This document shows, in pieces, positions 1 to 64,000 of a stretch of 64,000 nucleotides of DNA. The position numbers were made by a program, and so were the translations under genes. A model generated the notes under the pieces. The model was not told the DNA's origin and did not search any database. It worked only from the letters and a program-made list of their open reading frames with translations. Within the stretch, counting starts at the first letter, position 1. Each line of letters begins with the position of its first letter. This DNA comes from Streptomyces sp. NBC_01463 (GTDB lineage Bacteria; Actinomycetota; Actinomycetes; Streptomycetales; Streptomycetaceae): contig CP109468.1 of assembly GCA_036227345.1 (NCBI GenBank), positions 5,952,001-6,016,000 on the forward strand, given 5' to 3'.

Positions 1-1140
1 CATGTTGAGCAGCCAGGGGAAGACGTCGTCCGGCCGCCAGTAGCTCAGCAGCACGCACAGGAAGCCGAACACGGACGAGACCAGGACCGCCGTGCGCGGG
101 ACGCCGGAGGTGACCCGGCCGAGCCGCTTCGGGCCCTGGCCGCGGGCGACCAGCGAACAGGCCATGCGGGAGGCGCCGTAGATGTTGGCGTTCATCGCCG
201 ACAGCAGGGCGACCAGGATGACCACGTTCATGATCTCCGCCGCGCCGCTGATGCCGAGGTGGTCCAGGGCCGCGTAGAACGGGCCCACCTCCACCACCTT
301 CGGGTCGTCCCACGGGACCAGCGTGACGATGACCGCCATCGAGCCGACGTAGAACAGCGCGATCCGCCACATCGCCGTCCGCACGGCCTTCGCGACGCCC
401 TGCACCGGGTTCTCGGACTCCGCCGCGGCGATGGTGACGGTCTCCAGACCGCCGTACGCGAAGACGGACGCGAGCAGCCCGATGACCAGACCCTCGGAGC
501 CGTTCGGCATGAAGCCGCCGTCCCCGCTGAGGTTGCTGGTGCCGGGGGCGTCCGTGCCCGGGAGCACGCCGAGGATCGCCAGCACCCCCAGCACCAGGAA
601 CAGCGTGATCGCGGCGACCTTCAGTGCGGCGAACCAGAACTCGAACTCGCCGAACTTCGTCACCGAGGCCAGGTTCGTTCCCAGGAACACCACCATGAAC
701 AGCGCCACCCAGGCCCACTCCGGGGTCCCGGGCAGCCAGCCGCTGACGATCTGCGCGGCGCCGATGCCTTCGAGGCCGACCGCGACACAGAGCAGCACCC
801 AGAACGCCCAGCCCGCCGTGAACCCGGCCCACGGCCCGATCGCCCGCTCGGCGTGGACGGAGAACGAACCGGAGGCCGGGTTGGCCGCGGACATCTCGCC
901 GAGCATGCGCATCACGAGCATGACCAGCAGTCCGGAGACCGCGTAGGCGATGACGATCGACGGACCGGCGGCGGCGATGCCCGCGCCGGATCCGACGAAC
1001 AGCCCGGCACCGATGACGCCGCCGAGGGCGATCATCGACAGGTGCCGCTGCTTGAGACCGTGGGTGAGGGCCGAGTCGCGCCCGGCGTCGGATGCGACGG
1101 CCGGGGAGCCGGTGGGGGGAGGCGCGGAGGTCCGGGGCAT
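1..1140 (-). CDS. amino-acid permease (APC/AAT family), 3' end outside window
   Basis: Inner-membrane amino-acid/H+ symporter of the AAT branch of the APC superfamily (GabP/ProY-like); the transported amino acid cannot be told from sequence. The first 380 residues are present, reading off the left edge without a stop. After a short cytoplasmic lead the conserved first transmembrane signature (GGVIGAGLFVGSG, about residues 38-50) is followed by the family's R-M-L-G-E-M loop and the N-P-A-S-G-S-F segment, and at least nine hydrophobic segments. The start is the ATG at 1138-1140. It closely resembles the permease at 3497-4957, including a shared E-S-E-N-P segment, so the two look like an old duplication. 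Family call firm, substrate unknown. Confidence 0.93.
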   Translation of the reverse strand, partial: MPRTSAPPPTGSPAVASDAGRDSALTHGLKQRHLSMIALGGVIGAGLFVGSGAGIAAAGPSIVIAYAVSGLLVMLVMRMLGEMSAANPASGSFSVHAERAIGPWAGFTAGWAFWVLLCVAVGLEGIGAAQIVSGWLPGTPEWAWVALFMVVFLGTNLASVTKFGEFEFWFAALKVAAITLFLVLGVLAILGVLPGTDAPGTSNLSGDGGFMPNGSEGLVIGLLASVFAYGGLETVTIAAAESENPVQGVAKAVRTAMWRIALFYVGSMAVIVTLVPWDDPKVVEVGPFYAALDHLGISGAAEIMNVVILVALLSAMNANIYGASRMACSLVARGQGPKRLGRVTSGVPRTAVLVSSVFGFLCVLLSYWRPDDVFPWLLNM

Positions 1141-1367
1141 GGACGAACTCTGTTCGGTCGGTGAGACGGGGGGACGTGTACACAGTCTGAACACGCACCC
1201 CGTTCACCGGGAACAGCTGTCCGCTATACGGGCACCAGGCTCACACACGCCGCACACCCGGCCCTGACGAGCCGCTCGCCGCCACCAACCGGCGCTTTAG
1301 AGGGAATTCACAGTCGGCCCTGCGGAGACCTGCCCGGCCGCCGGAGGTGGAATGCGCCCTCACCTCA

Positions 1368-1381
1368 GTGACGAGCGTCAC
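1368..1381. promoter_or_regulatory. Crp-like palindrome GTGACGAGCGTCAC
   Basis: Perfect 6-bp inverted repeat with a 2-base centre. It matches the GTG-N6-GNCAC consensus I recall for the Streptomyces cAMP receptor protein. It lies 151 bases before the bioY start and 228 before the permease start, so it could serve either. Match is by eye only; other dimeric regulators could use the same palindrome. Confidence 0.4.
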
Positions 1382-1387
1382 GCCCCG

Positions 1388-1399
1388 ACGCAATTGCGT
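1388..1399. promoter_or_regulatory. perfect palindrome ACGCAATTGCGT
   Basis: A 12-base perfect palindrome centred on AATT, 6 bases after the Crp-like site, in the bioY/permease intergenic region. Likely a protein-binding site because AT-centred palindromes are rare in DNA this GC-rich. The binding protein is unknown. Confidence 0.35.
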
Positions 1400-1531
1400 G
1401 CCGTCCTTTGTGTGAACCCCACCAATCCCTCAACCGCCGCTTTGTCGGCCGCTGATGGTGATCCGGCGACACTCCGTCGGCTAACGTCAGCCTCAGTCTG
1501 TCCCCACCTGCCCTCACCCCGCGGAGTCCCG

Positions 1532-2128
1532 ATGAGCACTGCTGCCGCCGCCCCCGTCCGTACCGGAGCGGTCCTCGCCGATCTGCTGCCCGCCGTCCGG
1601 CACCGCTACGCCGTGGACACCGCCCTGGTGCTCGGCGGCGCCGCGCTGACCGGCATAGCGGCCCAGATCGCCGTGCCGATCCCCGGCTCCCCGGTCCCGG
1701 TCACCGGCCAGACCTTCGCCGCGCTCCTGGTCGGCACCGCGCTCGGCGCCCGCCGCGGCTTCCTCTCCCTCGCCGTGTACGCGCTCGTCGGCATGGCCGG
1801 CATGCCGTGGTTCTCGGCCGGCAGCTCCGGCGCGGGCGGCGCCTCCTTCGGCTACGTGCTCGGCATGCTGCTCGCCGCCACCGTGGTCGGCGGCCTCGCC
1901 CGCCGCGGCGGCGACCGCTCGGTGCTGCGCACCGCGGGCACGATGGTGCTCGGCTCGGCGATCATCTACGCGGTCGGCGTGCCCTACCTGGCGCTGTCCA
2001 CCGGCATGTCGGCGAGCGCCGCGATCGCGGCCGGCCTGACGCCGTTCCTGCTCGGCGACGCGCTGAAGGCCGCGCTCGCCATGGGCGCGCTGCCCGCGTC
2101 CTGGAAGCTCATCGGCCGCCGCGGCTGA
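1532..2128 (+). CDS. bioY: BioY-family biotin transporter (S component)
   Basis: Substrate-binding integral membrane subunit of an energy-coupling-factor (ECF) biotin uptake system. The 198-residue product has about six hydrophobic segments and the BioY signature in its first third (VPIPGSPVPVTGQTFAALLV region, about residues 48-67) followed by G-x-A-L-G-A-R-R-G, with the P-F-L-L-G-D-x-L-K segment near the C terminus. The ATG at 1532 follows GCGGAGTCCCG; the frame is open further upstream but that part is not BioY-like. No BioM/BioN (ATPase/T component) genes are adjacent, so it would use shared ECF modules or work alone. Its 3' end overlaps the convergent oxidoreductase gene by 20 bp. Family call firm. 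Confidence 0.95.
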   Translation: MSTAAAAPVRTGAVLADLLPAVRHRYAVDTALVLGGAALTGIAAQIAVPIPGSPVPVTGQTFAALLVGTALGARRGFLSLAVYALVGMAGMPWFSAGSSGAGGASFGYVLGMLLAATVVGGLARRGGDRSVLRTAGTMVLGSAIIYAVGVPYLALSTGMSASAAIAAGLTPFLLGDALKAALAMGALPASWKLIGRRG

Positions 2129-3407
2129 TGCCGTAGCTCCCACCGAAGAGGCTCGCCGGGTCGTATCGCGACACCAGACCGGCGAGCCTCTCGTGCGTCC
2201 GCAGGCCGTGGAGGTCCTCGGTGCGGTCCCCGCCGCCGAAGGAGAAGTTCAGCGAACGGCCAATGACCAGCGGCCCCAGGACCGCGGCCACCTGCTCGTA
2301 CAGCGCCCGGACCGACGCCACGTCCGTCCCGTCCAGCGGTGACAGCAGCCGCAGCAGAAAGCCGGCGTCCCGGTGGGGCACCGCACTGTCCGGCTCCGGA
2401 GCGGCGGCCAGCGCGCCGCCCAGGTGGTTCAACTGCACCACGGTCATCGTGGGCGCCTTCCGGCCGGTCAGCTCCAGCACCCGCGCCGCACGTTCCGCAT
2501 CGATGCCGCGCAGCATCAGCCCGTCCCCGTAGTAGGCGTGCGGGAACGGCGGATCGCTGTGGATGGTGTGGCTCTCCGTGTACGGCATCTCCCGCAGCGA
2601 GTCGGCCAGTACGGGGCCGGCCTGCCGCAGCGGTGCGACGAGGCGTTCGCCCTCGGCGGCGGAGCCGGTGTACGCGACCCGCACCGAGACCACGTACCGG
2701 CCGCGCAGTTCCGCAGGGACCTGCGGGAGGTCCGGGTAGACGAGTGCGCCGACCGACGAGGTCAGCGCCGCGGGCACGGACCGGGCCCACTCCAGATAGC
2801 GCCGGAGCACCTGAGCGCCGGCCTCCCCGTCCCCGCCGAAGGCGATCGAGCCGCCGTACAGCCGGGCCACCGGGACCAGCCCGGTCTCCATCGCGGTCAC
2901 CACGCCCAGCCGGTGCCCGCCGCCGCGCAGCCCCCAGAACAGCTCGGGCTCGTCCTCCGCGGTGACCCGGCGCAGCACCCCGTCCCCGGTCACCACGTCG
3001 AACGAGCGGACCAGGTCGGCGGCGTAGCCGAACTCCCGGGCCAGCAGGCCGAGACCTCCGCCGAGCGTGTACGAGACGGCGCCGACACCGGGGGAGGAGC
3101 CGTTCAGCGGGGCGAGCCCGTGCGGGGCGGCCGCCTCGATCACCCGGCCCCAGTTCACGCCCGCGCCGATCCGGGCGGTGCGGCGCACCGGATCGACCAG
3201 GACGGAGTCCATCCGCCGGGTGTCGATCAGGACGCCGCCCTCGACGGCCCCGGCCAGGCCGTGCCCGGTGGCGTGGACGCCCACCCGGAGCCCGTCCCGG
3301 GCGGCCCGGGCCACGGCGGTTCGTACGTCCTCGGCCCCGGCGGCCTCGACGACGAGGTCCGGGCGGATCGCGAATCCGGTCTGGTATCCGGTGGGGACGG
3401 CAGTCAT
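2109..3407 (-). CDS. FAD-binding oxidoreductase (berberine-bridge/VAO type)
   Basis: 432-residue flavoenzyme of the PF01565 + BBE family, which oxidises sugars, alcohols or secondary metabolites with FAD often covalently bound. Seen: the PCMH-type FAD domain (residues about 1-170) with a glycine-rich H-A-T-G-H-G segment at the usual histidyl-FAD position, then G-A-G-V-N-W-G, G-S-S-P-G-V-G-A-V-S-Y and the T-L-G-G-G-L-G-L-L-A-R-E-F-G loop; the C terminus (S-R-Y-D-P-A-S-L-F) matches the BBE end. The substrate is not predictable. The ATG at 3405-3407 is preceded by a Shine-Dalgarno AAGGAG that lies inside a perfect hairpin, with a separate palindrome further upstream (both listed). The stop overlaps the end of bioY. 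Confidence 0.92.
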   Translation of the reverse strand: MTAVPTGYQTGFAIRPDLVVEAAGAEDVRTAVARAARDGLRVGVHATGHGLAGAVEGGVLIDTRRMDSVLVDPVRRTARIGAGVNWGRVIEAAAPHGLAPLNGSSPGVGAVSYTLGGGLGLLAREFGYAADLVRSFDVVTGDGVLRRVTAEDEPELFWGLRGGGHRLGVVTAMETGLVPVARLYGGSIAFGGDGEAGAQVLRRYLEWARSVPAALTSSVGALVYPDLPQVPAELRGRYVVSVRVAYTGSAAEGERLVAPLRQAGPVLADSLREMPYTESHTIHSDPPFPHAYYGDGLMLRGIDAERAARVLELTGRKAPTMTVVQLNHLGGALAAAPEPDSAVPHRDAGFLLRLLSPLDGTDVASVRALYEQVAAVLGPLVIGRSLNFSFGGGDRTEDLHGLRTHERLAGLVSRYDPASLFGGSYGISRGGR

Positions 3408-3410
3408 GGC

Positions 3411-3457
3411 GGAGGCTCTCCTTCGCTCGCTCGGTGCGCTGACGAAGGAGAGCCTCC
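3411..3457 (-). promoter_or_regulatory. 5'-leader hairpin that sequesters the oxidoreductase RBS
   Basis: Perfect 15-bp inverted repeat (arms 3411-3425 and 3443-3457, loop 17 bases) ending 3 bases before the ATG of the FAD oxidoreductase. In the minus-strand transcript the downstream arm carries the Shine-Dalgarno CGAAGGAGAG, so the stem would hide it from ribosomes. The repeat is plain in the sequence; the regulatory effect is inference. Confidence 0.7.
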
Positions 3458-3462
3458 CCGGG

Positions 3463-3487
3463 ATACCTGACAGATCCCGTCAGGTAT
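3463..3487. promoter_or_regulatory. operator-like palindrome ATACCTGAC-N7-GTCAGGTAT
   Basis: Perfect 9-bp arms separated by AGATCCC, lying between the second permease (stop at 3497) and the FAD oxidoreductase leader. The AT-rich outer ends and lack of a T tract fit an operator better than a terminator. HxlR, MarR and TetR regulators bind such sites. No regulator gene is adjacent. Confidence 0.5.
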
Positions 3488-3496
3488 GGACCGGTG

Positions 3497-4957
3497 TCAC
3501 CCGGCGGTCTTCCCGGCCGGTTCGCCGTTGCGGCGCCGGCGCGCCTCACGTACCAGCGAGATGGCCACCACCAGCACCGCGACCAGCAGCGACAGCAGCA
3601 CCTGCTCGCGTCCGGCGTCGTCCGTGAGCATGTAGACCAGCACGAACGAGATCATCGCGATGGTCGCCCAGGTCAGGTACGGGAAGAGCCACATCCGTAC
3701 GACCAGCTTCTCCGGCGACTCGCGCAGGATGATGCCGCGCATCCGCAGCTGGGTGAAGCAGATGACCAGCCAGACGAAGAGGGCGACCGCACCGGACGAG
3801 TTCAGCAGGAACGCGAAGACGGTGTCGGGCCACTGGTAGTTGAAGAAGACGGCGACGAAGCCGAAGACGACGGAGGAGAGGATCGCCGCCTGCGGCACCC
3901 CCCGCTTGTTGGTGCGGGCGAACGCCTTGGGGGCGTCGCCGCGGCCGCCGAGCGAGAAGGCCATCCGGGAGGCCGTGTAGAGGCCCGAGTTGAGGCAGGA
4001 CAGCACGGCCGTCAGCACGATGACGTCCATCACCTGGCCGGCGTGCGGGATGCCGATGACGTCGAGCGCGGCGACATAACTGCCCTTGTCGAGGATCGAC
4101 GGGTCGTTCCACGGCAGCAGCGTCAGCACGACGAAGATCGAGCCGAGGTAGAAGACGGCGATCCGCCAGATCACGCTGTTGGTGGCCTTCTGGACGGCGC
4201 GCTGCGGGTTCTCCGACTCACCGGCCGCCAGCGTCACGATCTCGCTGCCCATGAAGGAGAAGACGACCATCAGCACGCCGGTGAGGATCGCGCCCGGACC
4301 CTTCGGGAAGAAACCGCCGGTGTCGGTGAGGTGGGCCACCCCTGACCCGGCGTGGTCCGAGCCGGGCAGCACGCCGAACACGGCGAGCAGGCCGACGATC
4401 ACGAACGCGCCGATCGCGACCACCTTGATCCCGGCGAACCAGAACTCGAACTCACCGTACGAACCGACCGAGACCAGGTTCGTCGCGGTCAGCACCAGCA
4501 TCACGATCAGCGCCCAGCCCCACTGGGGCACGCCCGGCACCCAGCTCTCCAGGATCTTGGCGCCCGCCGTGGCCTCGACGGCGAGCACCACGACCCAGAA
4601 GAACCAGTACAGCCAGCCGATGGAGAAACCGGCCCAGCGGCCCAGCGCCTGGTCGGCGTAGGTGGAGAAGGAGCCCGAAGCGGGGCGGGCGGCCGCCATC
4701 TCGCCGAGCATCCGCATCACGAAGACGACCATCAGGCCGACCAGTGCGTACGACAGCAGGATGGCCGGTCCGGCGGCGGCGATGCCGGCTCCGGAGCCCA
4801 CGAACAGGCCCGCGCCGATGACACCGCCGATCGCGATCATCGAGAGGTGACGGTTCTTGAGACCGGCCTGGAGCCCGTCCCCGGGCCCCGTCCGGTCCGA
4901 ACGGTCCGGCCCGTCGGGCTCGTGGCCCGGCCCTGCCAGAGTCGTCTGCGACGTCAT
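3497..4957 (-). CDS. amino-acid permease (APC/AAT family)
   Basis: 486-residue proton-coupled amino-acid importer of the GabP/CycA-like AAT group, with 12 expected transmembrane segments and a hydrophilic N-terminal tail of about 35 residues. Diagnostic stretches: GGVIGAGLFVGSGAGIAAAG (first helix), R-M-L-G-E-M, A-R-P-A-S-G-S-F, Y-G-E-F-E-F-W-F and the A-S-R-M-A-F-S-L-G-G-R-G-D-A-P segment before the eighth helix. The C terminus is basic (R-E-A-R-R-R-R). The ATG is preceded by AAGGATTCGATCC. It is a paralogue of the permease at 1-1140. Substrate not predictable: GABA, aromatic or branched amino acids are all possible. Confidence 0.95.
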   Translation of the reverse strand: MTSQTTLAGPGHEPDGPDRSDRTGPGDGLQAGLKNRHLSMIAIGGVIGAGLFVGSGAGIAAAGPAILLSYALVGLMVVFVMRMLGEMAAARPASGSFSTYADQALGRWAGFSIGWLYWFFWVVVLAVEATAGAKILESWVPGVPQWGWALIVMLVLTATNLVSVGSYGEFEFWFAGIKVVAIGAFVIVGLLAVFGVLPGSDHAGSGVAHLTDTGGFFPKGPGAILTGVLMVVFSFMGSEIVTLAAGESENPQRAVQKATNSVIWRIAVFYLGSIFVVLTLLPWNDPSILDKGSYVAALDVIGIPHAGQVMDVIVLTAVLSCLNSGLYTASRMAFSLGGRGDAPKAFARTNKRGVPQAAILSSVVFGFVAVFFNYQWPDTVFAFLLNSSGAVALFVWLVICFTQLRMRGIILRESPEKLVVRMWLFPYLTWATIAMISFVLVYMLTDDAGREQVLLSLLVAVLVVAISLVREARRRRNGEPAGKTAG

Positions 4958-5095
4958 GGATCGAATCCTTACGTTTTCGGATCACTCGGTTGCGTCCTGG
5001 CCGCTCCCACGGTGGTGGGGCGGCAAGCGATGCATTGAAGCCCGGCGAACCCCGAAAGCGGAACCCATTCCTCCGATTCGTTGACCGGATCGTTG

Positions 5096-5119
5096 CCTGT
5101 GTGGCATCCCGCACACAGG
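5096..5119. promoter_or_regulatory. inverted repeat CCTGTGTG-N8-CACACAGG
   Basis: Perfect 8-bp inverted repeat with an 8-base centre, located 70 bases before rpiB and 139 bases before the divergent permease. Size and spacing suit a dimeric regulator's operator. No known motif could be assigned. Confidence 0.35.
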
Positions 5120-5188
5120 GCCCGCACACGGGGGCCACACCGCACCCCGTCGTCGGCTACCCGGCGTCACTCGTGCCACACTCCTCCC

Positions 5189-5677
5189 ATGCGCGTGTAC
5201 CTCGGATCCGACCATGCCGGTTACGAACTCAAGAACCACCTCGTCGAGTGGCTCAAGGCCCAGGGCCACGAAGTCACCGACTGCGGTCCCCACATCTATG
5301 ACGCCCAGGACGACTACCCGCCGTTCTGCCTGCGTGCCGCCGAGAAGACGGCCGCTGACCCGGACAGCCTCGGCATCGTGATCGGTGGATCCGGCAACGG
5401 CGAGCAGATGGCCGCGAACAAGGTCAAGGGCGTCCGCGCCGCACTCGCCTGGAGCGAGCAGACCGCCGCACTGGGCCGCGAGCACAACGACGCCAACGTG
5501 ATCTCCATCGGCGGCCGCATGCACACGGCCGAGGAGTCCACCAAGTTCGTCGAGATCTTCCTGGCGACCCCGTACTCGGGCGAGGAGCGGCACACCCGCC
5601 GCATCGAGATGCTCACGGCGTACGAGAACACCGGCGAGCTCCCCCCGGTCCCGGCCCACCACCCGCAGCAGGGCTGA
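5189..5677 (+). CDS. rpiB: ribose-5-phosphate isomerase B
   Basis: Interconverts ribose 5-phosphate and ribulose 5-phosphate in the pentose phosphate pathway (cytoplasm). The 162-residue product begins with the family motif G-S-D-H-A-G-Y-E-L-K (residues 6-15) and carries the phosphate/anion loop I-G-G-S-G-N-G-E-Q. Glu72 occupies the place where the E. coli enzyme has its catalytic cysteine; this is the actinobacterial type described for the M. tuberculosis enzyme. H-x-x-A-N-V-I-S-I-G and the R-R-I segment for phosphate binding are present. The ATG at 5189 is chosen because family similarity begins there. A CACACT hexamer 6 bases before it hints at a leaderless start, but weakly. The glycosylase gene follows after 73 bases. 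Confidence 0.95.
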   Translation: MRVYLGSDHAGYELKNHLVEWLKAQGHEVTDCGPHIYDAQDDYPPFCLRAAEKTAADPDSLGIVIGGSGNGEQMAANKVKGVRAALAWSEQTAALGREHNDANVISIGGRMHTAEESTKFVEIFLATPYSGEERHTRRIEMLTAYENTGELPPVPAHHPQQG

Positions 5678-5750
5678 CCGACCCCATGTCCTGAACCGTG
5701 CCGCCGGTGTCCCCGGCGGCACAGCCATGTCACCGAGGAGAGCCCCAGTC

Positions 5751-6560
5751 GTGCCCGAGGGACACACCATCCACCGCCTCGCGGACGACCACCGGGACCG
5801 GTTCGCCGGACGGCCGGTGCGGGTGAGCAGCCCGCAGGGCAAGTTCGCCGACAGCGCGGACCTGCTCGACGGCCGGGTGCTGGAGGGGACGGACGCCCAC
5901 GGCAAGCACCTCTTCCTGGGCTTCGAGGGCACCGGCTGGGTGCACATCCACCTCGGCCTGTTCGGCAAGCTCGGATTCGGTACGGTCCCGGCCCCGCCGC
6001 CCACCGACACGGTCCGGCTGCGCCTGCTGAACGACGAACACCACGCCGATCTGCGCGGCCCCACCACCTGCGCCCTGATCACGGACGCCGAGAAGCGCGC
6101 GATACACGACCGGCTGGGCCCCGACCCGCTGCGCGACGGCGACGACGGCGAGCGGGCCCGGCAGCGGATCTCCCGCAGCCGGATCACCGTGGCGGCGCTG
6201 CTGATGGACCAGAAGGTCGTCGCGGGCGTGGGCAACGTGTACCGCGCGGAGGTGCTGTTCCGGCACGGCATCGACCCGTACCGGGCGGGCAGGGACCTCA
6301 CCCGCCGCGAGTGGGACGCGATCTGGGCGGACCTGCGCGCGCTGATGCGCGAGGGCGTACGGAACAACCGCATCGACACGGTCCGCCCCGAGCACCTGCC
6401 CGAGGCGATGGGCCGCCCGCCGCGCGTGGACGACCACGGCGGCGAGGTGTACGTCTACCGGCGCGCCCGCCAGGCCTGCCACATCTGCGGCACGGAGATC
6501 CGCACGGCGGACCTGGCGGCCAGGAACCTGTTCTGGTGCCCGACCTGCCAGTCCCGCTGA
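5751..6560 (+). CDS. Fpg/Nei-family DNA glycosylase (endonuclease VIII type)
   Basis: Base-excision repair enzyme that removes oxidised bases and cleaves the abasic site. The product of 269 residues starts M-P-E-G-H-T-I-H, so after Met removal Pro is the N-terminal nucleophile and Glu the acid, as in the family. A conserved Lys lies in the H-G-K-H-L-F segment (about residue 52), V-A-G-V-G-N-V-Y-R-A-E is the helix-two-turn-helix region, and a C-terminal zinc finger has spacing C-x2-C-x16-C-x2-C. The opening resembles mycobacterial Nei rather than MutM (which starts M-P-E-L-P-E). GTG at 5751 is chosen because it places Pro at position 2 and follows GAGGAGAG. Likely co-transcribed with rpiB. Confidence 0.95.
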   Translation: MPEGHTIHRLADDHRDRFAGRPVRVSSPQGKFADSADLLDGRVLEGTDAHGKHLFLGFEGTGWVHIHLGLFGKLGFGTVPAPPPTDTVRLRLLNDEHHADLRGPTTCALITDAEKRAIHDRLGPDPLRDGDDGERARQRISRSRITVAALLMDQKVVAGVGNVYRAEVLFRHGIDPYRAGRDLTRREWDAIWADLRALMREGVRNNRIDTVRPEHLPEAMGRPPRVDDHGGEVYVYRRARQACHICGTEIRTADLAARNLFWCPTCQSR

Positions 6561-6574
6561 TCACGGCGATTCCG

Positions 6575-6697
6575 GCGAGATCAGGCCCGCCCGGCGATTG
6601 AGGACAGAGCGCCCGGAGGGCGCTGCGCGGCAGCCTGCGGCGCCCGGCCGTTACGCTCTCGCCCCGCGAGATCAGGCCCGTCCGGCGATTGAGGACA
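6575..6697. repeat. two copies of a 32-bp dispersed repeat
   Basis: Copies at 6575-6606 and 6666-6697 differ at a single base; the shared core is CCGGCGATTGAGGAC. I recall this core as a very common intergenic repeat in Streptomyces genomes. They lie between the convergent ends of the glycosylase and Eis-like genes, 91 bases apart. Function unknown. Confidence 0.75.
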
Positions 6698-6727
6698 AGG
6701 CCCGTCGCCGGACAGCCCCGCACCCCG

Positions 6728-7960
6728 CTAGAACCCCCGCGGCAGCCACGGCGCCACGTCGGACAGGAACGCCGACGACGCCTCCGCCACCGCCCCGGCC
6801 CGCAGCTCCCGTACCCGCCCGGCCAGCGCCAGCGCGCTCAGTGCCTCGCCGCCCAGATACGCGGAGGCCAACTCCCGTACCGACAGGGCCAGATCCGCAG
6901 CCTCCTCGGTGCGCTTGCACGACGCGCCGCCCTTCGCGTCGGCGGTCAGCCGCCAACGCCCCGCGTTCCAGGGGCAGAACGCGTCCTCGACATCGAGCAC
7001 CACGTCCAGCGGCCCCCGGTAGGTCCGCGCCTCCAGCGCGGCGCCCACGTCGACCAGCCGCACGTGGAGCGAGTCCCGCTGCCGGATGTCGCACCGCCGC
7101 ACGTCCGACACCAGGTGCAGCACCGCGTCGTCCACCGGCCGGTTCCGCGCCTCGACCGTCGACGTCAGGTCAATCCCGAACAGGAACCGCCACAGCGCCG
7201 CGTACCCCGCCGGGTCCAGCGCGGCGAGATCGCTCACCACGACCCGGCCCTTGGGGCCGGCCTTGTCCCATTCGGGCTTGATGTGATAGTTCGTGTAACC
7301 CACGAGCTCGCCGTCGCGCTCCGCCAGCAGGCACTGGAGCGCCGAGCCGCCCTGGCGCGTACTCACCGGATCGACCAGCGGCTTGCGCTCCCAGCCGGGA
7401 CCGTGGGCCGGGGTGCCGGGACGTTCCGCCACCAGCCGCGCGTACACGCTCTCGCACGCCGCGACCGCCTCGTCCTTCTTCGCGTACCGCAGCCGGATCC
7501 CTTCCGTGCCCTCCGGCACGCTCAGCCGCACCCGGTCCGTGTCGATCGACAGGGACATCTGGCGGGTCGCCGCCCCGTACCCGAAGCGCCCGTAGATCGC
7601 GGGTTCCGACGCCGTCAGCACGGCGATCGGCTCACCCAGCGCCCGTACGTCGTCGAGCTGGCGGCGCATCATCGAGGTCAGCAGACCGCGCCTGCGGTGC
7701 GTGGCCGCGACGCTCACCATCGTGACGCCCGCCGCCGGTACCAGCGCCCCGCCCGGCACGGCCACCCGGAAGCTGAACGCCCCCGCCGTCGCGACGACAT
7801 CGTCGCCGTCCCAGATCCCGATCGACCGCTCGCACTCGGTCAGTTCCTGATCCAGTTCGCGCTGCTCGGGAGCCTCCGGGTCCCCGCCGAACGCGAGCTC
7901 CAGGCTCTCGAACCACTCGTTCCACTCGGCCGGCTTCAACACACGGAGCTCTGTAGTCAT
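6728..7960 (-). CDS. Eis-like GNAT N-acetyltransferase
   Basis: 410-residue member of the 'enhanced intracellular survival' family: an N-terminal GNAT domain, a second GNAT-like domain and a C-terminal sterol-carrier-protein (SCP2)-like domain. Acetyl-CoA is bound by V-S-V-A-A-T-H-R-R-R-G-L-L-T-S-M-M (about residues 79-95), and the F-G-Y-G-A-A segment follows at the end of the first domain, as in Eis. Mycobacterial Eis multi-acetylates aminoglycosides and lysines; Streptomyces members are mostly uncharacterised, so antibiotic acetylation is possible but not shown. ATG at 7958-7960. The upstream region is short and shared with the divergent phosphatase gene. Confidence 0.92.
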   Translation of the reverse strand: MTTELRVLKPAEWNEWFESLELAFGGDPEAPEQRELDQELTECERSIGIWDGDDVVATAGAFSFRVAVPGGALVPAAGVTMVSVAATHRRRGLLTSMMRRQLDDVRALGEPIAVLTASEPAIYGRFGYGAATRQMSLSIDTDRVRLSVPEGTEGIRLRYAKKDEAVAACESVYARLVAERPGTPAHGPGWERKPLVDPVSTRQGGSALQCLLAERDGELVGYTNYHIKPEWDKAGPKGRVVVSDLAALDPAGYAALWRFLFGIDLTSTVEARNRPVDDAVLHLVSDVRRCDIRQRDSLHVRLVDVGAALEARTYRGPLDVVLDVEDAFCPWNAGRWRLTADAKGGASCKRTEEAADLALSVRELASAYLGGEALSALALAGRVRELRAGAVAEASSAFLSDVAPWLPRGF

Positions 7961-8065
7961 ATGCCATGCCTACCAGGGGTACGGCGGACGGGCGAACCGA
8001 TTTCGAACGCATTGTCACCGGGGTCCCCCTGCACCGGAGCCCGTCGGGTGGATAAGGTCCCCGCA

Positions 8066-9211
8066 ATGGCCCGACGCGCAGGAGCAGAGAGATACCCGGC
8101 CCGATTGCGGAAATCGGCGCACCGGGTCCGCTCCACGCTGCGCAGGTCCGGGGTCGACTACTTCCGCGGGGACGGTTCGGACTGGATCGCCCTGGCCGGA
8201 CTGCTGCTGACCATCCCCGCGATCACCTGCGGCACCCTGCTGAACCCGGTGTGGTGCTCGCCGACCGTGCTCGTCCTGCCGATCGTCGCGGGCGGCCTGC
8301 TGCTGCGCCCCGCCAGCCTCCTCGGCCTGTACGCGACCGCCGCCGCCGCCCTGATCGTGGAGTCCATCTGGCTCGGCCCGTACGAGGGCGGCCCGGCGCG
8401 GGTCACCCCCGGGACCGTGCTGACGGTCGCGGCCTGCGGGTTCCTCGGCCTGATCCTCGCCCAGTTCCGCGCCCGGGTCGGCGTCCCGTGGCGGCGCGGC
8501 GGCACCATGCTCTTCGACCTGCGCGAACGCATCCGGGTGCAGAGCGCCCTGCCCCGCCTCCCGCAGGGCTGGCACCGCGAGATGTCGCTGCGCCCGGCGG
8601 GCGGGCAGTCCTTCTCCGGGGACTTCGTCGTCGCCGCCCGCACCAACGGCGGCCGCACCCTCGAAGCCGTACTCACCGACGTCTCGGGCAAGGGCATGGA
8701 CGCGGGCTCCCGGGCCCTGCTGCTGTCCGGCGCCTTCGGCGGACTCCTCGGATCGCTGCCCCCGCACGGCTTCCTGCCGGCGGCCAACGGCTATCTGCTG
8801 CGCCAGGACTGGGACGAGGGCTTCGCCACCTCGATCCATCTGGTGCTGGACCTGGAGTCGGGCGACTACGAGCTCCTTTCGGCGGGCCATCCGCCGGCCC
8901 TCCAGCTCCACGCCGGCAGCGGCCAGTGGGAGGAGATGGCGGCGGAGGGCCCGCTGCTCGGGGTCTACGACGGGGCGGAGTTCGAGGCGGTGAAGGGCCA
9001 CCTGGCCCCCGGCGACGTCCTGATGCTGTTCACCGACGGGCTGGTGGAGGCGTCCGACCGGGACATCGCGGAGGGCATCGACCGGCTGACCGGCGAGGCC
9101 GACCGCTATGTCACCACGGGCTTCGAGGGCGCGGCCTGGCACCTGATCGAGGCCTGCGCCAAGGACGTCAACGACGACCGGGCGCTGCTGCTGCTGTCAC
9201 GCAGGTCCTGA
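8066..9211 (+). CDS. membrane-anchored PP2C-type (SpoIIE) serine phosphatase
   Basis: 381 residues. The N-terminal 55 residues are basic and cytoplasmic, followed by about three or four transmembrane segments (residues 45-140), then a PPM/SpoIIE phosphatase domain (about 155-380). Metal-binding acidic motifs are visible: S-G-D-F (residue about 188), L-T-D-V-S-G-K-G-M-D-A, the S-A-G-H-P-P-A-L substrate-side loop, L-F-T-D-G-L-V-E-A and D-D-R-A-L-L-L-L. Such proteins usually dephosphorylate anti-anti-sigma factors. No PAS/GAF sensor and no RsbW-type kinase are adjacent, so input and target are unknown. ATG at 8066 has AAGG eight bases upstream; an in-frame GTG at 8048 is the alternative. Confidence 0.93.
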   Translation: MARRAGAERYPARLRKSAHRVRSTLRRSGVDYFRGDGSDWIALAGLLLTIPAITCGTLLNPVWCSPTVLVLPIVAGGLLLRPASLLGLYATAAAALIVESIWLGPYEGGPARVTPGTVLTVAACGFLGLILAQFRARVGVPWRRGGTMLFDLRERIRVQSALPRLPQGWHREMSLRPAGGQSFSGDFVVAARTNGGRTLEAVLTDVSGKGMDAGSRALLLSGAFGGLLGSLPPHGFLPAANGYLLRQDWDEGFATSIHLVLDLESGDYELLSAGHPPALQLHAGSGQWEEMAAEGPLLGVYDGAEFEAVKGHLAPGDVLMLFTDGLVEASDRDIAEGIDRLTGEADRYVTTGFEGAAWHLIEACAKDVNDDRALLLLSRRS

Positions 9212-9261
9212 ACCGTACGCAACCGGACGGAAGCGGACGGGCGTCAACGGCGTTCGGCCCG

Positions 9262-10476
9262 TCACCGGATCGGGAGCGGAACGGCCCCGCGCCCGCCGGG
9301 CAGCAGCCGGGCCAGCCAGTGCGAGCGCCCGGCCGCCAGCGGTGCCAGGACCGCGAGCACGAGCACGTATCCCGCGATGAACGGTGAGAGCCGCTCGTCC
9401 AGCCCGGCGCCGGCCGCCATCGTGGCGAGGATCAGGGCGAACTCGCCGCGCGCCACCAGGGTGGTGGAGATGTTCGCGGTGGCCTGCGGGCCGAACGCGT
9501 ACACCTTGGCGGCGGCGAGGCCCGCGAGGACGTTCATGGCGAGGGTCACCGCGACGGCGGCCAGCACCGGCCACAGCACGGTCGGCAGGTCGCCGGGGTT
9601 GATGGAGAGGCCGAAGGCGAAGAAGAAGATCGCGCCGAAGGCGTCGCGCAGCGGATGGACCAGCTTGAGGATGCGGGTCCCCGAGGTCGTACTGCCGAGC
9701 ATCAGGCCCACCATGAAGGCGCCGATGGCGTCCGCGACCCCGAACCACTCGGAGATGCCGGCCACCAGGACGGCGGCGCCGAGGAAGGAGATGACGAGGA
9801 GTTCGTCGTCCCGGGTGTTGATGAGTTTGCCGATGACCCTGGTGCCGAACCGCGCCGCCAGCGCGAGGACCAGCAGGAATCCGAAGGCCTTGCCGCCGTC
9901 GACCGCTGCGGACGCGAGGCTGTCGGCGCCGGAGAGGATCGGCTGGAGGGCCGCGAGGTACAGGGCGAGGAACACGTCCTCGACGACGATGATGCCGAGG
10001 ATCGGCTTGGTCTCCGGATTGCCGATGCGGCCGAGGTCCACCAGCACCTTGGTGACGATGGCGGACGACGAGATGCCGAGCACGCCGGCGAGGACCAGCG
10101 CCTCCGAGGTACCCCACCCCAGGGCGAAGCCGAAGCCGAGCCCGGCGCCGACGTTGAGGGCGAGATAGGTGCCGCCGGCGAGCGCCATCTTGCGGCCGCC
10201 GGCCTTCAGGTCGTCGAGGTGGAACTCCAGGCCGAGATAGAAGAGGAGCAGCACCAGACCGAGTGCGGAGAGCATCTCCAGGTCGTGCGGGTCAGCGACG
10301 AGAACGATGCCGGGGGTGTGCGGGCCGAGCAGGATGCCGGCCAGGATGAACAGCGGGATGGTCGGCAGTCCGATGCGGCTGCCGACGCGGGCGAGGACGG
10401 CGGCGGCGAGGAAGGCGCCGCCCATGGCGATGAGCGTGTCTGCGTGTCCGATGAGCCTGGTCCTTCGGTAGGTCAA
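9262..10476 (-). CDS. Kef-type cation/proton antiporter (CPA2 family)
   Basis: 404-residue Na+/H+ or K+/H+ exchanger with about 12 transmembrane helices and no C-terminal RCK/TrkA-N nucleotide domain. Family marks: P-L-F-I-L-A-G-I-L-L-G-P-H early, L-F-Y-L-G-L-E-F-H (the CPA2 'GLEF' stretch), G-I-S-S-S-A-I-V-T-K and the A-I-G-A-F-M-V-G-L-M-L-G segment. The coordinate uses a TTG at 10474-10476, but AAGGA lies inside the frame nine codons later and the family normally starts near residue 10, so the true start is unsettled: ATG at 10423-10425 is possible, and a non-standard ATC at about 10452 is best placed for the AAGGA. Confidence 0.9.
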   Translation of the reverse strand: MTYRRTRLIGHADTLIAMGGAFLAAAVLARVGSRIGLPTIPLFILAGILLGPHTPGIVLVADPHDLEMLSALGLVLLLFYLGLEFHLDDLKAGGRKMALAGGTYLALNVGAGLGFGFALGWGTSEALVLAGVLGISSSAIVTKVLVDLGRIGNPETKPILGIIVVEDVFLALYLAALQPILSGADSLASAAVDGGKAFGFLLVLALAARFGTRVIGKLINTRDDELLVISFLGAAVLVAGISEWFGVADAIGAFMVGLMLGSTTSGTRILKLVHPLRDAFGAIFFFAFGLSINPGDLPTVLWPVLAAVAVTLAMNVLAGLAAAKVYAFGPQATANISTTLVARGEFALILATMAAGAGLDERLSPFIAGYVLVLAVLAPLAAGRSHWLARLLPGGRGAVPLPIR

Positions 10477-10483
10477 GAGAGCG

Positions 10484-10525
10484 TCAAGGAATCGTCAGTA
10501 ATTAGTTTACCGAACGATTGACGTT
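10484..10525. promoter_or_regulatory. AT-rich promoter/operator island between antiporter and HD gene
   Basis: A compact AT-rich stretch (GTAATTAGTTTACCGAAC core) in otherwise GC-rich DNA. It lies immediately upstream of the antiporter and contains TTGACG on both strands. It is probably a promoter with an operator; exact elements could not be fixed. Confidence 0.4.
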
Positions 10526-10577
10526 GCAACTATGCCCACTTCTGTGCGCGTGCGGGAGGCGGGCATAGGGTCGGCCC

Positions 10578-11063
10578 ATGACGGCTCCGGACGCACCGCT
10601 GACCCTGACCGACATCGAGGCCCTGGCCCGTGCGGCCCACGCCGGCCAGTGGGACAAGGCGGGCCGGCCGTACGCCGAACACCTCGCGGCCGTCGCCGAG
10701 GGGGTACGGGCCAGGGGCGGCAGCGACGAACAGATCGCCGCGGCCTGGCTGCACGACGCGGTCGAGGACGACGCGCTGTCGGAGCGGTGGCTCGCCGGGG
10801 CGGCGCTGCCGCAGCAGGTCAAGGACATGGTCCTCGCGGTGACCAAACGGGACGGTGAGGAGCTGGCGGCCTACGCCCGGCGCATCCTGGCCACCCCCGG
10901 CGCGCTGCTGGTCAAGGAGGCCGATCTCGCGCACAACGCGGACCCGGCCCGCCTCGCGGTGCTGGAGCCGGCGACCCGTACCCGGCTGACCGAGAAGTAT
11001 GCGCAGGTGCGGGCACTGCTCGGGCTCACCGCCCCGCAACCGCCCGCCCAACAGCGGGATTGA
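10578..11063 (+). CDS. small HD-domain hydrolase, (p)ppGpp-hydrolase-like
   Basis: 161 residues, essentially a single HD domain of the RelA/SpoT hydrolase type. Metal-site motifs appear in order: H-A-G-Q-x-D-K-A-G-x-P-Y-x-x-H (about residues 18-32), W-L-H-D-A-V-E-D-D (about 56-64) and K-E-A-D-L-A-H-N-A-D (about 115-124). No synthetase, TGS or ACT domain is present, so it resembles small alarmone hydrolases (SAH/MESH1 group). Substrate (ppGpp, pppGpp or another nucleotide) is inferred, not shown. TAGGGT lies 6 bases before the ATG, so the mRNA may be leaderless. It ends in a strong terminator shared with the convergent acyltransferase. Confidence 0.88.
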   Translation: MTAPDAPLTLTDIEALARAAHAGQWDKAGRPYAEHLAAVAEGVRARGGSDEQIAAAWLHDAVEDDALSERWLAGAALPQQVKDMVLAVTKRDGEELAAYARRILATPGALLVKEADLAHNADPARLAVLEPATRTRLTEKYAQVRALLGLTAPQPPAQQRD

Positions 11064-11067
11064 GCCA

Positions 11068-11110
11068 ACACAGTGGAGCCCGGCCCCTCAGGGGCCGGGC
11101 TCCACTGTGT
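11068..11110. terminator. bidirectional terminator, 20-bp perfect stem
   Basis: ACACAGTGGAGCCCGGCCCC pairs perfectly with its complement across a tiny loop. It sits between the convergent HD hydrolase and acyltransferase genes, 4 bases after the hydrolase stop. Confidence 0.9.
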
Positions 11111-11132
11111 CAGGTGTCGTGCTGTTCCCCGC

Positions 11133-12284
11133 TCAGAGCTTGGCGGCGTCCCGGCGGAACGCCCAGTTCATGTCCGGCTCGGTCACGCAGCGCAGGACCC
11201 GCCGCACCGGCGGCGTGCACATCAGCGTCACGCCGACCGAGGCCACGACGGTGACCAGGACCAGCCCGGTCGGCGAGATGAGCCACTCGTTGTGGTCGAA
11301 GACACCGGCGTACTCGGCGCCCTTCACCATGAACCCGTGCAGCAGATAGCCGCAGATGGTCCCGGCGCCCAGGACCGTGAACCACATGTGGCGCCGCGGC
11401 ACCAGCGACAGGAAGGCGGCGGTGAGCAGCGTGGCGCAACCGAACAGCGCGAGCGTCATCACCACGCCGGTCCACCAAGGATTGCCCATGTCCTGGGCGG
11501 AGGAGTCGCGCAGGAACCAGCCCAGCTGCATCCGGTGAGCCGCCCAGTAGGCGAAGAGCACCGCGACGGCGAACAGTGGCACGGCCAGCATGCGCACCTC
11601 ACGGCGGCGTACCAACTGGAAGTGCTCGGGCTTGAGTTGGAGGCCGAGCACGAAGAACGGCAGGAACTGGAGCGTGCGGGGAAGGTCGAGGTCGTTGCCG
11701 ATGCTGGGGGCCAGCGAGGCGAGGCAGGCGATGACGAGCGAGACGGCCAGCGGGTGGCGCAGGCTGCGCCAGATCGGAGTGGTGAGCCGCCAGATGAACA
11801 GGGCGGCAAGGAACCAGGTGAGGTACCAGGGCTCGGTCAGGCTGATCATGCTGTCCGGCGCGTTGCCCGCGTACCGGTAGAACAGCGCGTACGCCGTCTC
11901 GAAGACGATGTACGGCACGGCGACACCGGTGACCAGGCGCTTCACTTTCGCGGGGCTCATGTCGAACGAGCGTGAGAAATAGCCCGAGATGATGATGAAG
12001 GCGGGCATGTGGAAGGTGTACGTCACCATGTACAGCGCGCGGGCGGCCCGGCTCCCGTCCATGACGGGCACCCACGAGTGGGCCACCGCGACGAGCACGA
12101 TGGCCAGGTACTTGGCGTTGTCGAAATAGGCGTCACGCTTCTTCGCCGGAGTGGTCTGCGCGGGCCTGTCCGTGACCTGCGCAGGACTGTCGGCCGTTGC
12201 CACCGGCGCTTGGCGTCTGGGCTCCGACTCCCGGGTCGCCGGTGGGATCGGAGCCCTCTCGAATGCGTTCGGAGCGTGGAACAT
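11133..12284 (-). CDS. acyltransferase family 3 membrane protein (fucose 4-O-acetylase-like)
   Basis: 383-residue integral membrane O-acyltransferase (PF01757), which moves acetyl or other acyl groups onto sugars of surface polysaccharides. A hydrophilic N-terminal tail of about 50 residues precedes about ten transmembrane helices. The hallmark helix-1 segment Y-F-D-N-A-K-Y-L-A-I-V-L-V-A-V-A-H-S-W holds the family's catalytic-type His, and F-H-M-P-A-F-I-I-I-S-G-Y follows. ATG at 12282-12284 is chosen because AAGG is 8 bases away; a GTG three codons earlier abuts the AAGG. The upstream region is strikingly AT-rich. No polysaccharide gene is adjacent, although a glycopolymer locus lies 29 kb downstream. 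Confidence 0.92.
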   Translation of the reverse strand: MFHAPNAFERAPIPPATRESEPRRQAPVATADSPAQVTDRPAQTTPAKKRDAYFDNAKYLAIVLVAVAHSWVPVMDGSRAARALYMVTYTFHMPAFIIISGYFSRSFDMSPAKVKRLVTGVAVPYIVFETAYALFYRYAGNAPDSMISLTEPWYLTWFLAALFIWRLTTPIWRSLRHPLAVSLVIACLASLAPSIGNDLDLPRTLQFLPFFVLGLQLKPEHFQLVRRREVRMLAVPLFAVAVLFAYWAAHRMQLGWFLRDSSAQDMGNPWWTGVVMTLALFGCATLLTAAFLSLVPRRHMWFTVLGAGTICGYLLHGFMVKGAEYAGVFDHNEWLISPTGLVLVTVVASVGVTLMCTPPVRRVLRCVTEPDMNWAFRRDAAKL

Positions 12285-12775
12285 CTGAAACACCTTAGAC
12301 GTCTCGATTGCAATGCGTAAATCCGCCCTCGAATATCGCGTGTTCCCGTCCTATCAAATGCCAAACCATCAAAATCTGTCCGCTATGCCCGTGTTAATCC
12401 TCCTTAAATGGTGCATATCGGCAGGCAGTTGGAGGAAGTGAAATACGTCTCGCCGGGCACCGAAAAAGCCTGTGAATAAACTGTGTGGAAACAGAAACGA
12501 TCACCGTTGCAATCATTCCGCCCTATGGCTCGGCGGCGGCGGGACATTCCGGTTGCCGGGCGTGCGGCCGCAGGGATCCGGGCGCCCGGAGCGGCCCCGC
12601 CGGCCGGCCGGCGCACGGGGGGCGCAGGGGGCGCAGGATGGCGCGATACCGACAGGTCGATTCATCACCTGGCAGCGACCACAGGGGAGTTGGTGGCACG
12701 ATGGACGGAACGGAGGAGTGCGAGGCCGCACGCCTCCGGGCCGGCAAGGCGGACCGACCGAGGGTGTGAGCAGTC
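12285..12775. other. 491-base intergenic region with AT-rich half
   Basis: Bases 12300-12530 are markedly richer in A and T than the rest of the window and hold no convincing reading frame. They probably contain the acyltransferase promoter and may be a remnant of transferred DNA. The GC-rich second half ends with an imperfect hairpin (GGAGGAGTGCG with CCGCACGCCTCC, about 12713-12738) before the small membrane gene. Confidence 0.55.
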
Positions 12776-12970
12776 GTGGCCATTTCACTGTCTGTGGTGC
12801 TTCTTTTGGCGATCATCCTCGTGGTCATGATCCGAGGTGGCTCCATCAAGGCCGGACCCGCGATCGTCGCGGTGCTCTTCGGCTTCTTCCTGGCATCGAC
12901 GGGCATGGCTCCGTCGATCAACAGGTTCATGAACTCGATAGCGGAGACCATCAACCAGATCAACTTCTGA
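12776..12970 (+). CDS. small two-helix membrane protein
   Basis: 64 residues from GTG at 12776. Two hydrophobic segments (about residues 4-18 and 27-45) are joined by a short basic loop (I-R-G-G-S-I-K-A-G-P), and a polar tail ends in N-Q-I-N-F. No known domain recognised. Similar small proteins next to this tRNA-tig region occur in Streptomyces in my recollection. Codon usage (third-position GC) supports coding. Function unknown. Confidence 0.75.
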   Translation: MAISLSVVLLLAIILVVMIRGGSIKAGPAIVAVLFGFFLASTGMAPSINRFMNSIAETINQINF

Positions 12971-13025
12971 GGCCGCGGCGCGTCCCCCCGGGGGCGCGCC
13001 GGCCCGCGCTCGCGGAAAACGCGAA

Positions 13026-13073
13026 GGGCCCGGTCCGGCGGTAGTCCCCGAAGGGATCCGCCGGGCCGGGCCC
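13026..13073. terminator. terminator between small membrane gene and tRNA-Gly
   Basis: A 16-bp stem (arms 13026-13041 and 13058-13073, one G-T pair) with a loop that itself can pair (TCCCCGAAGGGA). It lies downstream of both the plus-strand membrane gene and the minus-strand tRNA. Confidence 0.85.
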
Positions 13074-13082
13074 GAAGCATGG

Positions 13083-13153
13083 AGCGGGCGACGGGAATCG
13101 AACCCGCGTAGCTAGTTTGGAAGACTAGGGCTCTACCATTGAGCTACGCCCGC
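13083..13153 (-). tRNA. tRNA-Gly (UCC)
   Basis: The minus strand reads GCGGGCG acceptor, D arm with AGCTCAATGGTAGAGC, anticodon loop CTTCCAA (anticodon TCC), T arm GGGTTCGATTCC and acceptor CGCCCGC. The CCA end is encoded at 13080-13082. Length 71 without CCA. A -10-like TACGAT lies on the same strand at 13196-13201. Confidence 0.97.
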
Positions 13154-13318
13154 ATGCAGCGCACCGCAGGTCACGGGGACCGCGGCACGAGAAGCATCGT
13201 AGCGGGTCGCGGGCGCTGCCCGCACACCCGTATCGCGGCGCGCGGCGCCGAGTCCGGCGGGCCCTCGCGAAACGTCCGGTGCACTGCCTCTCTGCATGTA
13301 CCCTACGTGTCGCACCGA

Positions 13319-13392
13319 CGGGGTGTGGCGCAGCTTGGTAGCGCGTCCGCTTTGGGAGCGGAAGGTCGTCGGTTCGAATCCGGCCACCCCGA
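13319..13392 (+). tRNA. tRNA-Pro (UGG)
   Basis: CGGGGTG acceptor pairs with CACCCCG; the D arm has GCGCAGCTTGGTAGCGC; the anticodon stem CCGC/GCGG surrounds the loop TTTGGGA (anticodon TGG); the T loop is TTCGAAT. Encoded CCA follows at 13393-13395. A TACCCT hexamer at 13299-13304 is a candidate -10 box. Divergent from the tRNA-Gly gene. Confidence 0.97.
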
Positions 13393-13409
13393 CCACCGGC
13401 AAGATCGCA

Positions 13410-13440
13410 TTGTGGGAGTTCTCCCCCTTGCCGTTACTAT
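13410..13440 (+). promoter_or_regulatory. candidate tig promoter TTGTGG-N19-TACTAT
   Basis: TTGTGG (13410-13415) and TACTAT (13435-13440) with a 19-base spacer, after tRNA-Pro and about 107 bases before tig. The spacing is slightly long for a housekeeping promoter. Confidence 0.45.
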
Positions 13441-13546
13441 GCAAAATGCGTGCCCGTGTGTCTGATGTACCGGGCTCGGTCCGCGAAGCCGCCTCCTGTG
13501 CGGTGGAGCAGAACCCCAAGAAGTCAGCCACCAAGGAGACCGAACC

Positions 13547-14941
13547 GTGAAGAGCGCCGTGGAGACCCTGAACCCGACCCGGGTTCGGCTCAGCATTGAG
13601 GTGCCCTTCGAGGAGCTCAAGGACAGCCTCGACGCGGCGTACAAGAAGATCAACCAGCAGGTCACGGTGAAGGGGTTCCGCAAGGGCAAGATCCCCAACC
13701 GGGTCATCGACCAGCGGTTCGGCCGTGGTGCGGTGCTGGAGGAGGCCGTCAACGACGCGCTCCCGAAGTTCTACACCGAGGCCGTCAACGAGGGTGAGCT
13801 CAACGTCCTCGGCCAGCCGGAGGTCGACATCACGGAGCTGAAGGACGGCGAACTGCTGGCCTTCACCGCCGAGGTTGACGTACGCCCCGAGATCGAGATC
13901 CCGGACTACTCCGGCATCGAGGTCACCGTCGACGCCCTCGAGGTCAGCGACGAGGACGTCGAGAAGGCCGTGGAGCAGCTCCGCGAGCGCTTCGCCTCGA
14001 CCAACCCGGTCGAGCGCGCCGCCGCCGAAGGCGACGTCGTCACGATCGACCTGCAGGCCAAGGTCGACGGCGAGGTCCTGGAGGACGGCGTGGCCGAGGG
14101 TGTCTCGTACACCATCGGTTCCGGTGAGCTCCTCGAAGGCATCGACGACGCCGTCACCGGCCTGGAGGCGGGTGGCGAGGCCACCTTCACCTCCGAGCTG
14201 AAGGGCGGCTCCGCCGAGGGCAAGGAGTCCGAGGTCACCGTCAAGGTCACCGCCGTCGCCGCCCGCGAGCTCCCCGAGCTGGACGACGACTTCGCCCAGA
14301 TGGCGAGCGAGTTCGACACGCTGGAGGAGCTCAAGGCGGACAGCCGCAAGCGCCTCGAGAGCACCAAGCAGTACGAGCAGGCCACCCAGGCCCAGGAGCG
14401 CGTCCTCGAGGAGCTGCTGAAGCTCGCCGAGGTCCCGATCCCGGAGAAGCTGCTGGCGGACGAGGTCCAGACCCGCAAGCACAACCTGGAGCACCACCAG
14501 CTCGGCCAGATGGGTCTCGACCTCGAGAAGTACCTGGAGATCCAGGGCAAGACCCTCGAGGAGTTCGAGGCCGAGACGTCCGAGCAGGCCGTCAAGGGCA
14601 TCAAGACCCAGTTCATCCTTGACGAGCTCGTCAACAAGGAGAAGCTGAACGTCAACCAGGAGGAGCTCACCGAGCACCTCATGCGGCGCGCGCAGTCCTC
14701 CGGCATGAGCCCCGACCAGTTCGCCCAGGCCGTCGTCGAAGGCGGCCAGGTGCCGATGCTCGTCGGCGAGGTCGCCCGCGGCAAGGCGCTGGCCGTGGTC
14801 GTCGAGGCCGCCAAGGTCGTCGACACCAACGGTGAGGTCGTCGAGCTGGAAGACGACGAAGACACGGCGGACGTGGCGGAGGAGGCCGTCGAGGCCGCCG
14901 AGGGCACCACCGACGCCGCCGAGGCGAAGACCGAGGCCTGA
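13547..14941 (+). CDS. tig: trigger factor (ribosome-associated chaperone and prolyl isomerase)
   Basis: Folds nascent chains at the ribosome exit tunnel. 464 residues with the three classic parts: ribosome-binding tail domain with the signature G-F-R-K-G-K-I-P (about residues 43-50), FKBP-type PPIase (about 160-245) and helical C-terminal chaperone domain. The last 35 residues are very acidic (E/D/A-rich), as in actinobacterial homologues. GTG at 13547 has AAGGAG eight bases upstream. It heads the protein quality-control block followed by clpP1, but a strong hairpin after tig separates the transcripts. Confidence 0.98.
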
Positions 14942-14961
14942 GCCTCGCGCTGAACCCCCGT

Positions 14962-15000
14962 ACGACGGGCTCCGGACGCACCGCGTCCGGAGCCCGTCGT
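14962..15000 (+). terminator. tig terminator, 18-bp perfect stem
   Basis: ACGACGGGCTCCGGACGC (14962-14979) pairs exactly with 14983-15000 across the loop ACC, 21 bases after the tig stop. Confidence 0.92.
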
Positions 15001-15048
15001 CGTATCGGCGGACGCCCCCCACAACCCTTGTGCGGACTGCGGACCTTG

Positions 15049-15062
15049 CGCTCCCAGCGAAC
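15049..15062 (-). promoter_or_regulatory. ClgR-type box in the clpP1 promoter region
   Basis: Minus-strand GTTCGC-TGGGA-GCG matches the GTTCGC-N5-GCG motif I recall as the binding site of ClgR, the activator of clpP1-clpP2, clpC and lon in Streptomyces. It lies 134 bases before the clpP1 start and downstream of the tig terminator, as expected for that promoter. Motif match by eye. Confidence 0.75.
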
Positions 15063-15195
15063 AGTTGCGGAAGCGGGATGGCGTTGTCCCACCTGCGCGT
15101 TAGGGTCCATGAATAGGAAGGGTCGGGGAGTCCCGGCCCACCCGGTACGAAGACGCTGAGACGGCCGGAGCCGTCAGAGACGAGCAGGTGGATAC

Positions 15196-15813
15196 GTGAC
15201 GAATCTGATGCCCTACGCCGCCGGAGAGCCGTCCCTCGGTGGAGGCCTCGGTGACCAGGTCTACAGCCGACTGCTCGGCGAGCGCATCATCTTCCTCGGT
15301 CAGCAGGTCGACGATGACATCGCCAACAAGATCACCGCACAGCTGCTTCTCCTTGCCGCCGAGCCGGACAAGGACATCTACCTCTACATCAACAGCCCCG
15401 GTGGTTCGGTGACGGCCGGCATGGCGGTCTACGACACCATGCAGTACATCCCGAACGACGTCGTCACCATCGGTATGGGCATGGCGGCCTCGATGGGCCA
15501 GTTCCTGCTCACCGGCGGCGCCGCCGGCAAGCGCTTCGCGCTCCCGAACACCGACATCCTCATGCACCAGGGTTCGGCCGGCATCGGCGGTACGGCCTCG
15601 GACATCAAGATCCAGGCCCAGTACCTGCTGCGCACCAAGCAGCGGATGGCGGAGATCACCGCCCGCCACTCCGGCCAGACCGTGGAGACGATCATCCGCG
15701 ACGGCGACCGCGACCGCTGGTACACCGCGGAGGAGGCCAAGGAGTACGGCCTCATCGACGAGATCATCACGATCGCGTCGGGCGTTCCGGGCGGCGGCGG
15801 CACCGGCGCCTGA
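15196..15813 (+). CDS. clpP1: ATP-dependent Clp protease proteolytic subunit ClpP1
   Basis: Serine peptidase chamber subunit working with ClpX or ClpC. 205 residues. The Ser-His-Asp triad is visible as Ser99 (G-M-A-A-S-M-G-Q), His124 (I-L-M-H-Q-G) and Asp173 (R-D-R-W). The oligomerisation and oxyanion region Y-I-N-S-P-G-G-S is intact. GTG at 15196 follows GGTGGATAC, so the Shine-Dalgarno is weak. First gene of the clpP1-clpP2 unit; the ClgR-type box upstream suggests activation when misfolded protein accumulates. The gene order clpP1-clpP2-clpX after tig is standard for Streptomyces. Confidence 0.98.
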
Positions 15814-15909
15814 TCCGGTTCCCACCGGATTCGCGCCGTACCGCACCGCTTCTCTCTCGTACGCCGAGACACCCAGCCACAGAACGCCACCAGGATGGTG
15901 AACACCCAC

Positions 15910-16578
15910 ATGAACAACTTCCCCGGCGCCTCCGCGAGCGGCCTCTACACCGGCCCGCAGGTGGACAACCGCTACATCGTCCCGCGCTTCGTGGAGCGCA
16001 CCTCGCAGGGCGTGCGTGAGTACGACCCGTACGCGAAGCTCTTCGAGGAGCGCGTGATCTTCCTCGGCGTGCAGATCGACGACGCGTCCGCCAACGACGT
16101 GATGGCGCAGCTGCTGTGCCTGGAGTCGATGGACCCGGACCGGGACATCTCCATCTACATCAACAGCCCGGGCGGCTCGTTCACCGCGCTCACGGCGATC
16201 TACGACACGATGCAGTTCGTGAAGCCCGACATCCAGACGGTCTGCATGGGCCAGGCGGCCTCCGCCGCCGCCGTGCTGCTGGCCGCGGGCACGCCGGGCA
16301 AGCGCATGGCGCTGCCCAACGCCCGCGTCCTGATCCACCAGCCGTCCTCGCAGACCGGCCGTGAGCAGCTCTCCGACCTGGAGATCGCGGCCAACGAGAT
16401 CCTGCGGATGCGGACCCAGCTGGAGGAGATGCTGGCGAAGCACTCCACCACGCCGATCGACAAGATCCGCGACGACATCGAGCGCGACAAGATCCTGACG
16501 GCCGAGGACGCCCTTGCCTACGGCCTGGTCGACCAGATCGTCTCGACCCGTAAGAGCGCGGCCGGAGCGGCCGCCTGA
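15910..16578 (+). CDS. clpP2: ATP-dependent Clp protease proteolytic subunit ClpP2
   Basis: Second ClpP paralogue, forming mixed ClpP1P2 tetradecamers in actinobacteria. About 222 residues from ATG at 15910 (M-N-N-F-P-G). An in-frame ATG at 15895 and GTG at 15898 are possible starts, but similarity to known ClpP2 begins at M-N-N. The N-terminal 25-40 residues are longer than in ClpP1 and include the [17 protein letters not shown] segment typical of ClpP2. Triad: Ser in M-G-Q-A-A-S-A-A-A, His in V-L-I-H-Q-P, Asp in E-R-D-K. It follows clpP1 by 96 bases, with no strong terminator between. Confidence 0.97.
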
Positions 16579-16735
16579 CGTCGGCCTTTACCCCTTGGTA
16601 CGGCAGGGTCACCCGGTCTCGGCCGTGTGAACCGTGCCAAGGGGGGCCCGAACGGGGGGCCAGGCAAGGTACCGTCGGATAGAGGCACCAGGAGCCGCTG
16701 AACCAGGCGTCTCCCAGGCGAAGGGGAAGCACCTC

Positions 16736-18034
<1,299 letters not shown>

Positions 18035-18059
18035 CCGCGGTTCCGTCCCGTACGCACGC

Positions 18060-18100
18060 GAAGGGGCGCCCGGCCAGGTGAACTGGCGGGGCGCCCCTTC
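18060..18100. terminator. bidirectional terminator between clpX and the membrane protein gene
   Basis: 18-bp stem with one mismatch (arms 18060-18077 and 18083-18100, loop GTGAA) between convergent genes. Confidence 0.88.
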
Positions 18101-18112
18101 GGGTTGTCGCGA

Positions 18113-19135
18113 TCAGATCTTGGTGCGGGAGGTGTTGTAGAGCTTGGCGGCGAGCGCCGCCACATCGTCCTGGGACATGGCCTTGTTGGTCATGGCGAGA
18201 CCCATGTCGATGCCGGTGACGATGCCGACGGTGCTGTAGTCGGCCCAGATGCAGACGGGCATCTCGAAGGACTTCGGCCCCTTGTCGACGCTTCCGTCGC
18301 CGTCGGGGTTCTCCATCTTGAGGTTCTGGCACCGCATCACCGCGCCCTTGAAGCCGGCAGGACTGACGTCCTTCGGTGAACCGACCAGTTCGGCCTTGCT
18401 CGCGCTGTCGCCCTTGGTCATGTTCGCCTTGGCTTCGTCGAACGAGTTGTTGATCACCGAAGCCGGGTCGCTGACCTCGCCCCAATAGCCCTGGAAGCTG
18501 AGGATCTTCATGCTCAGATCCTTCTCCGAGCCACCCTGGTAGCTGTTGCTGACCCCGCTGGGGTTCTTGATCCCCGAGGACTCGATCGAGGTCTTGTCGG
18601 CACCGGTCAGCGGGCTGACGGTTTTGCCGCCGGCGGTCTGCGCCTTGTACGCGTCCACCGAGGCCGGAAGCGTCAGCTTGTACCCCTTCGTCGAGTCCGC
18701 GACATCGCTGTTGCTGGCGCCCCCGTCCGACGTCAGGAAGTACACCCCGCCCGCGATGACCGCCAGCGCCACGATCGCGCCCCCGATGATGAGCCCCGTC
18801 TTCTTCTTCTGCGGCGGGGCCGGGGGGAAGCCCGGCTGCTGGCCGTACGCCGGCTGGCCGCCGTACGGGGGAGTGGGGGGCTGCTGGCCGTACGGGCCGG
18901 GCTGCTGGGCCTGCGGGTAGCCGTAGGCCGGGTCCTGGGGCTGGCCCTGCGGCGGGACGCCCTGAGGAGCCTGCTGGGGGTAGCCGTAGCCGGGCTGGCC
19001 CTGCGGCGGCTGACCGCCGTACGGGCCGGGCTGCTGGCCGTACGGCCCCGGCTGACCCTGCGGCGGACCGCCGTACGGTCCGGGCTGGCCCTGCGGCTGC
19101 TGGCCACCGTACGGGCCCGGCTGGTTGTAGCTCAT
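18113..19135 (-). CDS. single-pass membrane protein with P/G/Q/Y-rich cytoplasmic tail
   Basis: 340 residues. The first 110 are a low-complexity Pro-Gly-Gln-Tyr tail with repeated Q-P-G-P-Y-G and Q-G-Q-P-G units, ending in a K-K-K stop-transfer charge. A single transmembrane helix (about 113-135) is followed by an extracellular domain of about 200 residues with two cysteines (M-R-C-Q-N and P-V-C-I-W) that could form a disulfide. Actinobacteria have many such proteins; the tail is suspected to mediate weak protein contacts. No named domain recognised. It lies between clpX and valS in the position where S. coelicolor has a similar gene. Function unknown. Confidence 0.85.
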
Positions 19136-19272
19136 CTGCGGTGTCCCCTGTTCGTCATGCTCATGCGTTCTTATGCGTTCCGAACATCCTGACGGACGGC
19201 TCGCGGGCTTGGGGCACCGGGAGGGAGACCGTTACTGAACAAACCGGTTTCAGTGCACGCTTGTGACGGCCC

Positions 19273-19278
19273 TAAACT
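19273..19278 (+). promoter_or_regulatory. -10 box TAAACT for a leaderless valS transcript
   Basis: TAAACT ends 6 bases before the valS GTG, which puts the expected transcription start on the start codon. No Shine-Dalgarno is present. The -35 element is weak. Confidence 0.5.
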
Positions 19279-19284
19279 GTCGGC

Positions 19285-21906
19285 GTGACCGAGAACGCAG
19301 CGCAGCAGCCAGCCAGCATCCCCGAACTGCCGACCCAGTACACGCCGGCCGAGGTAGAGGGGAAGCTGTACGAGCGCTGGGTAGAGCGTGGTTACTTCGA
19401 GGCGGACGAGAACAGCGACAAGCCGCCGTACTCCATCGTCATCCCGCCGCCCAACGTCACCGGATCCCTGCACCTGGGACACGCCTTCGAGCACACGCTG
19501 ATCGACGCCCTCGTCCGCCGCAAGCGGATGCAGGGGTTCGAGGCGCTCTACCAGCCGGGCATGGACCACGCCGGCATCGCCACCCAGAACGTCGTCGAGC
19601 GCGAGCTCGGCAACGAGGGCAGGTCGCGCCACGACCTGGGCCGCGAGGCCTTCGTCGAGCGCGTCTGGCAGTGGAAGAACCAGTCCGGCGGCCAGATCTC
19701 CGGCCAGATGCGCCGCCTCGGCGAGGGCGTCGCCTGGTCCCGTGAGCGCTTCACCATGGACGAGGGCCTGTCCAAGGCCGTCCAGACCGTCTTCAAGCAG
19801 ATGTACGACGACGAGCTGATCTACCGCGCCGAGCGCATCATCAACTGGTGCCCGCGCTGCCTCACCGCGATCTCGGACATCGAGGTCGAGTACCAGGAGG
19901 ACGACGGCGAGCTCGTCTCCATGCAGTACGGCGAGGGCGACGAGACCATCGTCGTCGCCACCACCCGCGCCGAGACGATGCTCGGTGACACCGCCGTCGC
20001 CGTCCACCCCGACGACGAGCGCTACAAGCACCTCGTCGGCAAGCAGATCAAGCTGCCGCTGACCGACCGCACCATCCCGGTCGTCGCCGACCACCACGTC
20101 GATCCCGAGTTCGGCACCGGCGCCGTCAAGGTGACCCCGGCGCACGACCCGAACGACTTCGAGATCGGCAAGCGCCACGACCTGCCGTTCCTCACGGTCC
20201 TCGACGAGCGCGCCGTCATCACGGCCCCCGGCCCCTTCCAGGGCCTGGACCGCCTGGAGGCCCGCTCCGCCATCGTCGCAGCCCTGCGCGCCGAGGGCCG
20301 GATCGTCGCCGAGAAGCGGCCGTACGTCCACTCCGTCGGCCACTGCTCGCGCTGCAAGACCACCATCGAGCCGCGGCTCTCCCTCCAGTGGTGGGTCAAG
20401 GTCGCCCCGCTCGCCAAGGCGGCCGGTGACGCCGTCCGCGACGGCAAGGTCAAGATCCACCCGCAGGAGATGGAGAAGCGGTACTTCGACTGGGTCGACA
20501 ACCTGCACGACTGGTGCATCTCGCGCCAGCTCTGGTGGGGCCACCGCATCCCCGTCTGGTACGGCCCGAACGGCGAGGTCGTCTGCGTCGGACCGGACGA
20601 CGAGGCGCCCACCGGCGAGGGCTGGACCCAGGACAGCGATGTCCTGGACACCTGGTTCTCCTCCGGCCTCTGGCCCTTCTCCACGCTCGGCTGGCCCGAA
20701 CAGACCGACAGCCTCGCGAAGTTCTATCCGAACTCCGTACTGGTCACCGGCTACGACATCCTCTTCTTCTGGGTCGCCCGGATGATGATGTTCGGCCTGT
20801 ACGTCAACGACGGCGTCCCGCCGTTCGAGACGATCGTCCTGCACGGCATGGTCCGCGACGAGCACGGCAAGAAGATGTCGAAGTCCTTCGGCAACGTGGT
20901 CAACCCGCTGGACTGGATGGACAAGTACGGCTCCGACGCGCTCCGTTTCACCCTGGCGCGCGGTGCCAACCCCGGCGTCGACGTCCCGATCGGCGAGGAG
21001 TGGGTCCAGGGTTCCGCCAAGTTCTCCAACAAGATCTGGAACGCCACCCGCTTCGCGCTGATGAACGGCGCGACGATCGAGGGCGAGCTGCCGTCCGCCG
21101 CCGAGATGTCGGTGACCGACCGCTGGATCCTGTCCCGCCTCAACAAGACGGTCGCCGAAGTCGACGCGTACTACGACGACTTCCAGTTCTCCAAGCTCAG
21201 CGAGTCGCTCCGGCACTTCGCCTGGGACGAGGTCTTCGACTGGTACGTCGAGCTGTCCAAGACCACGTTCTTCGGCGGCGGCCGTCCGGCCGAGGTCTCG
21301 GGCCGGGTCCTGGGCGAGGTCCTCGACGTGATGCTGCGCCTGCTGCACCCCGTCGTCCCGTTCGTCACGGAGACCCTGTGGACCGCGCTCACCGGCCGCG
21401 AGTCCGTCGTCATCGCCGACTGGCCGAAGGACAGCGGCTTCCGTGACGACGCGGCCGAGAAGGAGATCGAGCTCGTCCAGCAGGTCGTCACCGAGGTCCG
21501 CCGCTTCCGCTCCGACCAGGGCCTGCAGCCCGGCCAGAAGGTTCCGGCCGAGCTCACCCTGACCGGGACCGCGCTCGCGGCGCACGAGGCGGCCATCCGC
21601 CAGCTGCTGCGGCTGCAGCCGGCCGGGGACGGCTTCCACGCCACCGCGTCGCTGCCCGTCGCCGGTGCCACCGTCGCGCTCGACCTCTCCGGCACCATCG
21701 ACATCGAGGCCGAGCGCAAGCGCCTGACGAAGGACCTGGAGGCCGCGCAGAAGGAGAAGGCGCAGGCCACCGGCAAGCTCGGCAACGAGGCGTTCCTGGC
21801 CAAGGCCCCGGACAACGTGGTCGACAAGATCCGCGGCCGGCTCTCCAAGGCCGAGTCCGACATCGAGCGGATCACCGGCCAGCTGGCAGCCCTTCCGCAG
21901 TCCTGA
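19285..21906 (+). CDS. valS: valyl-tRNA synthetase
   Basis: Class I aminoacyl-tRNA synthetase charging tRNA-Val. 873 residues. HIGH motif as [12 protein letters not shown] (about residues 55-66), KMSKS as K-K-M-S-K-S-F-G-N (about 531-539), an editing CP1 domain between them ([12 protein letters not shown]), an anticodon-binding domain and the C-terminal coiled-coil arm (about 805-873). Length and layout are normal. GTG at 19285 with a TAAACT six bases upstream suggests a leaderless mRNA. A perfect 18-bp terminator follows. Confidence 0.98.
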
Positions 21907-21915
21907 CACCGGTCT

Positions 21916-21955
21916 GAAGCCCCCGTCCCCCTCGCAGGAGGGGGACGGGGGCTTC
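21916..21955 (+). terminator. valS terminator, 18-bp perfect stem
   Basis: GAAGCCCCCGTCCCCCTC (21916-21933) pairs exactly with 21938-21955 over the loop GCAG. Confidence 0.92.
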
Positions 21956-22018
21956 CCCGTGTCCCGCGGCCGCCGGGCGCTGCGCGCGATGTCCGTGGCC
22001 ATCCGTAGACTGGGCCCC

Positions 22019-23542
22019 GTGAGTGAGCCCCGCCCTTCCGACCGGCACGACGCGTCCGACTCCGACGAGACCTTCGCGGAGATCGTCGACGAAGCGACCC
22101 AGCGCGACCCCGACCTGGCGGTGATCGAGGCCGGGAGCCGTACGCTGCGCGCCGCCTCCGGTCCGCCCCAGGGGGACGAGGTCCCCGCCCGCCCCGCCGA
22201 TCCGGAGGTGGACAAGGCGCTGCGCGCGGTGGAGCAGGAGCTCGCCGGGCGCTGGGGCGAGACCAAGCTGGAGCCGTCCGTCGCGCGCATCGCCGCGCTG
22301 ATGGACGTGCTCGGCGAGCCGCAGCGCGCCTACCCCTCCATCCACATCACCGGGACCAACGGCAAGACGAGCACCGCCCGCATGATCGAGGCCCTGCTCG
22401 GCGCCTTCGACCTGCGGACCGGCCGCTACACCTCGCCGCACGTCCAGTCGATCACCGAGCGGATCAGCCTGGACGGCTCCCCGATGGACCCCGAGCGGTT
22501 CGTCGAGACGTACCAGGACATCAAGCCGTACGTCGAGATGGTCGACGCGCAGCAGCCCTACCGGCTGTCCTTCTTCGAGGTGCTCACCGGCATGGCGTAC
22601 GCGGCCTTCGCGGACGCGCCGGTCGATGTCGCCGTCGTCGAGGTCGGCATGGGCGGCAGCTGGGACGCGACCAACGTGATCGACTCCTCGGTCGCCGTCG
22701 TCACGCCGATCTCCCTGGACCACACCGACCGGCTGGGCTCCACGCCCGGTGAGATCGCGGTGGAGAAGTCCGGGATCATCAAGCAGGGCGCGACGGTCAT
22801 CCTGGCCCAGCAGCCCGTCGACGCCGCCCAGGTGATGCTGAAGAAGGCCGTCGAGGTCGACGCGACCGTGGCCCGCGAGGGCATGGAGTTCGGCGTCGTC
22901 TCCCGGGAGATCGCGGTCGGCGGCCAGCTGCTGACGCTGCGCGGTCTCGGCGGTGAGTACGACAACATCTTCCTTCCGCTGTACGGCGCCCACCAGGCAC
23001 GCAACGCGGTGGTGGCGCTCTGCGCCGTCGAGGCGTTCTTCGGCATCGGAGCCGAGCAGACCGGATCGCTCGACGCCGACATCATCCGCAAGGCCTTCGC
23101 CGCGGTGATCTCGCCGGGCCGCCTCGAAGTCGTCCGCTCCAGCCCTACCGTCGTCCTGGACGCCGCGCACAACCCGGCCGGCGCCCTCGCCACCGCCGAG
23201 GGGCTCTCCGAGGCCTTCGGCTTCTCCCGGCTGATCGGTGTGGTCGGGGCCAGCGGCGACAAGGACGTCCGCGGGCTCCTGGAGGCCTTCGAGCCGATCT
23301 TCGCCGAGGTCGTCGTCACCCAGAACTCCAGCGGCCGCGCGATGGACGCGGACGAGCTCGCCGCGGTCGCCGTCGAGGTCTTCGGCAACGACCGGGTCCA
23401 GGTGGAGCCCCGTCTGGACGACGCGCTGGAGGCGGCGATCACCCTCGCCGAGGAAGAGGACGAGTACGCGGGCGCCGGGGTGCTGGTGACCGGATCCGTG
23501 ATCACGGTCGGCGAGGCCCGGCTGCTTCTGGGAAGGGGCTGA
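22019..23542 (+). CDS. folC: bifunctional dihydrofolate synthase / folylpolyglutamate synthase
   Basis: Adds glutamate to dihydropteroate and extends the polyglutamate tail of folates. 507 residues: a variable acidic N-terminal extension of about 80 residues, then the Mur-ligase fold with P-loop I-T-G-T-N-G-K-T-S (about 113-121), the T-S-P-H-V folate-site motif, E-V-G-M-G-G, D-H-T-D and the C-terminal D-A-A-H-N-P-A-G motif. GTG at 22019 is preceded by TAGACT with a 7-base gap, so a leaderless start is likely. The next gene begins 5 bases after the stop. Confidence 0.96.
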   Translation: MSEPRPSDRHDASDSDETFAEIVDEATQRDPDLAVIEAGSRTLRAASGPPQGDEVPARPADPEVDKALRAVEQELAGRWGETKLEPSVARIAALMDVLGEPQRAYPSIHITGTNGKTSTARMIEALLGAFDLRTGRYTSPHVQSITERISLDGSPMDPERFVETYQDIKPYVEMVDAQQPYRLSFFEVLTGMAYAAFADAPVDVAVVEVGMGGSWDATNVIDSSVAVVTPISLDHTDRLGSTPGEIAVEKSGIIKQGATVILAQQPVDAAQVMLKKAVEVDATVAREGMEFGVVSREIAVGGQLLTLRGLGGEYDNIFLPLYGAHQARNAVVALCAVEAFFGIGAEQTGSLDADIIRKAFAAVISPGRLEVVRSSPTVVLDAAHNPAGALATAEGLSEAFGFSRLIGVVGASGDKDVRGLLEAFEPIFAEVVVTQNSSGRAMDADELAAVAVEVFGNDRVQVEPRLDDALEAAITLAEEEDEYAGAGVLVTGSVITVGEARLLLGRG

Positions 23543-23547
23543 CCGGC

Positions 23548-23901
23548 ATGCGGACGCTCTGCGCATCGACGCTGATCGGTGAGTTCTTCGTGATCGGGTT
23601 CGCCGGACTCGTCGCGATGAAGTCCGACGACCTGACGTCCGCCACGGTCTGGACGGTCTGCGGCATCGGCATGCTGCTCTCCGTGCTGCTCTGCGGGATG
23701 ATCACCCGCCCCGGCGGCATACAGCTTGGCTGGGCGCTCCAGATCGCGCTGGTCGTCAGCGGCTTCGTGGTCCCGATGATGTTCATCCTCGGACTGGTCT
23801 TCGGCGGGCTGTGGTGGGCCTCGGTGCACTACGGCCGCAAGATCGACGAGGTGAAGGCCCGGTGGGCCGCGCAGGAGGCGGCGCAGACACCGGCCGGCTG
23901 A
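23548..23901 (+). CDS. DUF4233 small membrane protein
   Basis: 117 residues with three to four hydrophobic segments (about 8-24, 32-50, 56-75, 76-92) and a charged cytoplasmic C terminus (K-I-D-E-V-K-A-R). It matches what I know of DUF4233, a family usually found directly between folC and ndk in actinobacteria; the same placement holds here. ATG at 23548 has GGAAGGGG upstream inside the end of folC, so it is probably translated from the folC mRNA. Function unknown. Confidence 0.85.
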   Translation: MRTLCASTLIGEFFVIGFAGLVAMKSDDLTSATVWTVCGIGMLLSVLLCGMITRPGGIQLGWALQIALVVSGFVVPMMFILGLVFGGLWWASVHYGRKIDEVKARWAAQEAAQTPAG

Positions 23902-24030
23902 TCCGGGTGCCGGGCCGCGACACACCCGGCATGCGGAGTACCGGCCCGGCGGCCAAACCCGGGCGCCGGCCCGTCACCGCACCCCTGTAACCTCGCTTCA
24001 CCGCACCCGTATGCCTGCAAGGAGCCGCAC

Positions 24031-24444
24031 ATGACCCAGCGCACCCTCGTTCTTCTCAAGCCCGACGCCGTCCGTCGCGGTCTGGTCGGCGAAATCGTCG
24101 GCCGCATCGAGCGCAAGGCCGGCTGGAAGATCACGGCGCTGGAGCTGCGTACCCTCGACCGCGCCACCCTGGAGCAGCACTACGCCGAGCACGTCGGGCG
24201 CCCGTTCTACGAGCCGCTCGTCGAGTTCATGCAGTCCGGCCCGGTCGTCGCGCTGGTCGCCGAGGGCGAGCGGGTCATCGAGGGCGTCCGCGCCTTGGCG
24301 GGTCCCACCGACCCGATCGCCGCCGCGCCCGGATCGATCCGTGGCGACTTCGGCACCATCACCCGGGAGAACCTCATCCACGCCTCGGACTCCGAGGAGT
24401 CCGCGGAGCGAGAAATGAAGCTGTTCTTTCCGGGACTTTCCTGA
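24031..24444 (+). CDS. ndk: nucleoside diphosphate kinase
   Basis: Moves the gamma-phosphate of ATP to other NDPs via a phosphohistidine. 137 residues with the active-site N-L-I-H-A-S-D-S motif (His117), the start T-L-V-L-L-K-P-D-A-V and G-D-F. ATG at 24031 has AAGGAG nine bases upstream. TAACCT at 23988-23993 is a plausible -10 box giving a leader of about 35 bases. A hairpin terminator follows, so it is its own unit. Confidence 0.98.
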   Translation: MTQRTLVLLKPDAVRRGLVGEIVGRIERKAGWKITALELRTLDRATLEQHYAEHVGRPFYEPLVEFMQSGPVVALVAEGERVIEGVRALAGPTDPIAAAPGSIRGDFGTITRENLIHASDSEESAEREMKLFFPGLS

Positions 24445-24476
24445 CCTCGGATCAGCCGAACAGCGCTCATGACCTG

Positions 24477-24502
24477 GGGCGACCGAAGTAATTCGGTCGC
24501 CC
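24477..24502 (+). terminator. ndk terminator
   Basis: GGGCGACCGAA-GTAA-TTCGGTCGCCC, a perfect 11-bp stem followed by TTCGG, 32 bases after the ndk stop. The rest of the 293-base gap before mreB must hold the mreB promoters; TACGAT at 24627-24632 is one candidate -10 box. Confidence 0.85.
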
Positions 24503-24737
24503 TTCGGCATAGGGTCCCGGATCGCGGGAACGCATCACCCCGACGTAACGTCACCATGAGTGGAACGGCCACCCGTTCTGCTCAGCATGGCGAAGGACCC
24601 TCGCGCTGTGTCGGTGTATCCGGCACTACGATGGAAGCTTCCACGCCCGCAGCGCTCACCTCGCCTACCAAAACAAGCCATCACCGCTTTCGCTTGGGAA
24701 GGCCCGACGCATCCTCATGGGGAACAAGGGGAACTCA

Positions 24738-25757
24738 ATGTCGTTCATCGGCCGTGACATGGCTATCGACCTCGGGACTGCCAACACGCTGGTGTACGTC
24801 AGGGGGCGCGGCATCGTTCTGAACGAGCCGTCCGTCGTGGCCATCAACACCAACACCGGCGGCATCCTCGCGGTCGGCGCCGAGGCCAAGAAGATGATCG
24901 GCCGTACACCGGGCAACATCGTTGCCGTACGGCCCCTGAAGGACGGCGTGATCGCCGACTTCGAGATCACGGAGCGGATGCTCCGCTACTTCATCCTGAA
25001 GATCCACAAGCGCCGCTACCTGGCCCGCCCGCGGGTCGTCGTCTGCGTGCCCTCCGGCATCACCGGGGTCGAGCGACGCGCCGTCATCGAGGCGTCGACG
25101 CAGGCCGGCGCCCGTCAGGTGCACATCATCGAGGAGCCCATGGCGGCGGCCATCGGCTCGGGCCTGCCGGTCCACGAGGCCACCGGCAACATGGTCGTCG
25201 ACATCGGTGGCGGCACCACCGAGGTCGCGGTCATCTCGCTCGGCGGAATCGTCACTGCCCAGTCGATCCGGGTCGCCGGTGACGAACTGGACAACGCGAT
25301 CATCCAGCACATCAAGAAGGAGTACTCGCTCCTGCTCGGTGAGCGCACCGCCGAACAGATCAAGATCACCATCGGTTCGGCGTTCGAGCTGGAGAAGGAC
25401 GAGCACACCGAGATCCGGGGCCGCGACCTCGTCTCGGGGCTGCCCAAGACCGTGGTCATCTCCGCCACCGAGGTCCGCAAGGCCATCGAGGAGCCGGTCA
25501 ACGCGATCGTCGACGCGGTCAAGACGACGCTGGACAAGTGCCCGCCGGAGCTCTCCGGCGACGTCATGGACCGCGGCATCGTCCTGACCGGTGGCGGCGC
25601 GCTGCTGCGCGGCCTGGACGAGCGGCTGCGCCACGAGACGGGCATGCCGATCCACATCGCCGAGGACCCGCTGGACTCCGTCGCACTCGGATCCGGCAAG
25701 TGCGTCGAGGAGTTCGAGGCGCTCCAGCAGGTGCTGGACGCCCAGCCCCGGCGCTAG
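24738..25757 (+). CDS. mreB: rod-shape/spore-wall actin homologue MreB
   Basis: Actin-like ATPase; in Streptomyces it is needed for spore-wall assembly rather than tip growth. 339 residues: phosphate-1 loop D-L-G-T-A-N-T (about residues 11-17), V-D-I-G-G-G-T-T-E (phosphate 2), and the adenosine motif [11 protein letters not shown]. The ATG at 24738 is chosen because AAGGGG lies eight bases upstream; an in-frame ATG at 24717 would add seven residues. First gene of the mre cluster. A hairpin after the stop may end or reduce transcription into mreC. Confidence 0.97.
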
Positions 25758-25769
25758 AAATTCCACGGC

Positions 25770-25802
25770 CCTCCGCGCGGACGCTGCCGCTCCGCGCGGA
25801 GG
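25770..25802 (+). terminator. hairpin between mreB and mreC (possible attenuating terminator)
   Basis: Perfect 12-bp inverted repeat, CCTCCGCGCGGA and complement, with a 9-base loop, beginning 13 bases after the mreB stop. It could let mreB be expressed above mreC and mreD. Confidence 0.75.
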
Positions 25803-25855
25803 ATCGTTGATATACAGGCACGAACATTCCTACGAGGAAGGCACGGCCGCCGCAC

Positions 25856-26902
25856 GTGAGGGACACACGAGAGAGCCGGCTGCTCCTGGTGCTGCTGATC
25901 GCCATCGCATTCGCACTGATCACGGTGGACATCCGCGGCGGCGAGGCGTCACCGGTGGACGGCGCCCGGCAGGCCGCCGCCACGGTCTTCGGACCGGTGG
26001 AGAACGGCGTGGCGGCAGCCGTCGACCCGGTGGGCAACGCCATAGGGGCGGTACGCGCCTCCGGCACCCGCCACGACAAGATCGCCGCGCTGGAGAAGCA
26101 GAACGCCGAGCTCAAGGCCCGGCTGGGCAGCGACGACCGCAACCGCAGCCGGGTCCGCGAGCTCGACAAGATGCTCAAGAAGTCCGATGCCGGCCAGTAC
26201 GGCATCAAGGCCGCCGAGGTCATCGCCATAGGGCCCGCCCAGGGCTTCTCCTGGACGGTCACCATCGACGCCGGCTCCAAGGACGGCCTCAAGCGCGACA
26301 TGACCGTACTCAACGGTGACGGACTCGTCGGCCGCGTCACCACCGTCGGCCCGGACACCGCGACGGTGCTCCTGGCCAACGACCCCGACTTCACCGTCGG
26401 CACCCGGATGGAGTCCACCGACGAACTCGGCTTCGCCACCGGCCAGGGCTCGCGCCCGCTGTCCGTCCAGTTCCTGAACGGCAAGGCCAAGGTGAAGAAG
26501 GGCGACCGCCTCGTCACGTTCGGGTCCAGCAAGGACAAGCCGTTCGTGCCCGGCGTCCCGGTCGGCGAGGTCGTCCGGGTCGACCCGTCCGGCGGCGACC
26601 TGACCCGAACGGTCTACGTCCAGCCGTACGTCGGCTTCACCAAGCTCGACATCGTCGGCATCGTCGTCCAGGCACCGCGCGAGGACCCCCGCGACACGGT
26701 CCTGCCGAAGAAGCCCGTCAAGGCGGCCAAGCCGAAGCCCACCCCGACCGTCACCGTCACCATCTCGCCCAACGGCGACCTCGTCGACACCAACGGCAAC
26801 GTCGTCGGGAACATCCACGAGAGCGCGGACCCCAGCGGCAGCCCGAGCCCCAGCGGGAACGCCACACCGAACGCCGACAACGCGGTAAACGAACAGAGGT
26901 AG
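25856..26902 (+). CDS. mreC: cell-shape protein MreC
   Basis: Bitopic membrane protein linking MreB to the periplasmic wall synthases. 348 residues: short cytoplasmic start, transmembrane helix (about 9-25), coiled coil (about 70-110, A-L-E-K-Q-N-A-E-L-K), then the tandem beta-barrel MreC domain to about residue 280. The last 65 residues are a K/P-rich then S/P/N-rich low-complexity tail typical of actinobacterial MreC. GTG at 25856; the best Shine-Dalgarno (GAGGAAGG) is about 15 bases away, which is long. S. coelicolor MreC is reported to be a Ser/Thr-kinase target. Confidence 0.95.
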   Translation: MRDTRESRLLLVLLIAIAFALITVDIRGGEASPVDGARQAAATVFGPVENGVAAAVDPVGNAIGAVRASGTRHDKIAALEKQNAELKARLGSDDRNRSRVRELDKMLKKSDAGQYGIKAAEVIAIGPAQGFSWTVTIDAGSKDGLKRDMTVLNGDGLVGRVTTVGPDTATVLLANDPDFTVGTRMESTDELGFATGQGSRPLSVQFLNGKAKVKKGDRLVTFGSSKDKPFVPGVPVGEVVRVDPSGGDLTRTVYVQPYVGFTKLDIVGIVVQAPREDPRDTVLPKKPVKAAKPKPTPTVTVTISPNGDLVDTNGNVVGNIHESADPSGSPSPSGNATPNADNAVNEQR

Positions 26903-26913
26903 AGCTGATCCCC

Positions 26914-27579
26914 ATGCACGTCAACCGGACTCTGCTCTCCATCGTTCTGGTCGTGATCGCCCTCGTCGTCCAGGTCTCCGTCCTCGCCCGGCTCCAGCTC
27001 CCCGGCGCCGTACCCGATCTGCTGCTCATGGTCGTCCTCGGCCTGGCCTTCGTGTACGGGCACGTCAGCGGGGCCCTCATCGGCTTCGGTGCGGGTCTCC
27101 TCGCCGACCTGGCACCCCCGGCGGACCACGCCGCGGGGCGCTACGCCCTGGTCCTGTGCGTCATCGGCTACCTCGCCGGACTGGCCCGGCCGGAGAACGG
27201 CCAGCTCAAGTCCGCGTTCCTGCCGATGGCCGTGGTCGTCGCCGCGGCCATCGGCTCGACCCTGCTGTACGCGGGCGTCGGCGCCCTCGTCGGTGACACG
27301 GCGGCCCGCCATGTGGGTCTGGGCAGCCTGCTGTTCACCGCGGCCGTCTACGACCTGCTCCTCGCCCCGTTCACCGTCCCGCTGATCATGGCGATCGCCA
27401 GACGCACGGTGAACGACCCGCTCACCGAGTCCTCCTCCGGCCGGGGCGACGTCGCGGCCGGCTGGCTCGCCGCGGGCACCGGGCTGCGGATCGGCAGCCA
27501 GCGCGGCGGACTGCGCGTCAAGGCCGCCCGCAACCGCGCCGCACGCGCCGGACGGATCAAGGGAGTCAAGCGACTGTGA
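26914..27579 (+). CDS. mreD: rod-shape protein MreD
   Basis: Polytopic partner of MreC. 221 residues with five to six transmembrane helices in the first 165 residues. The characteristic P-D-L-L-L-M-V-V-L-G-L-A segment and G-x-G-A-G-L-L-A-D-L motif are present. The C-terminal 50 residues are basic and cytoplasmic (R-N-R-A-A-R-A-G-R-I-K). ATG at 26914 lies 11 bases after the mreC stop (GAGCTGATCCCC between), so translation is probably coupled. Confidence 0.93.
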   Translation: MHVNRTLLSIVLVVIALVVQVSVLARLQLPGAVPDLLLMVVLGLAFVYGHVSGALIGFGAGLLADLAPPADHAAGRYALVLCVIGYLAGLARPENGQLKSAFLPMAVVVAAAIGSTLLYAGVGALVGDTAARHVGLGSLLFTAAVYDLLLAPFTVPLIMAIARRTVNDPLTESSSGRGDVAAGWLAAGTGLRIGSQRGGLRVKAARNRAARAGRIKGVKRL

Positions 27580-27640
27580 CCCTGCATTGCCCGGGGACCG
27601 CCCACCGCGTCCCCAGCCCGACCACCACCGGGGGCGCCCC

Positions 27641-29806
27641 GTGAGCAACATCCCCGAGACGGGCCGGACCCAGCGGGTCCAGATCCGCCTCATCGTCATC
27701 CAGGTCCTCGTCTTCTCCCTGCTGCTCACCCTCGGCGGCCGCCTCTGGTACCTCCAGATCCGCAACGGCCAGGAGTACTCGGACGAGGCGAAGAACAACC
27801 ACGTCCAGCAGGTCGTCCAGCCCGCCGCCCGCGGCTCCATCCTCGACGCGCGCGGTGTGCCGCTCGCCGACAACGAGACCCGCCTCGTCGTCTCCGCCAG
27901 CCGCACCGAGCTGCTGAAGATGGACGACGACGGCCAGGCCGTCCTGACCCGGCTCGCCGAAGTCCTCGACATGAAGCCGAAGGACGTCATCGACAAGGTC
28001 CGGCTCTGCGACGCGAAGACCCCGCAGCCCTGCTGGAACGGCTCGCCCTACCAGCCGATCCCCGTCACCGACGAGGCCACCACCCAGCAGGCCCTCCAGA
28101 TCCGTGAGCGCGCCGAGGACTTCCCCGGCATCACCGCCGAGCCCACCGCCGTCCGCCGCTACGCCGCGCCCGGCAAGGCGAACACCGCCCAGGTCCTCGG
28201 CTACCTCTCGCCCGTCACGGACGACGAGATCACCAAGGCCCAGGACAGCGACTCGCCCTACCTGCGCTCCGACCAGGTCGGCCGCTCCGGCCTGGAGCGC
28301 ACGTACGACAAGGAACTGCGCGGCAAGGCGGGCGTCACCCGCTACGAGGTCGACAACCTCGGCCGGGTCATCGGCCAGGCCAAGAACGACAAGGCCGAGG
28401 CCGGCGCGAGCGTCGTCACCTCCATCGACGCCCGGGTGCAGGCCGTCGCCGAGTACGAGCTCAACCAGGCCATGAAGACGGCCCGCAAGGAGTTCGACAC
28501 CAACACCGGTACGAACTACAAGGCCGACTCCGGCGCCGTCGTCGTCATGGAGGCCAAGACCGGCCGGGTCGTCTCCATGGCCTCGCTGCCCAGCTACGAC
28601 CCGAACGCCTGGGTCGGCGGCATCTCCGGCAAGGACTACGCGAAGCTGACGGGCAAGAACTCCAACTTCCCGCTGCTGAACCGGGCCATCCAGGGCCAGG
28701 CCGCCCCCGGCTCCATCTTCAAGGTCATCTCCTCGACCGCCGCGGTCAACGCCGGATACCCCTTCGACGGCAACTACCCCTGCCCCAGCTCGTACTCCAT
28801 CGGCGGCCAGACCTTCAAGAACTTCGAGTCCCAGGGCTACGGCAACATCACCATCGGCCGCGCCCTGGAGGTCTCCTGCGACACCGTGTACTACGGCATC
28901 GCGCACAAGGAGTGGCAGAAGGACGGCGGCAACAGCCCCAAGAAGAAGCCCAACGACTGGTTCTACAAGACCGCCCACCAGTTCGGTCTCGGCAAGGAGA
29001 CCGGCATCGACCTCCCCAACGAGGTCAGCGGCCGGGTCCCGGACCGTGAGTGGAAGAAGAACTTCGCCAAGGCCAACCACGACGCCTGGTGCAAGCAGGG
29101 CAAGAAGGGCGGCACGTACGTCGAGCAGATCGCGTACGAGAACTGCCTCGAAGGCGACAAGATGCGCGCCGGTGACTCCGTCAACTACTCGATCGGCCAG
29201 GGCGACACCCTCGTCACCCCGATCCAGATGGCGACCATCTACGCGGCCATCTCCAACGGCGGCACGCTCTACGACCCCACCGTCGGCAAGGCGATCGTCA
29301 GCGGCGACGGCAGGACGGTCGAGGAGATCGAGCCGAAGTCGCACGGCAAGCTGCCCTTCACCAAGAAGACGCGCAACGAAATAGACGAAGCCCTCGCGGG
29401 TGTCGCGACCCGCGGCTCCGCCGCCTGGCGATTCGGCGGCTGGCCGCAGGACAAGATCCCGATGCACGCCAAGACGGGCACGGCCGAGGTCTACGGCAAG
29501 CAGACGACCTCCTGGTTCGCCACGTACACCAAGGACTACTCGATCGTCATGACGATCTCCCAGGGCGGTACGGGTTCCGGAGCGTCCGGGCCCGCCGTCC
29601 GCAACATCTACAACGCGCTCTACGGCCTCGACGCCTCGGGCAAGCAGGACCTCAAGAAGGCCCTGCTGCCGGCGCCGCAGAAGTCCCTGCCGAAGATCCA
29701 GACGGACGGCACCATCGACGCCCCGAAGGTCAAGCCCTACGACCCCGAGTCGCAGAAGCCGCCGGGCGAGCAGACGCTGGCAGCGGTGCTGGGGAGGCGT
29801 GACTGA
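27641..29806 (+). CDS. mrdA: class B penicillin-binding protein 2 (transpeptidase)
   Basis: Periplasmic peptidoglycan transpeptidase of the elongation/spore-wall complex. 721 residues: cytoplasmic tail, one transmembrane anchor (about 17-37), PBP dimerisation domain, then the transpeptidase domain with catalytic P-G-S-I-F-K (SxxK, about residue 350), S-V-N (about 515) and K-T-G-T-A-E (about 611). GTG at 27641 is chosen over the longer open frame because the anchor and family similarity begin there. The stop (TGA 29804-29806) shares one base with the rodA ATG, so the two are translationally coupled, as usual for PBP2-RodA pairs. Confidence 0.96.
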   Translation: MSNIPETGRTQRVQIRLIVIQVLVFSLLLTLGGRLWYLQIRNGQEYSDEAKNNHVQQVVQPAARGSILDARGVPLADNETRLVVSASRTELLKMDDDGQAVLTRLAEVLDMKPKDVIDKVRLCDAKTPQPCWNGSPYQPIPVTDEATTQQALQIRERAEDFPGITAEPTAVRRYAAPGKANTAQVLGYLSPVTDDEITKAQDSDSPYLRSDQVGRSGLERTYDKELRGKAGVTRYEVDNLGRVIGQAKNDKAEAGASVVTSIDARVQAVAEYELNQAMKTARKEFDTNTGTNYKADSGAVVVMEAKTGRVVSMASLPSYDPNAWVGGISGKDYAKLTGKNSNFPLLNRAIQGQAAPGSIFKVISSTAAVNAGYPFDGNYPCPSSYSIGGQTFKNFESQGYGNITIGRALEVSCDTVYYGIAHKEWQKDGGNSPKKKPNDWFYKTAHQFGLGKETGIDLPNEVSGRVPDREWKKNFAKANHDAWCKQGKKGGTYVEQIAYENCLEGDKMRAGDSVNYSIGQGDTLVTPIQMATIYAAISNGGTLYDPTVGKAIVSGDGRTVEEIEPKSHGKLPFTKKTRNEIDEALAGVATRGSAAWRFGGWPQDKIPMHAKTGTAEVYGKQTTSWFATYTKDYSIVMTISQGGTGSGASGPAVRNIYNALYGLDASGKQDLKKALLPAPQKSLPKIQTDGTIDAPKVKPYDPESQKPPGEQTLAAVLGRRD

Positions 29807-30996
29807 TGGCCGGTTTCTCCGTCCAGCGCTACGCCCCCGACCGCGGGGCCTGGGGCAGGCTCACCGCCCGTGACTCCGTCGTGCGCCGCCTCGACTGGCC
29901 GCTCCTCGGCTCGGCCGTCGCGCTCTCGTTCATCGGCTCGCTGCTCGTCTACTCGGCGACCCGGGGACGCGACTCGCTCACCCACGGCGATCCGTACTAC
30001 TTCCTCTTCCGCCACGCCCTCAACACGGGCATCGGCTTCGCCCTGATGGTCGGCACGATCTGGCTCGGCCACCGCACCCTGCGCGGCGCGGTGCCGATCC
30101 TCTACGGGCTGTCCGTCCTCCTCGTGATGGCGGTCCTCACCCCGCTGGGCGCCACCGTCAACGGCGCCCACGCCTGGATCCTGCTGCCCGGCGGCTTCTC
30201 CCTGCAGCCCTCCGAGTTCACCAAGATCACGATTATTCTCGGCATGGCGATGCTGCTCGCCGAACGCGTCGACGCGGGCGACCAGCTGCACCCCGACCAC
30301 CGCACCGTCGCCAAGGCCCTCGGCCTCGCGGCGCTCCCGATGGCCGTCGTCATGGGGATGCCGGACCTCGGCTCCGTGATGGTCATGGTCGTCATCGTGC
30401 TCGGCGTACTGCTGGCCTCCGGGGCGTCGAACCGCTGGATCTTCGGCATCCTCGGCGCGGGCGCCGCCGGAGCCGTCGCCATCTGGCAGCTCGGGCTGCT
30501 CGACGACTACCAGATCGCCCGCTTCGCGGCCTTCGCCAACCCGGCGCTCGACCCGGCCGGAGTCGGCTACAACACCAACCAGGCCCGCATCGCGATCGGC
30601 TCGGGCGGCCTCTCCGGCACCGGCCTCTTCCAGGGCACGCAGACCACCGGCCAGTTCGTCCCCGAGCAGCAGACCGACTTCGTCTTCACCGTCGCCGGTG
30701 AGGAACTGGGCTTCCTCGGCGCGGGACTGATCCTCGTCCTGCTCGGCGTCGTCCTGTGGCGTGCCTGCCGCATCGCCCGGGAGACCACCGAGCTGTACGG
30801 CACGATCGTCGCCGCCGGGATCATCGCCTGGTTCGCCTTCCAGGCCTTCGAGAACATCGGCATGACGCTCGGCATCATGCCGGTCGCCGGACTGCCCCTG
30901 CCGTTCGTCTCGTACGGAGGGTCCTCGATGTTCGCCGTCTGGGTGGCGATCGGGCTGCTGCAGTCGATCAGGGTGCAGCGGCCGATGTCGGCGTGA
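29806..30996 (+). CDS. rodA: SEDS-family peptidoglycan polymerase RodA (Sfr in S. coelicolor)
   Basis: Lipid-II glycosyltransferase working with PBP2. 396 residues and ten transmembrane helices. SEDS signatures: G-A-H-A-W-I-L-L-P-G-G-F-S-L-Q-P-S-E-F-x-K near residue 120-140, P-E-Q-Q-T-D-F-V-F-T-V-x-G-E-E (catalytic Asp loop) and P-L-P-F-V-S-Y-G-G-S-S near the end. The ATG overlaps the PBP2 stop by one base. Last gene of the mre wall operon; no strong terminator was seen in the 51 bases before the next start. Confidence 0.96.
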   Translation: MAGFSVQRYAPDRGAWGRLTARDSVVRRLDWPLLGSAVALSFIGSLLVYSATRGRDSLTHGDPYYFLFRHALNTGIGFALMVGTIWLGHRTLRGAVPILYGLSVLLVMAVLTPLGATVNGAHAWILLPGGFSLQPSEFTKITIILGMAMLLAERVDAGDQLHPDHRTVAKALGLAALPMAVVMGMPDLGSVMVMVVIVLGVLLASGASNRWIFGILGAGAAGAVAIWQLGLLDDYQIARFAAFANPALDPAGVGYNTNQARIAIGSGGLSGTGLFQGTQTTGQFVPEQQTDFVFTVAGEELGFLGAGLILVLLGVVLWRACRIARETTELYGTIVAAGIIAWFAFQAFENIGMTLGIMPVAGLPLPFVSYGGSSMFAVWVAIGLLQSIRVQRPMSA

Positions 30997-31035
30997 GCCG
31001 TGGCAGGCCCACTGCCCATGCGCGGACATCACGTC

Positions 31036-31041
31036 TAGATT
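31036..31041 (+). promoter_or_regulatory. -10 box TAGATT for a leaderless CYTH-CHAD transcript
   Basis: TAGATT ends 6 bases before the ATG at 31048, so the transcript would start at or next to the start codon; no Shine-Dalgarno is present. Confidence 0.55.
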
Positions 31042-31047
31042 CGATTC

Positions 31048-32559
31048 ATGGCGGACTCGAAGCGTGAGATCGAGCGTAAGTACGAAGCCACCGGCACCAC
31101 CCGGCTGCCCGACCTCGGCCGGGTGGCCGGGGTCGCGGCCGTCGAACACCGGGGCGTCATGGAACTCGACGCCGTCTACTACGACACCGAGGACTTCCGG
31201 CTCGCGGCCGGCTCCCTGACCCTGCGCCGCCGCACCGGCGGGGACGACGCCGGGTGGCATCTGAAGCTCCCGGTGGCCTCCGGCATCCGCGACGAGATCG
31301 GCGCCCCGCTCTCCGACACCCTGCCGCCCGCCCTCGCCGCGCTGATCCGCTCCCGGGTCAGGGACGCCGCCGTCGTCCCCGTCGTACGGCTCCGCTCCGC
31401 CCGCGACGTCCACCTGCTCAGCGGGGCGGACGGGGTGCCCCTGGCCGAACTGAGCGTGGACGAGGTGCGGGCCGAGCGGCTGCACGGCGGCCGCCGCAGC
31501 ACCGCCTGGACCGAGATCGAGGTCGAGCTCGCCGACGACGGGGACCCGGCCTTCCTCGACGCCGTCGAGAAGCGGCTGCGCAAGGCCGGGATACGGCCCT
31601 CCGCGTCCCCCTCCAAACTCTCCCGTGCCCTCGCGGAGACCGCGCCGAAGAAGGAGCGGCGGCGCGAGCCCGTCGCGCCCCCGGGCACCGCGGGGGACCA
31701 CGTGCTCGCCTACGTACGCCGTCAGGTCACCGCGATCGTCGCCCTCGACCCGGCCGTCCGCCGGGGGCTGCCCGACTCCGTGCACCGCATGCGGGTCGCC
31801 ACCCGGCGGCTGCGCAGCGCTCTGCGGACGTACCGCAAGGTCCTCGACCGGAGCGTCACCGGACCCGTCGGCGATGAACTGAAGTGGCTCGCGGGGGAGC
31901 TCGGTGTCGACCGTGACCAGGAGGTCCTCGACGCGCGGCTGCTCGCCCGGCTCGACGCGCTGCCGCGCACCCTGGTCCTCGGCCCGGTCCGTGCGCGGCT
32001 GAAGGTGTGGTCGGTGGCCAGGCGCAGCGGCTCCCGCCGGCGGACCGTCGCCGTGCTCGACGGCGCCCGCTACCTGGCGCTGCTGCACGCCCTGGACACG
32101 CTCCTCGCCGACCCGCCCCTGCTGCCGGCCGCCGCCGCCGCCCCGCCGGGCAAGGTGCTCGCCCGGGCCGTGCACAAGGACCACCGGCGCCTGGCCGCCC
32201 GCATCGGCCGGGCAGCCGCCCTTCCGCCGGGACCGGACCGCGACCTCGCCCTGCACGACGCGCGCAAGGCGGCGAAGCGCGCGCGGTACGCGGCGGAGGC
32301 GGCCCGTCCCGCACTCGGGAAACCTGCCCGCAAGTCCGCCAAGCGGCTGAAGGCCGTCCAGAGCGTGCTCGGCGACCACCAGGACAGCGTGGTCGCCCGG
32401 GACGCCCTGCGCGTCCTCGCCGTCCAGGCGCACGCGGCGGGGGAGGCCTCGTTCACCTGGGGACTGCTGTACGGACGGGAGGAGGCGACGGCCCGGGCGC
32501 GCGAGCGGGAACTGCCCGGCGTGTGGGCCAAGGCCTCCCGGGCGGAGATCCGGCCGTAG
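31048..32559 (+). CDS. CYTH and CHAD domain protein
   Basis: 503 residues. The N-terminal CYTH domain (about 5-200) begins with E-I-E-R-K-Y-E, the ExExK metal/triphosphate signature, and holds the basic tunnel residues expected of triphosphate-tunnel enzymes (inorganic tri/polyphosphatases or adenylate cyclase type). The C-terminal CHAD domain (about 220-490) is all-helical with many conserved His/Arg (V-H-R-M-R-V-A-T-R-R-L-R) and binds polyphosphate in characterised members. A polyphosphate-related role is therefore likely but not shown. It sits between rodA and the radical SAM gene. Confidence 0.93.
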   Translation: MADSKREIERKYEATGTTRLPDLGRVAGVAAVEHRGVMELDAVYYDTEDFRLAAGSLTLRRRTGGDDAGWHLKLPVASGIRDEIGAPLSDTLPPALAALIRSRVRDAAVVPVVRLRSARDVHLLSGADGVPLAELSVDEVRAERLHGGRRSTAWTEIEVELADDGDPAFLDAVEKRLRKAGIRPSASPSKLSRALAETAPKKERRREPVAPPGTAGDHVLAYVRRQVTAIVALDPAVRRGLPDSVHRMRVATRRLRSALRTYRKVLDRSVTGPVGDELKWLAGELGVDRDQEVLDARLLARLDALPRTLVLGPVRARLKVWSVARRSGSRRRTVAVLDGARYLALLHALDTLLADPPLLPAAAAAPPGKVLARAVHKDHRRLAARIGRAAALPPGPDRDLALHDARKAAKRARYAAEAARPALGKPARKSAKRLKAVQSVLGDHQDSVVARDALRVLAVQAHAAGEASFTWGLLYGREEATARARERELPGVWAKASRAEIRP

Positions 32560-32645
32560 TTCCGGGCGTGGATCCGTGCGGCGCCGGGAGGCTGAGCAGC
32601 GCGGTACGCTGGATGGTCACCCCTGCCAGCTCTCGAAAGTTCGCG

Positions 32646-34571
<1,926 letters not shown>

Positions 34572-34623
34572 TTCTGCCGGTGACATGACACCGTCCGGCT
34601 CCGGCCGGGTGACAGCTCGATGA

Positions 34624-34660
34624 CGAAGGCCCGTCCGGGAAACCCCCGGACGGGCCTTCG
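34624..34660 (+). terminator. terminator after the radical SAM gene
   Basis: CGAAGGCCCGTCCGGG (34624-34639) pairs perfectly with 34645-34660 over AAACC. It ends only 4 bases before the ATG at 34665, so the next gene needs a transcript that reads through it or a later start. Confidence 0.88.
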
Positions 34661-34664
34661 CGTC

Positions 34665-35864
34665 ATGAGGTGCATGGAATACGGAAAGCATCAGGCGCCC
34701 GTGCACTACGAGGGCGGTGACGGCTGTCTGACCACGCTCGTCAGGATTCCGGTGAGGATCGTCGTCCTCGTCCTCGTCCTGCCGGTGCGGATGGTGTGGG
34801 ACGCCCTGGCCGCGGGCGCCCGTGCCGCCGACCGCATCCTGCTGCGCCCGCTGGGGCGTGCGCTGGCGTGGCTCTTCGAGGTGCTGGTGGCGGTGCCGGC
34901 CCGGTGGCTGTGGCGGTCGGTGCTGACCCCGCTCGGGCACGGGCTGCGATGGCTGGCCGCCGCGGTGTTCGTGTGGCCGTGGGTGGCGCTGTGGCGGTAT
35001 GTCGCGGTGCCCGTCTGGCGGTACGGGATCGTGGTGCCGCTGGAGTGGCTGTACGCACGGGTCCTCACCCCGGCCGGGCACGGGCTGAGGTGGGTCTGGC
35101 GGGCGCTGCTGCTCCCGGCCGGACGCGGCGTCGCCAAGGCGCTCGGGTGGCTGTTCACCGTCGTCCTCGTCATGCCGGTGGTCCTCCTGTGGCGGTACGT
35201 CCTGAAGCCCCTGGGGCTGGCCGCCGGCTGGCTGGCGGAGCACCTGGTCGTGCTGCCGCTGGCGTGGACGTACCGGGAACTGCTCACCCCGCTGGGCCAC
35301 GGCATCGCCTGGTCCCTCGACCTGCTGGCCCGAGGCATCGGGGCCGGCTGCCGGGGCCTGTGGGCCGCCCTCCGGTGGCTGCTCACCGTGCTGCTCGTCA
35401 CTCCGGTGGTCTGGGTGTACCGGCGGATCATCACCCCCGTCTGCCGGGAGATCGCCGCCGCGGTCGGCGTCGCCTGGCGCGTCGCCGGATACATCTCACG
35501 GGTCGTCGGGCGGGCGCTGGCCTGGCTGGCGTGGCACCTGGTCGGGGCGCCGGTGAGCTGGGTCTATCGCAACGTATGCACCCCGGTCGGGCATTTCCTG
35601 CGCGATGACGTTCTGGCCCCGGCCGGACGGGCCGCCCGCGCGGTGGGCCGGACGGTGCGGCAGGCACTCGACGCGGCACGTGAAACCGTCCGCCAGGCCC
35701 GGCGGGACGCCTGGCGGGCACTGGTCGGCGGGCCGCGGGAAGTCGAGCCCCGGGAACCGGTGAGGCCTCTTGCGCGTACTCTGGGTAGTACAACGACTGT
35801 GCCCAGCGCGGCGCCCGAACCAGAGATCTCCCTGCTCAAGGAGAAATCCTTCCCGCAGGGGTGA
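34665..35864 (+). CDS. repeat-built membrane protein of unknown function
   Basis: 399 residues from ATG at 34665 (or 396 from ATG at 34674). Residues about 20-320 are almost entirely repeated amphipathic/hydrophobic units of about 25 residues. At least six carry a W-x-Y/W-R-x-x-(L/I)-T/K-P-(L/V/A)-G-H-like core, at T-P positions near 88, 135, 208, 257 and 306 and K-P near 181; spacing is 46-49 or 27. The unit is rich in Trp and Arg and could form short re-entrant or interfacial helices. The C-terminal 80 residues are soluble and charged. No family recognised. It lies between the radical SAM protein and its usual DUF2344 partner. Confidence 0.8.
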   Translation: MRCMEYGKHQAPVHYEGGDGCLTTLVRIPVRIVVLVLVLPVRMVWDALAAGARAADRILLRPLGRALAWLFEVLVAVPARWLWRSVLTPLGHGLRWLAAAVFVWPWVALWRYVAVPVWRYGIVVPLEWLYARVLTPAGHGLRWVWRALLLPAGRGVAKALGWLFTVVLVMPVVLLWRYVLKPLGLAAGWLAEHLVVLPLAWTYRELLTPLGHGIAWSLDLLARGIGAGCRGLWAALRWLLTVLLVTPVVWVYRRIITPVCREIAAAVGVAWRVAGYISRVVGRALAWLAWHLVGAPVSWVYRNVCTPVGHFLRDDVLAPAGRAARAVGRTVRQALDAARETVRQARRDAWRALVGGPREVEPREPVRPLARTLGSTTTVPSAAPEPEISLLKEKSFPQG

Positions 35865-35987
35865 GCCGGACCGGACACCCCGGGGCCACCCGTATTTCGA
35901 GGGCGGCGTGCCACCGCGTCCGCCCCGCACCGAGGAGAAGAACCACTGGGCAAGCGACAGCCCGAAGGCCCGCCGCCCGCACCGGCA

Positions 35988-36770
35988 GTGCAGCGCATCC
36001 GACTGCGCTACACCAAGCGCGGCCGCCTCCGGTTCACCAGTCATCGAGACTTCCAGCGTGCCTTCGAGCGGGCGCTGCGCCGCTCCGAGGTGCCCATGGC
36101 CTACTCGGCGGGCTTCACCCCGCACCCCAAGGTGTCGTACGCCAATGCCGCACCCACCGGCACGGGCAGCGAGGCCGAGTTCCTGGAGATCGCCCTCACC
36201 GAGGCGCGTGATCCGGACGTCCTGCGCGAGCTGCTCAACGACTCGCTGCCGGACGGCCTCGACATCACCGACGCCGTCGAGGCCCGCACCTCGGGCCTCG
36301 CCGACCGGCTGACCGCCTCCGTCTGGGAGCTGCGGCTGGACGGGGTCACCGTGGAGGAAGCCGGGAAGGCCGTCGCCGCGTTCAACGCGGCGGAGAGCGT
36401 CGAGGTCGAGCGCCGTACCAAGAACGGCATGAGGACCTTCGACGCCCGGTCCGCCGTGGTCGACCTGCAGGCCCTTGATCATCAGCCTGATAGGCCCGGG
36501 GACAAGGCCTGTGCGATACTGCGGCTGGTTGTTCGGCACGTGACACCTGCCGTACGGCCTGACGACGTCCTGTCCGGTCTCCGCGTTGTGGCCGACCTGG
36601 CGCCGCCGGTCCCCGCAGCGGTGACCAGGCTGGCGCAGGGGCTCTTCGACGAGGAGTCCGGCACGGTGACCGACCCGCTCGCGCCCGACCGCGAGGCAGC
36701 CCCGGCCGCTCTACCCACGGCCGCCGGGACCGCCGTCGCGACGGCGCCGGATGGTGCAGGTTCCGCGTAA
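35988..36770 (+). CDS. DUF2344 / TIGR03936 radical-SAM-linked protein
   Basis: 260 residues from the first standard start, GTG 35988. The hallmark opening (L-R-Y-T-K-R-G-R-L-R-F-T-S-H-R-D) and G-F-T-P-H-P-K-V-S-Y are present. The family acts with the B12-radical SAM protein encoded at 32646-34571; its role is unknown. The real start may be CTG at 35946: it is in frame, adds 14 residues (L/M-G-K-R-Q-P-E-G-P-P-P-A-P-A), and has GAGGAG exactly 8 bases upstream, while GTG 35988 has no well-placed Shine-Dalgarno. The C-terminal 60 residues are Ala/Pro-rich. It probably belongs to the same unit as the membrane protein upstream. Confidence 0.9.
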   Translation: MQRIRLRYTKRGRLRFTSHRDFQRAFERALRRSEVPMAYSAGFTPHPKVSYANAAPTGTGSEAEFLEIALTEARDPDVLRELLNDSLPDGLDITDAVEARTSGLADRLTASVWELRLDGVTVEEAGKAVAAFNAAESVEVERRTKNGMRTFDARSAVVDLQALDHQPDRPGDKACAILRLVVRHVTPAVRPDDVLSGLRVVADLAPPVPAAVTRLAQGLFDEESGTVTDPLAPDREAAPAALPTAAGTAVATAPDGAGSA

Positions 36771-37001
36771 GGCGGTCGTTGTAGCGCAGCCCTCGGACTC
36801 GGGAGCCACCTGGGCCGGGCCGCGCGCTGACCCATAAGACTTTCGCCAGGCCGTGCGCACAACGCGTACGGAACCGGCGAGCCAGACATTCAGCTCCCGT
36901 GCGGCGCCCGCGCCCCGGACGGCGGTACCGCGTACACATGCGGACCGTGCCGGACCGGAATCAGGCGCGGCGCCCGGGAGCGCGACGGGAGAACCGCCCG
37001 C

Positions 37002-40000
37002 ATGCTCGAGCCCACCGAACCCGGCACGACCGGGAACGCAGAAGACAACAACACCCCCGGGGACAAGCTGCCGCCGCGCCGCAGGCGCCGCGCCGCGTCC
37101 CGCCCGGCCGGCCCGCCCACGACGGGCGCACAGGCTGCCGGAGCCGAGGCGCCGGCCATACCGGCCGTTGACGCCGGAGTGTCGGAAACCAGCACCGAGA
37201 ACACCACCGAGGCCGAGGCCGCACCGCCGGTCCGCGCCCGCCGCCGCGCCGTCCGCAAGGCCACCGCCCCCGCCGGCGCGCCGCAGGCCGCCGAGACCGT
37301 CGAGGTCGTCGAGCCGGTTGTCGCGGCTGCCGCGCCGGTCGAGGAGGAGGCTGTGGAGCCGGTCGAGGCGCCGCGTCGTCGTCGTGCCTCCCGCAAGGCC
37401 ACCGCCCCGGCGGGTGCGCCGCAGGCCGCCGAGACCGTCGAGGTCGTCGAGCCGGTCGTGGCGGCTGCCGCGCCGGTCGAGGAGGAGGCTGTGGAGCCTG
37501 TCGAGGCGCCGCGTCGTCGTCGTGCCTCCCGCAAGGCCACCGCCCCCGCCGGTGCACCGCAGGCCGCCGAGGTGGCCGAGATCGTCGAGGAGACCGTCGC
37601 GGCCGAGGCCGTCGAGCCCGTCGTGGCCGAGCCCGTCGCCGAGGCGCCGCGTGGCCGCACCCGCCGCAGGGCCTCCGCGCCCGCCGGTGCGCCCCAGGCC
37701 ACCCGGACCGAGCCCGCCGCCGAGCCGGCGCAGCCGGCCGAGGCCATCGAGGCGGACGGGCCCGCCGAAGCCGCCGAGCCCGTCGAGGCCCCGCGCGGCC
37801 GTCGCCGTGCGTCGCGCAAGGCGACCTCCCCCGCGGGCGCCCCGCAGGTCACCGAGGCCGCGGAGGAGCGCACCGAGGTCCAGAGCGGCGAGAGCCTGCC
37901 CGAGGCAGCCGTCGAGGAGCTGGCCGCCGAGACCGCCGAGGTCGAGGAGGCCGCCCCGCGCGGCCGTCAGCGCCGCCGTGCCACCGCCGCCGCCGGCCGC
38001 CCCGAGTTCACCGGCAAGGTCGAGGAGCCCGCGCGCCGCAGCCGCCGCGCCGAGCGCCCCGCCGTCGCCGTGTTCCAGGCGCCGGTCTTCGCCGAGCCGA
38101 TGTTCCAGACCCCGGAGACGGCCGCCGCTGCCGCCGCCGCGCAGCCCCCCGTCGCGCACGACGAGGAGCCCGAGGACGAGATCGGTACGGCCGAGGAGCA
38201 GGCCCAGGCCGCCCCGGCCGCCGCCCCCGCCGAGGCCGCGCCGCAGGGCGGTTCGCGCCGCCGCCGTCGCCGTCGCGGTGAGGCCGCCGAAGCCGAGCCC
38301 GTCGCGCCCGCCCCGGCCGCCGCCCCCGTGGAGGAGCAGGCCGAGGACGAGCACGAGCCCTCGGGCGAGAGCGACGCCGAGCAGGACGGGGAGGACACCG
38401 ACGAGTACGGCGACCGCCCGTCGCGCAGGCGCCGTCGTGGTGGCCGTCGCCGCCGTCGCGGCGAGTCCGCCGAGGACGACGCCGCCGAGCAGCACGCCGA
38501 CGACTCCGCCGACCACTCCGATGACGAGCACGAGGGTGCTCAGGAGTCCGAGGACGAGGGCGACGACGAGCAGGACGACAACGACTCCGGGGCCTCCGGG
38601 TCGAGCAGCAGCCGTCGGCGCCGGCGCCGCCGCCGTCGCAGCGGTGACGCCTCGTCCGACGCCGAGAACGGCACGGACGACCCCGAGCGCACCGTCGTGA
38701 AGGTCCGCGAGCCCCGCAAGAAGGAGGCCGAGCGCGAGCCCGGCACCGGCTTCGACGAGGTCCAGTCCATCAAGGGCTCGACCCGTATGGAGGCCAAGAA
38801 GCAGCGCCGCCGCGAGGGCCGCGAGCAGGGCCGCCGCCGGGTTCCGATCATCACCGAGGCGGAGTTCCTCGCCCGTCGCGAGGCCGTCGAGCGCGTCATG
38901 GTCGTCCGCCAGAACGGCGAGCGCACCCAGATCGGCGTCCTCGAGGACAACGTGCTCGTCGAGCACTACGTCAACAAGGAGCAGGCCACCAGCTACGTCG
39001 GCAACGTCTACCTGGGCAAGGTCCAGAACGTCCTGCCGTCCATGGAGGCCGCCTTCGTCGACATCGGCAAGGGCCGCAACGCCGTCCTGTACGCCGGTGA
39101 GGTCAACTTCGAGGCGCTCGGCATGGCCCACGGGCCGCGCCGCATCGAGACCGCGCTCAAGTCCGGCCAGTCCGTCCTCGTCCAGGTGACGAAGGACCCG
39201 ATCGGCCACAAGGGCGCCCGCCTGACCAGTCAGGTCTCGCTGCCCGGCCGCTACCTCGTCTACGTGCCCGAGGGCTCGATGACCGGGATCAGCCGCAAGC
39301 TGCCCGACACCGAGCGCGCCCGGCTCAAGACCATCCTCAAGAAGATCGTCCCCGAGGACGCCGGCGTCATCGTGCGCACCGCGGCCGAGGGCGCGAGCGA
39401 GGACGAGCTGCGCCGTGACGTCGAGCGTCTGCAGCAGCAGTGGGAGGAGATCCAGAAGAAGTCGAAGAGCAGCGGCAGCTCCAACGCGCCGACGCTGCTC
39501 TACGGCGAGCCGGACATGACCGTCCGGGTCGTCCGGGACATCTTCAACGAGGACTTCTCCAAGGTCATCGTCAGCGGCGACGAGGCGTGGGAGACCATCC
39601 ACGGCTACGTCTCGCACGTGGCGCCCGACCTGACGGACCGGCTGTCGCGGTGGACCTCCGAGGTCGACATCTTCGCGACGTACCGGATCGACGAGCAGCT
39701 CATGAAGGCGCTGGACCGCAAGGTCTACCTGCCGAGCGGCGGCTCGCTGGTGATCGACAAGACCGAGGCGATGGTCGTCGTCGACGTCAACACCGGCAAG
39801 TTCACCGGCCAGGGCGGCAACCTGGAAGAGACCGTCACCAAGAACAACCTGGAGGCGGCCGAGGAGATCGTGCGTCAGCTGCGGCTGCGCGACCTCGGCG
39901 GCATCGTCGTCGTCGACTTCATCGACATGGTGCTGGAGTCCAACCGGGACCTGGTGCTGCGACGGCTCCTGGAGTGCCTGGGACGCGACCGTACGAAGCA

Positions 40001-41078
40001 CCAGGTCGCCGAGGTCACCTCGCTCGGCCTGGTCCAGATGACCCGTAAGCGGGTCGGCCAGGGTCTGCTGGAGTCCTTCTCCGAGACCTGCGTCCACTGC
40101 AACGGGCGCGGCGTCATCGTGCACATGGAGCAGCCCACCTCGGTGGGTGGCGGCGGCAACGGCAAGCGTTCCAAGAAGCGCCGTGGCGGTTCGGGCCAGG
40201 ACCACGAGCACGAGCACGGTCACGAGCAGGACCACGAGCACGATCACGTCGCCGAGACCGAGGTGGAGACCGAGGCCGAGGTGGCCGCTGAGGTGGCCGC
40301 CCCGCTGGCGCTGCCCGAGCCGGAGTTCGTCCCGGACGAGGAGCTGTACAGCAGCCCGGCCGAGGCCGAGGCGGCCGCGGGCCGCGGCCGTGGCCGTCGT
40401 CGGGCGACCCGGAAGGCCTCGGCCCCGGCCGGTGCTCCGAAGGCGGCGTCCGCCCCGGCCCCCGTGGCCGAGCCGGTCGCGGCACCGGAGCCCCTCGTGG
40501 AGCCGGAGCCCGAGCCGGTCGTTGAAGCACCGGTCGCCGAGGCGCCCGTCGCCGACGCGCCCCAGGGCCGTACACGCCGCAGGGCGACCCGCAAGGCGAC
40601 CGCCCCGGCGGGTTCGCCCGCCCAGGCCGCCGAGCCCGTCGTGGTCCCGGCCGTCGAGGAGCCGGTGTCCGACGCCGACCCGGTCGCCGCCGAGGACCCG
40701 GTCGTCGAGGCCCCGCACACCGAGGCCCCCGCCGAGGAGCCGGCCGCGCCCCCGCGTGCCCGCCGCCGTGCGACCCGCAAGGTCAGCGCACCCGCGGGTT
40801 CCCCCGCAGGTGCCGAGGACACCGCGGTCGTCGTGGTGACGGCTTCCGGACCGGCCGCCGAGCCGGAGTCCGCCCCCGAGGCCGACGCCGAACCGGCACC
40901 GGCCAAGAAGGCGGCCCGCAAGACCGCGAAGAAGGCCACGGCCAAGAAGGCCGCCGTCAAGAAGACGGCTGCCAAGAAGACCGTCGCCAAGAAGACGACG
41001 GCCAAGAAGGCGGCGAAGAAGACGGTGGCGGCCGAGCAGCAGTCCCCGTCCGTCACGGCCTCCGCCGACGAGGGCTGA
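37002..41078 (+). CDS. rne: ribonuclease E/G (RNase ES type) with long repeat-rich flanks
   Basis: Endoribonuclease for rRNA/tRNA maturation and mRNA decay. 1358 residues; the catalytic core is central (about 620-1035), as in Streptomyces RNase ES, not N-terminal as in E. coli. Core: S1-type RNA-binding region (N-V-Y-L-G-K-V-Q-N-V-L), DNase-I-like active site with the two aspartates in V-D-V-N-T-G (about 927) and V-D-F-I-D-M (about 970), and Zn-link C-V-H-C (about 1030). The N-terminal 600 residues are Ala/Glu/Arg-rich and include two near-identical tandem 138-bp repeats. The C-terminal third has a His-rich run, three more R-R-R-A-T-R-K units and a Lys-Ala tail like histone H1. ATG at 37002. 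Confidence 0.96.
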   Translation: MLEPTEPGTTGNAEDNNTPGDKLPPRRRRRAASRPAGPPTTGAQAAGAEAPAIPAVDAGVSETSTENTTEAEAAPPVRARRRAVRKATAPAGAPQAAETVEVVEPVVAAAAPVEEEAVEPVEAPRRRRASRKATAPAGAPQAAETVEVVEPVVAAAAPVEEEAVEPVEAPRRRRASRKATAPAGAPQAAEVAEIVEETVAAEAVEPVVAEPVAEAPRGRTRRRASAPAGAPQATRTEPAAEPAQPAEAIEADGPAEAAEPVEAPRGRRRASRKATSPAGAPQVTEAAEERTEVQSGESLPEAAVEELAAETAEVEEAAPRGRQRRRATAAAGRPEFTGKVEEPARRSRRAERPAVAVFQAPVFAEPMFQTPETAAAAAAAQPPVAHDEEPEDEIGTAEEQAQAAPAAAPAEAAPQGGSRRRRRRRGEAAEAEPVAPAPAAAPVEEQAEDEHEPSGESDAEQDGEDTDEYGDRPSRRRRRGGRRRRRGESAEDDAAEQHADDSADHSDDEHEGAQESEDEGDDEQDDNDSGASGSSSSRRRRRRRRRSGDASSDAENGTDDPERTVVKVREPRKKEAEREPGTGFDEVQSIKGSTRMEAKKQRRREGREQGRRRVPIITEAEFLARREAVERVMVVRQNGERTQIGVLEDNVLVEHYVNKEQATSYVGNVYLGKVQNVLPSMEAAFVDIGKGRNAVLYAGEVNFEALGMAHGPRRIETALKSGQSVLVQVTKDPIGHKGARLTSQVSLPGRYLVYVPEGSMTGISRKLPDTERARLKTILKKIVPEDAGVIVRTAAEGASEDELRRDVERLQQQWEEIQKKSKSSGSSNAPTLLYGEPDMTVRVVRDIFNEDFSKVIVSGDEAWETIHGYVSHVAPDLTDRLSRWTSEVDIFATYRIDEQLMKALDRKVYLPSGGSLVIDKTEAMVVVDVNTGKFTGQGGNLEETVTKNNLEAAEEIVRQLRLRDLGGIVVVDFIDMVLESNRDLVLRRLLECLGRDRTKHQVAEVTSLGLVQMTRKRVGQGLLESFSETCVHCNGRGVIVHMEQPTSVGGGGNGKRSKKRRGGSGQDHEHEHGHEQDHEHDHVAETEVETEAEVAAEVAAPLALPEPEFVPDEELYSSPAEAEAAAGRGRGRRRATRKASAPAGAPKAASAPAPVAEPVAAPEPLVEPEPEPVVEAPVAEAPVADAPQGRTRRRATRKATAPAGSPAQAAEPVVVPAVEEPVSDADPVAAEDPVVEAPHTEAPAEEPAAPPRARRRATRKVSAPAGSPAGAEDTAVVVVTASGPAAEPESAPEADAEPAPAKKAARKTAKKATAKKAAVKKTAAKKTVAKKTTAKKAAKKTVAAEQQSPSVTASADEG
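37254..37529 (+). repeat. two tandem 138-bp in-frame repeats in the RNase E/G gene
   Basis: Units 37254-37391 and 37392-37529 are nearly identical (46 residues each: Arg-Lys-rich A-T-A-P-A-G-A-P-Q-A-A block then a Glu/Val/Pro block). A third, diverging copy starts at 37530. Looser copies follow near 37650 and 37795. Confidence 0.85.
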
Positions 41079-41091
41079 GTTCGAGTCACCC

Positions 41092-41136
41092 AGGGTCTGT
41101 GCTGAGCCGGCCACGGGCCGGCTCAGCACAGACCCT
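41092..41136 (+). terminator. RNase E/G gene terminator, 21-bp perfect stem
   Basis: AGGGTCTGTGCTGAGCCGGC plus one more C (41092-41112) pairs exactly with 41116-41136 over the loop ACG, 14 bases after the stop. Confidence 0.93.
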
Positions 41137-41234
41137 CGCACCGCGCGCGACGCAGTCGGGCCGGTCCCTCACGGGGCCGGCCGGCTGCTTTCCGGTGCCG
41201 GCCGTCCCCGTACCCCACACGGAAGTCCCCGTAC

Positions 41235-42125
41235 ATGCACAAGATCCAGAAGGCCGTCATACCCGCTGCCGGGCTCGGTACCCGGTTCCTGCCGGCGACG
41301 AAGGCGACTCCCAAGGAGATGCTGCCGGTGGTCGACAAGCCGGCGATCCAGTACGTCGTGGAGGAGGCCGCCGCCGCGGGCCTGAACGACGTCCTGATGA
41401 TCACCGGGCGCAACAAGCGCGCGCTGGAGGACCACTTCGACCGGAACTACGAGCTGGAGTCGGCGCTGACCCGCAAGGGCGACGACGAGCGGCTGGTCCG
41501 GGTCCAGGAGTCCAGTGACCTGGCGACCATGCACTACGTCCGGCAGGGCGACCCCAGGGGCCTCGGCCACGCCGTCCTGTGCGCGGAGCCCCACGTGGGC
41601 GCCGAGCCCTTCGCCGTGCTGCTCGGTGACGACCTGATCGACCCGCGCGATCCGCTGCTGGCCCGCATGACCGAGATCCAGGAGCGCGAGGGCGGCAGCG
41701 TCGTCGCGCTGATGGAGGTCGCGCCCGAGCAGATCCACATGTACGGCTGCGCCGCGGTGGAGGCCACCGCGGAGGACGACGTCGTGCGCGTCACCGGACT
41801 GGTCGAGAAGCCGGAGCCCGGGGACGCCCCCAGCAATCTGGCGGTCATCGGACGCTACGTCCTGGACCCCGCCGTCTTCGGCGTGCTGCGCGAGACGGAG
41901 CCGGGCCGGGGCGGCGAGATCCAGCTGACGGACGCGCTCCAGCAGCTCGCCGCCGACGAGAAGGTCGGCGGTCCGGTGCACGGCGTCGTCTTCCGCGGCC
42001 GCCGCTACGACACCGGTGACCGAGGCGACTACCTCCGGGCCATCGTCAGACTGGCCTGCGAGCGCGAGGACCTGGGTCCGGACTTCCGTACCTGGCTGCG
42101 CGGCTTCGTGGCCGCCGAGCTCTGA
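41235..42125 (+). CDS. galU: UTP-glucose-1-phosphate uridylyltransferase
   Basis: Makes UDP-glucose from UTP and glucose 1-phosphate. 296 residues; nucleotide-binding start A-A-G-L-G-T-R-F-L-P-A-T-K-A-T-P-K-E-M-L (about residues 9-28), V-L-L-G-D-D-L metal site and E-K-P in the sugar pocket, all typical of GalU rather than RmlA. ATG at 41235. It opens a three-gene group between the RNase E/G gene and rplU and can feed the GalE epimerase and glycosyltransferases downstream. In the S. coelicolor order I remember, no such genes separate RNase ES from rplU, so this may be a lineage-specific insertion. Confidence 0.95.
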   Translation: MHKIQKAVIPAAGLGTRFLPATKATPKEMLPVVDKPAIQYVVEEAAAAGLNDVLMITGRNKRALEDHFDRNYELESALTRKGDDERLVRVQESSDLATMHYVRQGDPRGLGHAVLCAEPHVGAEPFAVLLGDDLIDPRDPLLARMTEIQEREGGSVVALMEVAPEQIHMYGCAAVEATAEDDVVRVTGLVEKPEPGDAPSNLAVIGRYVLDPAVFGVLRETEPGRGGEIQLTDALQQLAADEKVGGPVHGVVFRGRRYDTGDRGDYLRAIVRLACEREDLGPDFRTWLRGFVAAEL

Positions 42126-42188
42126 GCCGCCCGCACGGCGCACGCACCCCACCCGAGACACCCGCACCAAGGACCAAGGAGAACCCTC

Positions 42189-42941
42189 ATGATCGGCATG
42201 ATTCTGGCGGCCGGCGCCGGCCGCCGTCTGCGCCCCTACACCGACACGCTTCCCAAGGCCCTGGTGCCGGTCGGGCCCGAGGGCGACGAGGAGAGCCTGA
42301 CCGTCGTCGACCTGACGCTCGGCAACTTCGCCGAGGTCGGCCTGACCGACGTCGCGATCATCGTGGGCTACCGCAAGGAGGCCCTGTACGAGCGCAAGGC
42401 CGCCCTGGAGGCGAAGTACGGCGTCAGCATCACGCTGATCGACAACGACAAGGCCGAGGAGTGGAACAACGCCTACTCCCTCTGGTGCGGCCGTGACGCC
42501 CTCAAGGACGGCGTGATCCTCGCCAACGGCGACACCGTGCACCCCGTCTCCGTCGAGAAGACGCTGCTCGCCGCCCGCGGCGAGGGCAAGAAGATCATCC
42601 TCGCCCTCGACACGGTCAAGCAGCTGGCCGACGAGGAGATGAAGGTCGTCGTCGACCCCGGCAAGGGCGTCCAGCGGATCACCAAGCTGATGGACCCGTC
42701 CGAGGCCACCGGCGAGTACATCGGCGTCACGCTCATCGAGGGCGACGCGGCCGAGGAGCTGGCCGACGCGCTGAAGACCACGTTCGAGCGCGACCCGGAC
42801 CTGTACTACGAGGACGGCTACCAGGAGCTCGTCAACCGCGGCTTCAAGGTCGACGTGGAGCCGATCGGCGACGTCAAGTGGGTCGAGATCGACAACCACG
42901 AGGACCTGGCCAAGGGCAGGACCATCGCGTGCCAGTACTGA
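42189..42941 (+). CDS. nucleotidyltransferase (phosphocholine/glycerol-phosphate cytidylyltransferase-like)
   Basis: 250-residue GT-A-fold NTP transferase. Signature A-A-G-A-G-R-R-L-R-P-Y-T (about 7-18) then L-P-K-A-L-V-P-V; N-N-A-Y-S-L-W is the segment typical of LicC-type phosphocholine and related alditol-phosphate cytidylyltransferases; A-N-G-D is the metal site; the C terminus has W-V-E-I-D-N-H-E-D. The overlapping next gene is a glycerol-1-phosphate dehydrogenase homologue, so the likely substrate is glycerol phosphate and CTP, giving CDP-glycerol; choline, inositol or sugar phosphates are alternatives. ATG at 42189 is preceded by AAGGAGAACCCTC. Confidence 0.88.
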   Translation: MIGMILAAGAGRRLRPYTDTLPKALVPVGPEGDEESLTVVDLTLGNFAEVGLTDVAIIVGYRKEALYERKAALEAKYGVSITLIDNDKAEEWNNAYSLWCGRDALKDGVILANGDTVHPVSVEKTLLAARGEGKKIILALDTVKQLADEEMKVVVDPGKGVQRITKLMDPSEATGEYIGVTLIEGDAAEELADALKTTFERDPDLYYEDGYQELVNRGFKVDVEPIGDVKWVEIDNHEDLAKGRTIACQY

Positions 42942-43990
42942 CCCGGCTCATCCCCGCACCGGTCGTCGTCGACATCCGGGCAGGCGCTCTGGCCGATCTG
43001 GCGGGCGTCCTCGCCGATCAGCGGATCTCCGGCTCGGGCAAGCTGGCGATAGCGATCAGCGGGGGTTCCGGCCGGGCGCTGCGTGAGCGGCTCTCGGACA
43101 GCCTGCCGGGCGCTTCCTGGTTCGAGGTGGGCGGCGGCACGCTGAACGACGCCGTCAAGCTCGCCGAGGCCATGAAGTCCGGCCGGTACGACGCCGTCGT
43201 GGGACTCGGCGGCGGCAAGATCATCGACTGTGCGAAGTTCGCCGCGGCGCGCATCGGGCTGCCGCTGGTCGCCGTGGCGACGAACCTGTCGCACGACGGT
43301 CTGTGCTCCCCGGTGGCGACGCTGGACAACGACGCGGGCCGCGGCTCGTACGGTGTCCCGAACCCGATCGCCGTCGTCATCGACCTCGACATCATCCGTG
43401 AGGCCCCGGACCGCTTCGTGCGGTCCGGGATCGGTGACGCGCTCTCCAACATCTCCGCCGTGGCGGACTGGGAGCTCGCCCACCGGGTCAACGGCGAGGA
43501 CATCGACGGACTGGCCGCGGCGATGGCCCGGCAGGCCGGTGAGGCCGTGCTGCGCCACCCCGGGGCCCTCGGCGACGACTCCTTCCTCCAGGTGCTGGCG
43601 GAAGGGCTGGTGCTGACCGGTATCTCGATGTCGGTGGCGGGCGACAGCCGTCCCGCCTCCGGCGCCTGCCACGAGATCAACCACGCCTTCGACCTGCTCT
43701 TCCCGCAGCGTGCGGCGAGCCACGGGGAGCAGTGCGGGCTGGGCGCGGCGTTCGCGATGCATCTGCGCGGCGCCCACCGGGAGTCCGTCCGGATGACCGA
43801 GGCGCTGCGGCGCCACGGCCTGCCGGTCACCGCGGAGGAGATCGGCTTCAGCGCGGACGAGTTCGTCTCGGTGGTCGACTTCGCACCCCGGACCAGGCCG
43901 GGCCGGTACACGATCCTGGAACACCTGGACCTGTCCACGGACGGGATCAGGGACGCCTACGCCGACTACGTCAGGGCCGCGGCGGCCTGA
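42929..43990 (+). CDS. sn-glycerol-1-phosphate dehydrogenase-like protein (AraM/Fe-ADH_2 family)
   Basis: 353 residues of the iron/zinc dehydroquinate-synthase-like alcohol dehydrogenase superfamily, the branch that reduces dihydroxyacetone phosphate to sn-glycerol 1-phosphate. Seen: G-G-G-T-L-N-D and V-G-L-G-G-G-K-I-I-D (NAD(P) loop, about residues 88-97), N-L-S-H-D-G (the archaeal/AraM signature), D-S-R-P-A-S-G-x-x-H-E-I-N-H (metal ligand His) and H-G-E-Q-C-G. GTG at 42929 overlaps the nucleotidyltransferase stop by 13 bases, so translation is coupled and the two enzymes probably act in sequence. Ends before the rplU promoter. Confidence 0.9.
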   Translation: MPVLTRLIPAPVVVDIRAGALADLAGVLADQRISGSGKLAIAISGGSGRALRERLSDSLPGASWFEVGGGTLNDAVKLAEAMKSGRYDAVVGLGGGKIIDCAKFAAARIGLPLVAVATNLSHDGLCSPVATLDNDAGRGSYGVPNPIAVVIDLDIIREAPDRFVRSGIGDALSNISAVADWELAHRVNGEDIDGLAAAMARQAGEAVLRHPGALGDDSFLQVLAEGLVLTGISMSVAGDSRPASGACHEINHAFDLLFPQRAASHGEQCGLGAAFAMHLRGAHRESVRMTEALRRHGLPVTAEEIGFSADEFVSVVDFAPRTRPGRYTILEHLDLSTDGIRDAYADYVRAAAA

Positions 43991-44005
43991 AGAGGGGGGC
44001 CCGGT

Positions 44006-44035
44006 TTGACCGGGCTGTCCAGGGCCCCGTAATCT
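44006..44035 (+). promoter_or_regulatory. rplU promoter TTGACC-N18-TAATCT
   Basis: TTGACC (44006-44011) and TAATCT (44030-44035) with an 18-base spacer, 16 bases after the dehydrogenase stop. It gives a leader of about 147 bases before rplU. Confidence 0.65.
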
Positions 44036-44076
44036 TGACCGTCGGCGTTTGTTTCGCCACACCTCTGAGCACTCAC

Positions 44077-44147
44077 CTCCCGCTCGTACGGGAGAGGCCG
44101 CTCGTCCAATCCGGATCATCACGGGTCCCCGGACCCGTGTGAGCGGC
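44077..44147 (+). promoter_or_regulatory. structured rplU mRNA leader
   Basis: Hairpin CTCCCG-N6-CGGGAG (44077-44094), then an outer stem GCCGCTC/GAGCGGC (44097-44103 with 44141-44147) enclosing a second hairpin CACGGGT/ACCCGTG (44120-44139). Such leaders in front of L21 genes can be autoregulatory; that role here is inference. Confidence 0.5.
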
Positions 44148-44188
44148 TGGCTTCAGAGGTTTTCGCTTCGAGTGAGAGTGAGATCCGC

Positions 44189-44509
44189 GTGTACGCCATC
44201 GTGCGCAGCGGTGGTCGCCAGCACAAGGTTGCTGTCGGCGACATCGTTGAGGTTGACAAGATTCCCACCGCCAAGGTTGGCGACACGGTAGAGCTCTCTA
44301 CCCTGCTCGTTGTCGACGGCGACGCCGTGACCAGCGACCCGTGGGTGCTGGACGGCATCAAGGTCCAGGCCGAGATTGTGGACCACCACAAGGGCGCGAA
44401 GATCGACATCCTTCGCTACAAGAACAAGACCGGTTACCGCCGTCGCCAGGGTCACCGCCAGCAGTACACGGCGATCAAGGTCACCGGCATCCCCGCGGCT
44501 GCGAAGTAA
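44189..44509 (+). CDS. rplU: 50S ribosomal protein L21
   Basis: 106 residues with the L21 signature in the C-terminal half ([20 protein letters not shown]) and the opening [16 protein letters not shown] at 44189, with GAGTGAGAGTGAGATC upstream as a degenerate Shine-Dalgarno. It starts the rplU-rpmA operon; rpmA follows after 14 bases. Confidence 0.98.
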
Positions 44510-44523
44510 GGGACTGAGAACAC

Positions 44524-44781
44524 ATGGCACACAAGAAGGGCGCATCGTCCACCCGGAACGGGCGCGATTCCAATGCTCAGCGGCTCGGCGTGAAGCGCTT
44601 CGGCGGTCAGGCCGTCAACGCCGGTGAGATCCTGGTCCGCCAGCGCGGCACCCACTTCCACCCGGGCACGGGCGTCGGCCGTGGCGGCGACGACACGCTG
44701 TTCGCCCTCGCCGCCGGTGCGGTCGAGTTCGGCACGCACCGTGGCCGCAAGGTCGTGAACATCGTTCCGATCGCCGGCTGA
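44524..44781 (+). CDS. rpmA: 50S ribosomal protein L27
   Basis: 85 residues, starting M-A-H-K-K-G, so it lacks the N-terminal extension that some Firmicutes cleave. G-V-K-R-F-G-G-Q and [11 protein letters not shown] are standard. ATG at 44524 lies 14 bases after rplU. A bulged hairpin terminator follows before obg. Confidence 0.98.
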
Positions 44782-44812
44782 TTTTCGGCGCTCGTCGAGC
44801 GGTATGACGTGG

Positions 44813-44851
44813 AGGCGGACCTCACTTCCCGAACGGGAAGTGGGTCCGCCT
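44813..44851 (+). terminator. rplU-rpmA terminator
   Basis: AGGCGGACC and CACTTCCC arms pair with GGGAAGTG and GGTCCGCCT around the loop GAAC, with one bulged T at 44822; TTTCG follows. Confidence 0.88.
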
Positions 44852-44919
44852 TTCGCGTGTTGCTCCTACAGGAGCACGAGCGAGACATTTCTGCACGTAT
44901 GTAACTGGAGGTTCCAACC

Positions 44920-46359
44920 ATGACCACCTTCGTGGACCGCGTCGAGCTGCATGTCGCCGCGGGTAACGGGGGCCACGGCTGTGCCTCCGTTCACCGTGAG
45001 AAGTTCAAGCCGCTCGGCGGCCCGGACGGCGGCAACGGCGGCCGTGGCGGCGATGTGACGCTGATCGTCGACCAGGCGGTCACCACGCTCCTCGACTATC
45101 ACCACCACCCCCACCGCAAGGCCACCAACGGCCAGCCCGGCGCGGGCGACAACCGCACCGGCAAGGAGGGCCAGGACCTGGTCCTGCCCGTGCCGGACGG
45201 CACCGTCGTCCTCGACGGCGAGGGCAACGTGCTCGCCGACCTCGTCGGCCAGGGCACCATGTTCGTCGCCGGCCAGGGCGGCCGCGGCGGCCTCGGCAAC
45301 GGCGCGCTGGCCTCCGCCCGGCGCAAGGCCCCCGGCTTCGCGCTGCTCGGCGAGCCCGGTGAGTCCCGGGACATCGTCCTGGAGCTGAAGACCGTCGCCG
45401 ATGTGGCCCTGGTGGGGTACCCGAGCGCGGGCAAGTCCTCGCTGATCTCGGTCCTGTCGGCCGCCAAGCCGAAGATCGCCGACTACCCGTTCACGACCCT
45501 CGTCCCGAACCTGGGCGTGGTCACCGCGGGCTCCACCGTCTACACCATCGCCGACGTCCCGGGCCTGATCCCGGGCGCCAGCCAGGGCAAGGGCCTCGGC
45601 CTGGAGTTCCTGCGCCACGTCGAGCGCTGCTCGGTCCTGGTGCACGTGCTGGACACGGCGACGCTGGAGTCCGACCGCGACCCCGTCTCCGACCTCGACA
45701 TGATCGAGGAGGAGCTCAAGCTCTACGGGGGTCTGGACGACCGGCCCCGCATCGTCGTCCTCAACAAGATCGACATTCCGGACGGCCAGGACCTCGCGGA
45801 CATGATCCGCCCGGAGCTGGAGGCGCGCGGCTACCGCGTCTTCGAGGCGTCTGCCGTCGCCCGTACCGGCCTCAAGGAGCTGTCCTTCGCGCTGGCCGGT
45901 GTCATCGCCGAGGCGCGTGCCGCCAAGCCGGTGGAGGAGGCGACCCGTATCGTCATCCGGCCCAAGGCCGTGGACGACGCCGGTTTCACCGTGAAGCTGG
46001 AGGACGACGGCATCTACCGGGTGCGCGGCGAGAAGCCGGAGCGCTGGGTGCGCCAGACCGACTTCAACAACGACGAGGCCGTCGGCTACCTCGCGGACCG
46101 GCTGAACCGGCTCGGTGTCGAGGACGCGCTGCGCAAGGCCGGTGCCCGGGCGGGCGACGGCGTGGCCATCGGCGCCGAGGACAACGCCGTGGTTTTCGAC
46201 TGGGAGCCGACGGTGACCGCCGGTGCGGAGATGCTCGGCCGCCGCGGCGAGGACCACCGTCTGGAGGAGCCGCGTCCGGCCGCTCAGCGCCGTCGCGACC
46301 GCGAGGACGAGCGCGACGAGGTCAGCAAGGAGTACCAGGAGTTCGACCCGTTCGCGTAA
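44920..46359 (+). CDS. obg: GTPase Obg/CgtA
   Basis: Essential ribosome-assembly GTPase; in S. coelicolor its level affects aerial mycelium formation. 479 residues: glycine-rich Obg fold (about 1-160, with N-G-G-H-G-C-A-S and G-G-x-G-G-x-G-G runs), GTPase domain with G1 [10 protein letters not shown]3 D-V-P-G-L-I and G4 N-K-I-D, and the C-terminal OCT domain (about 340-425), then a charged tail. ATG at 44920 has GGAGG nine bases upstream. A strong terminator follows. Confidence 0.98.
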
Positions 46360-46376
46360 GCACGGGTGCTGCTGTG

Positions 46377-46419
46377 AGGGCGTGCCTCCGTACCGGGTTC
46401 CGGTGCGGAGGCACGCCCT
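46377..46419 (+). terminator. obg terminator, 20-bp stem
   Basis: Arms 46377-46396 and 46400-46419 pair with one G-T, loop GTT; CTTG follows. Confidence 0.9.
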
Positions 46420-46700
46420 TGTGCGGTCAGGGGGGAGCGGCGCGGCGGTTTCGGCCCTCATGTCGCATAAATGTGCGGGTGTTTGGGTGGATTCCGTACG
46501 TGATTACCGTTCCCGGTACGCTATGTTCAAAGATTCGATAAAGTTTCACTCCGTGCACAACCCTGTGACCCGCCTGTCCGTCTTTCTTGTGCGAGGAGAG
46601 GGCATGCCCTCGCAAGCCGATGGGGTAGGGGGAGCGTGGTGACCATCACGCGAGGCTGCCCGGGGATTGCCGCGAGCCGCGGCCCAGCCGAAAGACGCAA
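46420..46700 (+). promoter_or_regulatory. AT-richer intergenic region before the GT4 gene
   Basis: The obg to GT4 gap is 341 bases; after the terminator, bases 46460-46570 are clearly less GC-rich than the surroundings and carry a TACGCT hexamer near 46518, plausibly a promoter. A small hairpin around GGGCATGCCC (46600-46609) lies in the expected leader. No gene seen. Confidence 0.45.
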
Positions 46701-48734
46701 GTGAAGATTTCATTTCTGGTGCGCGACCTCTGCCACATGGGCGGAGTTGTCAGTGCCACGCAGAATCTGGCGGGTGCACTCGCGGCCCGGCACGACGTGG
46801 AGATCGTCGCACTCCGCAAGGTGCGGGACGAGTCCTACTTCCCGCTCGACCCGCGCGTCTCCGTGCGTGTGCTGACCGACCTGCGCCAGCACTCCCCGAC
46901 ATCGGACCTGGACGACCCGCTGATCGCGGTCTTCCCCAAGGTCTACCCGGTGGACCCGGCGGAGAAGAAGCCGGTGGTCAGCCGGCTCGCGGAGCTGCGA
47001 CTGCTCGAATTCCTCGCGACGACCGACTCGGACGTCGTGGTGAGCTCCAGCCCGCGCAACACGATCATGCTCTCGTACGCCGAGGGTGATTACCTGCGGG
47101 TCACGCAGGAGCACTCGATGCCCTCGATCTACGCGAAGTACTACCAGGGCCGGCTGTTCAAGGCGTACCACTCGCTGGACGCGCTCACCGCGCTGACGCC
47201 CGAAGAGGTCGAGAGCATCGGCAAGCTGGTGCCGGGCGTACGCAACCGGCTGGCCGTCATGCCGAACTGCGTGCCCGCGGCCCCGGTGCAGTCCAAGAGC
47301 ACCAACAAGGTCGTCATCGCGGCCGGTCTCCTCAAGGAGAACAAGAACTTCGCCGCGGTCGTCGACGCCTTCGCCACCGTCGTGGCCAAGCGCCCCGACT
47401 GGCGGCTGCGGATCTACGGCGGCGGCACCGAGAAGGCCAATCTGCGCAAGCAGATCGAGACCCTCGGCCTGCACAACACCGTGACGCTGATGGGCCCGGC
47501 CGCCCCGGTCGCGCCCGAGTTCAGCAAGGGCTCGATCTTCGTGCTGCCCTCCAAGCGCGAGGCGTTCGGCAACGTGATCGTCGAGGCGATGGCGGCCGGT
47601 CTGCCCGTCGTCAGCACCGACGCCGACCACGGCCCGCGCAACATCATCACGCACGGCGAGGACGGCCTCATCGTCCCGCGCGGCGACACCGCCGCCATGG
47701 CCGACGCCATCCTCGAACTCGTCGAGGACGACGAGCGGCGCAAGCAGATGGGCGAGGCGGCCGTGCGCAACGCGGTGCGCTTCCACGAGCCGGCCAGCTG
47801 CGCCCGCTTCGAGGCGATCCTGCACGACGCGTTCACCCGCCGCGCACTGCCGACGACGGCCACCGCCCAGGTCGACCCGCTGGGCTCGGTCCGGATCGAG
47901 GTCGGCGCACTGCCGGCCGAGGTGCACGGCGCCGAGATCGCCTGCCGCCGGGTCGGACGCAACCCGGCGGAGAAGCGGTTCGCCATCGACCCGGGCGGCA
48001 GCGCCGTGGTGCCCTGGCACGGCGGACTGCCCGAGGGCACCTGGGAACTGTCCGTGTGCACCCCTGAGGGCAACGAGGTGCCGCTCACGGTGGACGGCTA
48101 CGGCTGCGACGTACGGGACCTGCTCAACGTGCCGCTGCCCCGGGAGAACGGCGCCCCCGCCCTGGAGCTGCTGCTCCCGCACCGGGGCGAGATGGACCGC
48201 CTGCGGATCCGCAGCGTGGTGCGCGACGCCCATGTGGAGATCGACGCGGTCGCGGTCGACACCGAGGCCATCGAGCTGGACGCCGCCGGCTGGGGCGTGA
48301 CGCTCGGCCCCGGCGCGGCGCTGGAGGCCGTGCACCGCAAGGACAAGGACCGGGTGCTGTCGTTCCCCGTCTCGGCCCTCGAAGGGCAGCGGGTCAGCGC
48401 CCGGGTCGACTGCGCCGCGCTGGTGCGTGAGCACGAGGGGCCCGAGCAGATCTGGGACGTGTGGCTGCGCCCCGCGGCCGGCGCCGACCGCGTCCAGGTC
48501 GGCAAGCTCGCCACCGATGTCCTCGCGCCCATAGGGGTGTTCACCTTCCCCCGGCCGGTGATCCGGATCCTGCCCGAGCCCAGTAGGACCCTGCTGGCGA
48601 AGGTCGGCCGCCGGGTGACCCGCACGCTGAACGGCGGCAAGCCGGCGCCGCGCCCGGTCACGAAGATCGAGATCCGGCCGTACTACACGGCGCTGTCGCA
48701 GCTCGCCTTCAAGACGGTGGACGTGGAGCCGTAG
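46701..48734 (+). CDS. GT4-type glycosyltransferase with long beta-rich C-terminal extension
   Basis: 677 residues. Residues 1-380 are a GT-B glycosyltransferase of family 4: N-terminal acceptor half with the G-G-V glycine loop (about 14-16), then V-V-I-A-A-G-L-L-K-E-N-K-N-F and the nucleotide-sugar EX7E region P-S-K-R-E-A-F-G-N-V-I-V-E-A (about 288-301). Residues 390-677 are non-catalytic, rich in predicted beta strands and aromatic ends, possibly one or two Ig-like sugar-binding modules. No signal peptide or transmembrane helix, so it acts at the inner face of the membrane. GTG at 46701 has only a weak AAAGA upstream. It likely builds the wall glycopolymer or its linker; sugar unknown. Confidence 0.92.
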   Translation: MKISFLVRDLCHMGGVVSATQNLAGALAARHDVEIVALRKVRDESYFPLDPRVSVRVLTDLRQHSPTSDLDDPLIAVFPKVYPVDPAEKKPVVSRLAELRLLEFLATTDSDVVVSSSPRNTIMLSYAEGDYLRVTQEHSMPSIYAKYYQGRLFKAYHSLDALTALTPEEVESIGKLVPGVRNRLAVMPNCVPAAPVQSKSTNKVVIAAGLLKENKNFAAVVDAFATVVAKRPDWRLRIYGGGTEKANLRKQIETLGLHNTVTLMGPAAPVAPEFSKGSIFVLPSKREAFGNVIVEAMAAGLPVVSTDADHGPRNIITHGEDGLIVPRGDTAAMADAILELVEDDERRKQMGEAAVRNAVRFHEPASCARFEAILHDAFTRRALPTTATAQVDPLGSVRIEVGALPAEVHGAEIACRRVGRNPAEKRFAIDPGGSAVVPWHGGLPEGTWELSVCTPEGNEVPLTVDGYGCDVRDLLNVPLPRENGAPALELLLPHRGEMDRLRIRSVVRDAHVEIDAVAVDTEAIELDAAGWGVTLGPGAALEAVHRKDKDRVLSFPVSALEGQRVSARVDCAALVREHEGPEQIWDVWLRPAAGADRVQVGKLATDVLAPIGVFTFPRPVIRILPEPSRTLLAKVGRRVTRTLNGGKPAPRPVTKIEIRPYYTALSQLAFKTVDVEP

Positions 48735-48755
48735 AGCGGGACCGAACACATGCCG

Positions 48756-48798
48756 AAGGGGGCGGGCCCGGAGATCAGATCTCCGGGCCCGCCCCCTT
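48756..48798. terminator. bidirectional terminator, 21-bp perfect palindrome
   Basis: Arms 48756-48776 and 48778-48798 are perfectly complementary around a single A, between the convergent GT4 gene and the 1194-residue polymerase gene. Confidence 0.93.
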
Positions 48799-48813
48799 TC
48801 GCGTGCCGTACGG

Positions 48814-51800
48814 CTACTTCTCCTCGGTGAGCTCCGTCGCCTGTTCGATCATGCGGTCCACGACGCGCTGCGAGGCGCGGCCGTCGTCCAGGTCGCAGAA
48901 CAGGTGGTGGAAGCGGTCGAAGCGCTCGGTGTACTCGGGCCAGACCGTGTCGATGTTGCGGATCGAGTCGATCAGCTCCGACGAGGTGCGGACCAGCGGG
49001 CCGGGCGAGTCCTTCTCGAAGTCGAAGTAGAACCCGCGCAGCGTGTCGCGGTAGTGCTCCAGGTCGTACGTGAAGAAGAGCATCGGCCGCTTGAGGTGCG
49101 CGTAGTCGAACATCACGGACGAGTAGTCGGTGATCATGATGTCGGACGCCAGGTACAGGTCGGCGATGTCCGGGTACTCGGAGACGTCCCAGACGAAGCC
49201 GTTGCCGGCGCCGGGCACCTGGTCGACGACGTTGGAGTGGCGCCGGATCAGCAGGACGTGGTCGTCGCCGAGGCGGCGGCGGGCGTCCTCCAGGTCGAGC
49301 CGGAGGTCGAAGGAGTACTGACCGGCCCGGTGCGACTGGTCGTCGCGCCAGGTCGGGGCGTAGAGCACGACCTTCTTGCCCTCGGGCAGCCCGATGCGCT
49401 TCTTGATCTCCTCGGCGAGCTTGACCCGCTCGTCGGAGTACAGGTAGTCGTTGCGCGGGTAGCCGGCCTCCAGGATCTCCCCGTCGTAGGAGAAGGCCCG
49501 CTTCAGGATCGGTGTGCTGAAGCGGTTGGAGGAGACGAGCATGCTCCAGTTCTTCGCTTCGAGCTCCAGACGCTTCTGGTACTCCTTGTCGAAGTGGAGC
49601 GTGTCGATGTCATGGCCGATCTTCTTCAGCATCGTGCCGTGCCAGGTCTGGACGATGACCTGGCCGGGACGCCGGACGACCCACTCCGGAAGGTGCGCGT
49701 TGGTCACGATGTACTTGCTGGAGGCCAGCGCGTCGAACCACTCCGTGCCCCACATCCGGACCTTCTCGGCCGTCGGAGGCAGCTCCACCTGGCCGTCGCG
49801 GACCGCCCACAGGTGCTTGAGGTCGGCGCCCCGGCGCACCAGCTCCTCGTGCATGGCACGCGGGCTGTCCGAGTACTGCTTGCCGTTGTAGCTCAGGTAG
49901 AACACCTGGTCGCGCAGCGGCTCCAGGCACTTGGCGTCGTACACCTCGCGGCGCAGCTGGGCCTGGCGGAACGGGCCGCGCTCCACATCGGCCAGCTCCG
50001 AGCGGCAGTTCAGCTGCGGGAAGTCGTGCCAGCGAGCCTCCAGCCAGTACCGGCGGCCCTTCAGCGTGACGTGCAGCGGGAACTGCTCCGATGCGAGGCG
50101 GTCGATGACGAACTCGACGTCCGCGCCGTCGGGCTGACGGAGGAAGAAGTTCCACCGGCCGGCCTTGAGCGGGATGGTGCCCTGGGAGCCACCGCCCAGC
50201 GTCGAGGGGTCGAAGGCCGTCTCGTACGAGCCGTCGGCGGTCCAGCTGATCGGGACGGTGCGCTCGTCGAACCGGTCCTTGGCCTTCAGCAGCAGCTCGG
50301 AACCGACCAGGTGCTGCGGGGCGTGGCCGGACAGGACGAGCTTGCCGTCGCGCTCGCCCACCTGCGTCATCACGGCACGCTCGGTCTGGCCGCGGAACTT
50401 GAGGTAGCCGTTGTGGCCGGCGATGGCCGCCAGCTCATGACGGCCCGCCTGCCGGCCCATGCTCGCGGGCAGCTGGAAGCGCGCGTCCTCCAGACCCTCC
50501 TGGACGACGGTGCTCAGCCGGCGCGGTGCCGCCTCCTCGTCGGAACCGGAGATCAGCAGCGCCGTGCTCCAGTTGCGGACCCGGGGCTGGGCGTGGCCGT
50601 CGGTCGTCTCGGCGGTGACCAGGGCGACATCGGCGAGCGGGACCTCGACGCGGAACGCGCTGGTGCCGCCCTGCTCGGCGTCGACCGTGACCGGGTAGCG
50701 CCGGATCTCACCGCTGGACTGGTTGGAGACCTGCAGCGTGACGGTCTCGTCGCTCGCCAGCGGCGTACGGATCTCGCCCCGGATCACGATCCGGTCGCCC
50801 TCCAGCTCGCGGCCGGTCACCAGCGCGTTGACCCGCTCGATGCGCAGCTTGAGCGCGGCGCCCTCGACGCTCGGGAGCATCCGGTAGTTCTTGTCGAGCC
50901 ACTGGTAGGGCGGGAAGTTGGCGGCGCTGCCGCCGTTGGACTGGATACCGCGGCGGCGCAGCAGACCGGAGCTCATGACGATCACGCCGATGTGCCAGAT
51001 GCCCTCCTCCCACTGCCCGTTGTGCCGGAGCTTGGCGGGGTCGAAGGAGAACTCCCAGCCGGACCAGTCGTAGTTGTAGCGCTTCTGCCAGGTGTCGGAG
51101 GTCCGGCCAGGGCGGAAGATGTTCTTCGCCGGGAAGATCAGACGGCGGCGCGAGCCGCCCTTCTTGATCTGGATGAACTTGGCGGTGCTGCGCCGGTTCG
51201 GGATGTCGATCTTGTCTATCCAGGCGTCGCCCGTCAGCAGCAGCTTGCCCTTCTGCCACTCCACACCGACCAGCGGGGTCCTGAGCTCCAGGTCCTTGTC
51301 GATGCGCAGGGTCTTGCGGGAGAGCGTGACTCCGCTGCGGTCCAGGGCCTTGAACCCGGCGTACTTGCGCAGGAAGCCGCTGACCTCGACCGGCTCACGG
51401 CGCCGCTGGTCGGCGAGGAGGTCGATCAGCTCGGAGATCGCGCCGCGGCGCACCAGCGCGTACTGCACGCGCAGCACGGCGGGCAGCTCGTCCAGGACCT
51501 GCGGTTCGACCTGGTCGAGGTAGCGGTTGGCCGCGATGAGGAAGGCCTCGCGGTACTCCTCGTCCCCGTCCGGCACGACGTTCAGGAAGATGCGGAGGTC
51601 GTCCCGGAGCACCCGGGCGTCGTACTCCCGCTTGAACTGGGCCCACTTGGAGCCGGGGCGGTCGGCGAGGAACTGCGTGACCGTCTCGCAGGCGGCGACC
51701 CGGTCGCGGACACCCTGCGGGTCGGTGCGGCGCTGGGTGATCGACGGGGCGGACTCGCCCTCGCGCAGCCGCCAGTAGTAGACGGGCTCGCCGATCAGGT

Positions 51801-52398
51801 CGATGGCGTCGGCCAGGTAGTGGGCGCGCAGCACCACGGCACTGTCCTCGTAGAGCACGCCCTCGGGGAAGGTGAAGCCGTTCTTCTCCCAGAAGGTGCG
51901 GCGCCAGACCTTGTTGCAGGAGATGCGGTCCGCGACGAGCTTGGGGTACTCGGCGATGTGGGTCCGCTTGCGGGCCTCACCGGCCAGCATCTTCATGAGC
52001 GGGACCTGCCAGGACCGCTCGCCCTTGACGTGGAACACGTTGCCGGTGGCGAAGTCGGACCCGGTCTCGTCGAGGCTCTCGACCATCATGCGGTAGCCGT
52101 CCGGCGGGATGACGTCGTCGCTGTCGAGGAAGGCGAAGTACTCGCTCTCCGGCGCCATGTTCGCCAGGCCCGCGTTACGGGCCGAGCCCAGGCCGCCGTT
52201 CACCTTCGTCACCAGCCGGAAGCGCGGGTCGCGCTCGGCGTAGGCGGCGGCTATCGCGGCCGATCCGTCGGTCGAACCGTCGTCGACCATGACGACTTCC
52301 AGATCGGTGAAGGTCTGCGCCTCCACCGAGTCGAGACAGGCTTCGAGATACGCCTCGACGTTGTACATGGGCACGATGACACTGAGCCGGGGGGTCAT
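48814..52398 (-). CDS. GT2 glycosyltransferase fused to TagF-type (CDP-glycerol) polymer transferase
   Basis: 1194 residues from ATG at 52396-52398 (GAAAGGA 12 bases upstream; an ATG four codons earlier abuts it). Domain 1 (about 1-240): GT2 fold with L-S-V-I-V-P-M-Y-N-V, V-D-D-G-S-T-D and the D-x-D motif F-L-D-S-D-D. Middle (about 300-790): a long beta-rich segment without known catalysis. Domain 3 (about 800-1185): PF04464 glycerophosphotransferase with T-W-H-G-T-M-L-K-K (His near 918), Y-A-P-T-W-R, R-R-H-S and I-T-D-Y-S-S-V-M-F-D-Y (near 1086-1096). Such enzymes polymerise glycerol- or ribitol-phosphate on the inner membrane face. Second gene of a two-gene operon, 22 bases after its neighbour. 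Confidence 0.93.
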   Translation of the reverse strand: MTPRLSVIVPMYNVEAYLEACLDSVEAQTFTDLEVVMVDDGSTDGSAAIAAAYAERDPRFRLVTKVNGGLGSARNAGLANMAPESEYFAFLDSDDVIPPDGYRMMVESLDETGSDFATGNVFHVKGERSWQVPLMKMLAGEARKRTHIAEYPKLVADRISCNKVWRRTFWEKNGFTFPEGVLYEDSAVVLRAHYLADAIDLIGEPVYYWRLREGESAPSITQRRTDPQGVRDRVAACETVTQFLADRPGSKWAQFKREYDARVLRDDLRIFLNVVPDGDEEYREAFLIAANRYLDQVEPQVLDELPAVLRVQYALVRRGAISELIDLLADQRRREPVEVSGFLRKYAGFKALDRSGVTLSRKTLRIDKDLELRTPLVGVEWQKGKLLLTGDAWIDKIDIPNRRSTAKFIQIKKGGSRRRLIFPAKNIFRPGRTSDTWQKRYNYDWSGWEFSFDPAKLRHNGQWEEGIWHIGVIVMSSGLLRRRGIQSNGGSAANFPPYQWLDKNYRMLPSVEGAALKLRIERVNALVTGRELEGDRIVIRGEIRTPLASDETVTLQVSNQSSGEIRRYPVTVDAEQGGTSAFRVEVPLADVALVTAETTDGHAQPRVRNWSTALLISGSDEEAAPRRLSTVVQEGLEDARFQLPASMGRQAGRHELAAIAGHNGYLKFRGQTERAVMTQVGERDGKLVLSGHAPQHLVGSELLLKAKDRFDERTVPISWTADGSYETAFDPSTLGGGSQGTIPLKAGRWNFFLRQPDGADVEFVIDRLASEQFPLHVTLKGRRYWLEARWHDFPQLNCRSELADVERGPFRQAQLRREVYDAKCLEPLRDQVFYLSYNGKQYSDSPRAMHEELVRRGADLKHLWAVRDGQVELPPTAEKVRMWGTEWFDALASSKYIVTNAHLPEWVVRRPGQVIVQTWHGTMLKKIGHDIDTLHFDKEYQKRLELEAKNWSMLVSSNRFSTPILKRAFSYDGEILEAGYPRNDYLYSDERVKLAEEIKKRIGLPEGKKVVLYAPTWRDDQSHRAGQYSFDLRLDLEDARRRLGDDHVLLIRRHSNVVDQVPGAGNGFVWDVSEYPDIADLYLASDIMITDYSSVMFDYAHLKRPMLFFTYDLEHYRDTLRGFYFDFEKDSPGPLVRTSSELIDSIRNIDTVWPEYTERFDRFHHLFCDLDDGRASQRVVDRMIEQATELTEEK

Positions 52399-52420
52399 GT
52401 TTTTCGGCATTCCTTTCGGG

Positions 52421-54652
52421 TCAGACCCGCTCGACCAGTTCGAGCGCCTGGGCAGGGGACGGTGCCGGCTTGCGTGCGGCAAGCGGGACGACGGGAAGGA
52501 CGTTCTCTTCGTTCAGGAAGACGGCGCGGACGACGCGCTCGGCGGCATGGCCGTCGTCGAAGTCGCAGAAGCGCTCACGGAACGCGCTGCGGAAGGTGGC
52601 GGACTTCTCGCTCTGCCACTCGCCGGACCGGAGGATCTCGGTGAGCTGCGCCTGGGTGGTGGCGACGGCGCCGGGGGGCTCGGCCATCAGGTCGAAGTAG
52701 CTTCCCCGGACGACCTTGTACGTGTCCCAGTCGTCGGCGTAGATCACGATCGGCCGGTCGAGGTTGGCGTAGTCGAACATCGCCGAGGAGTAGTCGGTGA
52801 TGAGCGCGTCGGCCGCCAGGTAGAGCTGCTCCACGTTCTGGTGCGCGGAGACGTCGATGACCCGGCCGCTGGCCTGGAGCTCGGCGAGCCGGCCCGTGGG
52901 CTTGTAGAAGTAGTGGCCGCGCACCAGCAGGGTGACTTCCGGGCCCAGCTCCTCGGCCAGCTTCGCCAGGTCGATCCGCGGGGTGAATTCCTTCTGGTAC
53001 TCACGGTGGGTCGGCATGTAGAGGAAGACCTTGGAGCCGTCCGCCGCGCCGAGCTCACGGCGGGCCTGCGCGACCTCGCGGGCACCGGAGTTGATCAGCA
53101 CGTCGTTGCGCGGATACCCGGTCTCCAGCGAGGTGTAGGTGCAGGGATAGACCCGCTCCCACACCGAGGTCGAGAAGCGGTTGGAGGAGATGCTGTAGTC
53201 CCAGCGGTCGCAGCGCCGCAGCAGGTCCTCCATGTCCATGTTCGTGGAGGCCGGGTAGTTGGCCTGGTCGAGGCCCATCGTCTTCAGCGGGGTGCCGTGA
53301 TGGGTCTGCAGATGGATCTGGCCCTCGCGCTTGACCAGCGCGTCGGCGAAGTTCACGTTGTTGATGAAGTACGTGCCGCGGGCCAGCGCCGTCCAGTACT
53401 CGCGGGACCCGACGACGACCACCTCGACGCCCTTGGGCACCCGGCTCACGTGCTCGGCGCGCACCGCCCAGACCCGGCGGATGTGCGGGGCCAGCCGGGC
53501 CAGCTCGGCGTCGATGGCCGCGGGGTTGCAGGAGTAGCCCCGGCTCCAGTAGGCGGAGAAGACCGCGAGGTTCTCGTCCAGCGGCAGCCGCAGCTGGGAC
53601 TGGTAGATCATCCGCATCGCGGCGCGCTTGGCCCGGCCGATGCGCTCGATGTTGCGCGCCCGCGTCCGGTTGCGCACCCGGCTGGCGCGGGTGACCCCGG
53701 TCAGTCCCGTATAGGAGTCCCGGCTGAGCAGTGCGTACTTATAACCGCGCCCACCGCCCGGACGCTCGAATCCTTCGGGCAGCCGGCGGGTGTATTCCGC
53801 GGCCGCGCGATGGAAGAATTCGGACCGTGCCGCCTTCGGGAGACGGCCCGGCTTCTCCATGACGGTGAGATAGTGGTCGATCATTTTACGGAAAAGCGCG
53901 GGACGCCAGGAATCGAGTTCCGGGTGTTCGTCCACATAAGCGAATACGCGGTCGTACTGGTCGAATACATCGAAATGCTTGCGGCTGACCGTGCGAAGGA
54001 TGTTCCCGCCCTCGCGGCGCTGCCGGTAGAGCACGCAGACGCGGTCGAGCACCGCGATGCTCTCCGCCGTGATCAGGGTGGAGTACGTCCAGGGGGCGTC
54101 CTCGTAGTACCCGGTCGGGAACTGGAATCCGTGCGCCTCGACGAAATCGCGGCGGTAGGCCTTGTTCCAGACGATCTGCAGCAGATCGAGCAGCTCCGGC
54201 CGCTCCGACAGGGGGAAGACCGCGGGCTCACTGCGGGCGAGGAGGTCGGCGCGCTGGTTGGGCAGCAGCCGTCCGTCCCAGTAGCTGCGCGTGTAGTCGT
54301 AGATCAGGACGTCGGGGTCGTCCGTCGCGTCGAGGCGTCCCGCGATGGCGCTCAGCGAGCCGGGCGTCAGTGTGTCGTCGCTGTCGAGGAAGAGCAGGTA
54401 GTCACCGGTCGCCTGCTCGATTCCGGCGTTACGGGCGTGGCCCAGGCCCACGTTCTCGCTGAGGTGGAGCACCCGGACCCGGGCGTCGCGCCCCGCGTAC
54501 TCGTCGAGGATGGCGCCGGAGGCGTCCGGCGAGCAGTCGTCCACGGCGACGACCTCGAAGTCGGTGAAGTCCTGCTGAAGCACGGAGTCGAGGCACTCCC
54601 GAACATACCCCTGCACGTTGTACGCAGGCACGATGAGTGTCAGTCGAGGCAT
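52421..54652 (-). CDS. GT2 glycosyltransferase fused to TagF-type (CDP-glycerol) polymer transferase
   Basis: 743 residues. GT2 domain (about 1-250): L-T-L-I-V-P-A-Y-N-V, V-D-D-C-S-P-D (Asp38-Asp39) and L-D-S-D-D (Asp90-Asp93). After a short linker comes the PF04464 transferase (about 370-725): T-H-H-G-T-P-L-K-T-M (His near 449), Y-M-P-T-H-R, V-R-G-H-Y and I-T-D-Y-S-S-A-M-F-D-Y. It lacks the roughly 450-residue beta-rich middle of its operon partner. ATG at 54650-54652 is preceded by CTGGTGAAGG. It may add the sugar-phosphate repeat jointly with its partner. Codon choice around 53750-54000 (gene middle) is a little AT-richer than elsewhere. Confidence 0.93.
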   Translation of the reverse strand: MPRLTLIVPAYNVQGYVRECLDSVLQQDFTDFEVVAVDDCSPDASGAILDEYAGRDARVRVLHLSENVGLGHARNAGIEQATGDYLLFLDSDDTLTPGSLSAIAGRLDATDDPDVLIYDYTRSYWDGRLLPNQRADLLARSEPAVFPLSERPELLDLLQIVWNKAYRRDFVEAHGFQFPTGYYEDAPWTYSTLITAESIAVLDRVCVLYRQRREGGNILRTVSRKHFDVFDQYDRVFAYVDEHPELDSWRPALFRKMIDHYLTVMEKPGRLPKAARSEFFHRAAAEYTRRLPEGFERPGGGRGYKYALLSRDSYTGLTGVTRASRVRNRTRARNIERIGRAKRAAMRMIYQSQLRLPLDENLAVFSAYWSRGYSCNPAAIDAELARLAPHIRRVWAVRAEHVSRVPKGVEVVVVGSREYWTALARGTYFINNVNFADALVKREGQIHLQTHHGTPLKTMGLDQANYPASTNMDMEDLLRRCDRWDYSISSNRFSTSVWERVYPCTYTSLETGYPRNDVLINSGAREVAQARRELGAADGSKVFLYMPTHREYQKEFTPRIDLAKLAEELGPEVTLLVRGHYFYKPTGRLAELQASGRVIDVSAHQNVEQLYLAADALITDYSSAMFDYANLDRPIVIYADDWDTYKVVRGSYFDLMAEPPGAVATTQAQLTEILRSGEWQSEKSATFRSAFRERFCDFDDGHAAERVVRAVFLNEENVLPVVPLAARKPAPSPAQALELVERV

Positions 54653-54959
54653 CCTTCACCAGTCCAGAGAGCTGTCTGCAGGGTCCGTGCGCAGGCACCG
54701 ATTCGCACCGCGGAATCATGGGGGAGGGCCTGAGCACCTGAACAGCGTAATTGATTGACATCCGCCTGCTGCGGCCTTGTGTTTGCCCCGGCTTCATCCG
54801 GGGCTGTCCGGCTTCACCCGTGATGTTCCCCGGACGTCACCCGCACAAGCCTGCATGTCGCACGATAATACTGTTGATACCTCTTTGTCTGATTCGATTT
54901 TCCGCACACGTAGAGTGGGCCACTCGGCAGGACCACGCGCAGAGGGAGAGACGCACAGA
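54653..54959. promoter_or_regulatory. divergent promoter region, polymerase operon / galE
   Basis: This 307-base stretch has AT-rich elements on both sides: GTAATTGATTGACATC near 54747-54762 (minus-strand side) and GATAATACTGTTGATACC near 54864-54881, TTGTCT (54885-54890) with TAGAGT (54911-54916) at a long 20-base spacer (galE side). No gene seen. Confidence 0.5.
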
Positions 54960-55931
54960 ATGACCTGGATGGTTACGGGCGGGGCCGGATACATAGGTGC
55001 GCACGTCGTGCGGGCGATGCTCGCGGGCGGTCTGCAGGTCGTCGTGTACGACGACCTGTCCACGGGGAACGCCGGGAACGTGCCCGAAGGGGTGCCCCTG
55101 GTCACCGGGAGCGTGCTGGACCGGGAGGCCCTGGACGCGGCGATCCGTGACCACACCGTGACAGGTGTGGTGCATGTCGCAGGCAAGAAGCAGGTCGGCG
55201 AGTCCGTGGAGCGCCCCCTCTACTACTACCGGGAGAACGTGACCGGTCTGGAGGTGCTGCTGGAGAGCATGGTGGGGGCGGGCATCGACCGGCTGGTGTT
55301 CTCCTCGTCGGCCGCCGTCTACGGCATGCCCGATGTGGACCTCGTCACCGAGGACACCCCCTGCGCGCCGATGAGCCCGTACGGGGAGACCAAGCTCGTC
55401 GGCGAATGGCTGATCCACGCCGCCGCCCGGGCCCACGGACTGCGCTGCGCCTCGCTCCGCTACTTCAACGTCGCCGGTGCGGCCTCGCCCGAGCTGGCCG
55501 ACGCCGGGGTGTTCAACCTCATCCCGATGGTCTTCGAGCGCCTGGAGGCCGGTGAGGGCCCGCGGATCTTCGGCGACGACTACGCGACCCCCGACGGCAC
55601 CTGCGTGCGCGACTACATCCATGTGGAGGACATCGCCTCCGCCCACCTCGCCGCCGCCCGCCGCCTGGAGGCGGCCGAGCCCGGCACCGACCTCACGCTG
55701 AACATCGGCCGCGGCGAGGGCAGCTCGGTGCGCGAGATGGTCGACCGGATCCTCAAGACGACGGACCACGGGGACATCGCCCCCGAGGTCACCGCCCGCC
55801 GCCCGGGCGACCCGGCCCGCGTCGTCGCCGGCGCGGACCGGATCCGCGCGGAGCTGGACTGGTCGGCCCGGTACGGGATCGACGAGATGATCGAGTCCGC
55901 CTGGCAGGGCTGGCGCCTGCGCCACCCGTAG
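54960..55931 (+). CDS. galE: UDP-glucose 4-epimerase
   Basis: Interconverts UDP-glucose and UDP-galactose (or the N-acetyl forms). 323 residues, extended SDR fold: NAD loop T-G-G-A-G-Y-I-G (about residues 6-13), V-Y-D-D-L-S-T-G-N, the S-S-S-A-A-V-Y-G catalytic Ser region, Y-G-E-T-K (catalytic Tyr/Lys) and R-Y-F-N-V-A-G-A. ATG at 54960 has GGGAGAG upstream; an in-frame ATG at 54969 is closer to the NAD loop. Paired with galU at 41 kb it would supply UDP-galactose for the glycopolymer. Two hairpins follow the stop. Confidence 0.95.
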   Translation: MTWMVTGGAGYIGAHVVRAMLAGGLQVVVYDDLSTGNAGNVPEGVPLVTGSVLDREALDAAIRDHTVTGVVHVAGKKQVGESVERPLYYYRENVTGLEVLLESMVGAGIDRLVFSSSAAVYGMPDVDLVTEDTPCAPMSPYGETKLVGEWLIHAAARAHGLRCASLRYFNVAGAASPELADAGVFNLIPMVFERLEAGEGPRIFGDDYATPDGTCVRDYIHVEDIASAHLAAARRLEAAEPGTDLTLNIGRGEGSSVREMVDRILKTTDHGDIAPEVTARRPGDPARVVAGADRIRAELDWSARYGIDEMIESAWQGWRLRHP

Positions 55932-55937
55932 GACGCG

Positions 55938-56028
55938 TCCGGCGCTTTCCCGGCGCCGGATCCCACGCCCAGGGGCTCCTGGACCCGCATGCGCCCCGCG
56001 TTCCGCACCCGCGCGGAACGCGGGGCGC
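55938..56028 (+). terminator. two successive terminator-like hairpins after galE
   Basis: First: TCCGGCGC (55938-55945) with GCGCCGGA (55953-55960). Second: GCGCCCCGCGTTCCGC (55991-56006) with its exact complement (56013-56028), loop ACCCGC. Confidence 0.85.
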
Positions 56029-56503
56029 GGCCGCGCCGCAGACCCGCATCGGCCATTCCGGTGTCCACGGCGTCGTACGGGCACCGGCCGGCCGTCGCCG
56101 GCGGCAGGGCCCCGCGCTCGCCGGCGGGCCCGGGAGCGGCAGGCGCGGCCGGGGGAGTGAAAGCCGGGCGTGAGAATCGGGGATCCGCGCCCGTGCCGGT
56201 GAATTCACCCGCTGCGGCACGGAAGGCGGGTCACCGGAAGTGAGCGGCCGGTCGCACGGCGGCCGATCGCGGCCCGAAATCCGTACCGGACCCGATGTCG
56301 ATCATCTGATGTCGAACTCGATAGCGAATTCCCCGCGGGATAACGAATCCCGATCGGTTACGGGGAACGGCCGCTTTTCCTCCGGACGAGTCGGCAACCG
56401 GTCGGCGGGGCTGTTTCACCATGGACGGGACACCGAATCTCAGTAAGGTCCCCGGTAGGTCGCAGCCGCGACAGGACCGCCGACTCATCGTGGGGCAGAA
56501 ACT
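56029..56503 (+). promoter_or_regulatory. long non-coding region upstream of rmlA
   Basis: About 475 bases without a supported gene. The first 190 are very GC-rich. From 56270 it is AT-richer and holds a direct repeat GATGTCGA at 56294-56301 and 56308-56315 and nested inverted repeats (CGGGAT/ATCCCG at 56336-56352 inside TTCCCCG/CGGGGAA), which suggest regulator binding ahead of the rml operon. Confidence 0.45.
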
Positions 56504-57574
56504 GTGAAGGCTCTCGTACTTTCCGGCGGGGCAGGCACCCGGCTTCGTCCCATTACGCATACCTCGGCCAAGCAACTGGTCCCGGTGGCGAACAAACCGG
56601 TGCTGTTCTACGGGCTGGAAGCCATCGCGGAAGCCGGTATCACCGAGGTGGGCATCATCGTGGGCGACACCCAGGAGGAGATCCGTGCGGCGGTCGGCGA
56701 CGGCTCCCGGTTCGGCATCGACGTCACCTACATCCCGCAGTCCGAGCCGCTCGGCCTCGCCCACGCGGTCCTGATCGCCCAGCGGTTCCTCGGCGACGAC
56801 GACTTCGTCATGTACCTCGGCGACAACTTCGTCGTCGGCGGGATCGCCGACCTGGTCGAGGGGTTCTGCGCGGACCGCCCCGACGCGCAGATCCTGCTGA
56901 CCCAGGTGCCCGACCCGACCGCCTTCGGCGTCGCCGAACTCGACGGGGACGGCAGGGTGGTGGCCCTGGAGGAGAAGCCCAAGGAGCCCAAGAGCGATCT
57001 GGCGCTCGTCGGCGTCTACCTCTTCACCCGGGCCATCCACGAGGCCGTCCGCTCCATCCGGCCGTCCTGGCGCGGCGAGCTGGAGATCACCCACGCCATC
57101 CAGTGGCTGATCGACCAGGAGCGCGACGTCCGCTCCACCACGATCCGCGGGTACTGGAAGGACACCGGCAACGTCACCGACATGCTGGAGGTCAACCGGA
57201 CCGTGCTGGAGACCGTCGAACCCTGCACCCGCGGCGCCCACGTCGACGACGAGAGCGAGATCATCGGCCGGGTGCTGATCGAGCCCGGCGCCCGCGTCAC
57301 CCGCAGCCGGATCGTGGGCCCCGCCATCATCGGCGCCCGTTCGGTGATCGGCGACGCCTACGTCGGGCCGTTCACCTCGGTCGCCCAGGACTGCCGGATC
57401 GAGGACAGTGAGATCGAGTACTCGATCGTGCTGCGCGGTGCCTCGATCGACGGCGTCCGCCGCGTCGAGGCCTCCCTCATCGGCCGCGACGTCGAGGTGA
57501 CGCCCGCGCCCCGGAGCCCGTCCGCCCACCGACTCGTCCTCGGTGACCACAGCAAGGTGCAGATCTCCTCATGA
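56504..57574 (+). CDS. rmlA: glucose-1-phosphate thymidylyltransferase, long form
   Basis: Makes dTDP-glucose, first step of dTDP-rhamnose synthesis. 356 residues: nucleotidyltransferase domain with L-S-G-G-A-G-T-R-L-R-P (about 6-16) and Y-L-G-D-N metal site, plus a left-handed beta-helix C terminus (about 250-350). This is the long, StrD-like form of actinobacteria rather than the 290-residue RmlA of enterics, so the product could be dTDP-glucose used elsewhere. GTG at 56504. The stop overlaps the rmlB start as ATGA, so rmlA-rmlB-rmlD form a coupled operon. Confidence 0.93.
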   Translation: MKALVLSGGAGTRLRPITHTSAKQLVPVANKPVLFYGLEAIAEAGITEVGIIVGDTQEEIRAAVGDGSRFGIDVTYIPQSEPLGLAHAVLIAQRFLGDDDFVMYLGDNFVVGGIADLVEGFCADRPDAQILLTQVPDPTAFGVAELDGDGRVVALEEKPKEPKSDLALVGVYLFTRAIHEAVRSIRPSWRGELEITHAIQWLIDQERDVRSTTIRGYWKDTGNVTDMLEVNRTVLETVEPCTRGAHVDDESEIIGRVLIEPGARVTRSRIVGPAIIGARSVIGDAYVGPFTSVAQDCRIEDSEIEYSIVLRGASIDGVRRVEASLIGRDVEVTPAPRSPSAHRLVLGDHSKVQISS

Positions 57575-58557
57575 CGAACCGTCTCCTGGTGACCGGCGGC
57601 GCCGGCTTCATCGGCTCGCACTACGTCCGCACACTGCTGGGCCCGGACGGCCCCGGCGACCTCGCCGTCACCGTGCTCGACCGGCTCACCTACGCGGGCA
57701 ACCCGGCCAACCTCGACGAGGTCCGCGGCCACCCCGGCTTCTCGTTCGTCCAGGGCGACATCTGCGACGCGGAACTGGTCGGCAGCCTCATGGCCGGGCA
57801 CGACCAGGTGGTGCACTTCGCCGCCGAATCGCATGTGGACCGTTCCATCGACGGCGGCGCCGAGTTCGTCCGTACCAACGTCGTCGGCACCCACACCCTC
57901 GTCGACGCCGCGCACCGGGCCGGTGTCACCACCTTCGTGCACGTCTCCACCGACGAGGTCTACGGATCCATCGACGAGGGGTCCTGGACCGAGAGCGAGC
58001 CGCTCGCGCCCAACTCCCCGTACTCCGCGTCCAAGGCCTCCAGCGACCTGATCGCCCTCTCGTACCACCGCACCCACGGACTCGACGTGCGGGTGACCCG
58101 CTGCTCCAACAACTACGGGCACCACCACTTCCCGGAGAAGGTCATCCCGCTCTTCGTCACCAACCTGCTCGACGGCCGGCCGGTCCCGCTGTACGGGGAC
58201 GGCGCCCATGTCCGCGACTGGCTGCACATCGACGACCACGTCCAGGGCATCGAGCTCGTCCGCACCAAGGGCCGCGCCGGCCAGGTCTACAACATCGGCG
58301 GCGGCACCGAGCTCTCCAACAAGGAGCTCACCGGACTGCTGCTGGAGGCCTGCGGCGCGGACTGGGACACGGACGTCACCCACGTCGAGGACCGCAAGGG
58401 CCACGACCGGCGCTACTCCGTCGACTGCACCCGGATCCGCGAGGAGCTCGGCTACGAACCCCGCAAGGACTTCCGCACCGGACTCGCCGAGACCGTGCGG
58501 TGGTACCGGGAGAACCGCTCCTGGTGGGAGCCGCTCAAGGAGAGGGCCGCCCTGTGA
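57571..58557 (+). CDS. rmlB: dTDP-glucose 4,6-dehydratase
   Basis: Second step of dTDP-rhamnose synthesis, giving dTDP-4-keto-6-deoxyglucose with a bound NAD. 328 residues: G-G-A-G-F-I-G-S-H (about 8-16), V-H-F-A-A-E-S-H-V-D, catalytic S-T-D-E-V-Y-G (Asp-Glu pair) and Y-S-A-S-K (Tyr/Lys), R-C-S-N-N-Y-G. ATG at 57571 overlaps the rmlA stop by 4 bases and its own stop overlaps the rmlD GTG by 4 bases. Confidence 0.96.
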   Translation: MTNRLLVTGGAGFIGSHYVRTLLGPDGPGDLAVTVLDRLTYAGNPANLDEVRGHPGFSFVQGDICDAELVGSLMAGHDQVVHFAAESHVDRSIDGGAEFVRTNVVGTHTLVDAAHRAGVTTFVHVSTDEVYGSIDEGSWTESEPLAPNSPYSASKASSDLIALSYHRTHGLDVRVTRCSNNYGHHHFPEKVIPLFVTNLLDGRPVPLYGDGAHVRDWLHIDDHVQGIELVRTKGRAGQVYNIGGGTELSNKELTGLLLEACGADWDTDVTHVEDRKGHDRRYSVDCTRIREELGYEPRKDFRTGLAETVRWYRENRSWWEPLKERAAL

Positions 58558-59471
58558 ACCCCGTCTGGCTGGTCACCGGGGCCGGCGGAATGCTCGGACA
58601 GGACCTGCTGGCCGCCCTCGCCCACGAGGACGTCATCGCCGTCGCCGCGGACCGCACTGCCCTGGACATCGCCGACCCGGCCCGCGTCCGCGAGGCGTTC
58701 GCCGCCCACCGGCCCGCGGTTGTCGTCAACTGCGCGGCCTGGACCGCCGTCGACGACGCCGAGAGCCGGGAGGACGCCGCCCTGCGGGTCAACGGCACCG
58801 GACCCGCGGTCCTCGCCGAGGCCTGCCGCGAGCACGGCGCCGTCCTGATCCACGTCTCCACCGACTACGTCTTCGCCGGGGACGGCATCCGGCCGTACGC
58901 CGAGGACGCCCCCACCGCCCCGCGCACCGCCTACGGCCGCACCAAACTGGCCGGCGAACGCGCCGTGCTGGAGACCCTGCCCGACACCGGCTACGTCGTG
59001 CGCACCGCCTGGCTCTACGGTGCGGGCGGCGCCAGCTTCGTCCGTACGATGATCAGGCTGGAGGGCGTCAAGGACACCCTCGACGTGGTGGACGACCAGC
59101 GCGGGCAGCCCACCTGGACCGTCGATCTGGCCGACCGGCTGGTCCGGCTCGGACGGGCCGCACTGGCGGGCACCGCCCCGGCGGGCGTCTACCACGGCAC
59201 CAGCGGCGGCGAGACGACCTGGTACGGCCTCGCCCGGGAGGTCTTCCGGCTGCTGGGCGCCGACCCGGCCCGCGTCCGGCCCACCACCAGCGGCGCCTAC
59301 CCCCGCCCGGCCCCCCGGCCCGCGTACAGCGTGCTCGCGCATGAGCGGTTCGCGGCGGCCGGGATCGAACCCGTCCGGGACTGGCGCACGGCACTGGAGG
59401 AGGCGTTCCCGGCGCTGCTCGCCGCGGAACGCCCCTCGGAGACCGCCCTGGTCAGCGGCCGGCCGGACTGA
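58554..59471 (+). CDS. rmlD: dTDP-4-dehydrorhamnose reductase
   Basis: Last step, reducing dTDP-4-keto-L-rhamnose to dTDP-L-rhamnose with NADPH. 305 residues, SDR fold: G-A-G-G-M-L-G-Q-D (about 9-17), N-C-A-A-W-T-A-V-D, S-T-D-Y-V-F-A-G and Y-G-R-T-K. GTG at 58554 shares GTGA with the rmlB stop. Its last 20 bases overlap the convergent rmlC gene. Confidence 0.95.
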   Translation: MNPVWLVTGAGGMLGQDLLAALAHEDVIAVAADRTALDIADPARVREAFAAHRPAVVVNCAAWTAVDDAESREDAALRVNGTGPAVLAEACREHGAVLIHVSTDYVFAGDGIRPYAEDAPTAPRTAYGRTKLAGERAVLETLPDTGYVVRTAWLYGAGGASFVRTMIRLEGVKDTLDVVDDQRGQPTWTVDLADRLVRLGRAALAGTAPAGVYHGTSGGETTWYGLAREVFRLLGADPARVRPTTSGAYPRPAPRPAYSVLAHERFAAAGIEPVRDWRTALEEAFPALLAAERPSETALVSGRPD

Positions 59472-60105
59472 GCGCGGGCCCGCCGGCCCGCACCCCGGCC
59501 AGGGGCGGGGCGGCCGTCCGCAGCCGCGCGTAGTACGCCTCGCACTCCCCGTACGAGGGAAGCAGCCCCTGGTTCTCCGCCTCGGCCAGCGAGGGCGCCC
59601 CGGCGTCCTTCCCCGACAGCAGCGGCACGATGTCCGCCGGCCAGGCGATGCCCAGCTCCGGGTCGAGCGGATCGATGCCGTGCTCGCGACCCGGCGCGTA
59701 GCCCTCGGAGCACAGATAGACGACGCTCGCGTCGTCCATCAGCGCCATGAAGGCGTGGCCGAGCCCCTCGGCGAGGTACACCGCACGGTGATCGGTGTCG
59801 TCGAGCCGGACACCCTCCCACCGCCCGTAGGCGGGTGAGCCGGCCCGGACGTCCACGATCACGTCGAGCACCGCGCCGCGCACGCACTTCACGTACTTCG
59901 CCTGCCCCGGCGGCACGTCGGCGAAGTGGATGCCGCGCAGCGTGCCCCGGCGCGAGACGGAGAAGTTGGCCTGCGCGAGCCCCAGCGCGTGCCCCGCGGC
60001 CTCGCCGAGGTCGGCGGCCCTGAACCACTCGTGGAAGCTGCCGCGGCTGTCGGGGATGACCTCGGGCTCGTGCACCCAGGCCCCGGGGATGGAGAGCTGG
60101 CGCAT
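59452..60105 (-). CDS. rmlC: dTDP-4-dehydrorhamnose 3,5-epimerase family protein
   Basis: Cupin epimerase, third step of dTDP-rhamnose synthesis. 217 residues: F-x-E-W-F near residue 24-28, N-F-S-V-S-R-R-G-T-L-R-G-I-H-F with catalytic His60, K-Y-V-K-C-V-R-G, and G-x-G-H-A-F. It completes rmlA-B-D but runs against them and overlaps the rmlD end by 20 bp, so it has its own promoter in the gap before proB. ATG at 60103-60105 has ACAGGACG upstream; the longer open frame upstream is not family-like. Some such genes in antibiotic clusters epimerise only C3 or C5, but the complete rml set argues for rhamnose. Confidence 0.93.
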   Translation of the reverse strand: MRQLSIPGAWVHEPEVIPDSRGSFHEWFRAADLGEAAGHALGLAQANFSVSRRGTLRGIHFADVPPGQAKYVKCVRGAVLDVIVDVRAGSPAYGRWEGVRLDDTDHRAVYLAEGLGHAFMALMDDASVVYLCSEGYAPGREHGIDPLDPELGIAWPADIVPLLSGKDAGAPSLAEAENQGLLPSYGECEAYYARLRTAAPPLAGVRAGGPALSPAGR

Positions 60106-60305
60106 GCGATCACGTCCTGTTCCTGGGATTCGCCGGGTTCTCCGGCAGTGGAGCCGACGTCTCCTGCAACGAGCCGCGGTACGGAACGGATACGGAACGG
60201 GACGGATGCGGACGAAACCGGGTCCACGGTGCGGAACGCGAAGGCGCCGGATTCCGCGCTCGCGTAGATTGCGGAGTCCAGCGAGGCGAACCACGGGGGA
60301 TGCGC

Positions 60306-61433
60306 GTGTCAGGGGCAAGGCAGGGCGTCACGGAGGCCCGCAGGATCGTGGTCAAGGTCGGTTCCTCCTCCCTCACCACCGCCGCGGGAGGCCTCGACGC
60401 CGACCGGGTCGACGCACTCGTCGACGTCCTCGCCAAGGTCCGCAGCGGCGGCGACCGCGAGGTCGTCCTCGTTTCCAGCGGCGCCATCGCGGCCGGACTC
60501 GCCCCGCTCGGACTGCACCGCAGGCCCAAGGACCTGGCCAGGCAGCAGGCCGCCGCCAGCGTCGGCCAGGGGCTGCTCGTCGCCCGCTACACCGCCTCGT
60601 TCGCCCGCTACGGCGTCCGCGTCGGCCAGGTCCTGCTCACCAGCAACGACACCAGCCGCCGCGCCCACTACCGCAACGCCTACCGCACCCTGGACCAGCT
60701 CCTGGACATGGGCGCGCTGCCCATCGTCAACGAGAACGACACCGTTGCCACCGACGAGATCCGCTTCGGCGACAACGACCGGCTCGCCGCGCTCGTCGCC
60801 CACCTGGTCCGCGCCGACCTGCTGATCCTCCTCTCGGACGTGGACGGCCTGTACGACGGCGATCCGAGCATCCCCGGCACCACCCGCATCACCGAGGTCA
60901 CCGGCCCCGCCGACCTGGCCGGGGTCAGCATCGGCAGCGCCGGCAAGGCGGGCGTCGGGACCGGCGGGATGGTCACCAAGGTCGAGGCCGCCCGGATCGC
61001 CACCGCCGCCGGTGTCCCGGTCGTCCTGACCTCGGCCAGCCACGCGGCCGACGCGCTGGCGGGCCGCGACACGGGCACCTACTTCCACCGCACCGGCCGC
61101 CGCTCGGCGGACCGGCTGCTGTGGCTCGCCCACGCCTCCACCCCGCAGGGCTCGCTCACCTTGGACGACGGGGCCGTGCAGGCCGTCGTGGAACGGCACA
61201 GTTCGCTGCTGCCGGCCGGGATCGCCTCGGTCGAGGGCGAGTTCACCGCCGGCGACCCGGTGGAACTGCGCGATCTGCGGGGCCGGCCGGTCGCCCGCGG
61301 GCTCGTCAACTTCGACGCCAAGGAGATCCCGCAGCTCCTCGGCCGCTCCACCCGCGACCTCGCCCGCGAACTCGGTCCCGCCTACGAGCGCGAGGTCGTA
61401 CACAGGGACGATCTCGTCGTCCTCGGCACCTGA
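60306..61433 (+). CDS. proB: glutamate 5-kinase
   Basis: First step of proline synthesis, phosphorylating glutamate. 375 residues: amino-acid kinase domain (about 10-265) with I-V-V-K-V-G-S-S-S-L, L-V-S-S-G-A-I-A-A-G, N-E-N-D-T-V and G-T-G-G-M-V-T-K, and a C-terminal PUA domain (about 280-365), as in E. coli ProB. The kinase carries the proline feedback site. GTG at 60306 has GGGGG six bases upstream; an ATG at 60300 is two codons earlier. TAGATT at 60265-60270 is a candidate -10 box. Confidence 0.97.
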   Translation: MSGARQGVTEARRIVVKVGSSSLTTAAGGLDADRVDALVDVLAKVRSGGDREVVLVSSGAIAAGLAPLGLHRRPKDLARQQAAASVGQGLLVARYTASFARYGVRVGQVLLTSNDTSRRAHYRNAYRTLDQLLDMGALPIVNENDTVATDEIRFGDNDRLAALVAHLVRADLLILLSDVDGLYDGDPSIPGTTRITEVTGPADLAGVSIGSAGKAGVGTGGMVTKVEAARIATAAGVPVVLTSASHAADALAGRDTGTYFHRTGRRSADRLLWLAHASTPQGSLTLDDGAVQAVVERHSSLLPAGIASVEGEFTAGDPVELRDLRGRPVARGLVNFDAKEIPQLLGRSTRDLARELGPAYEREVVHRDDLVVLGT

Positions 61434-61576
61434 CACACCCCCTGAAACGGCTGAAAGTCCAGCCTTCGGGCAGAGACCTTCACGAAAACCGCCCCATGCC
61501 GGGCCGCGGACTGGTCCACTTTGTAGCAGGGACACAGCGGGGTACAGCACAGCAACACATTCACAGGAGGCCGCCG

Positions 61577-62077
61577 GTGAGACGAGCGCGCCCGGGGGCG
61601 CCGCCCCGAGGAACGGGTGGTCGCGCCCTGACCAGCGTCGGAGCAGGGCCAGGCTTCGACGGAAGCAGGCCCGCGGACCGGAGGGACGAGCGGACCACCG
61701 GTCCGGAGCCGACGACGGCGGGCCAGGACCGCACCCAGTCGAAGCTGTGGCACATCACTCTCTGTGTCTCCGGTGCCGAGATCCCGCTGAAGGAGGTCAG
61801 ACGCGGTCTGGAACAGCTCGCGCACGACCACCCCTTCCTGCTGACCAGCCGCTACGCCAACGACCACGCGGAGATCCGCTACTGGGAAGAGGCCCGCGAC
61901 CTGCACGACGCGGCGGCCGTGGCCCTGCGGCTGTGGGGCGAACACCGCTCCAGCGCGGGGCTGCCGCCCTGGGAGATCGTCGGCCTGGAGGTCATCGACC
62001 GCGAGACGTACCACCAGCGCGTCGCCGAGGGATACGGGCCGCCCCCGGCGGCCCCCGTCGGGGTGCACCCGTACTGA
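61577..62077 (+). CDS. orphan protein between proB and proA
   Basis: 166 residues from GTG at 61577, which has a textbook AGGAGG six bases upstream. The first 58 residues are basic and disordered (R/G/P/A-rich). The rest is a compact soluble domain beginning [24 protein letters not shown] with [10 protein letters not shown] and L-R-L-W-G-E-H, a beta-alpha-beta-like pattern. No known domain recognised. I recall a similar small gene at this place in other Streptomyces. No clear link to proline synthesis. Confidence 0.82.
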
Positions 62078-62165
62078 ACCGGCACCCGGCAGCCGTCCCC
62101 GGACGGCTGTCTCGCATCACGGGATACGTGACGGATGCCCGCAGTGTGCGCACTACTCTGCGGGC

Positions 62166-63449
62166 ATGACCACGCTTTCGCCGTACGACAACATGTCCCC
62201 GGTCGCCCAGGCCGCCTACCGGGCCCGCTCCGCCGCCGCCGACATCGCGCCACTTCCGCGCGCGGCGAAGGACGACGCGCTGCTGGCGATCGCGGACGCG
62301 CTCGAAGTGCGGACGAACGACATCCTCGCGGCCAACGCAGAGGACGTGGCGCGGGCCCGCGAGGCCGGGACGAGCGAGTCGGTCGTCGACCGGCTGACCC
62401 TCACCCCGGAGCGGATCCGGGCCATCGCCGCCGACGTACGGGACGTGGCGGCACTGCCCGACCCCGTCGGCGAGGTGGTGCGCGGCTCGACGCTGCCCAA
62501 CGGCATTGACCTGCGCCAGGTCCGGGTGCCGCTCGGCGTGGTCGGGATCATCTACGAGGCCCGGCCCAATGTGACGGTGGACGCGGCGGCGCTCTGCCTG
62601 AAGTCGGGCAACGCGGTGCTGCTGCGCGGCTCGTCCTCCGCCCGCTCGTCGAACGCCGCGCTGGTCCGGGTCCTGCGCGACGCGGTCGGCGGCTCCGGCC
62701 TGCCGGCCGACGCGGTGCAGCTGGTGCCCGGCGACAACCGTGACTCCGTACGCGAGCTCATGCGCGCCCGCGGCCTGGTCGACGTGCTCATCCCGCGCGG
62801 CGGCGCCTCGCTGATCCGCACCGTCGTCGAGGGGTCCACCGTCCCCGTGATCGAGACGGGCACCGGCAACTGCCATGTGTACGTGGACGCGAAGACCGAC
62901 CTCGACATGGCGGTCGCCATCCTGGTCAACTCCAAGGCGCAGCGCCCGAGTGTCTGCAACTCCGCGGAGACCCTCCTGGTCCACCAGGACATCGCCGACG
63001 CGTTCCTGCCGCGGGCCCTGGACGCCCTCGCCGACGCGGGCGTCACCGTGCACGGCGACGAGCGGGTCCTGGAGTACGCCGAGGGGTCCAAGGCCACCCT
63101 GGTGGCGGCGACGCCGGACGACTGGGAGACCGAGTACCTCTCGTACGACATCGCCGCCGCCGTCGTGGACTCGCTGGACGCCGCCGTGGCGCACATCCGG
63201 CTCTGGTCGTCCGGCCACACCGAGGCGATCGTGACCACCTCGCAGGCCGCGGCACGCCGTTTCACCCAGTTGGTGGACTCGACGACGGTCGCTGTGAACG
63301 CCTCGACGCGCTTCACGGACGGCAGCCAGTTCGGCTTCGGCGCGGAGATCGGCATCTCCACGCAGAAGCTGCACGCCAGGGGCCCCATGGGGCTTCCGGA
63401 GCTGACGTCCACGAAGTACATCGTGACCGGCGACGGCCATGTGAGGTGA
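62166..63449 (+). CDS. proA: gamma-glutamyl phosphate reductase
   Basis: Second step of proline synthesis: NADPH reduction of glutamyl 5-phosphate to the semialdehyde. 427 residues, aldehyde-dehydrogenase fold: [19 protein letters not shown] (about 117-135), cofactor-site R-G-G-A-S-L and catalytic Cys in [11 protein letters not shown] (about 265). ATG at 62166 is preceded by TACTCT with a 6-base gap, so it probably has its own leaderless transcript besides any read-through from proB. Confidence 0.97.
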
Positions 63450-63514
63450 CCTCGGGATGCGGCGAATGTTCCGTCTCCCTGCCCAAAACCATCCGGCGGG
63501 TCTAGGCTGAAGCC

Positions 63515-64000
63515 GTGCCGGACGACGTGGGGGGCAGGCCGTTCCCGAACGGCTGGGAGCCCGACGACGACCGCGGGGGCGCGGACGAGGACTTCGCCTC
63601 CGTGGTGTTCGACGAGGACTTCGTACGGGCCGCCGAGTTCCATGAACCCACCGCCGTCGAGCGGTTGTTGGCGGCCGCCGAGGCGCGCGCCGAGGCCGAC
63701 GCCTTCCGGGCCCGGGCCGGCGGCCCGCTGGACGACGACCCCTACGACGACGGCTACGGACGCGCGGGCGGCTACGGCGACCCGCTCGACGCGGATGACG
63801 ACGACACCTACGGCAGCGGTCCCTACGGGCGCCACGGCGGCTCCCTGCGCCCCTACCGGGGTGCCGCCCGCTGGCACCGGCCGGTGGCCTGGCTGCTCGC
63901 CGTGCTGATGGGGGTCGGCATGGTCGCGCTGGCCTTCAGCGCCGTCTTCCGCAACAGCTCGGGCGACCGGCAGGACCAGGTCCCGCCCCCGGCCACGAGC
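63515..64000 (+). CDS. acidic-tailed membrane protein, 3' end outside window
   Basis: The first 162 residues are visible, from GTG at 63515 to the right edge without a stop. A long acidic cytoplasmic region (about 1-122; many Asp/Glu, then D-D-D-P-Y-D-D-G-Y-G repeats rich in Gly/Tyr/Asp) precedes one transmembrane helix (about 124-145: W-L-L-A-V-L-M-G-V-G-M-V-A-L-A) and the start of an extracellular part. No domain recognised. TAGGCT at 63503-63508 ends 6 bases before the GTG, pointing to a leaderless mRNA. Confidence 0.8.
   Translation, partial: MPDDVGGRPFPNGWEPDDDRGGADEDFASVVFDEDFVRAAEFHEPTAVERLLAAAEARAEADAFRARAGGPLDDDPYDDGYGRAGGYGDPLDADDDDTYGSGPYGRHGGSLRPYRGAARWHRPVAWLLAVLMGVGMVALAFSAVFRNSSGDRQDQVPPPATS

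Follow-up and report, generated by a model that had tools for sequence, protein, structure and literature searches.

The interval analysed here is one allele of a hypervariable Streptomyces wall-glycopolymer locus, which flanks rplU-rpmA-obg on both sides and fills the gaps between rns and rplU and between obg and proB. An apparently new element of this locus is a pair of overlapping genes at 42189-43990, encoding a nucleotidyltransferase (NTPT) and a homologue of glycerol-1-phosphate dehydrogenase (G1PDH). Based on sequence comparisons, we lean towards the view that this pair makes CDP-glycerol from sn-glycerol-1-phosphate and would thereby feed the TagF-type wall polymerases of this allele.

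Gene content of the locus

All genes named in a preliminary description of this DNA were found again in the order given there, based on family models and translations, which also place wall-polymer genes including TagF beside the L21/L27 genes. The following genes were assigned in the window, which is the whole stretch of 64,000 nucleotides that was analysed:

37002..41078, plus strand: rns, RNase E/G family (PF10150, 342.9 bits); left border of the upstream gap
41235..42125, plus strand: galU, UTP-glucose-1-phosphate uridylyltransferase (TIGR01099 above cut-off)
42189..42941, plus strand: NTPT, LicC/PntC/IPCT-like nucleotidyltransferase (PF00483); proposed CTP:sn-glycerol-1-phosphate cytidylyltransferase
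42929..43990, plus strand: G1PDH, glycerol-1-phosphate dehydrogenase homologue (PF13685); open frame from 42878
44189..44509, plus strand: rplU (L21), locus anchor (translation, conserved context)
44524..44781, plus strand: rpmA (L27), locus anchor (translation, conserved context)
44920..46359, plus strand: obg GTPase (PF01018 and PF09269)
46701..48734, plus strand: GT4 glycosyltransferase, 677 aa (PF00534/PF13692)
48814..52482, minus strand: TagF1, GT2-TagF fusion, open frame of 1222 aa (PF00535 and PF04464)
52421..54652, minus strand: TagF2, GT2-TagF fusion, 743 aa (PF00535 and PF04464)
54777..55931, plus strand: galE, UDP-glucose 4-epimerase (TIGR01179 above cut-off); likely start near 54960
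56504..57574, plus strand: rmlA, long form (TIGR01208 above cut-off)
57571..58557, plus strand: rmlB (TIGR01181 above cut-off)
58554..59471, plus strand: rmlD (TIGR01214 above cut-off)
59452..60318, minus strand: rmlC (PF00908, 193.9 bits); likely start near 60102
60300..61433, plus strand: proB (PF00696 and PF01472); right border of the downstream gap

The curated NCBIfam cut-offs are exceeded by GalU (345.0 versus 326.8 bits), GalE (324.5 versus 262.3), RmlA (462.7 versus 320.25), RmlB (429.3 versus 365.1) and RmlD (297.6 versus 224.05). RmlC scores slightly below the cut-off of NCBIfam TIGR01221 (152.7 versus 155.75 bits) and well above that of Pfam PF00908 (27 bits), and all four enzymes of the dTDP-L-rhamnose pathway, RmlA, B, C and D, are present in the window. 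The likely starts of rmlC and galE were chosen because the family matches begin there. The wall polymer may carry rhamnose/galactose. A minus-strand frame at 58452-59342 has no Pfam match, yet it is matched in several relatives; we take this frame for a shadow of rmlD.

The solved relatives of the GT4 protein include TarM, and its residues after about 380 have no Pfam match. No exporter or ligase was found among the annotated genes of the interval. A promoter and terminator scan of 40900-47000 returned 0 promoter-like sites and a single terminator-like one, which does not exceed the numbers from shuffled sequences.

The NTPT-G1PDH pair

The NTPT and G1PDH genes overlap by 13 nt. Translation of G1PDH probably starts at 42929, since the resulting 353 aa are the usual length among the database rows listed. 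The protein matches PF13685 with 102.6 bits (cut-off 28) and the glycerol-1-phosphate dehydrogenase model NF002022 of NCBIfam with 244.8 bits, which does not reach the cut-off of 413; it is therefore regarded as a homologue and not as a formal equivalog. The product of such dehydrogenases, sn-glycerol-1-phosphate, is usually associated with archaea, and G1PDH matches the dehydrogenase of M. jannaschii (4rgq, E 1.4e-42). In the alignment with 4rgq, the Asp/His/His residues that we take to be the metal-site ligands are kept.

NTPT appears to resemble cytidylyltransferases of small phospho-compounds, judging from sequence and a predicted model. Its best sequence match in the PDB is LicC (1jyk, E 1.5e-12), and the model (pLDDT 94.4) gives its best fold matches to PntC (Z 29.3), IPCT (26.2) and LicC (25.5), with uridylyl- and thymidylyltransferases fitting almost as well as LicC and IPCT. 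As regards fused NTPT-G1PDH proteins, the 120 proteins listed of 4030 were all 350-357 aa long and lacked PF00483.

Variation in Streptomyces and in the phylum

The genus sample comprised 150 Streptomyces genomes, from which 123 rplU contexts were fetched, making 124 with the window. Both gaps differ widely in content across the 123 fetched contexts. G1PDH stands at rplU in 12 of the 124 contexts (11 of 123 fetched and the window), which bears out the earlier impression of a lineage-specific placement.

The preliminary description had also proposed that nine genes form one pathway split around rplU-rpmA-obg. A wall-glycopolymer locus split in this way holds and has been published for S. griseus and relatives (PMC13274773), whereas the nine-gene unit does not: the comparison across Streptomyces for co-occurrence and co-loss, which the description had itself named as a refuting test, shows that parts can be present one without another. 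In Streptomyces sp. JH14, the pair is accompanied by GT4 and both TagF genes and there is no galU match at the site, while A0958 and 2131.1 as well as G116 and G147 (L044 and L045) have galU and the pair and lack matches to GT4 and TagF1. Of the 123 contexts, 5 have matches of rml type upstream of rplU and 9 have them downstream of obg. A single pathway of nine genes was rejected as a unit, since its parts are gained and lost separately.

The NTPT-G1PDH pair and TagF-type genes nevertheless tend to go together. Of 10 contexts with G1PDH at rplU, 7 carry a window-like TagF (at least 65%) between obg and proB, versus 4 of the 109 that lack G1PDH there (p 6.4e-7, uncorrected for kinship); after correction for kinship there are three supported independent contrasts, too few for the association within the genus to reach significance. 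TagF is present in 8 of the 9 evaluable contexts with the pair at rplU, and in one context (G080) the pair is present and a TagF-type domain absent within 10.6 kb. No match to a CDP-alcohol transferase was found at rplU in the contexts with the pair there.

TagD is the standard CDP-glycerol enzyme. None of the 150 genomes has a match above the cut-off of its model TIGR01518, for which Bacillus subtilis as a control gives a match; matches below the cut-off, of at most 71 bits, occur in 100 of the 150, and the window's genome has no TIGR01518 match whatever. All 150 genomes contain G1PDH, and 138 of them have a TagF-type domain at E<=1e-30. In the window's genome, PF01467 has only two matches, PF01128 has one strong match, and PF04464 has six, two of them in the window. 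The IspD/TarI family is represented in this genome by a strong match (221 bits), a second of 33 bits and two below the cut-off, with none among the scanned window genes.

Beyond the genus, the pair lies near a TagF gene in two distant actinobacteria: in one (G325) the pair belongs to the same cluster as a GT2-TagF fusion, and in the other (G251) TagF is its neighbour. TagF was found in 22 of 198 genomes of the phylum, together with G1PDH only in 12 (9 from the genus), with TagD only in 5, with neither in 5 and with both in 0. Outside the genus, the presence of G1PDH and of TagF shows no significant association (p 0.40; 0.06 at a stricter threshold), and that of TagD and TagF is associated (p 0.00025).

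Proposed route and alternative explanations

In the route that we favour, the duplicated, overlapping pair would supply the polyol donor. The G1PDH homologue would convert dihydroxyacetone phosphate to sn-glycerol-1-phosphate, from which the LicC-like NTPT would make CDP-1-glycerol with CTP. UDP-glucose and UDP-galactose would be provided by GalU and GalE, and dTDP-rhamnose by RmlABCD. TagF1 and TagF2 would then build a glycerol-phosphate or glycosylglycerol-phosphate chain to be decorated by the GT4 enzyme. Priming, export and attachment would come from other loci, e.g. the TagGH-like ABC pair that adjoins the other cluster with TagF, at about 5.53 Mb. The sequence itself shows which genes are present, the duplication and overlap of the pair, the copy numbers, the neighbourhoods and the missing TagD match; every activity, the stereochemistry and the polymer are inferred from it.

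A wider version of this route is more tentative. Streptomyces and some other actinobacteria may make wall teichoic acid from CDP-1-glycerol, with G1PDH and a LicC-like enzyme replacing TagD and with glycerol that is the mirror image of that in Bacillus. This mirror image of the glycerol in Bacillus wall teichoic acid is the configuration found in lipoteichoic acid. The enzyme GlpQ is reported to cleave off sn-glycerol-3-phosphate units, whereas it attacks an sn-1 polymer only once NaOH has been applied (PMC7086022). The wall and lipoteichoic acids of S. hygroscopicus have been reported as near-identical (PMC3196553), which such a route would fit.

An unlikely alternative is that the two GT2-TagF fusions do without CDP-glycerol and polymerise UDP-sugars into a poly(oligosaccharide phosphate), in the manner of the Actinobacillus GT-A/TagF polymerases or of the polydiglycosylphosphate of S. 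coelicolor; the pair would then be a separate module at the locus. Both TagF1 and TagF2 join an N-terminal GT2 domain and a C-terminal TagF domain in one chain, an architecture shared with GT-A/TagF-like capsule polymerases (PMC5974469, PMC8262930). The tested polymerases of this kind belong to Gram-negative capsules and are reported to transfer sugar phosphate (PMC5974469, PMC8262930), the products of the GT-A/TagF subgroup tested in one study being oligosaccharide phosphates (PMC5974469). In addition, S. coelicolor is reported to have, as a minor polymer, a poly(diglycosyl 1-phosphate) that SCO2578 attaches (PMC11481543), and 29 of the 109 contexts that lack G1PDH at rplU have TagF-type domains between obg and proB. 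However, contexts with the pair are enriched for the window-like TagF, G325 clusters a GT2-TagF fusion with it, and the TagF domains of TagF1 and TagF2 are nearest to S. epidermidis TagF (3l7i; 342 and 250 bits) in a comparison set without sugar-phosphate polymerases.

Less likely still, the pair could deliver a CDP-alcohol to the CDP-alcohol transferase/DUF5941 membrane protein encoded beside its other copy, for a lipid-linked or glycerophospho-decorated product, with the copy at rplU only boosting supply or decorating the wall glycan. This transferase is similar to CDP-alcohol phosphotransferases, among them IPCT-DIPPS. Next to the other copy, a gene of this kind is found in all or nearly all cases: 75 of 80 named loci have CDP-alcohol-transferase and/or ABC-ATPase matches, the other 5 being of the rplU type, and in another scan a CDP-alcohol-transferase match was present at 26 of 26 such loci. 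G1PDH is kept in 12 of the 150 Streptomyces genomes in which no TagF-type domain matches at E<=1e-30, so the common copy must serve something else as well, perhaps the neighbouring transferase. The pair at rplU, by contrast, has no transferase match there and mostly comes with TagF, which is also its neighbour in G251.

That the site is a mere insertion hotspot of functionally unrelated genes is improbable: the wide variation of both gaps, the variable presence of galU, GT4, TagF1 and rml and the weak kinship-corrected support for co-occurrence would agree with it, but for nearly all recognised genes of the interval the family matches point to sugars, to polyol phosphates or to polymers of these as substrates, the pair adjoins TagF in two distant genomes, and for S. 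griseus and S. antibioticus mutants and NMR are reported to show that wall polymers are made by this locus (PMC13274773).

Relation to known systems

The Bacillus TagD/TagF route resembles the window in its TagF-type polymerase needing a CDP-polyol and differs in using TagD, whereas the donor proposed here would be the opposite enantiomer. In S. coelicolor, SCO2589, SCO2590 and SCO2592 are presumably placed between proB and obg. They are listed among its teichoic genes (PMC3937824), a set that includes TagF-type and glycosyltransferase genes as in the window; a pair at rplU does not figure in the available part of that description.

A 2025 paper in Cell reports that L21/L27 (rplU/rpmA) anchor a variable Streptomyces locus for wall teichoic and teichuronic acids (PMC13274773). 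The S. griseus locus described there (UtrC SGR_4943, TarIJ SGR_4956, TagF SGR_4957) shares with the window the L21/L27 anchors, wall-polymer genes with TagF among them, and strong variation between species. It is linked to a ribitol phosphate polymer with TarIJ, whereas the window has the G1PDH-NTPT pair and a dTDP-rhamnose set in a genome without apparent TarI. Glycerol-type alleles may already figure in the figures or supplements of that paper. In S. griseus and S. antibioticus, wall polymers made at this locus are reported to act as receptors for umbrella toxins (PMC13274773); if the proposed route is correct, the difference between glycerol and ribitol alleles would therefore give surface diversity a concrete axis.

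AraM, a bacterial enzyme of the same class as the window G1PDH, makes sn-glycerol-1-phosphate (PMC8262930). It feeds an ether lipid, whereas the window gene overlaps a nucleotidyltransferase gene among wall genes. G1PDH has already been tabulated in Actinobacteria, including one Streptomyces sequence (PMC5059525). In the open-access literature, no paper was found on a route to teichoic acid through G1PDH and a cytidylyltransferase; the claim that this route is new to print is a weak one, as subscription papers, figures and supplements lay outside the search. If correct, the proposed route would fill a missing step, namely the CDP-glycerol source of a genus with TagF-type enzymes and without TagD above the cut-off. 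An enzyme that is mostly considered in connection with the archaeal lipid divide would gain a function in the wall, and the view published in 2021 that bacteria probably lack CDP-1-glycerol (PMC8262930) would be contradicted.

Second copy and history of the pair

The window pair is a second copy; the other copy in this genome belongs to a TagGH-like cluster that has hopanoid-type genes next to it. The window G1PDH is up to 87% identical to other-site copies in some species and 76% to its own second copy. In a tree from which the long-branch rows L067 and L301 were left out, it is placed beside the long-branched other-site copies of its own lineage (support 94/73); the tree keeping both rows does not resolve its placement. 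Recent transfer of the pair from another species was considered and set aside: since the trees group the window G1PDH with other-site copies of its own lineage, an older duplication is an equally good explanation. Two independent arrivals at rplU are favoured by the best tree, with a single clade in 0 of 200 bootstrap trees (without L067 and L301), and are not firmly established at an AU p of 0.41. galU also has two copies in the genome, the other, at C1:5243255, being 88% identical.

Gene content of the locus

Family and domain searches of the window confirmed the genes that the preliminary description had listed on both flanks of rplU-rpmA-obg. The host genome measures 9.07 Mb.

37002-41078: rns, left border of the upstream gap
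Between rns and rplU (44189): galU; NTPT, a LicC/PntC/IPCT-like nucleotidyltransferase (42189-42941, +); G1PDH, a glycerol-1-phosphate dehydrogenase homologue (42929-43990, +)
Between the obg end (46359) and the proB start (60300): GT4; two GT2-TagF fusions, TagF1 (48814-52482, -) and TagF2 (52421-54652, -); galE, rmlA, rmlB, rmlD and rmlC

The reported proximity to wall genes agrees with what inspection by eye suggests: look-alikes of mreB, mreC, mreD, PBP2 and rodA at 24717-30996, 10-20 kb upstream. No exporter or ligase was recognised among the genes of the interval. A minus-strand frame at 58452-59342, opposite rmlD, has no Pfam match, yet 44-72% matches in several relatives; it is probably a shadow of rmlD.

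In view of PMC13274773 and PMC3937824, the proposed wall-polymer locus split around rplU-rpmA-obg is supported by the literature but is not new. In the former, a 2025 Cell paper, L21 and L27 served as anchors for wall teichoic/teichuronic acid loci in 20 Streptomyces genomes and outgroups, UtrC, TarIJ and TagF of S. griseus are placed near these anchors, and NMR and mutants tie the polymers of such loci to umbrella-toxin recognition (PMC13274773). The latter, an earlier genome paper, includes SCO2589, SCO2590 and SCO2592 among the teichoic genes of S. coelicolor (PMC3937824). G1PDH in Actinobacteria as such has been tabulated before (PMC5059525). The locus is of a known kind and its novelty lies in its content, where the NTPT-G1PDH pair offers one bold idea that is cheap to test.

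Variability of the flanks

Contexts from 124 of 150 sampled genus genomes were examined (123 fetched, in sets of three and 120, and the window), contig ends being among the reasons for excluding the other 26; counts over 123 omit the window. RNase E was found upstream in 80 of the 123, with its match ending less than 1.5 kb from rplU in 59, 1.5-3.5 kb in 15 and more than 3.5 kb in six; these distances are upper bounds because matches may stop short of the gene end. In 37 of the remaining 43 contexts, the sequence reached 9 kb or more upstream of obg and held no RNase E match. Downstream, proB was found in 69/123 contexts, 1.6 to 10.5 kb past the obg start; this distance is 15.4 kb in the window. 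Matches of rml type lie downstream of obg in 9/123 contexts and upstream of rplU in 5/123; since five genomes (L109, L114, L126, L141, L148) have rmlA, rmlB and rmlC matches on the rns-rplU side, the rhamnose set can occupy either side of the anchors. The two flanks are modular. The suggestion that the nine genes form one unit was not borne out across Streptomyces, as parts come and go separately: JH14 has no galU match at the locus, and A0958 and 2131.1, like the compared genomes G116 and G147, have neither GT4 nor TagF1 matches.

Two sites of the pair

G1PDH is present in all 150 genus genomes, mostly away from rplU. The window apart, 11 of the 123 fetched contexts have it at rplU, and in nine of these NTPT was recognised next to it. 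One further genome (G027, locus L133) lacks G1PDH around rplU but has three separate NTPT-like fragments 1.0-1.7 kb upstream of obg, seemingly the remains of a pair.

The window's genome carries a second G1PDH (C1:1214514), 76% identical to the window copy, in a cluster widely shared in Streptomyces:

G000:C1 about 1.207-1.218 Mb (L037:1711-12492): CDP-alcohol transferase/DUF5941, NTPT, G1PDH, GT2, ABC-2 permease, ABC ATPase, the last two a TagGH-like pair

The NTPT and G1PDH genes share 13 nt in the window and, judged from frame ends, here as well. Squalene/phytoene-synthase-like genes, which we read as hopanoid genes, directly adjoin this cluster, whose product may be a lipid-linked glycerol-phosphate polymer. 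Among the best 30 G1PDH loci, 26 were of this type and four at rplU; among 80 named loci the numbers were 75 and five, and an hpnC/D-like match was also found in 63 of the 80.

The rplU copies form two clades in the G1PDH tree and a single clade in 0/200 bootstrap trees; a single clade was not rejected by the AU test (p 0.41). Since the window clade adjoins the copies that its own lineage carries at the other site (support 94/73), duplication within that lineage is the simplest account of the window copy.

A possible link to TagF

G1PDH would convert dihydroxyacetone phosphate to sn-glycerol-1-phosphate, from which NTPT would form CDP-1-glycerol for polymerisation by TagF1 and TagF2; GT4 would decorate the polymer with sugars supplied by GalU/GalE and RmlABCD. 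The TagF domains of TagF1 and TagF2 score 342 and 250 bits against S. epidermidis TagF, compared with 120 and 113 against Cps3D. The TagGH-like pair of the second G1PDH cluster has relatives near 5.53 Mb, where a TagF cluster includes an ABC pair with identities of 72% and 64%. At about 2.05-2.06 Mb (L042, G000:C1), a long frame that encodes a divergent TagF-type domain (106 bits) lies near a stretch weakly resembling a CDP-alcohol transferase (34%), possibly a further glycerol-phosphate locus.

A window-like TagF (at least 65%) lies between obg and proB in 7/10 evaluable contexts with G1PDH at rplU versus 4/109 without (p 6.4e-7). For any TagF-type domain, counted with a slightly different length limit, the numbers were 8/9 versus 29/109 (p 3.6e-4). 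Both tests leave the window out, and their p values are not corrected for kinship; the obg tree gives only three supported independent contrasts, too few to reach significance, none in the opposite direction. Two points weigh most against the proposed route: the Gram-negative GT-A/TagF fusions assayed in PMC5974469 transfer sugar phosphates, and 12/150 genus genomes keep G1PDH with no TagF-type match at E 1e-30; the common copy therefore has another role too.

G1PDH occurs in 73/296 class-sample genomes, the genus included. TagF was found at E 1e-20 in 22/198 phylum-sample genomes: 12, nine of them of the genus, carry G1PDH and no match at E 1e-25 to TagD, the standard CDP-glycerol enzyme; five carry TagD and no G1PDH, five neither and none both. 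Outside the genus (189 genomes), the association with TagF was not significant for G1PDH (p 0.40, or 0.06 with a stricter threshold) and significant for TagD (p 0.00025). The argument for linking the pair to TagF is built on adjacency and the lack of TagD rather than on co-occurrence. In the distant actinobacterium G251, a more distantly related NTPT (33% identical) and G1PDH (37%) lie about 90 bp from a stand-alone TagF that is transcribed divergently. In G325, a distant relative, a 9-kb stretch holds NTPT, G1PDH, CDP-alcohol transferase/DUF5941, GT2 and a sulfotransferase, and also, on the opposite strand, a GT2-TagF fusion that shares 50% identity with TagF2. Two sulfotransferase-like or similar nearby genes, one confirmed as Sulfotransfer_3, flank this fusion (L282), hinting that the polymer of this relative is sulfated.
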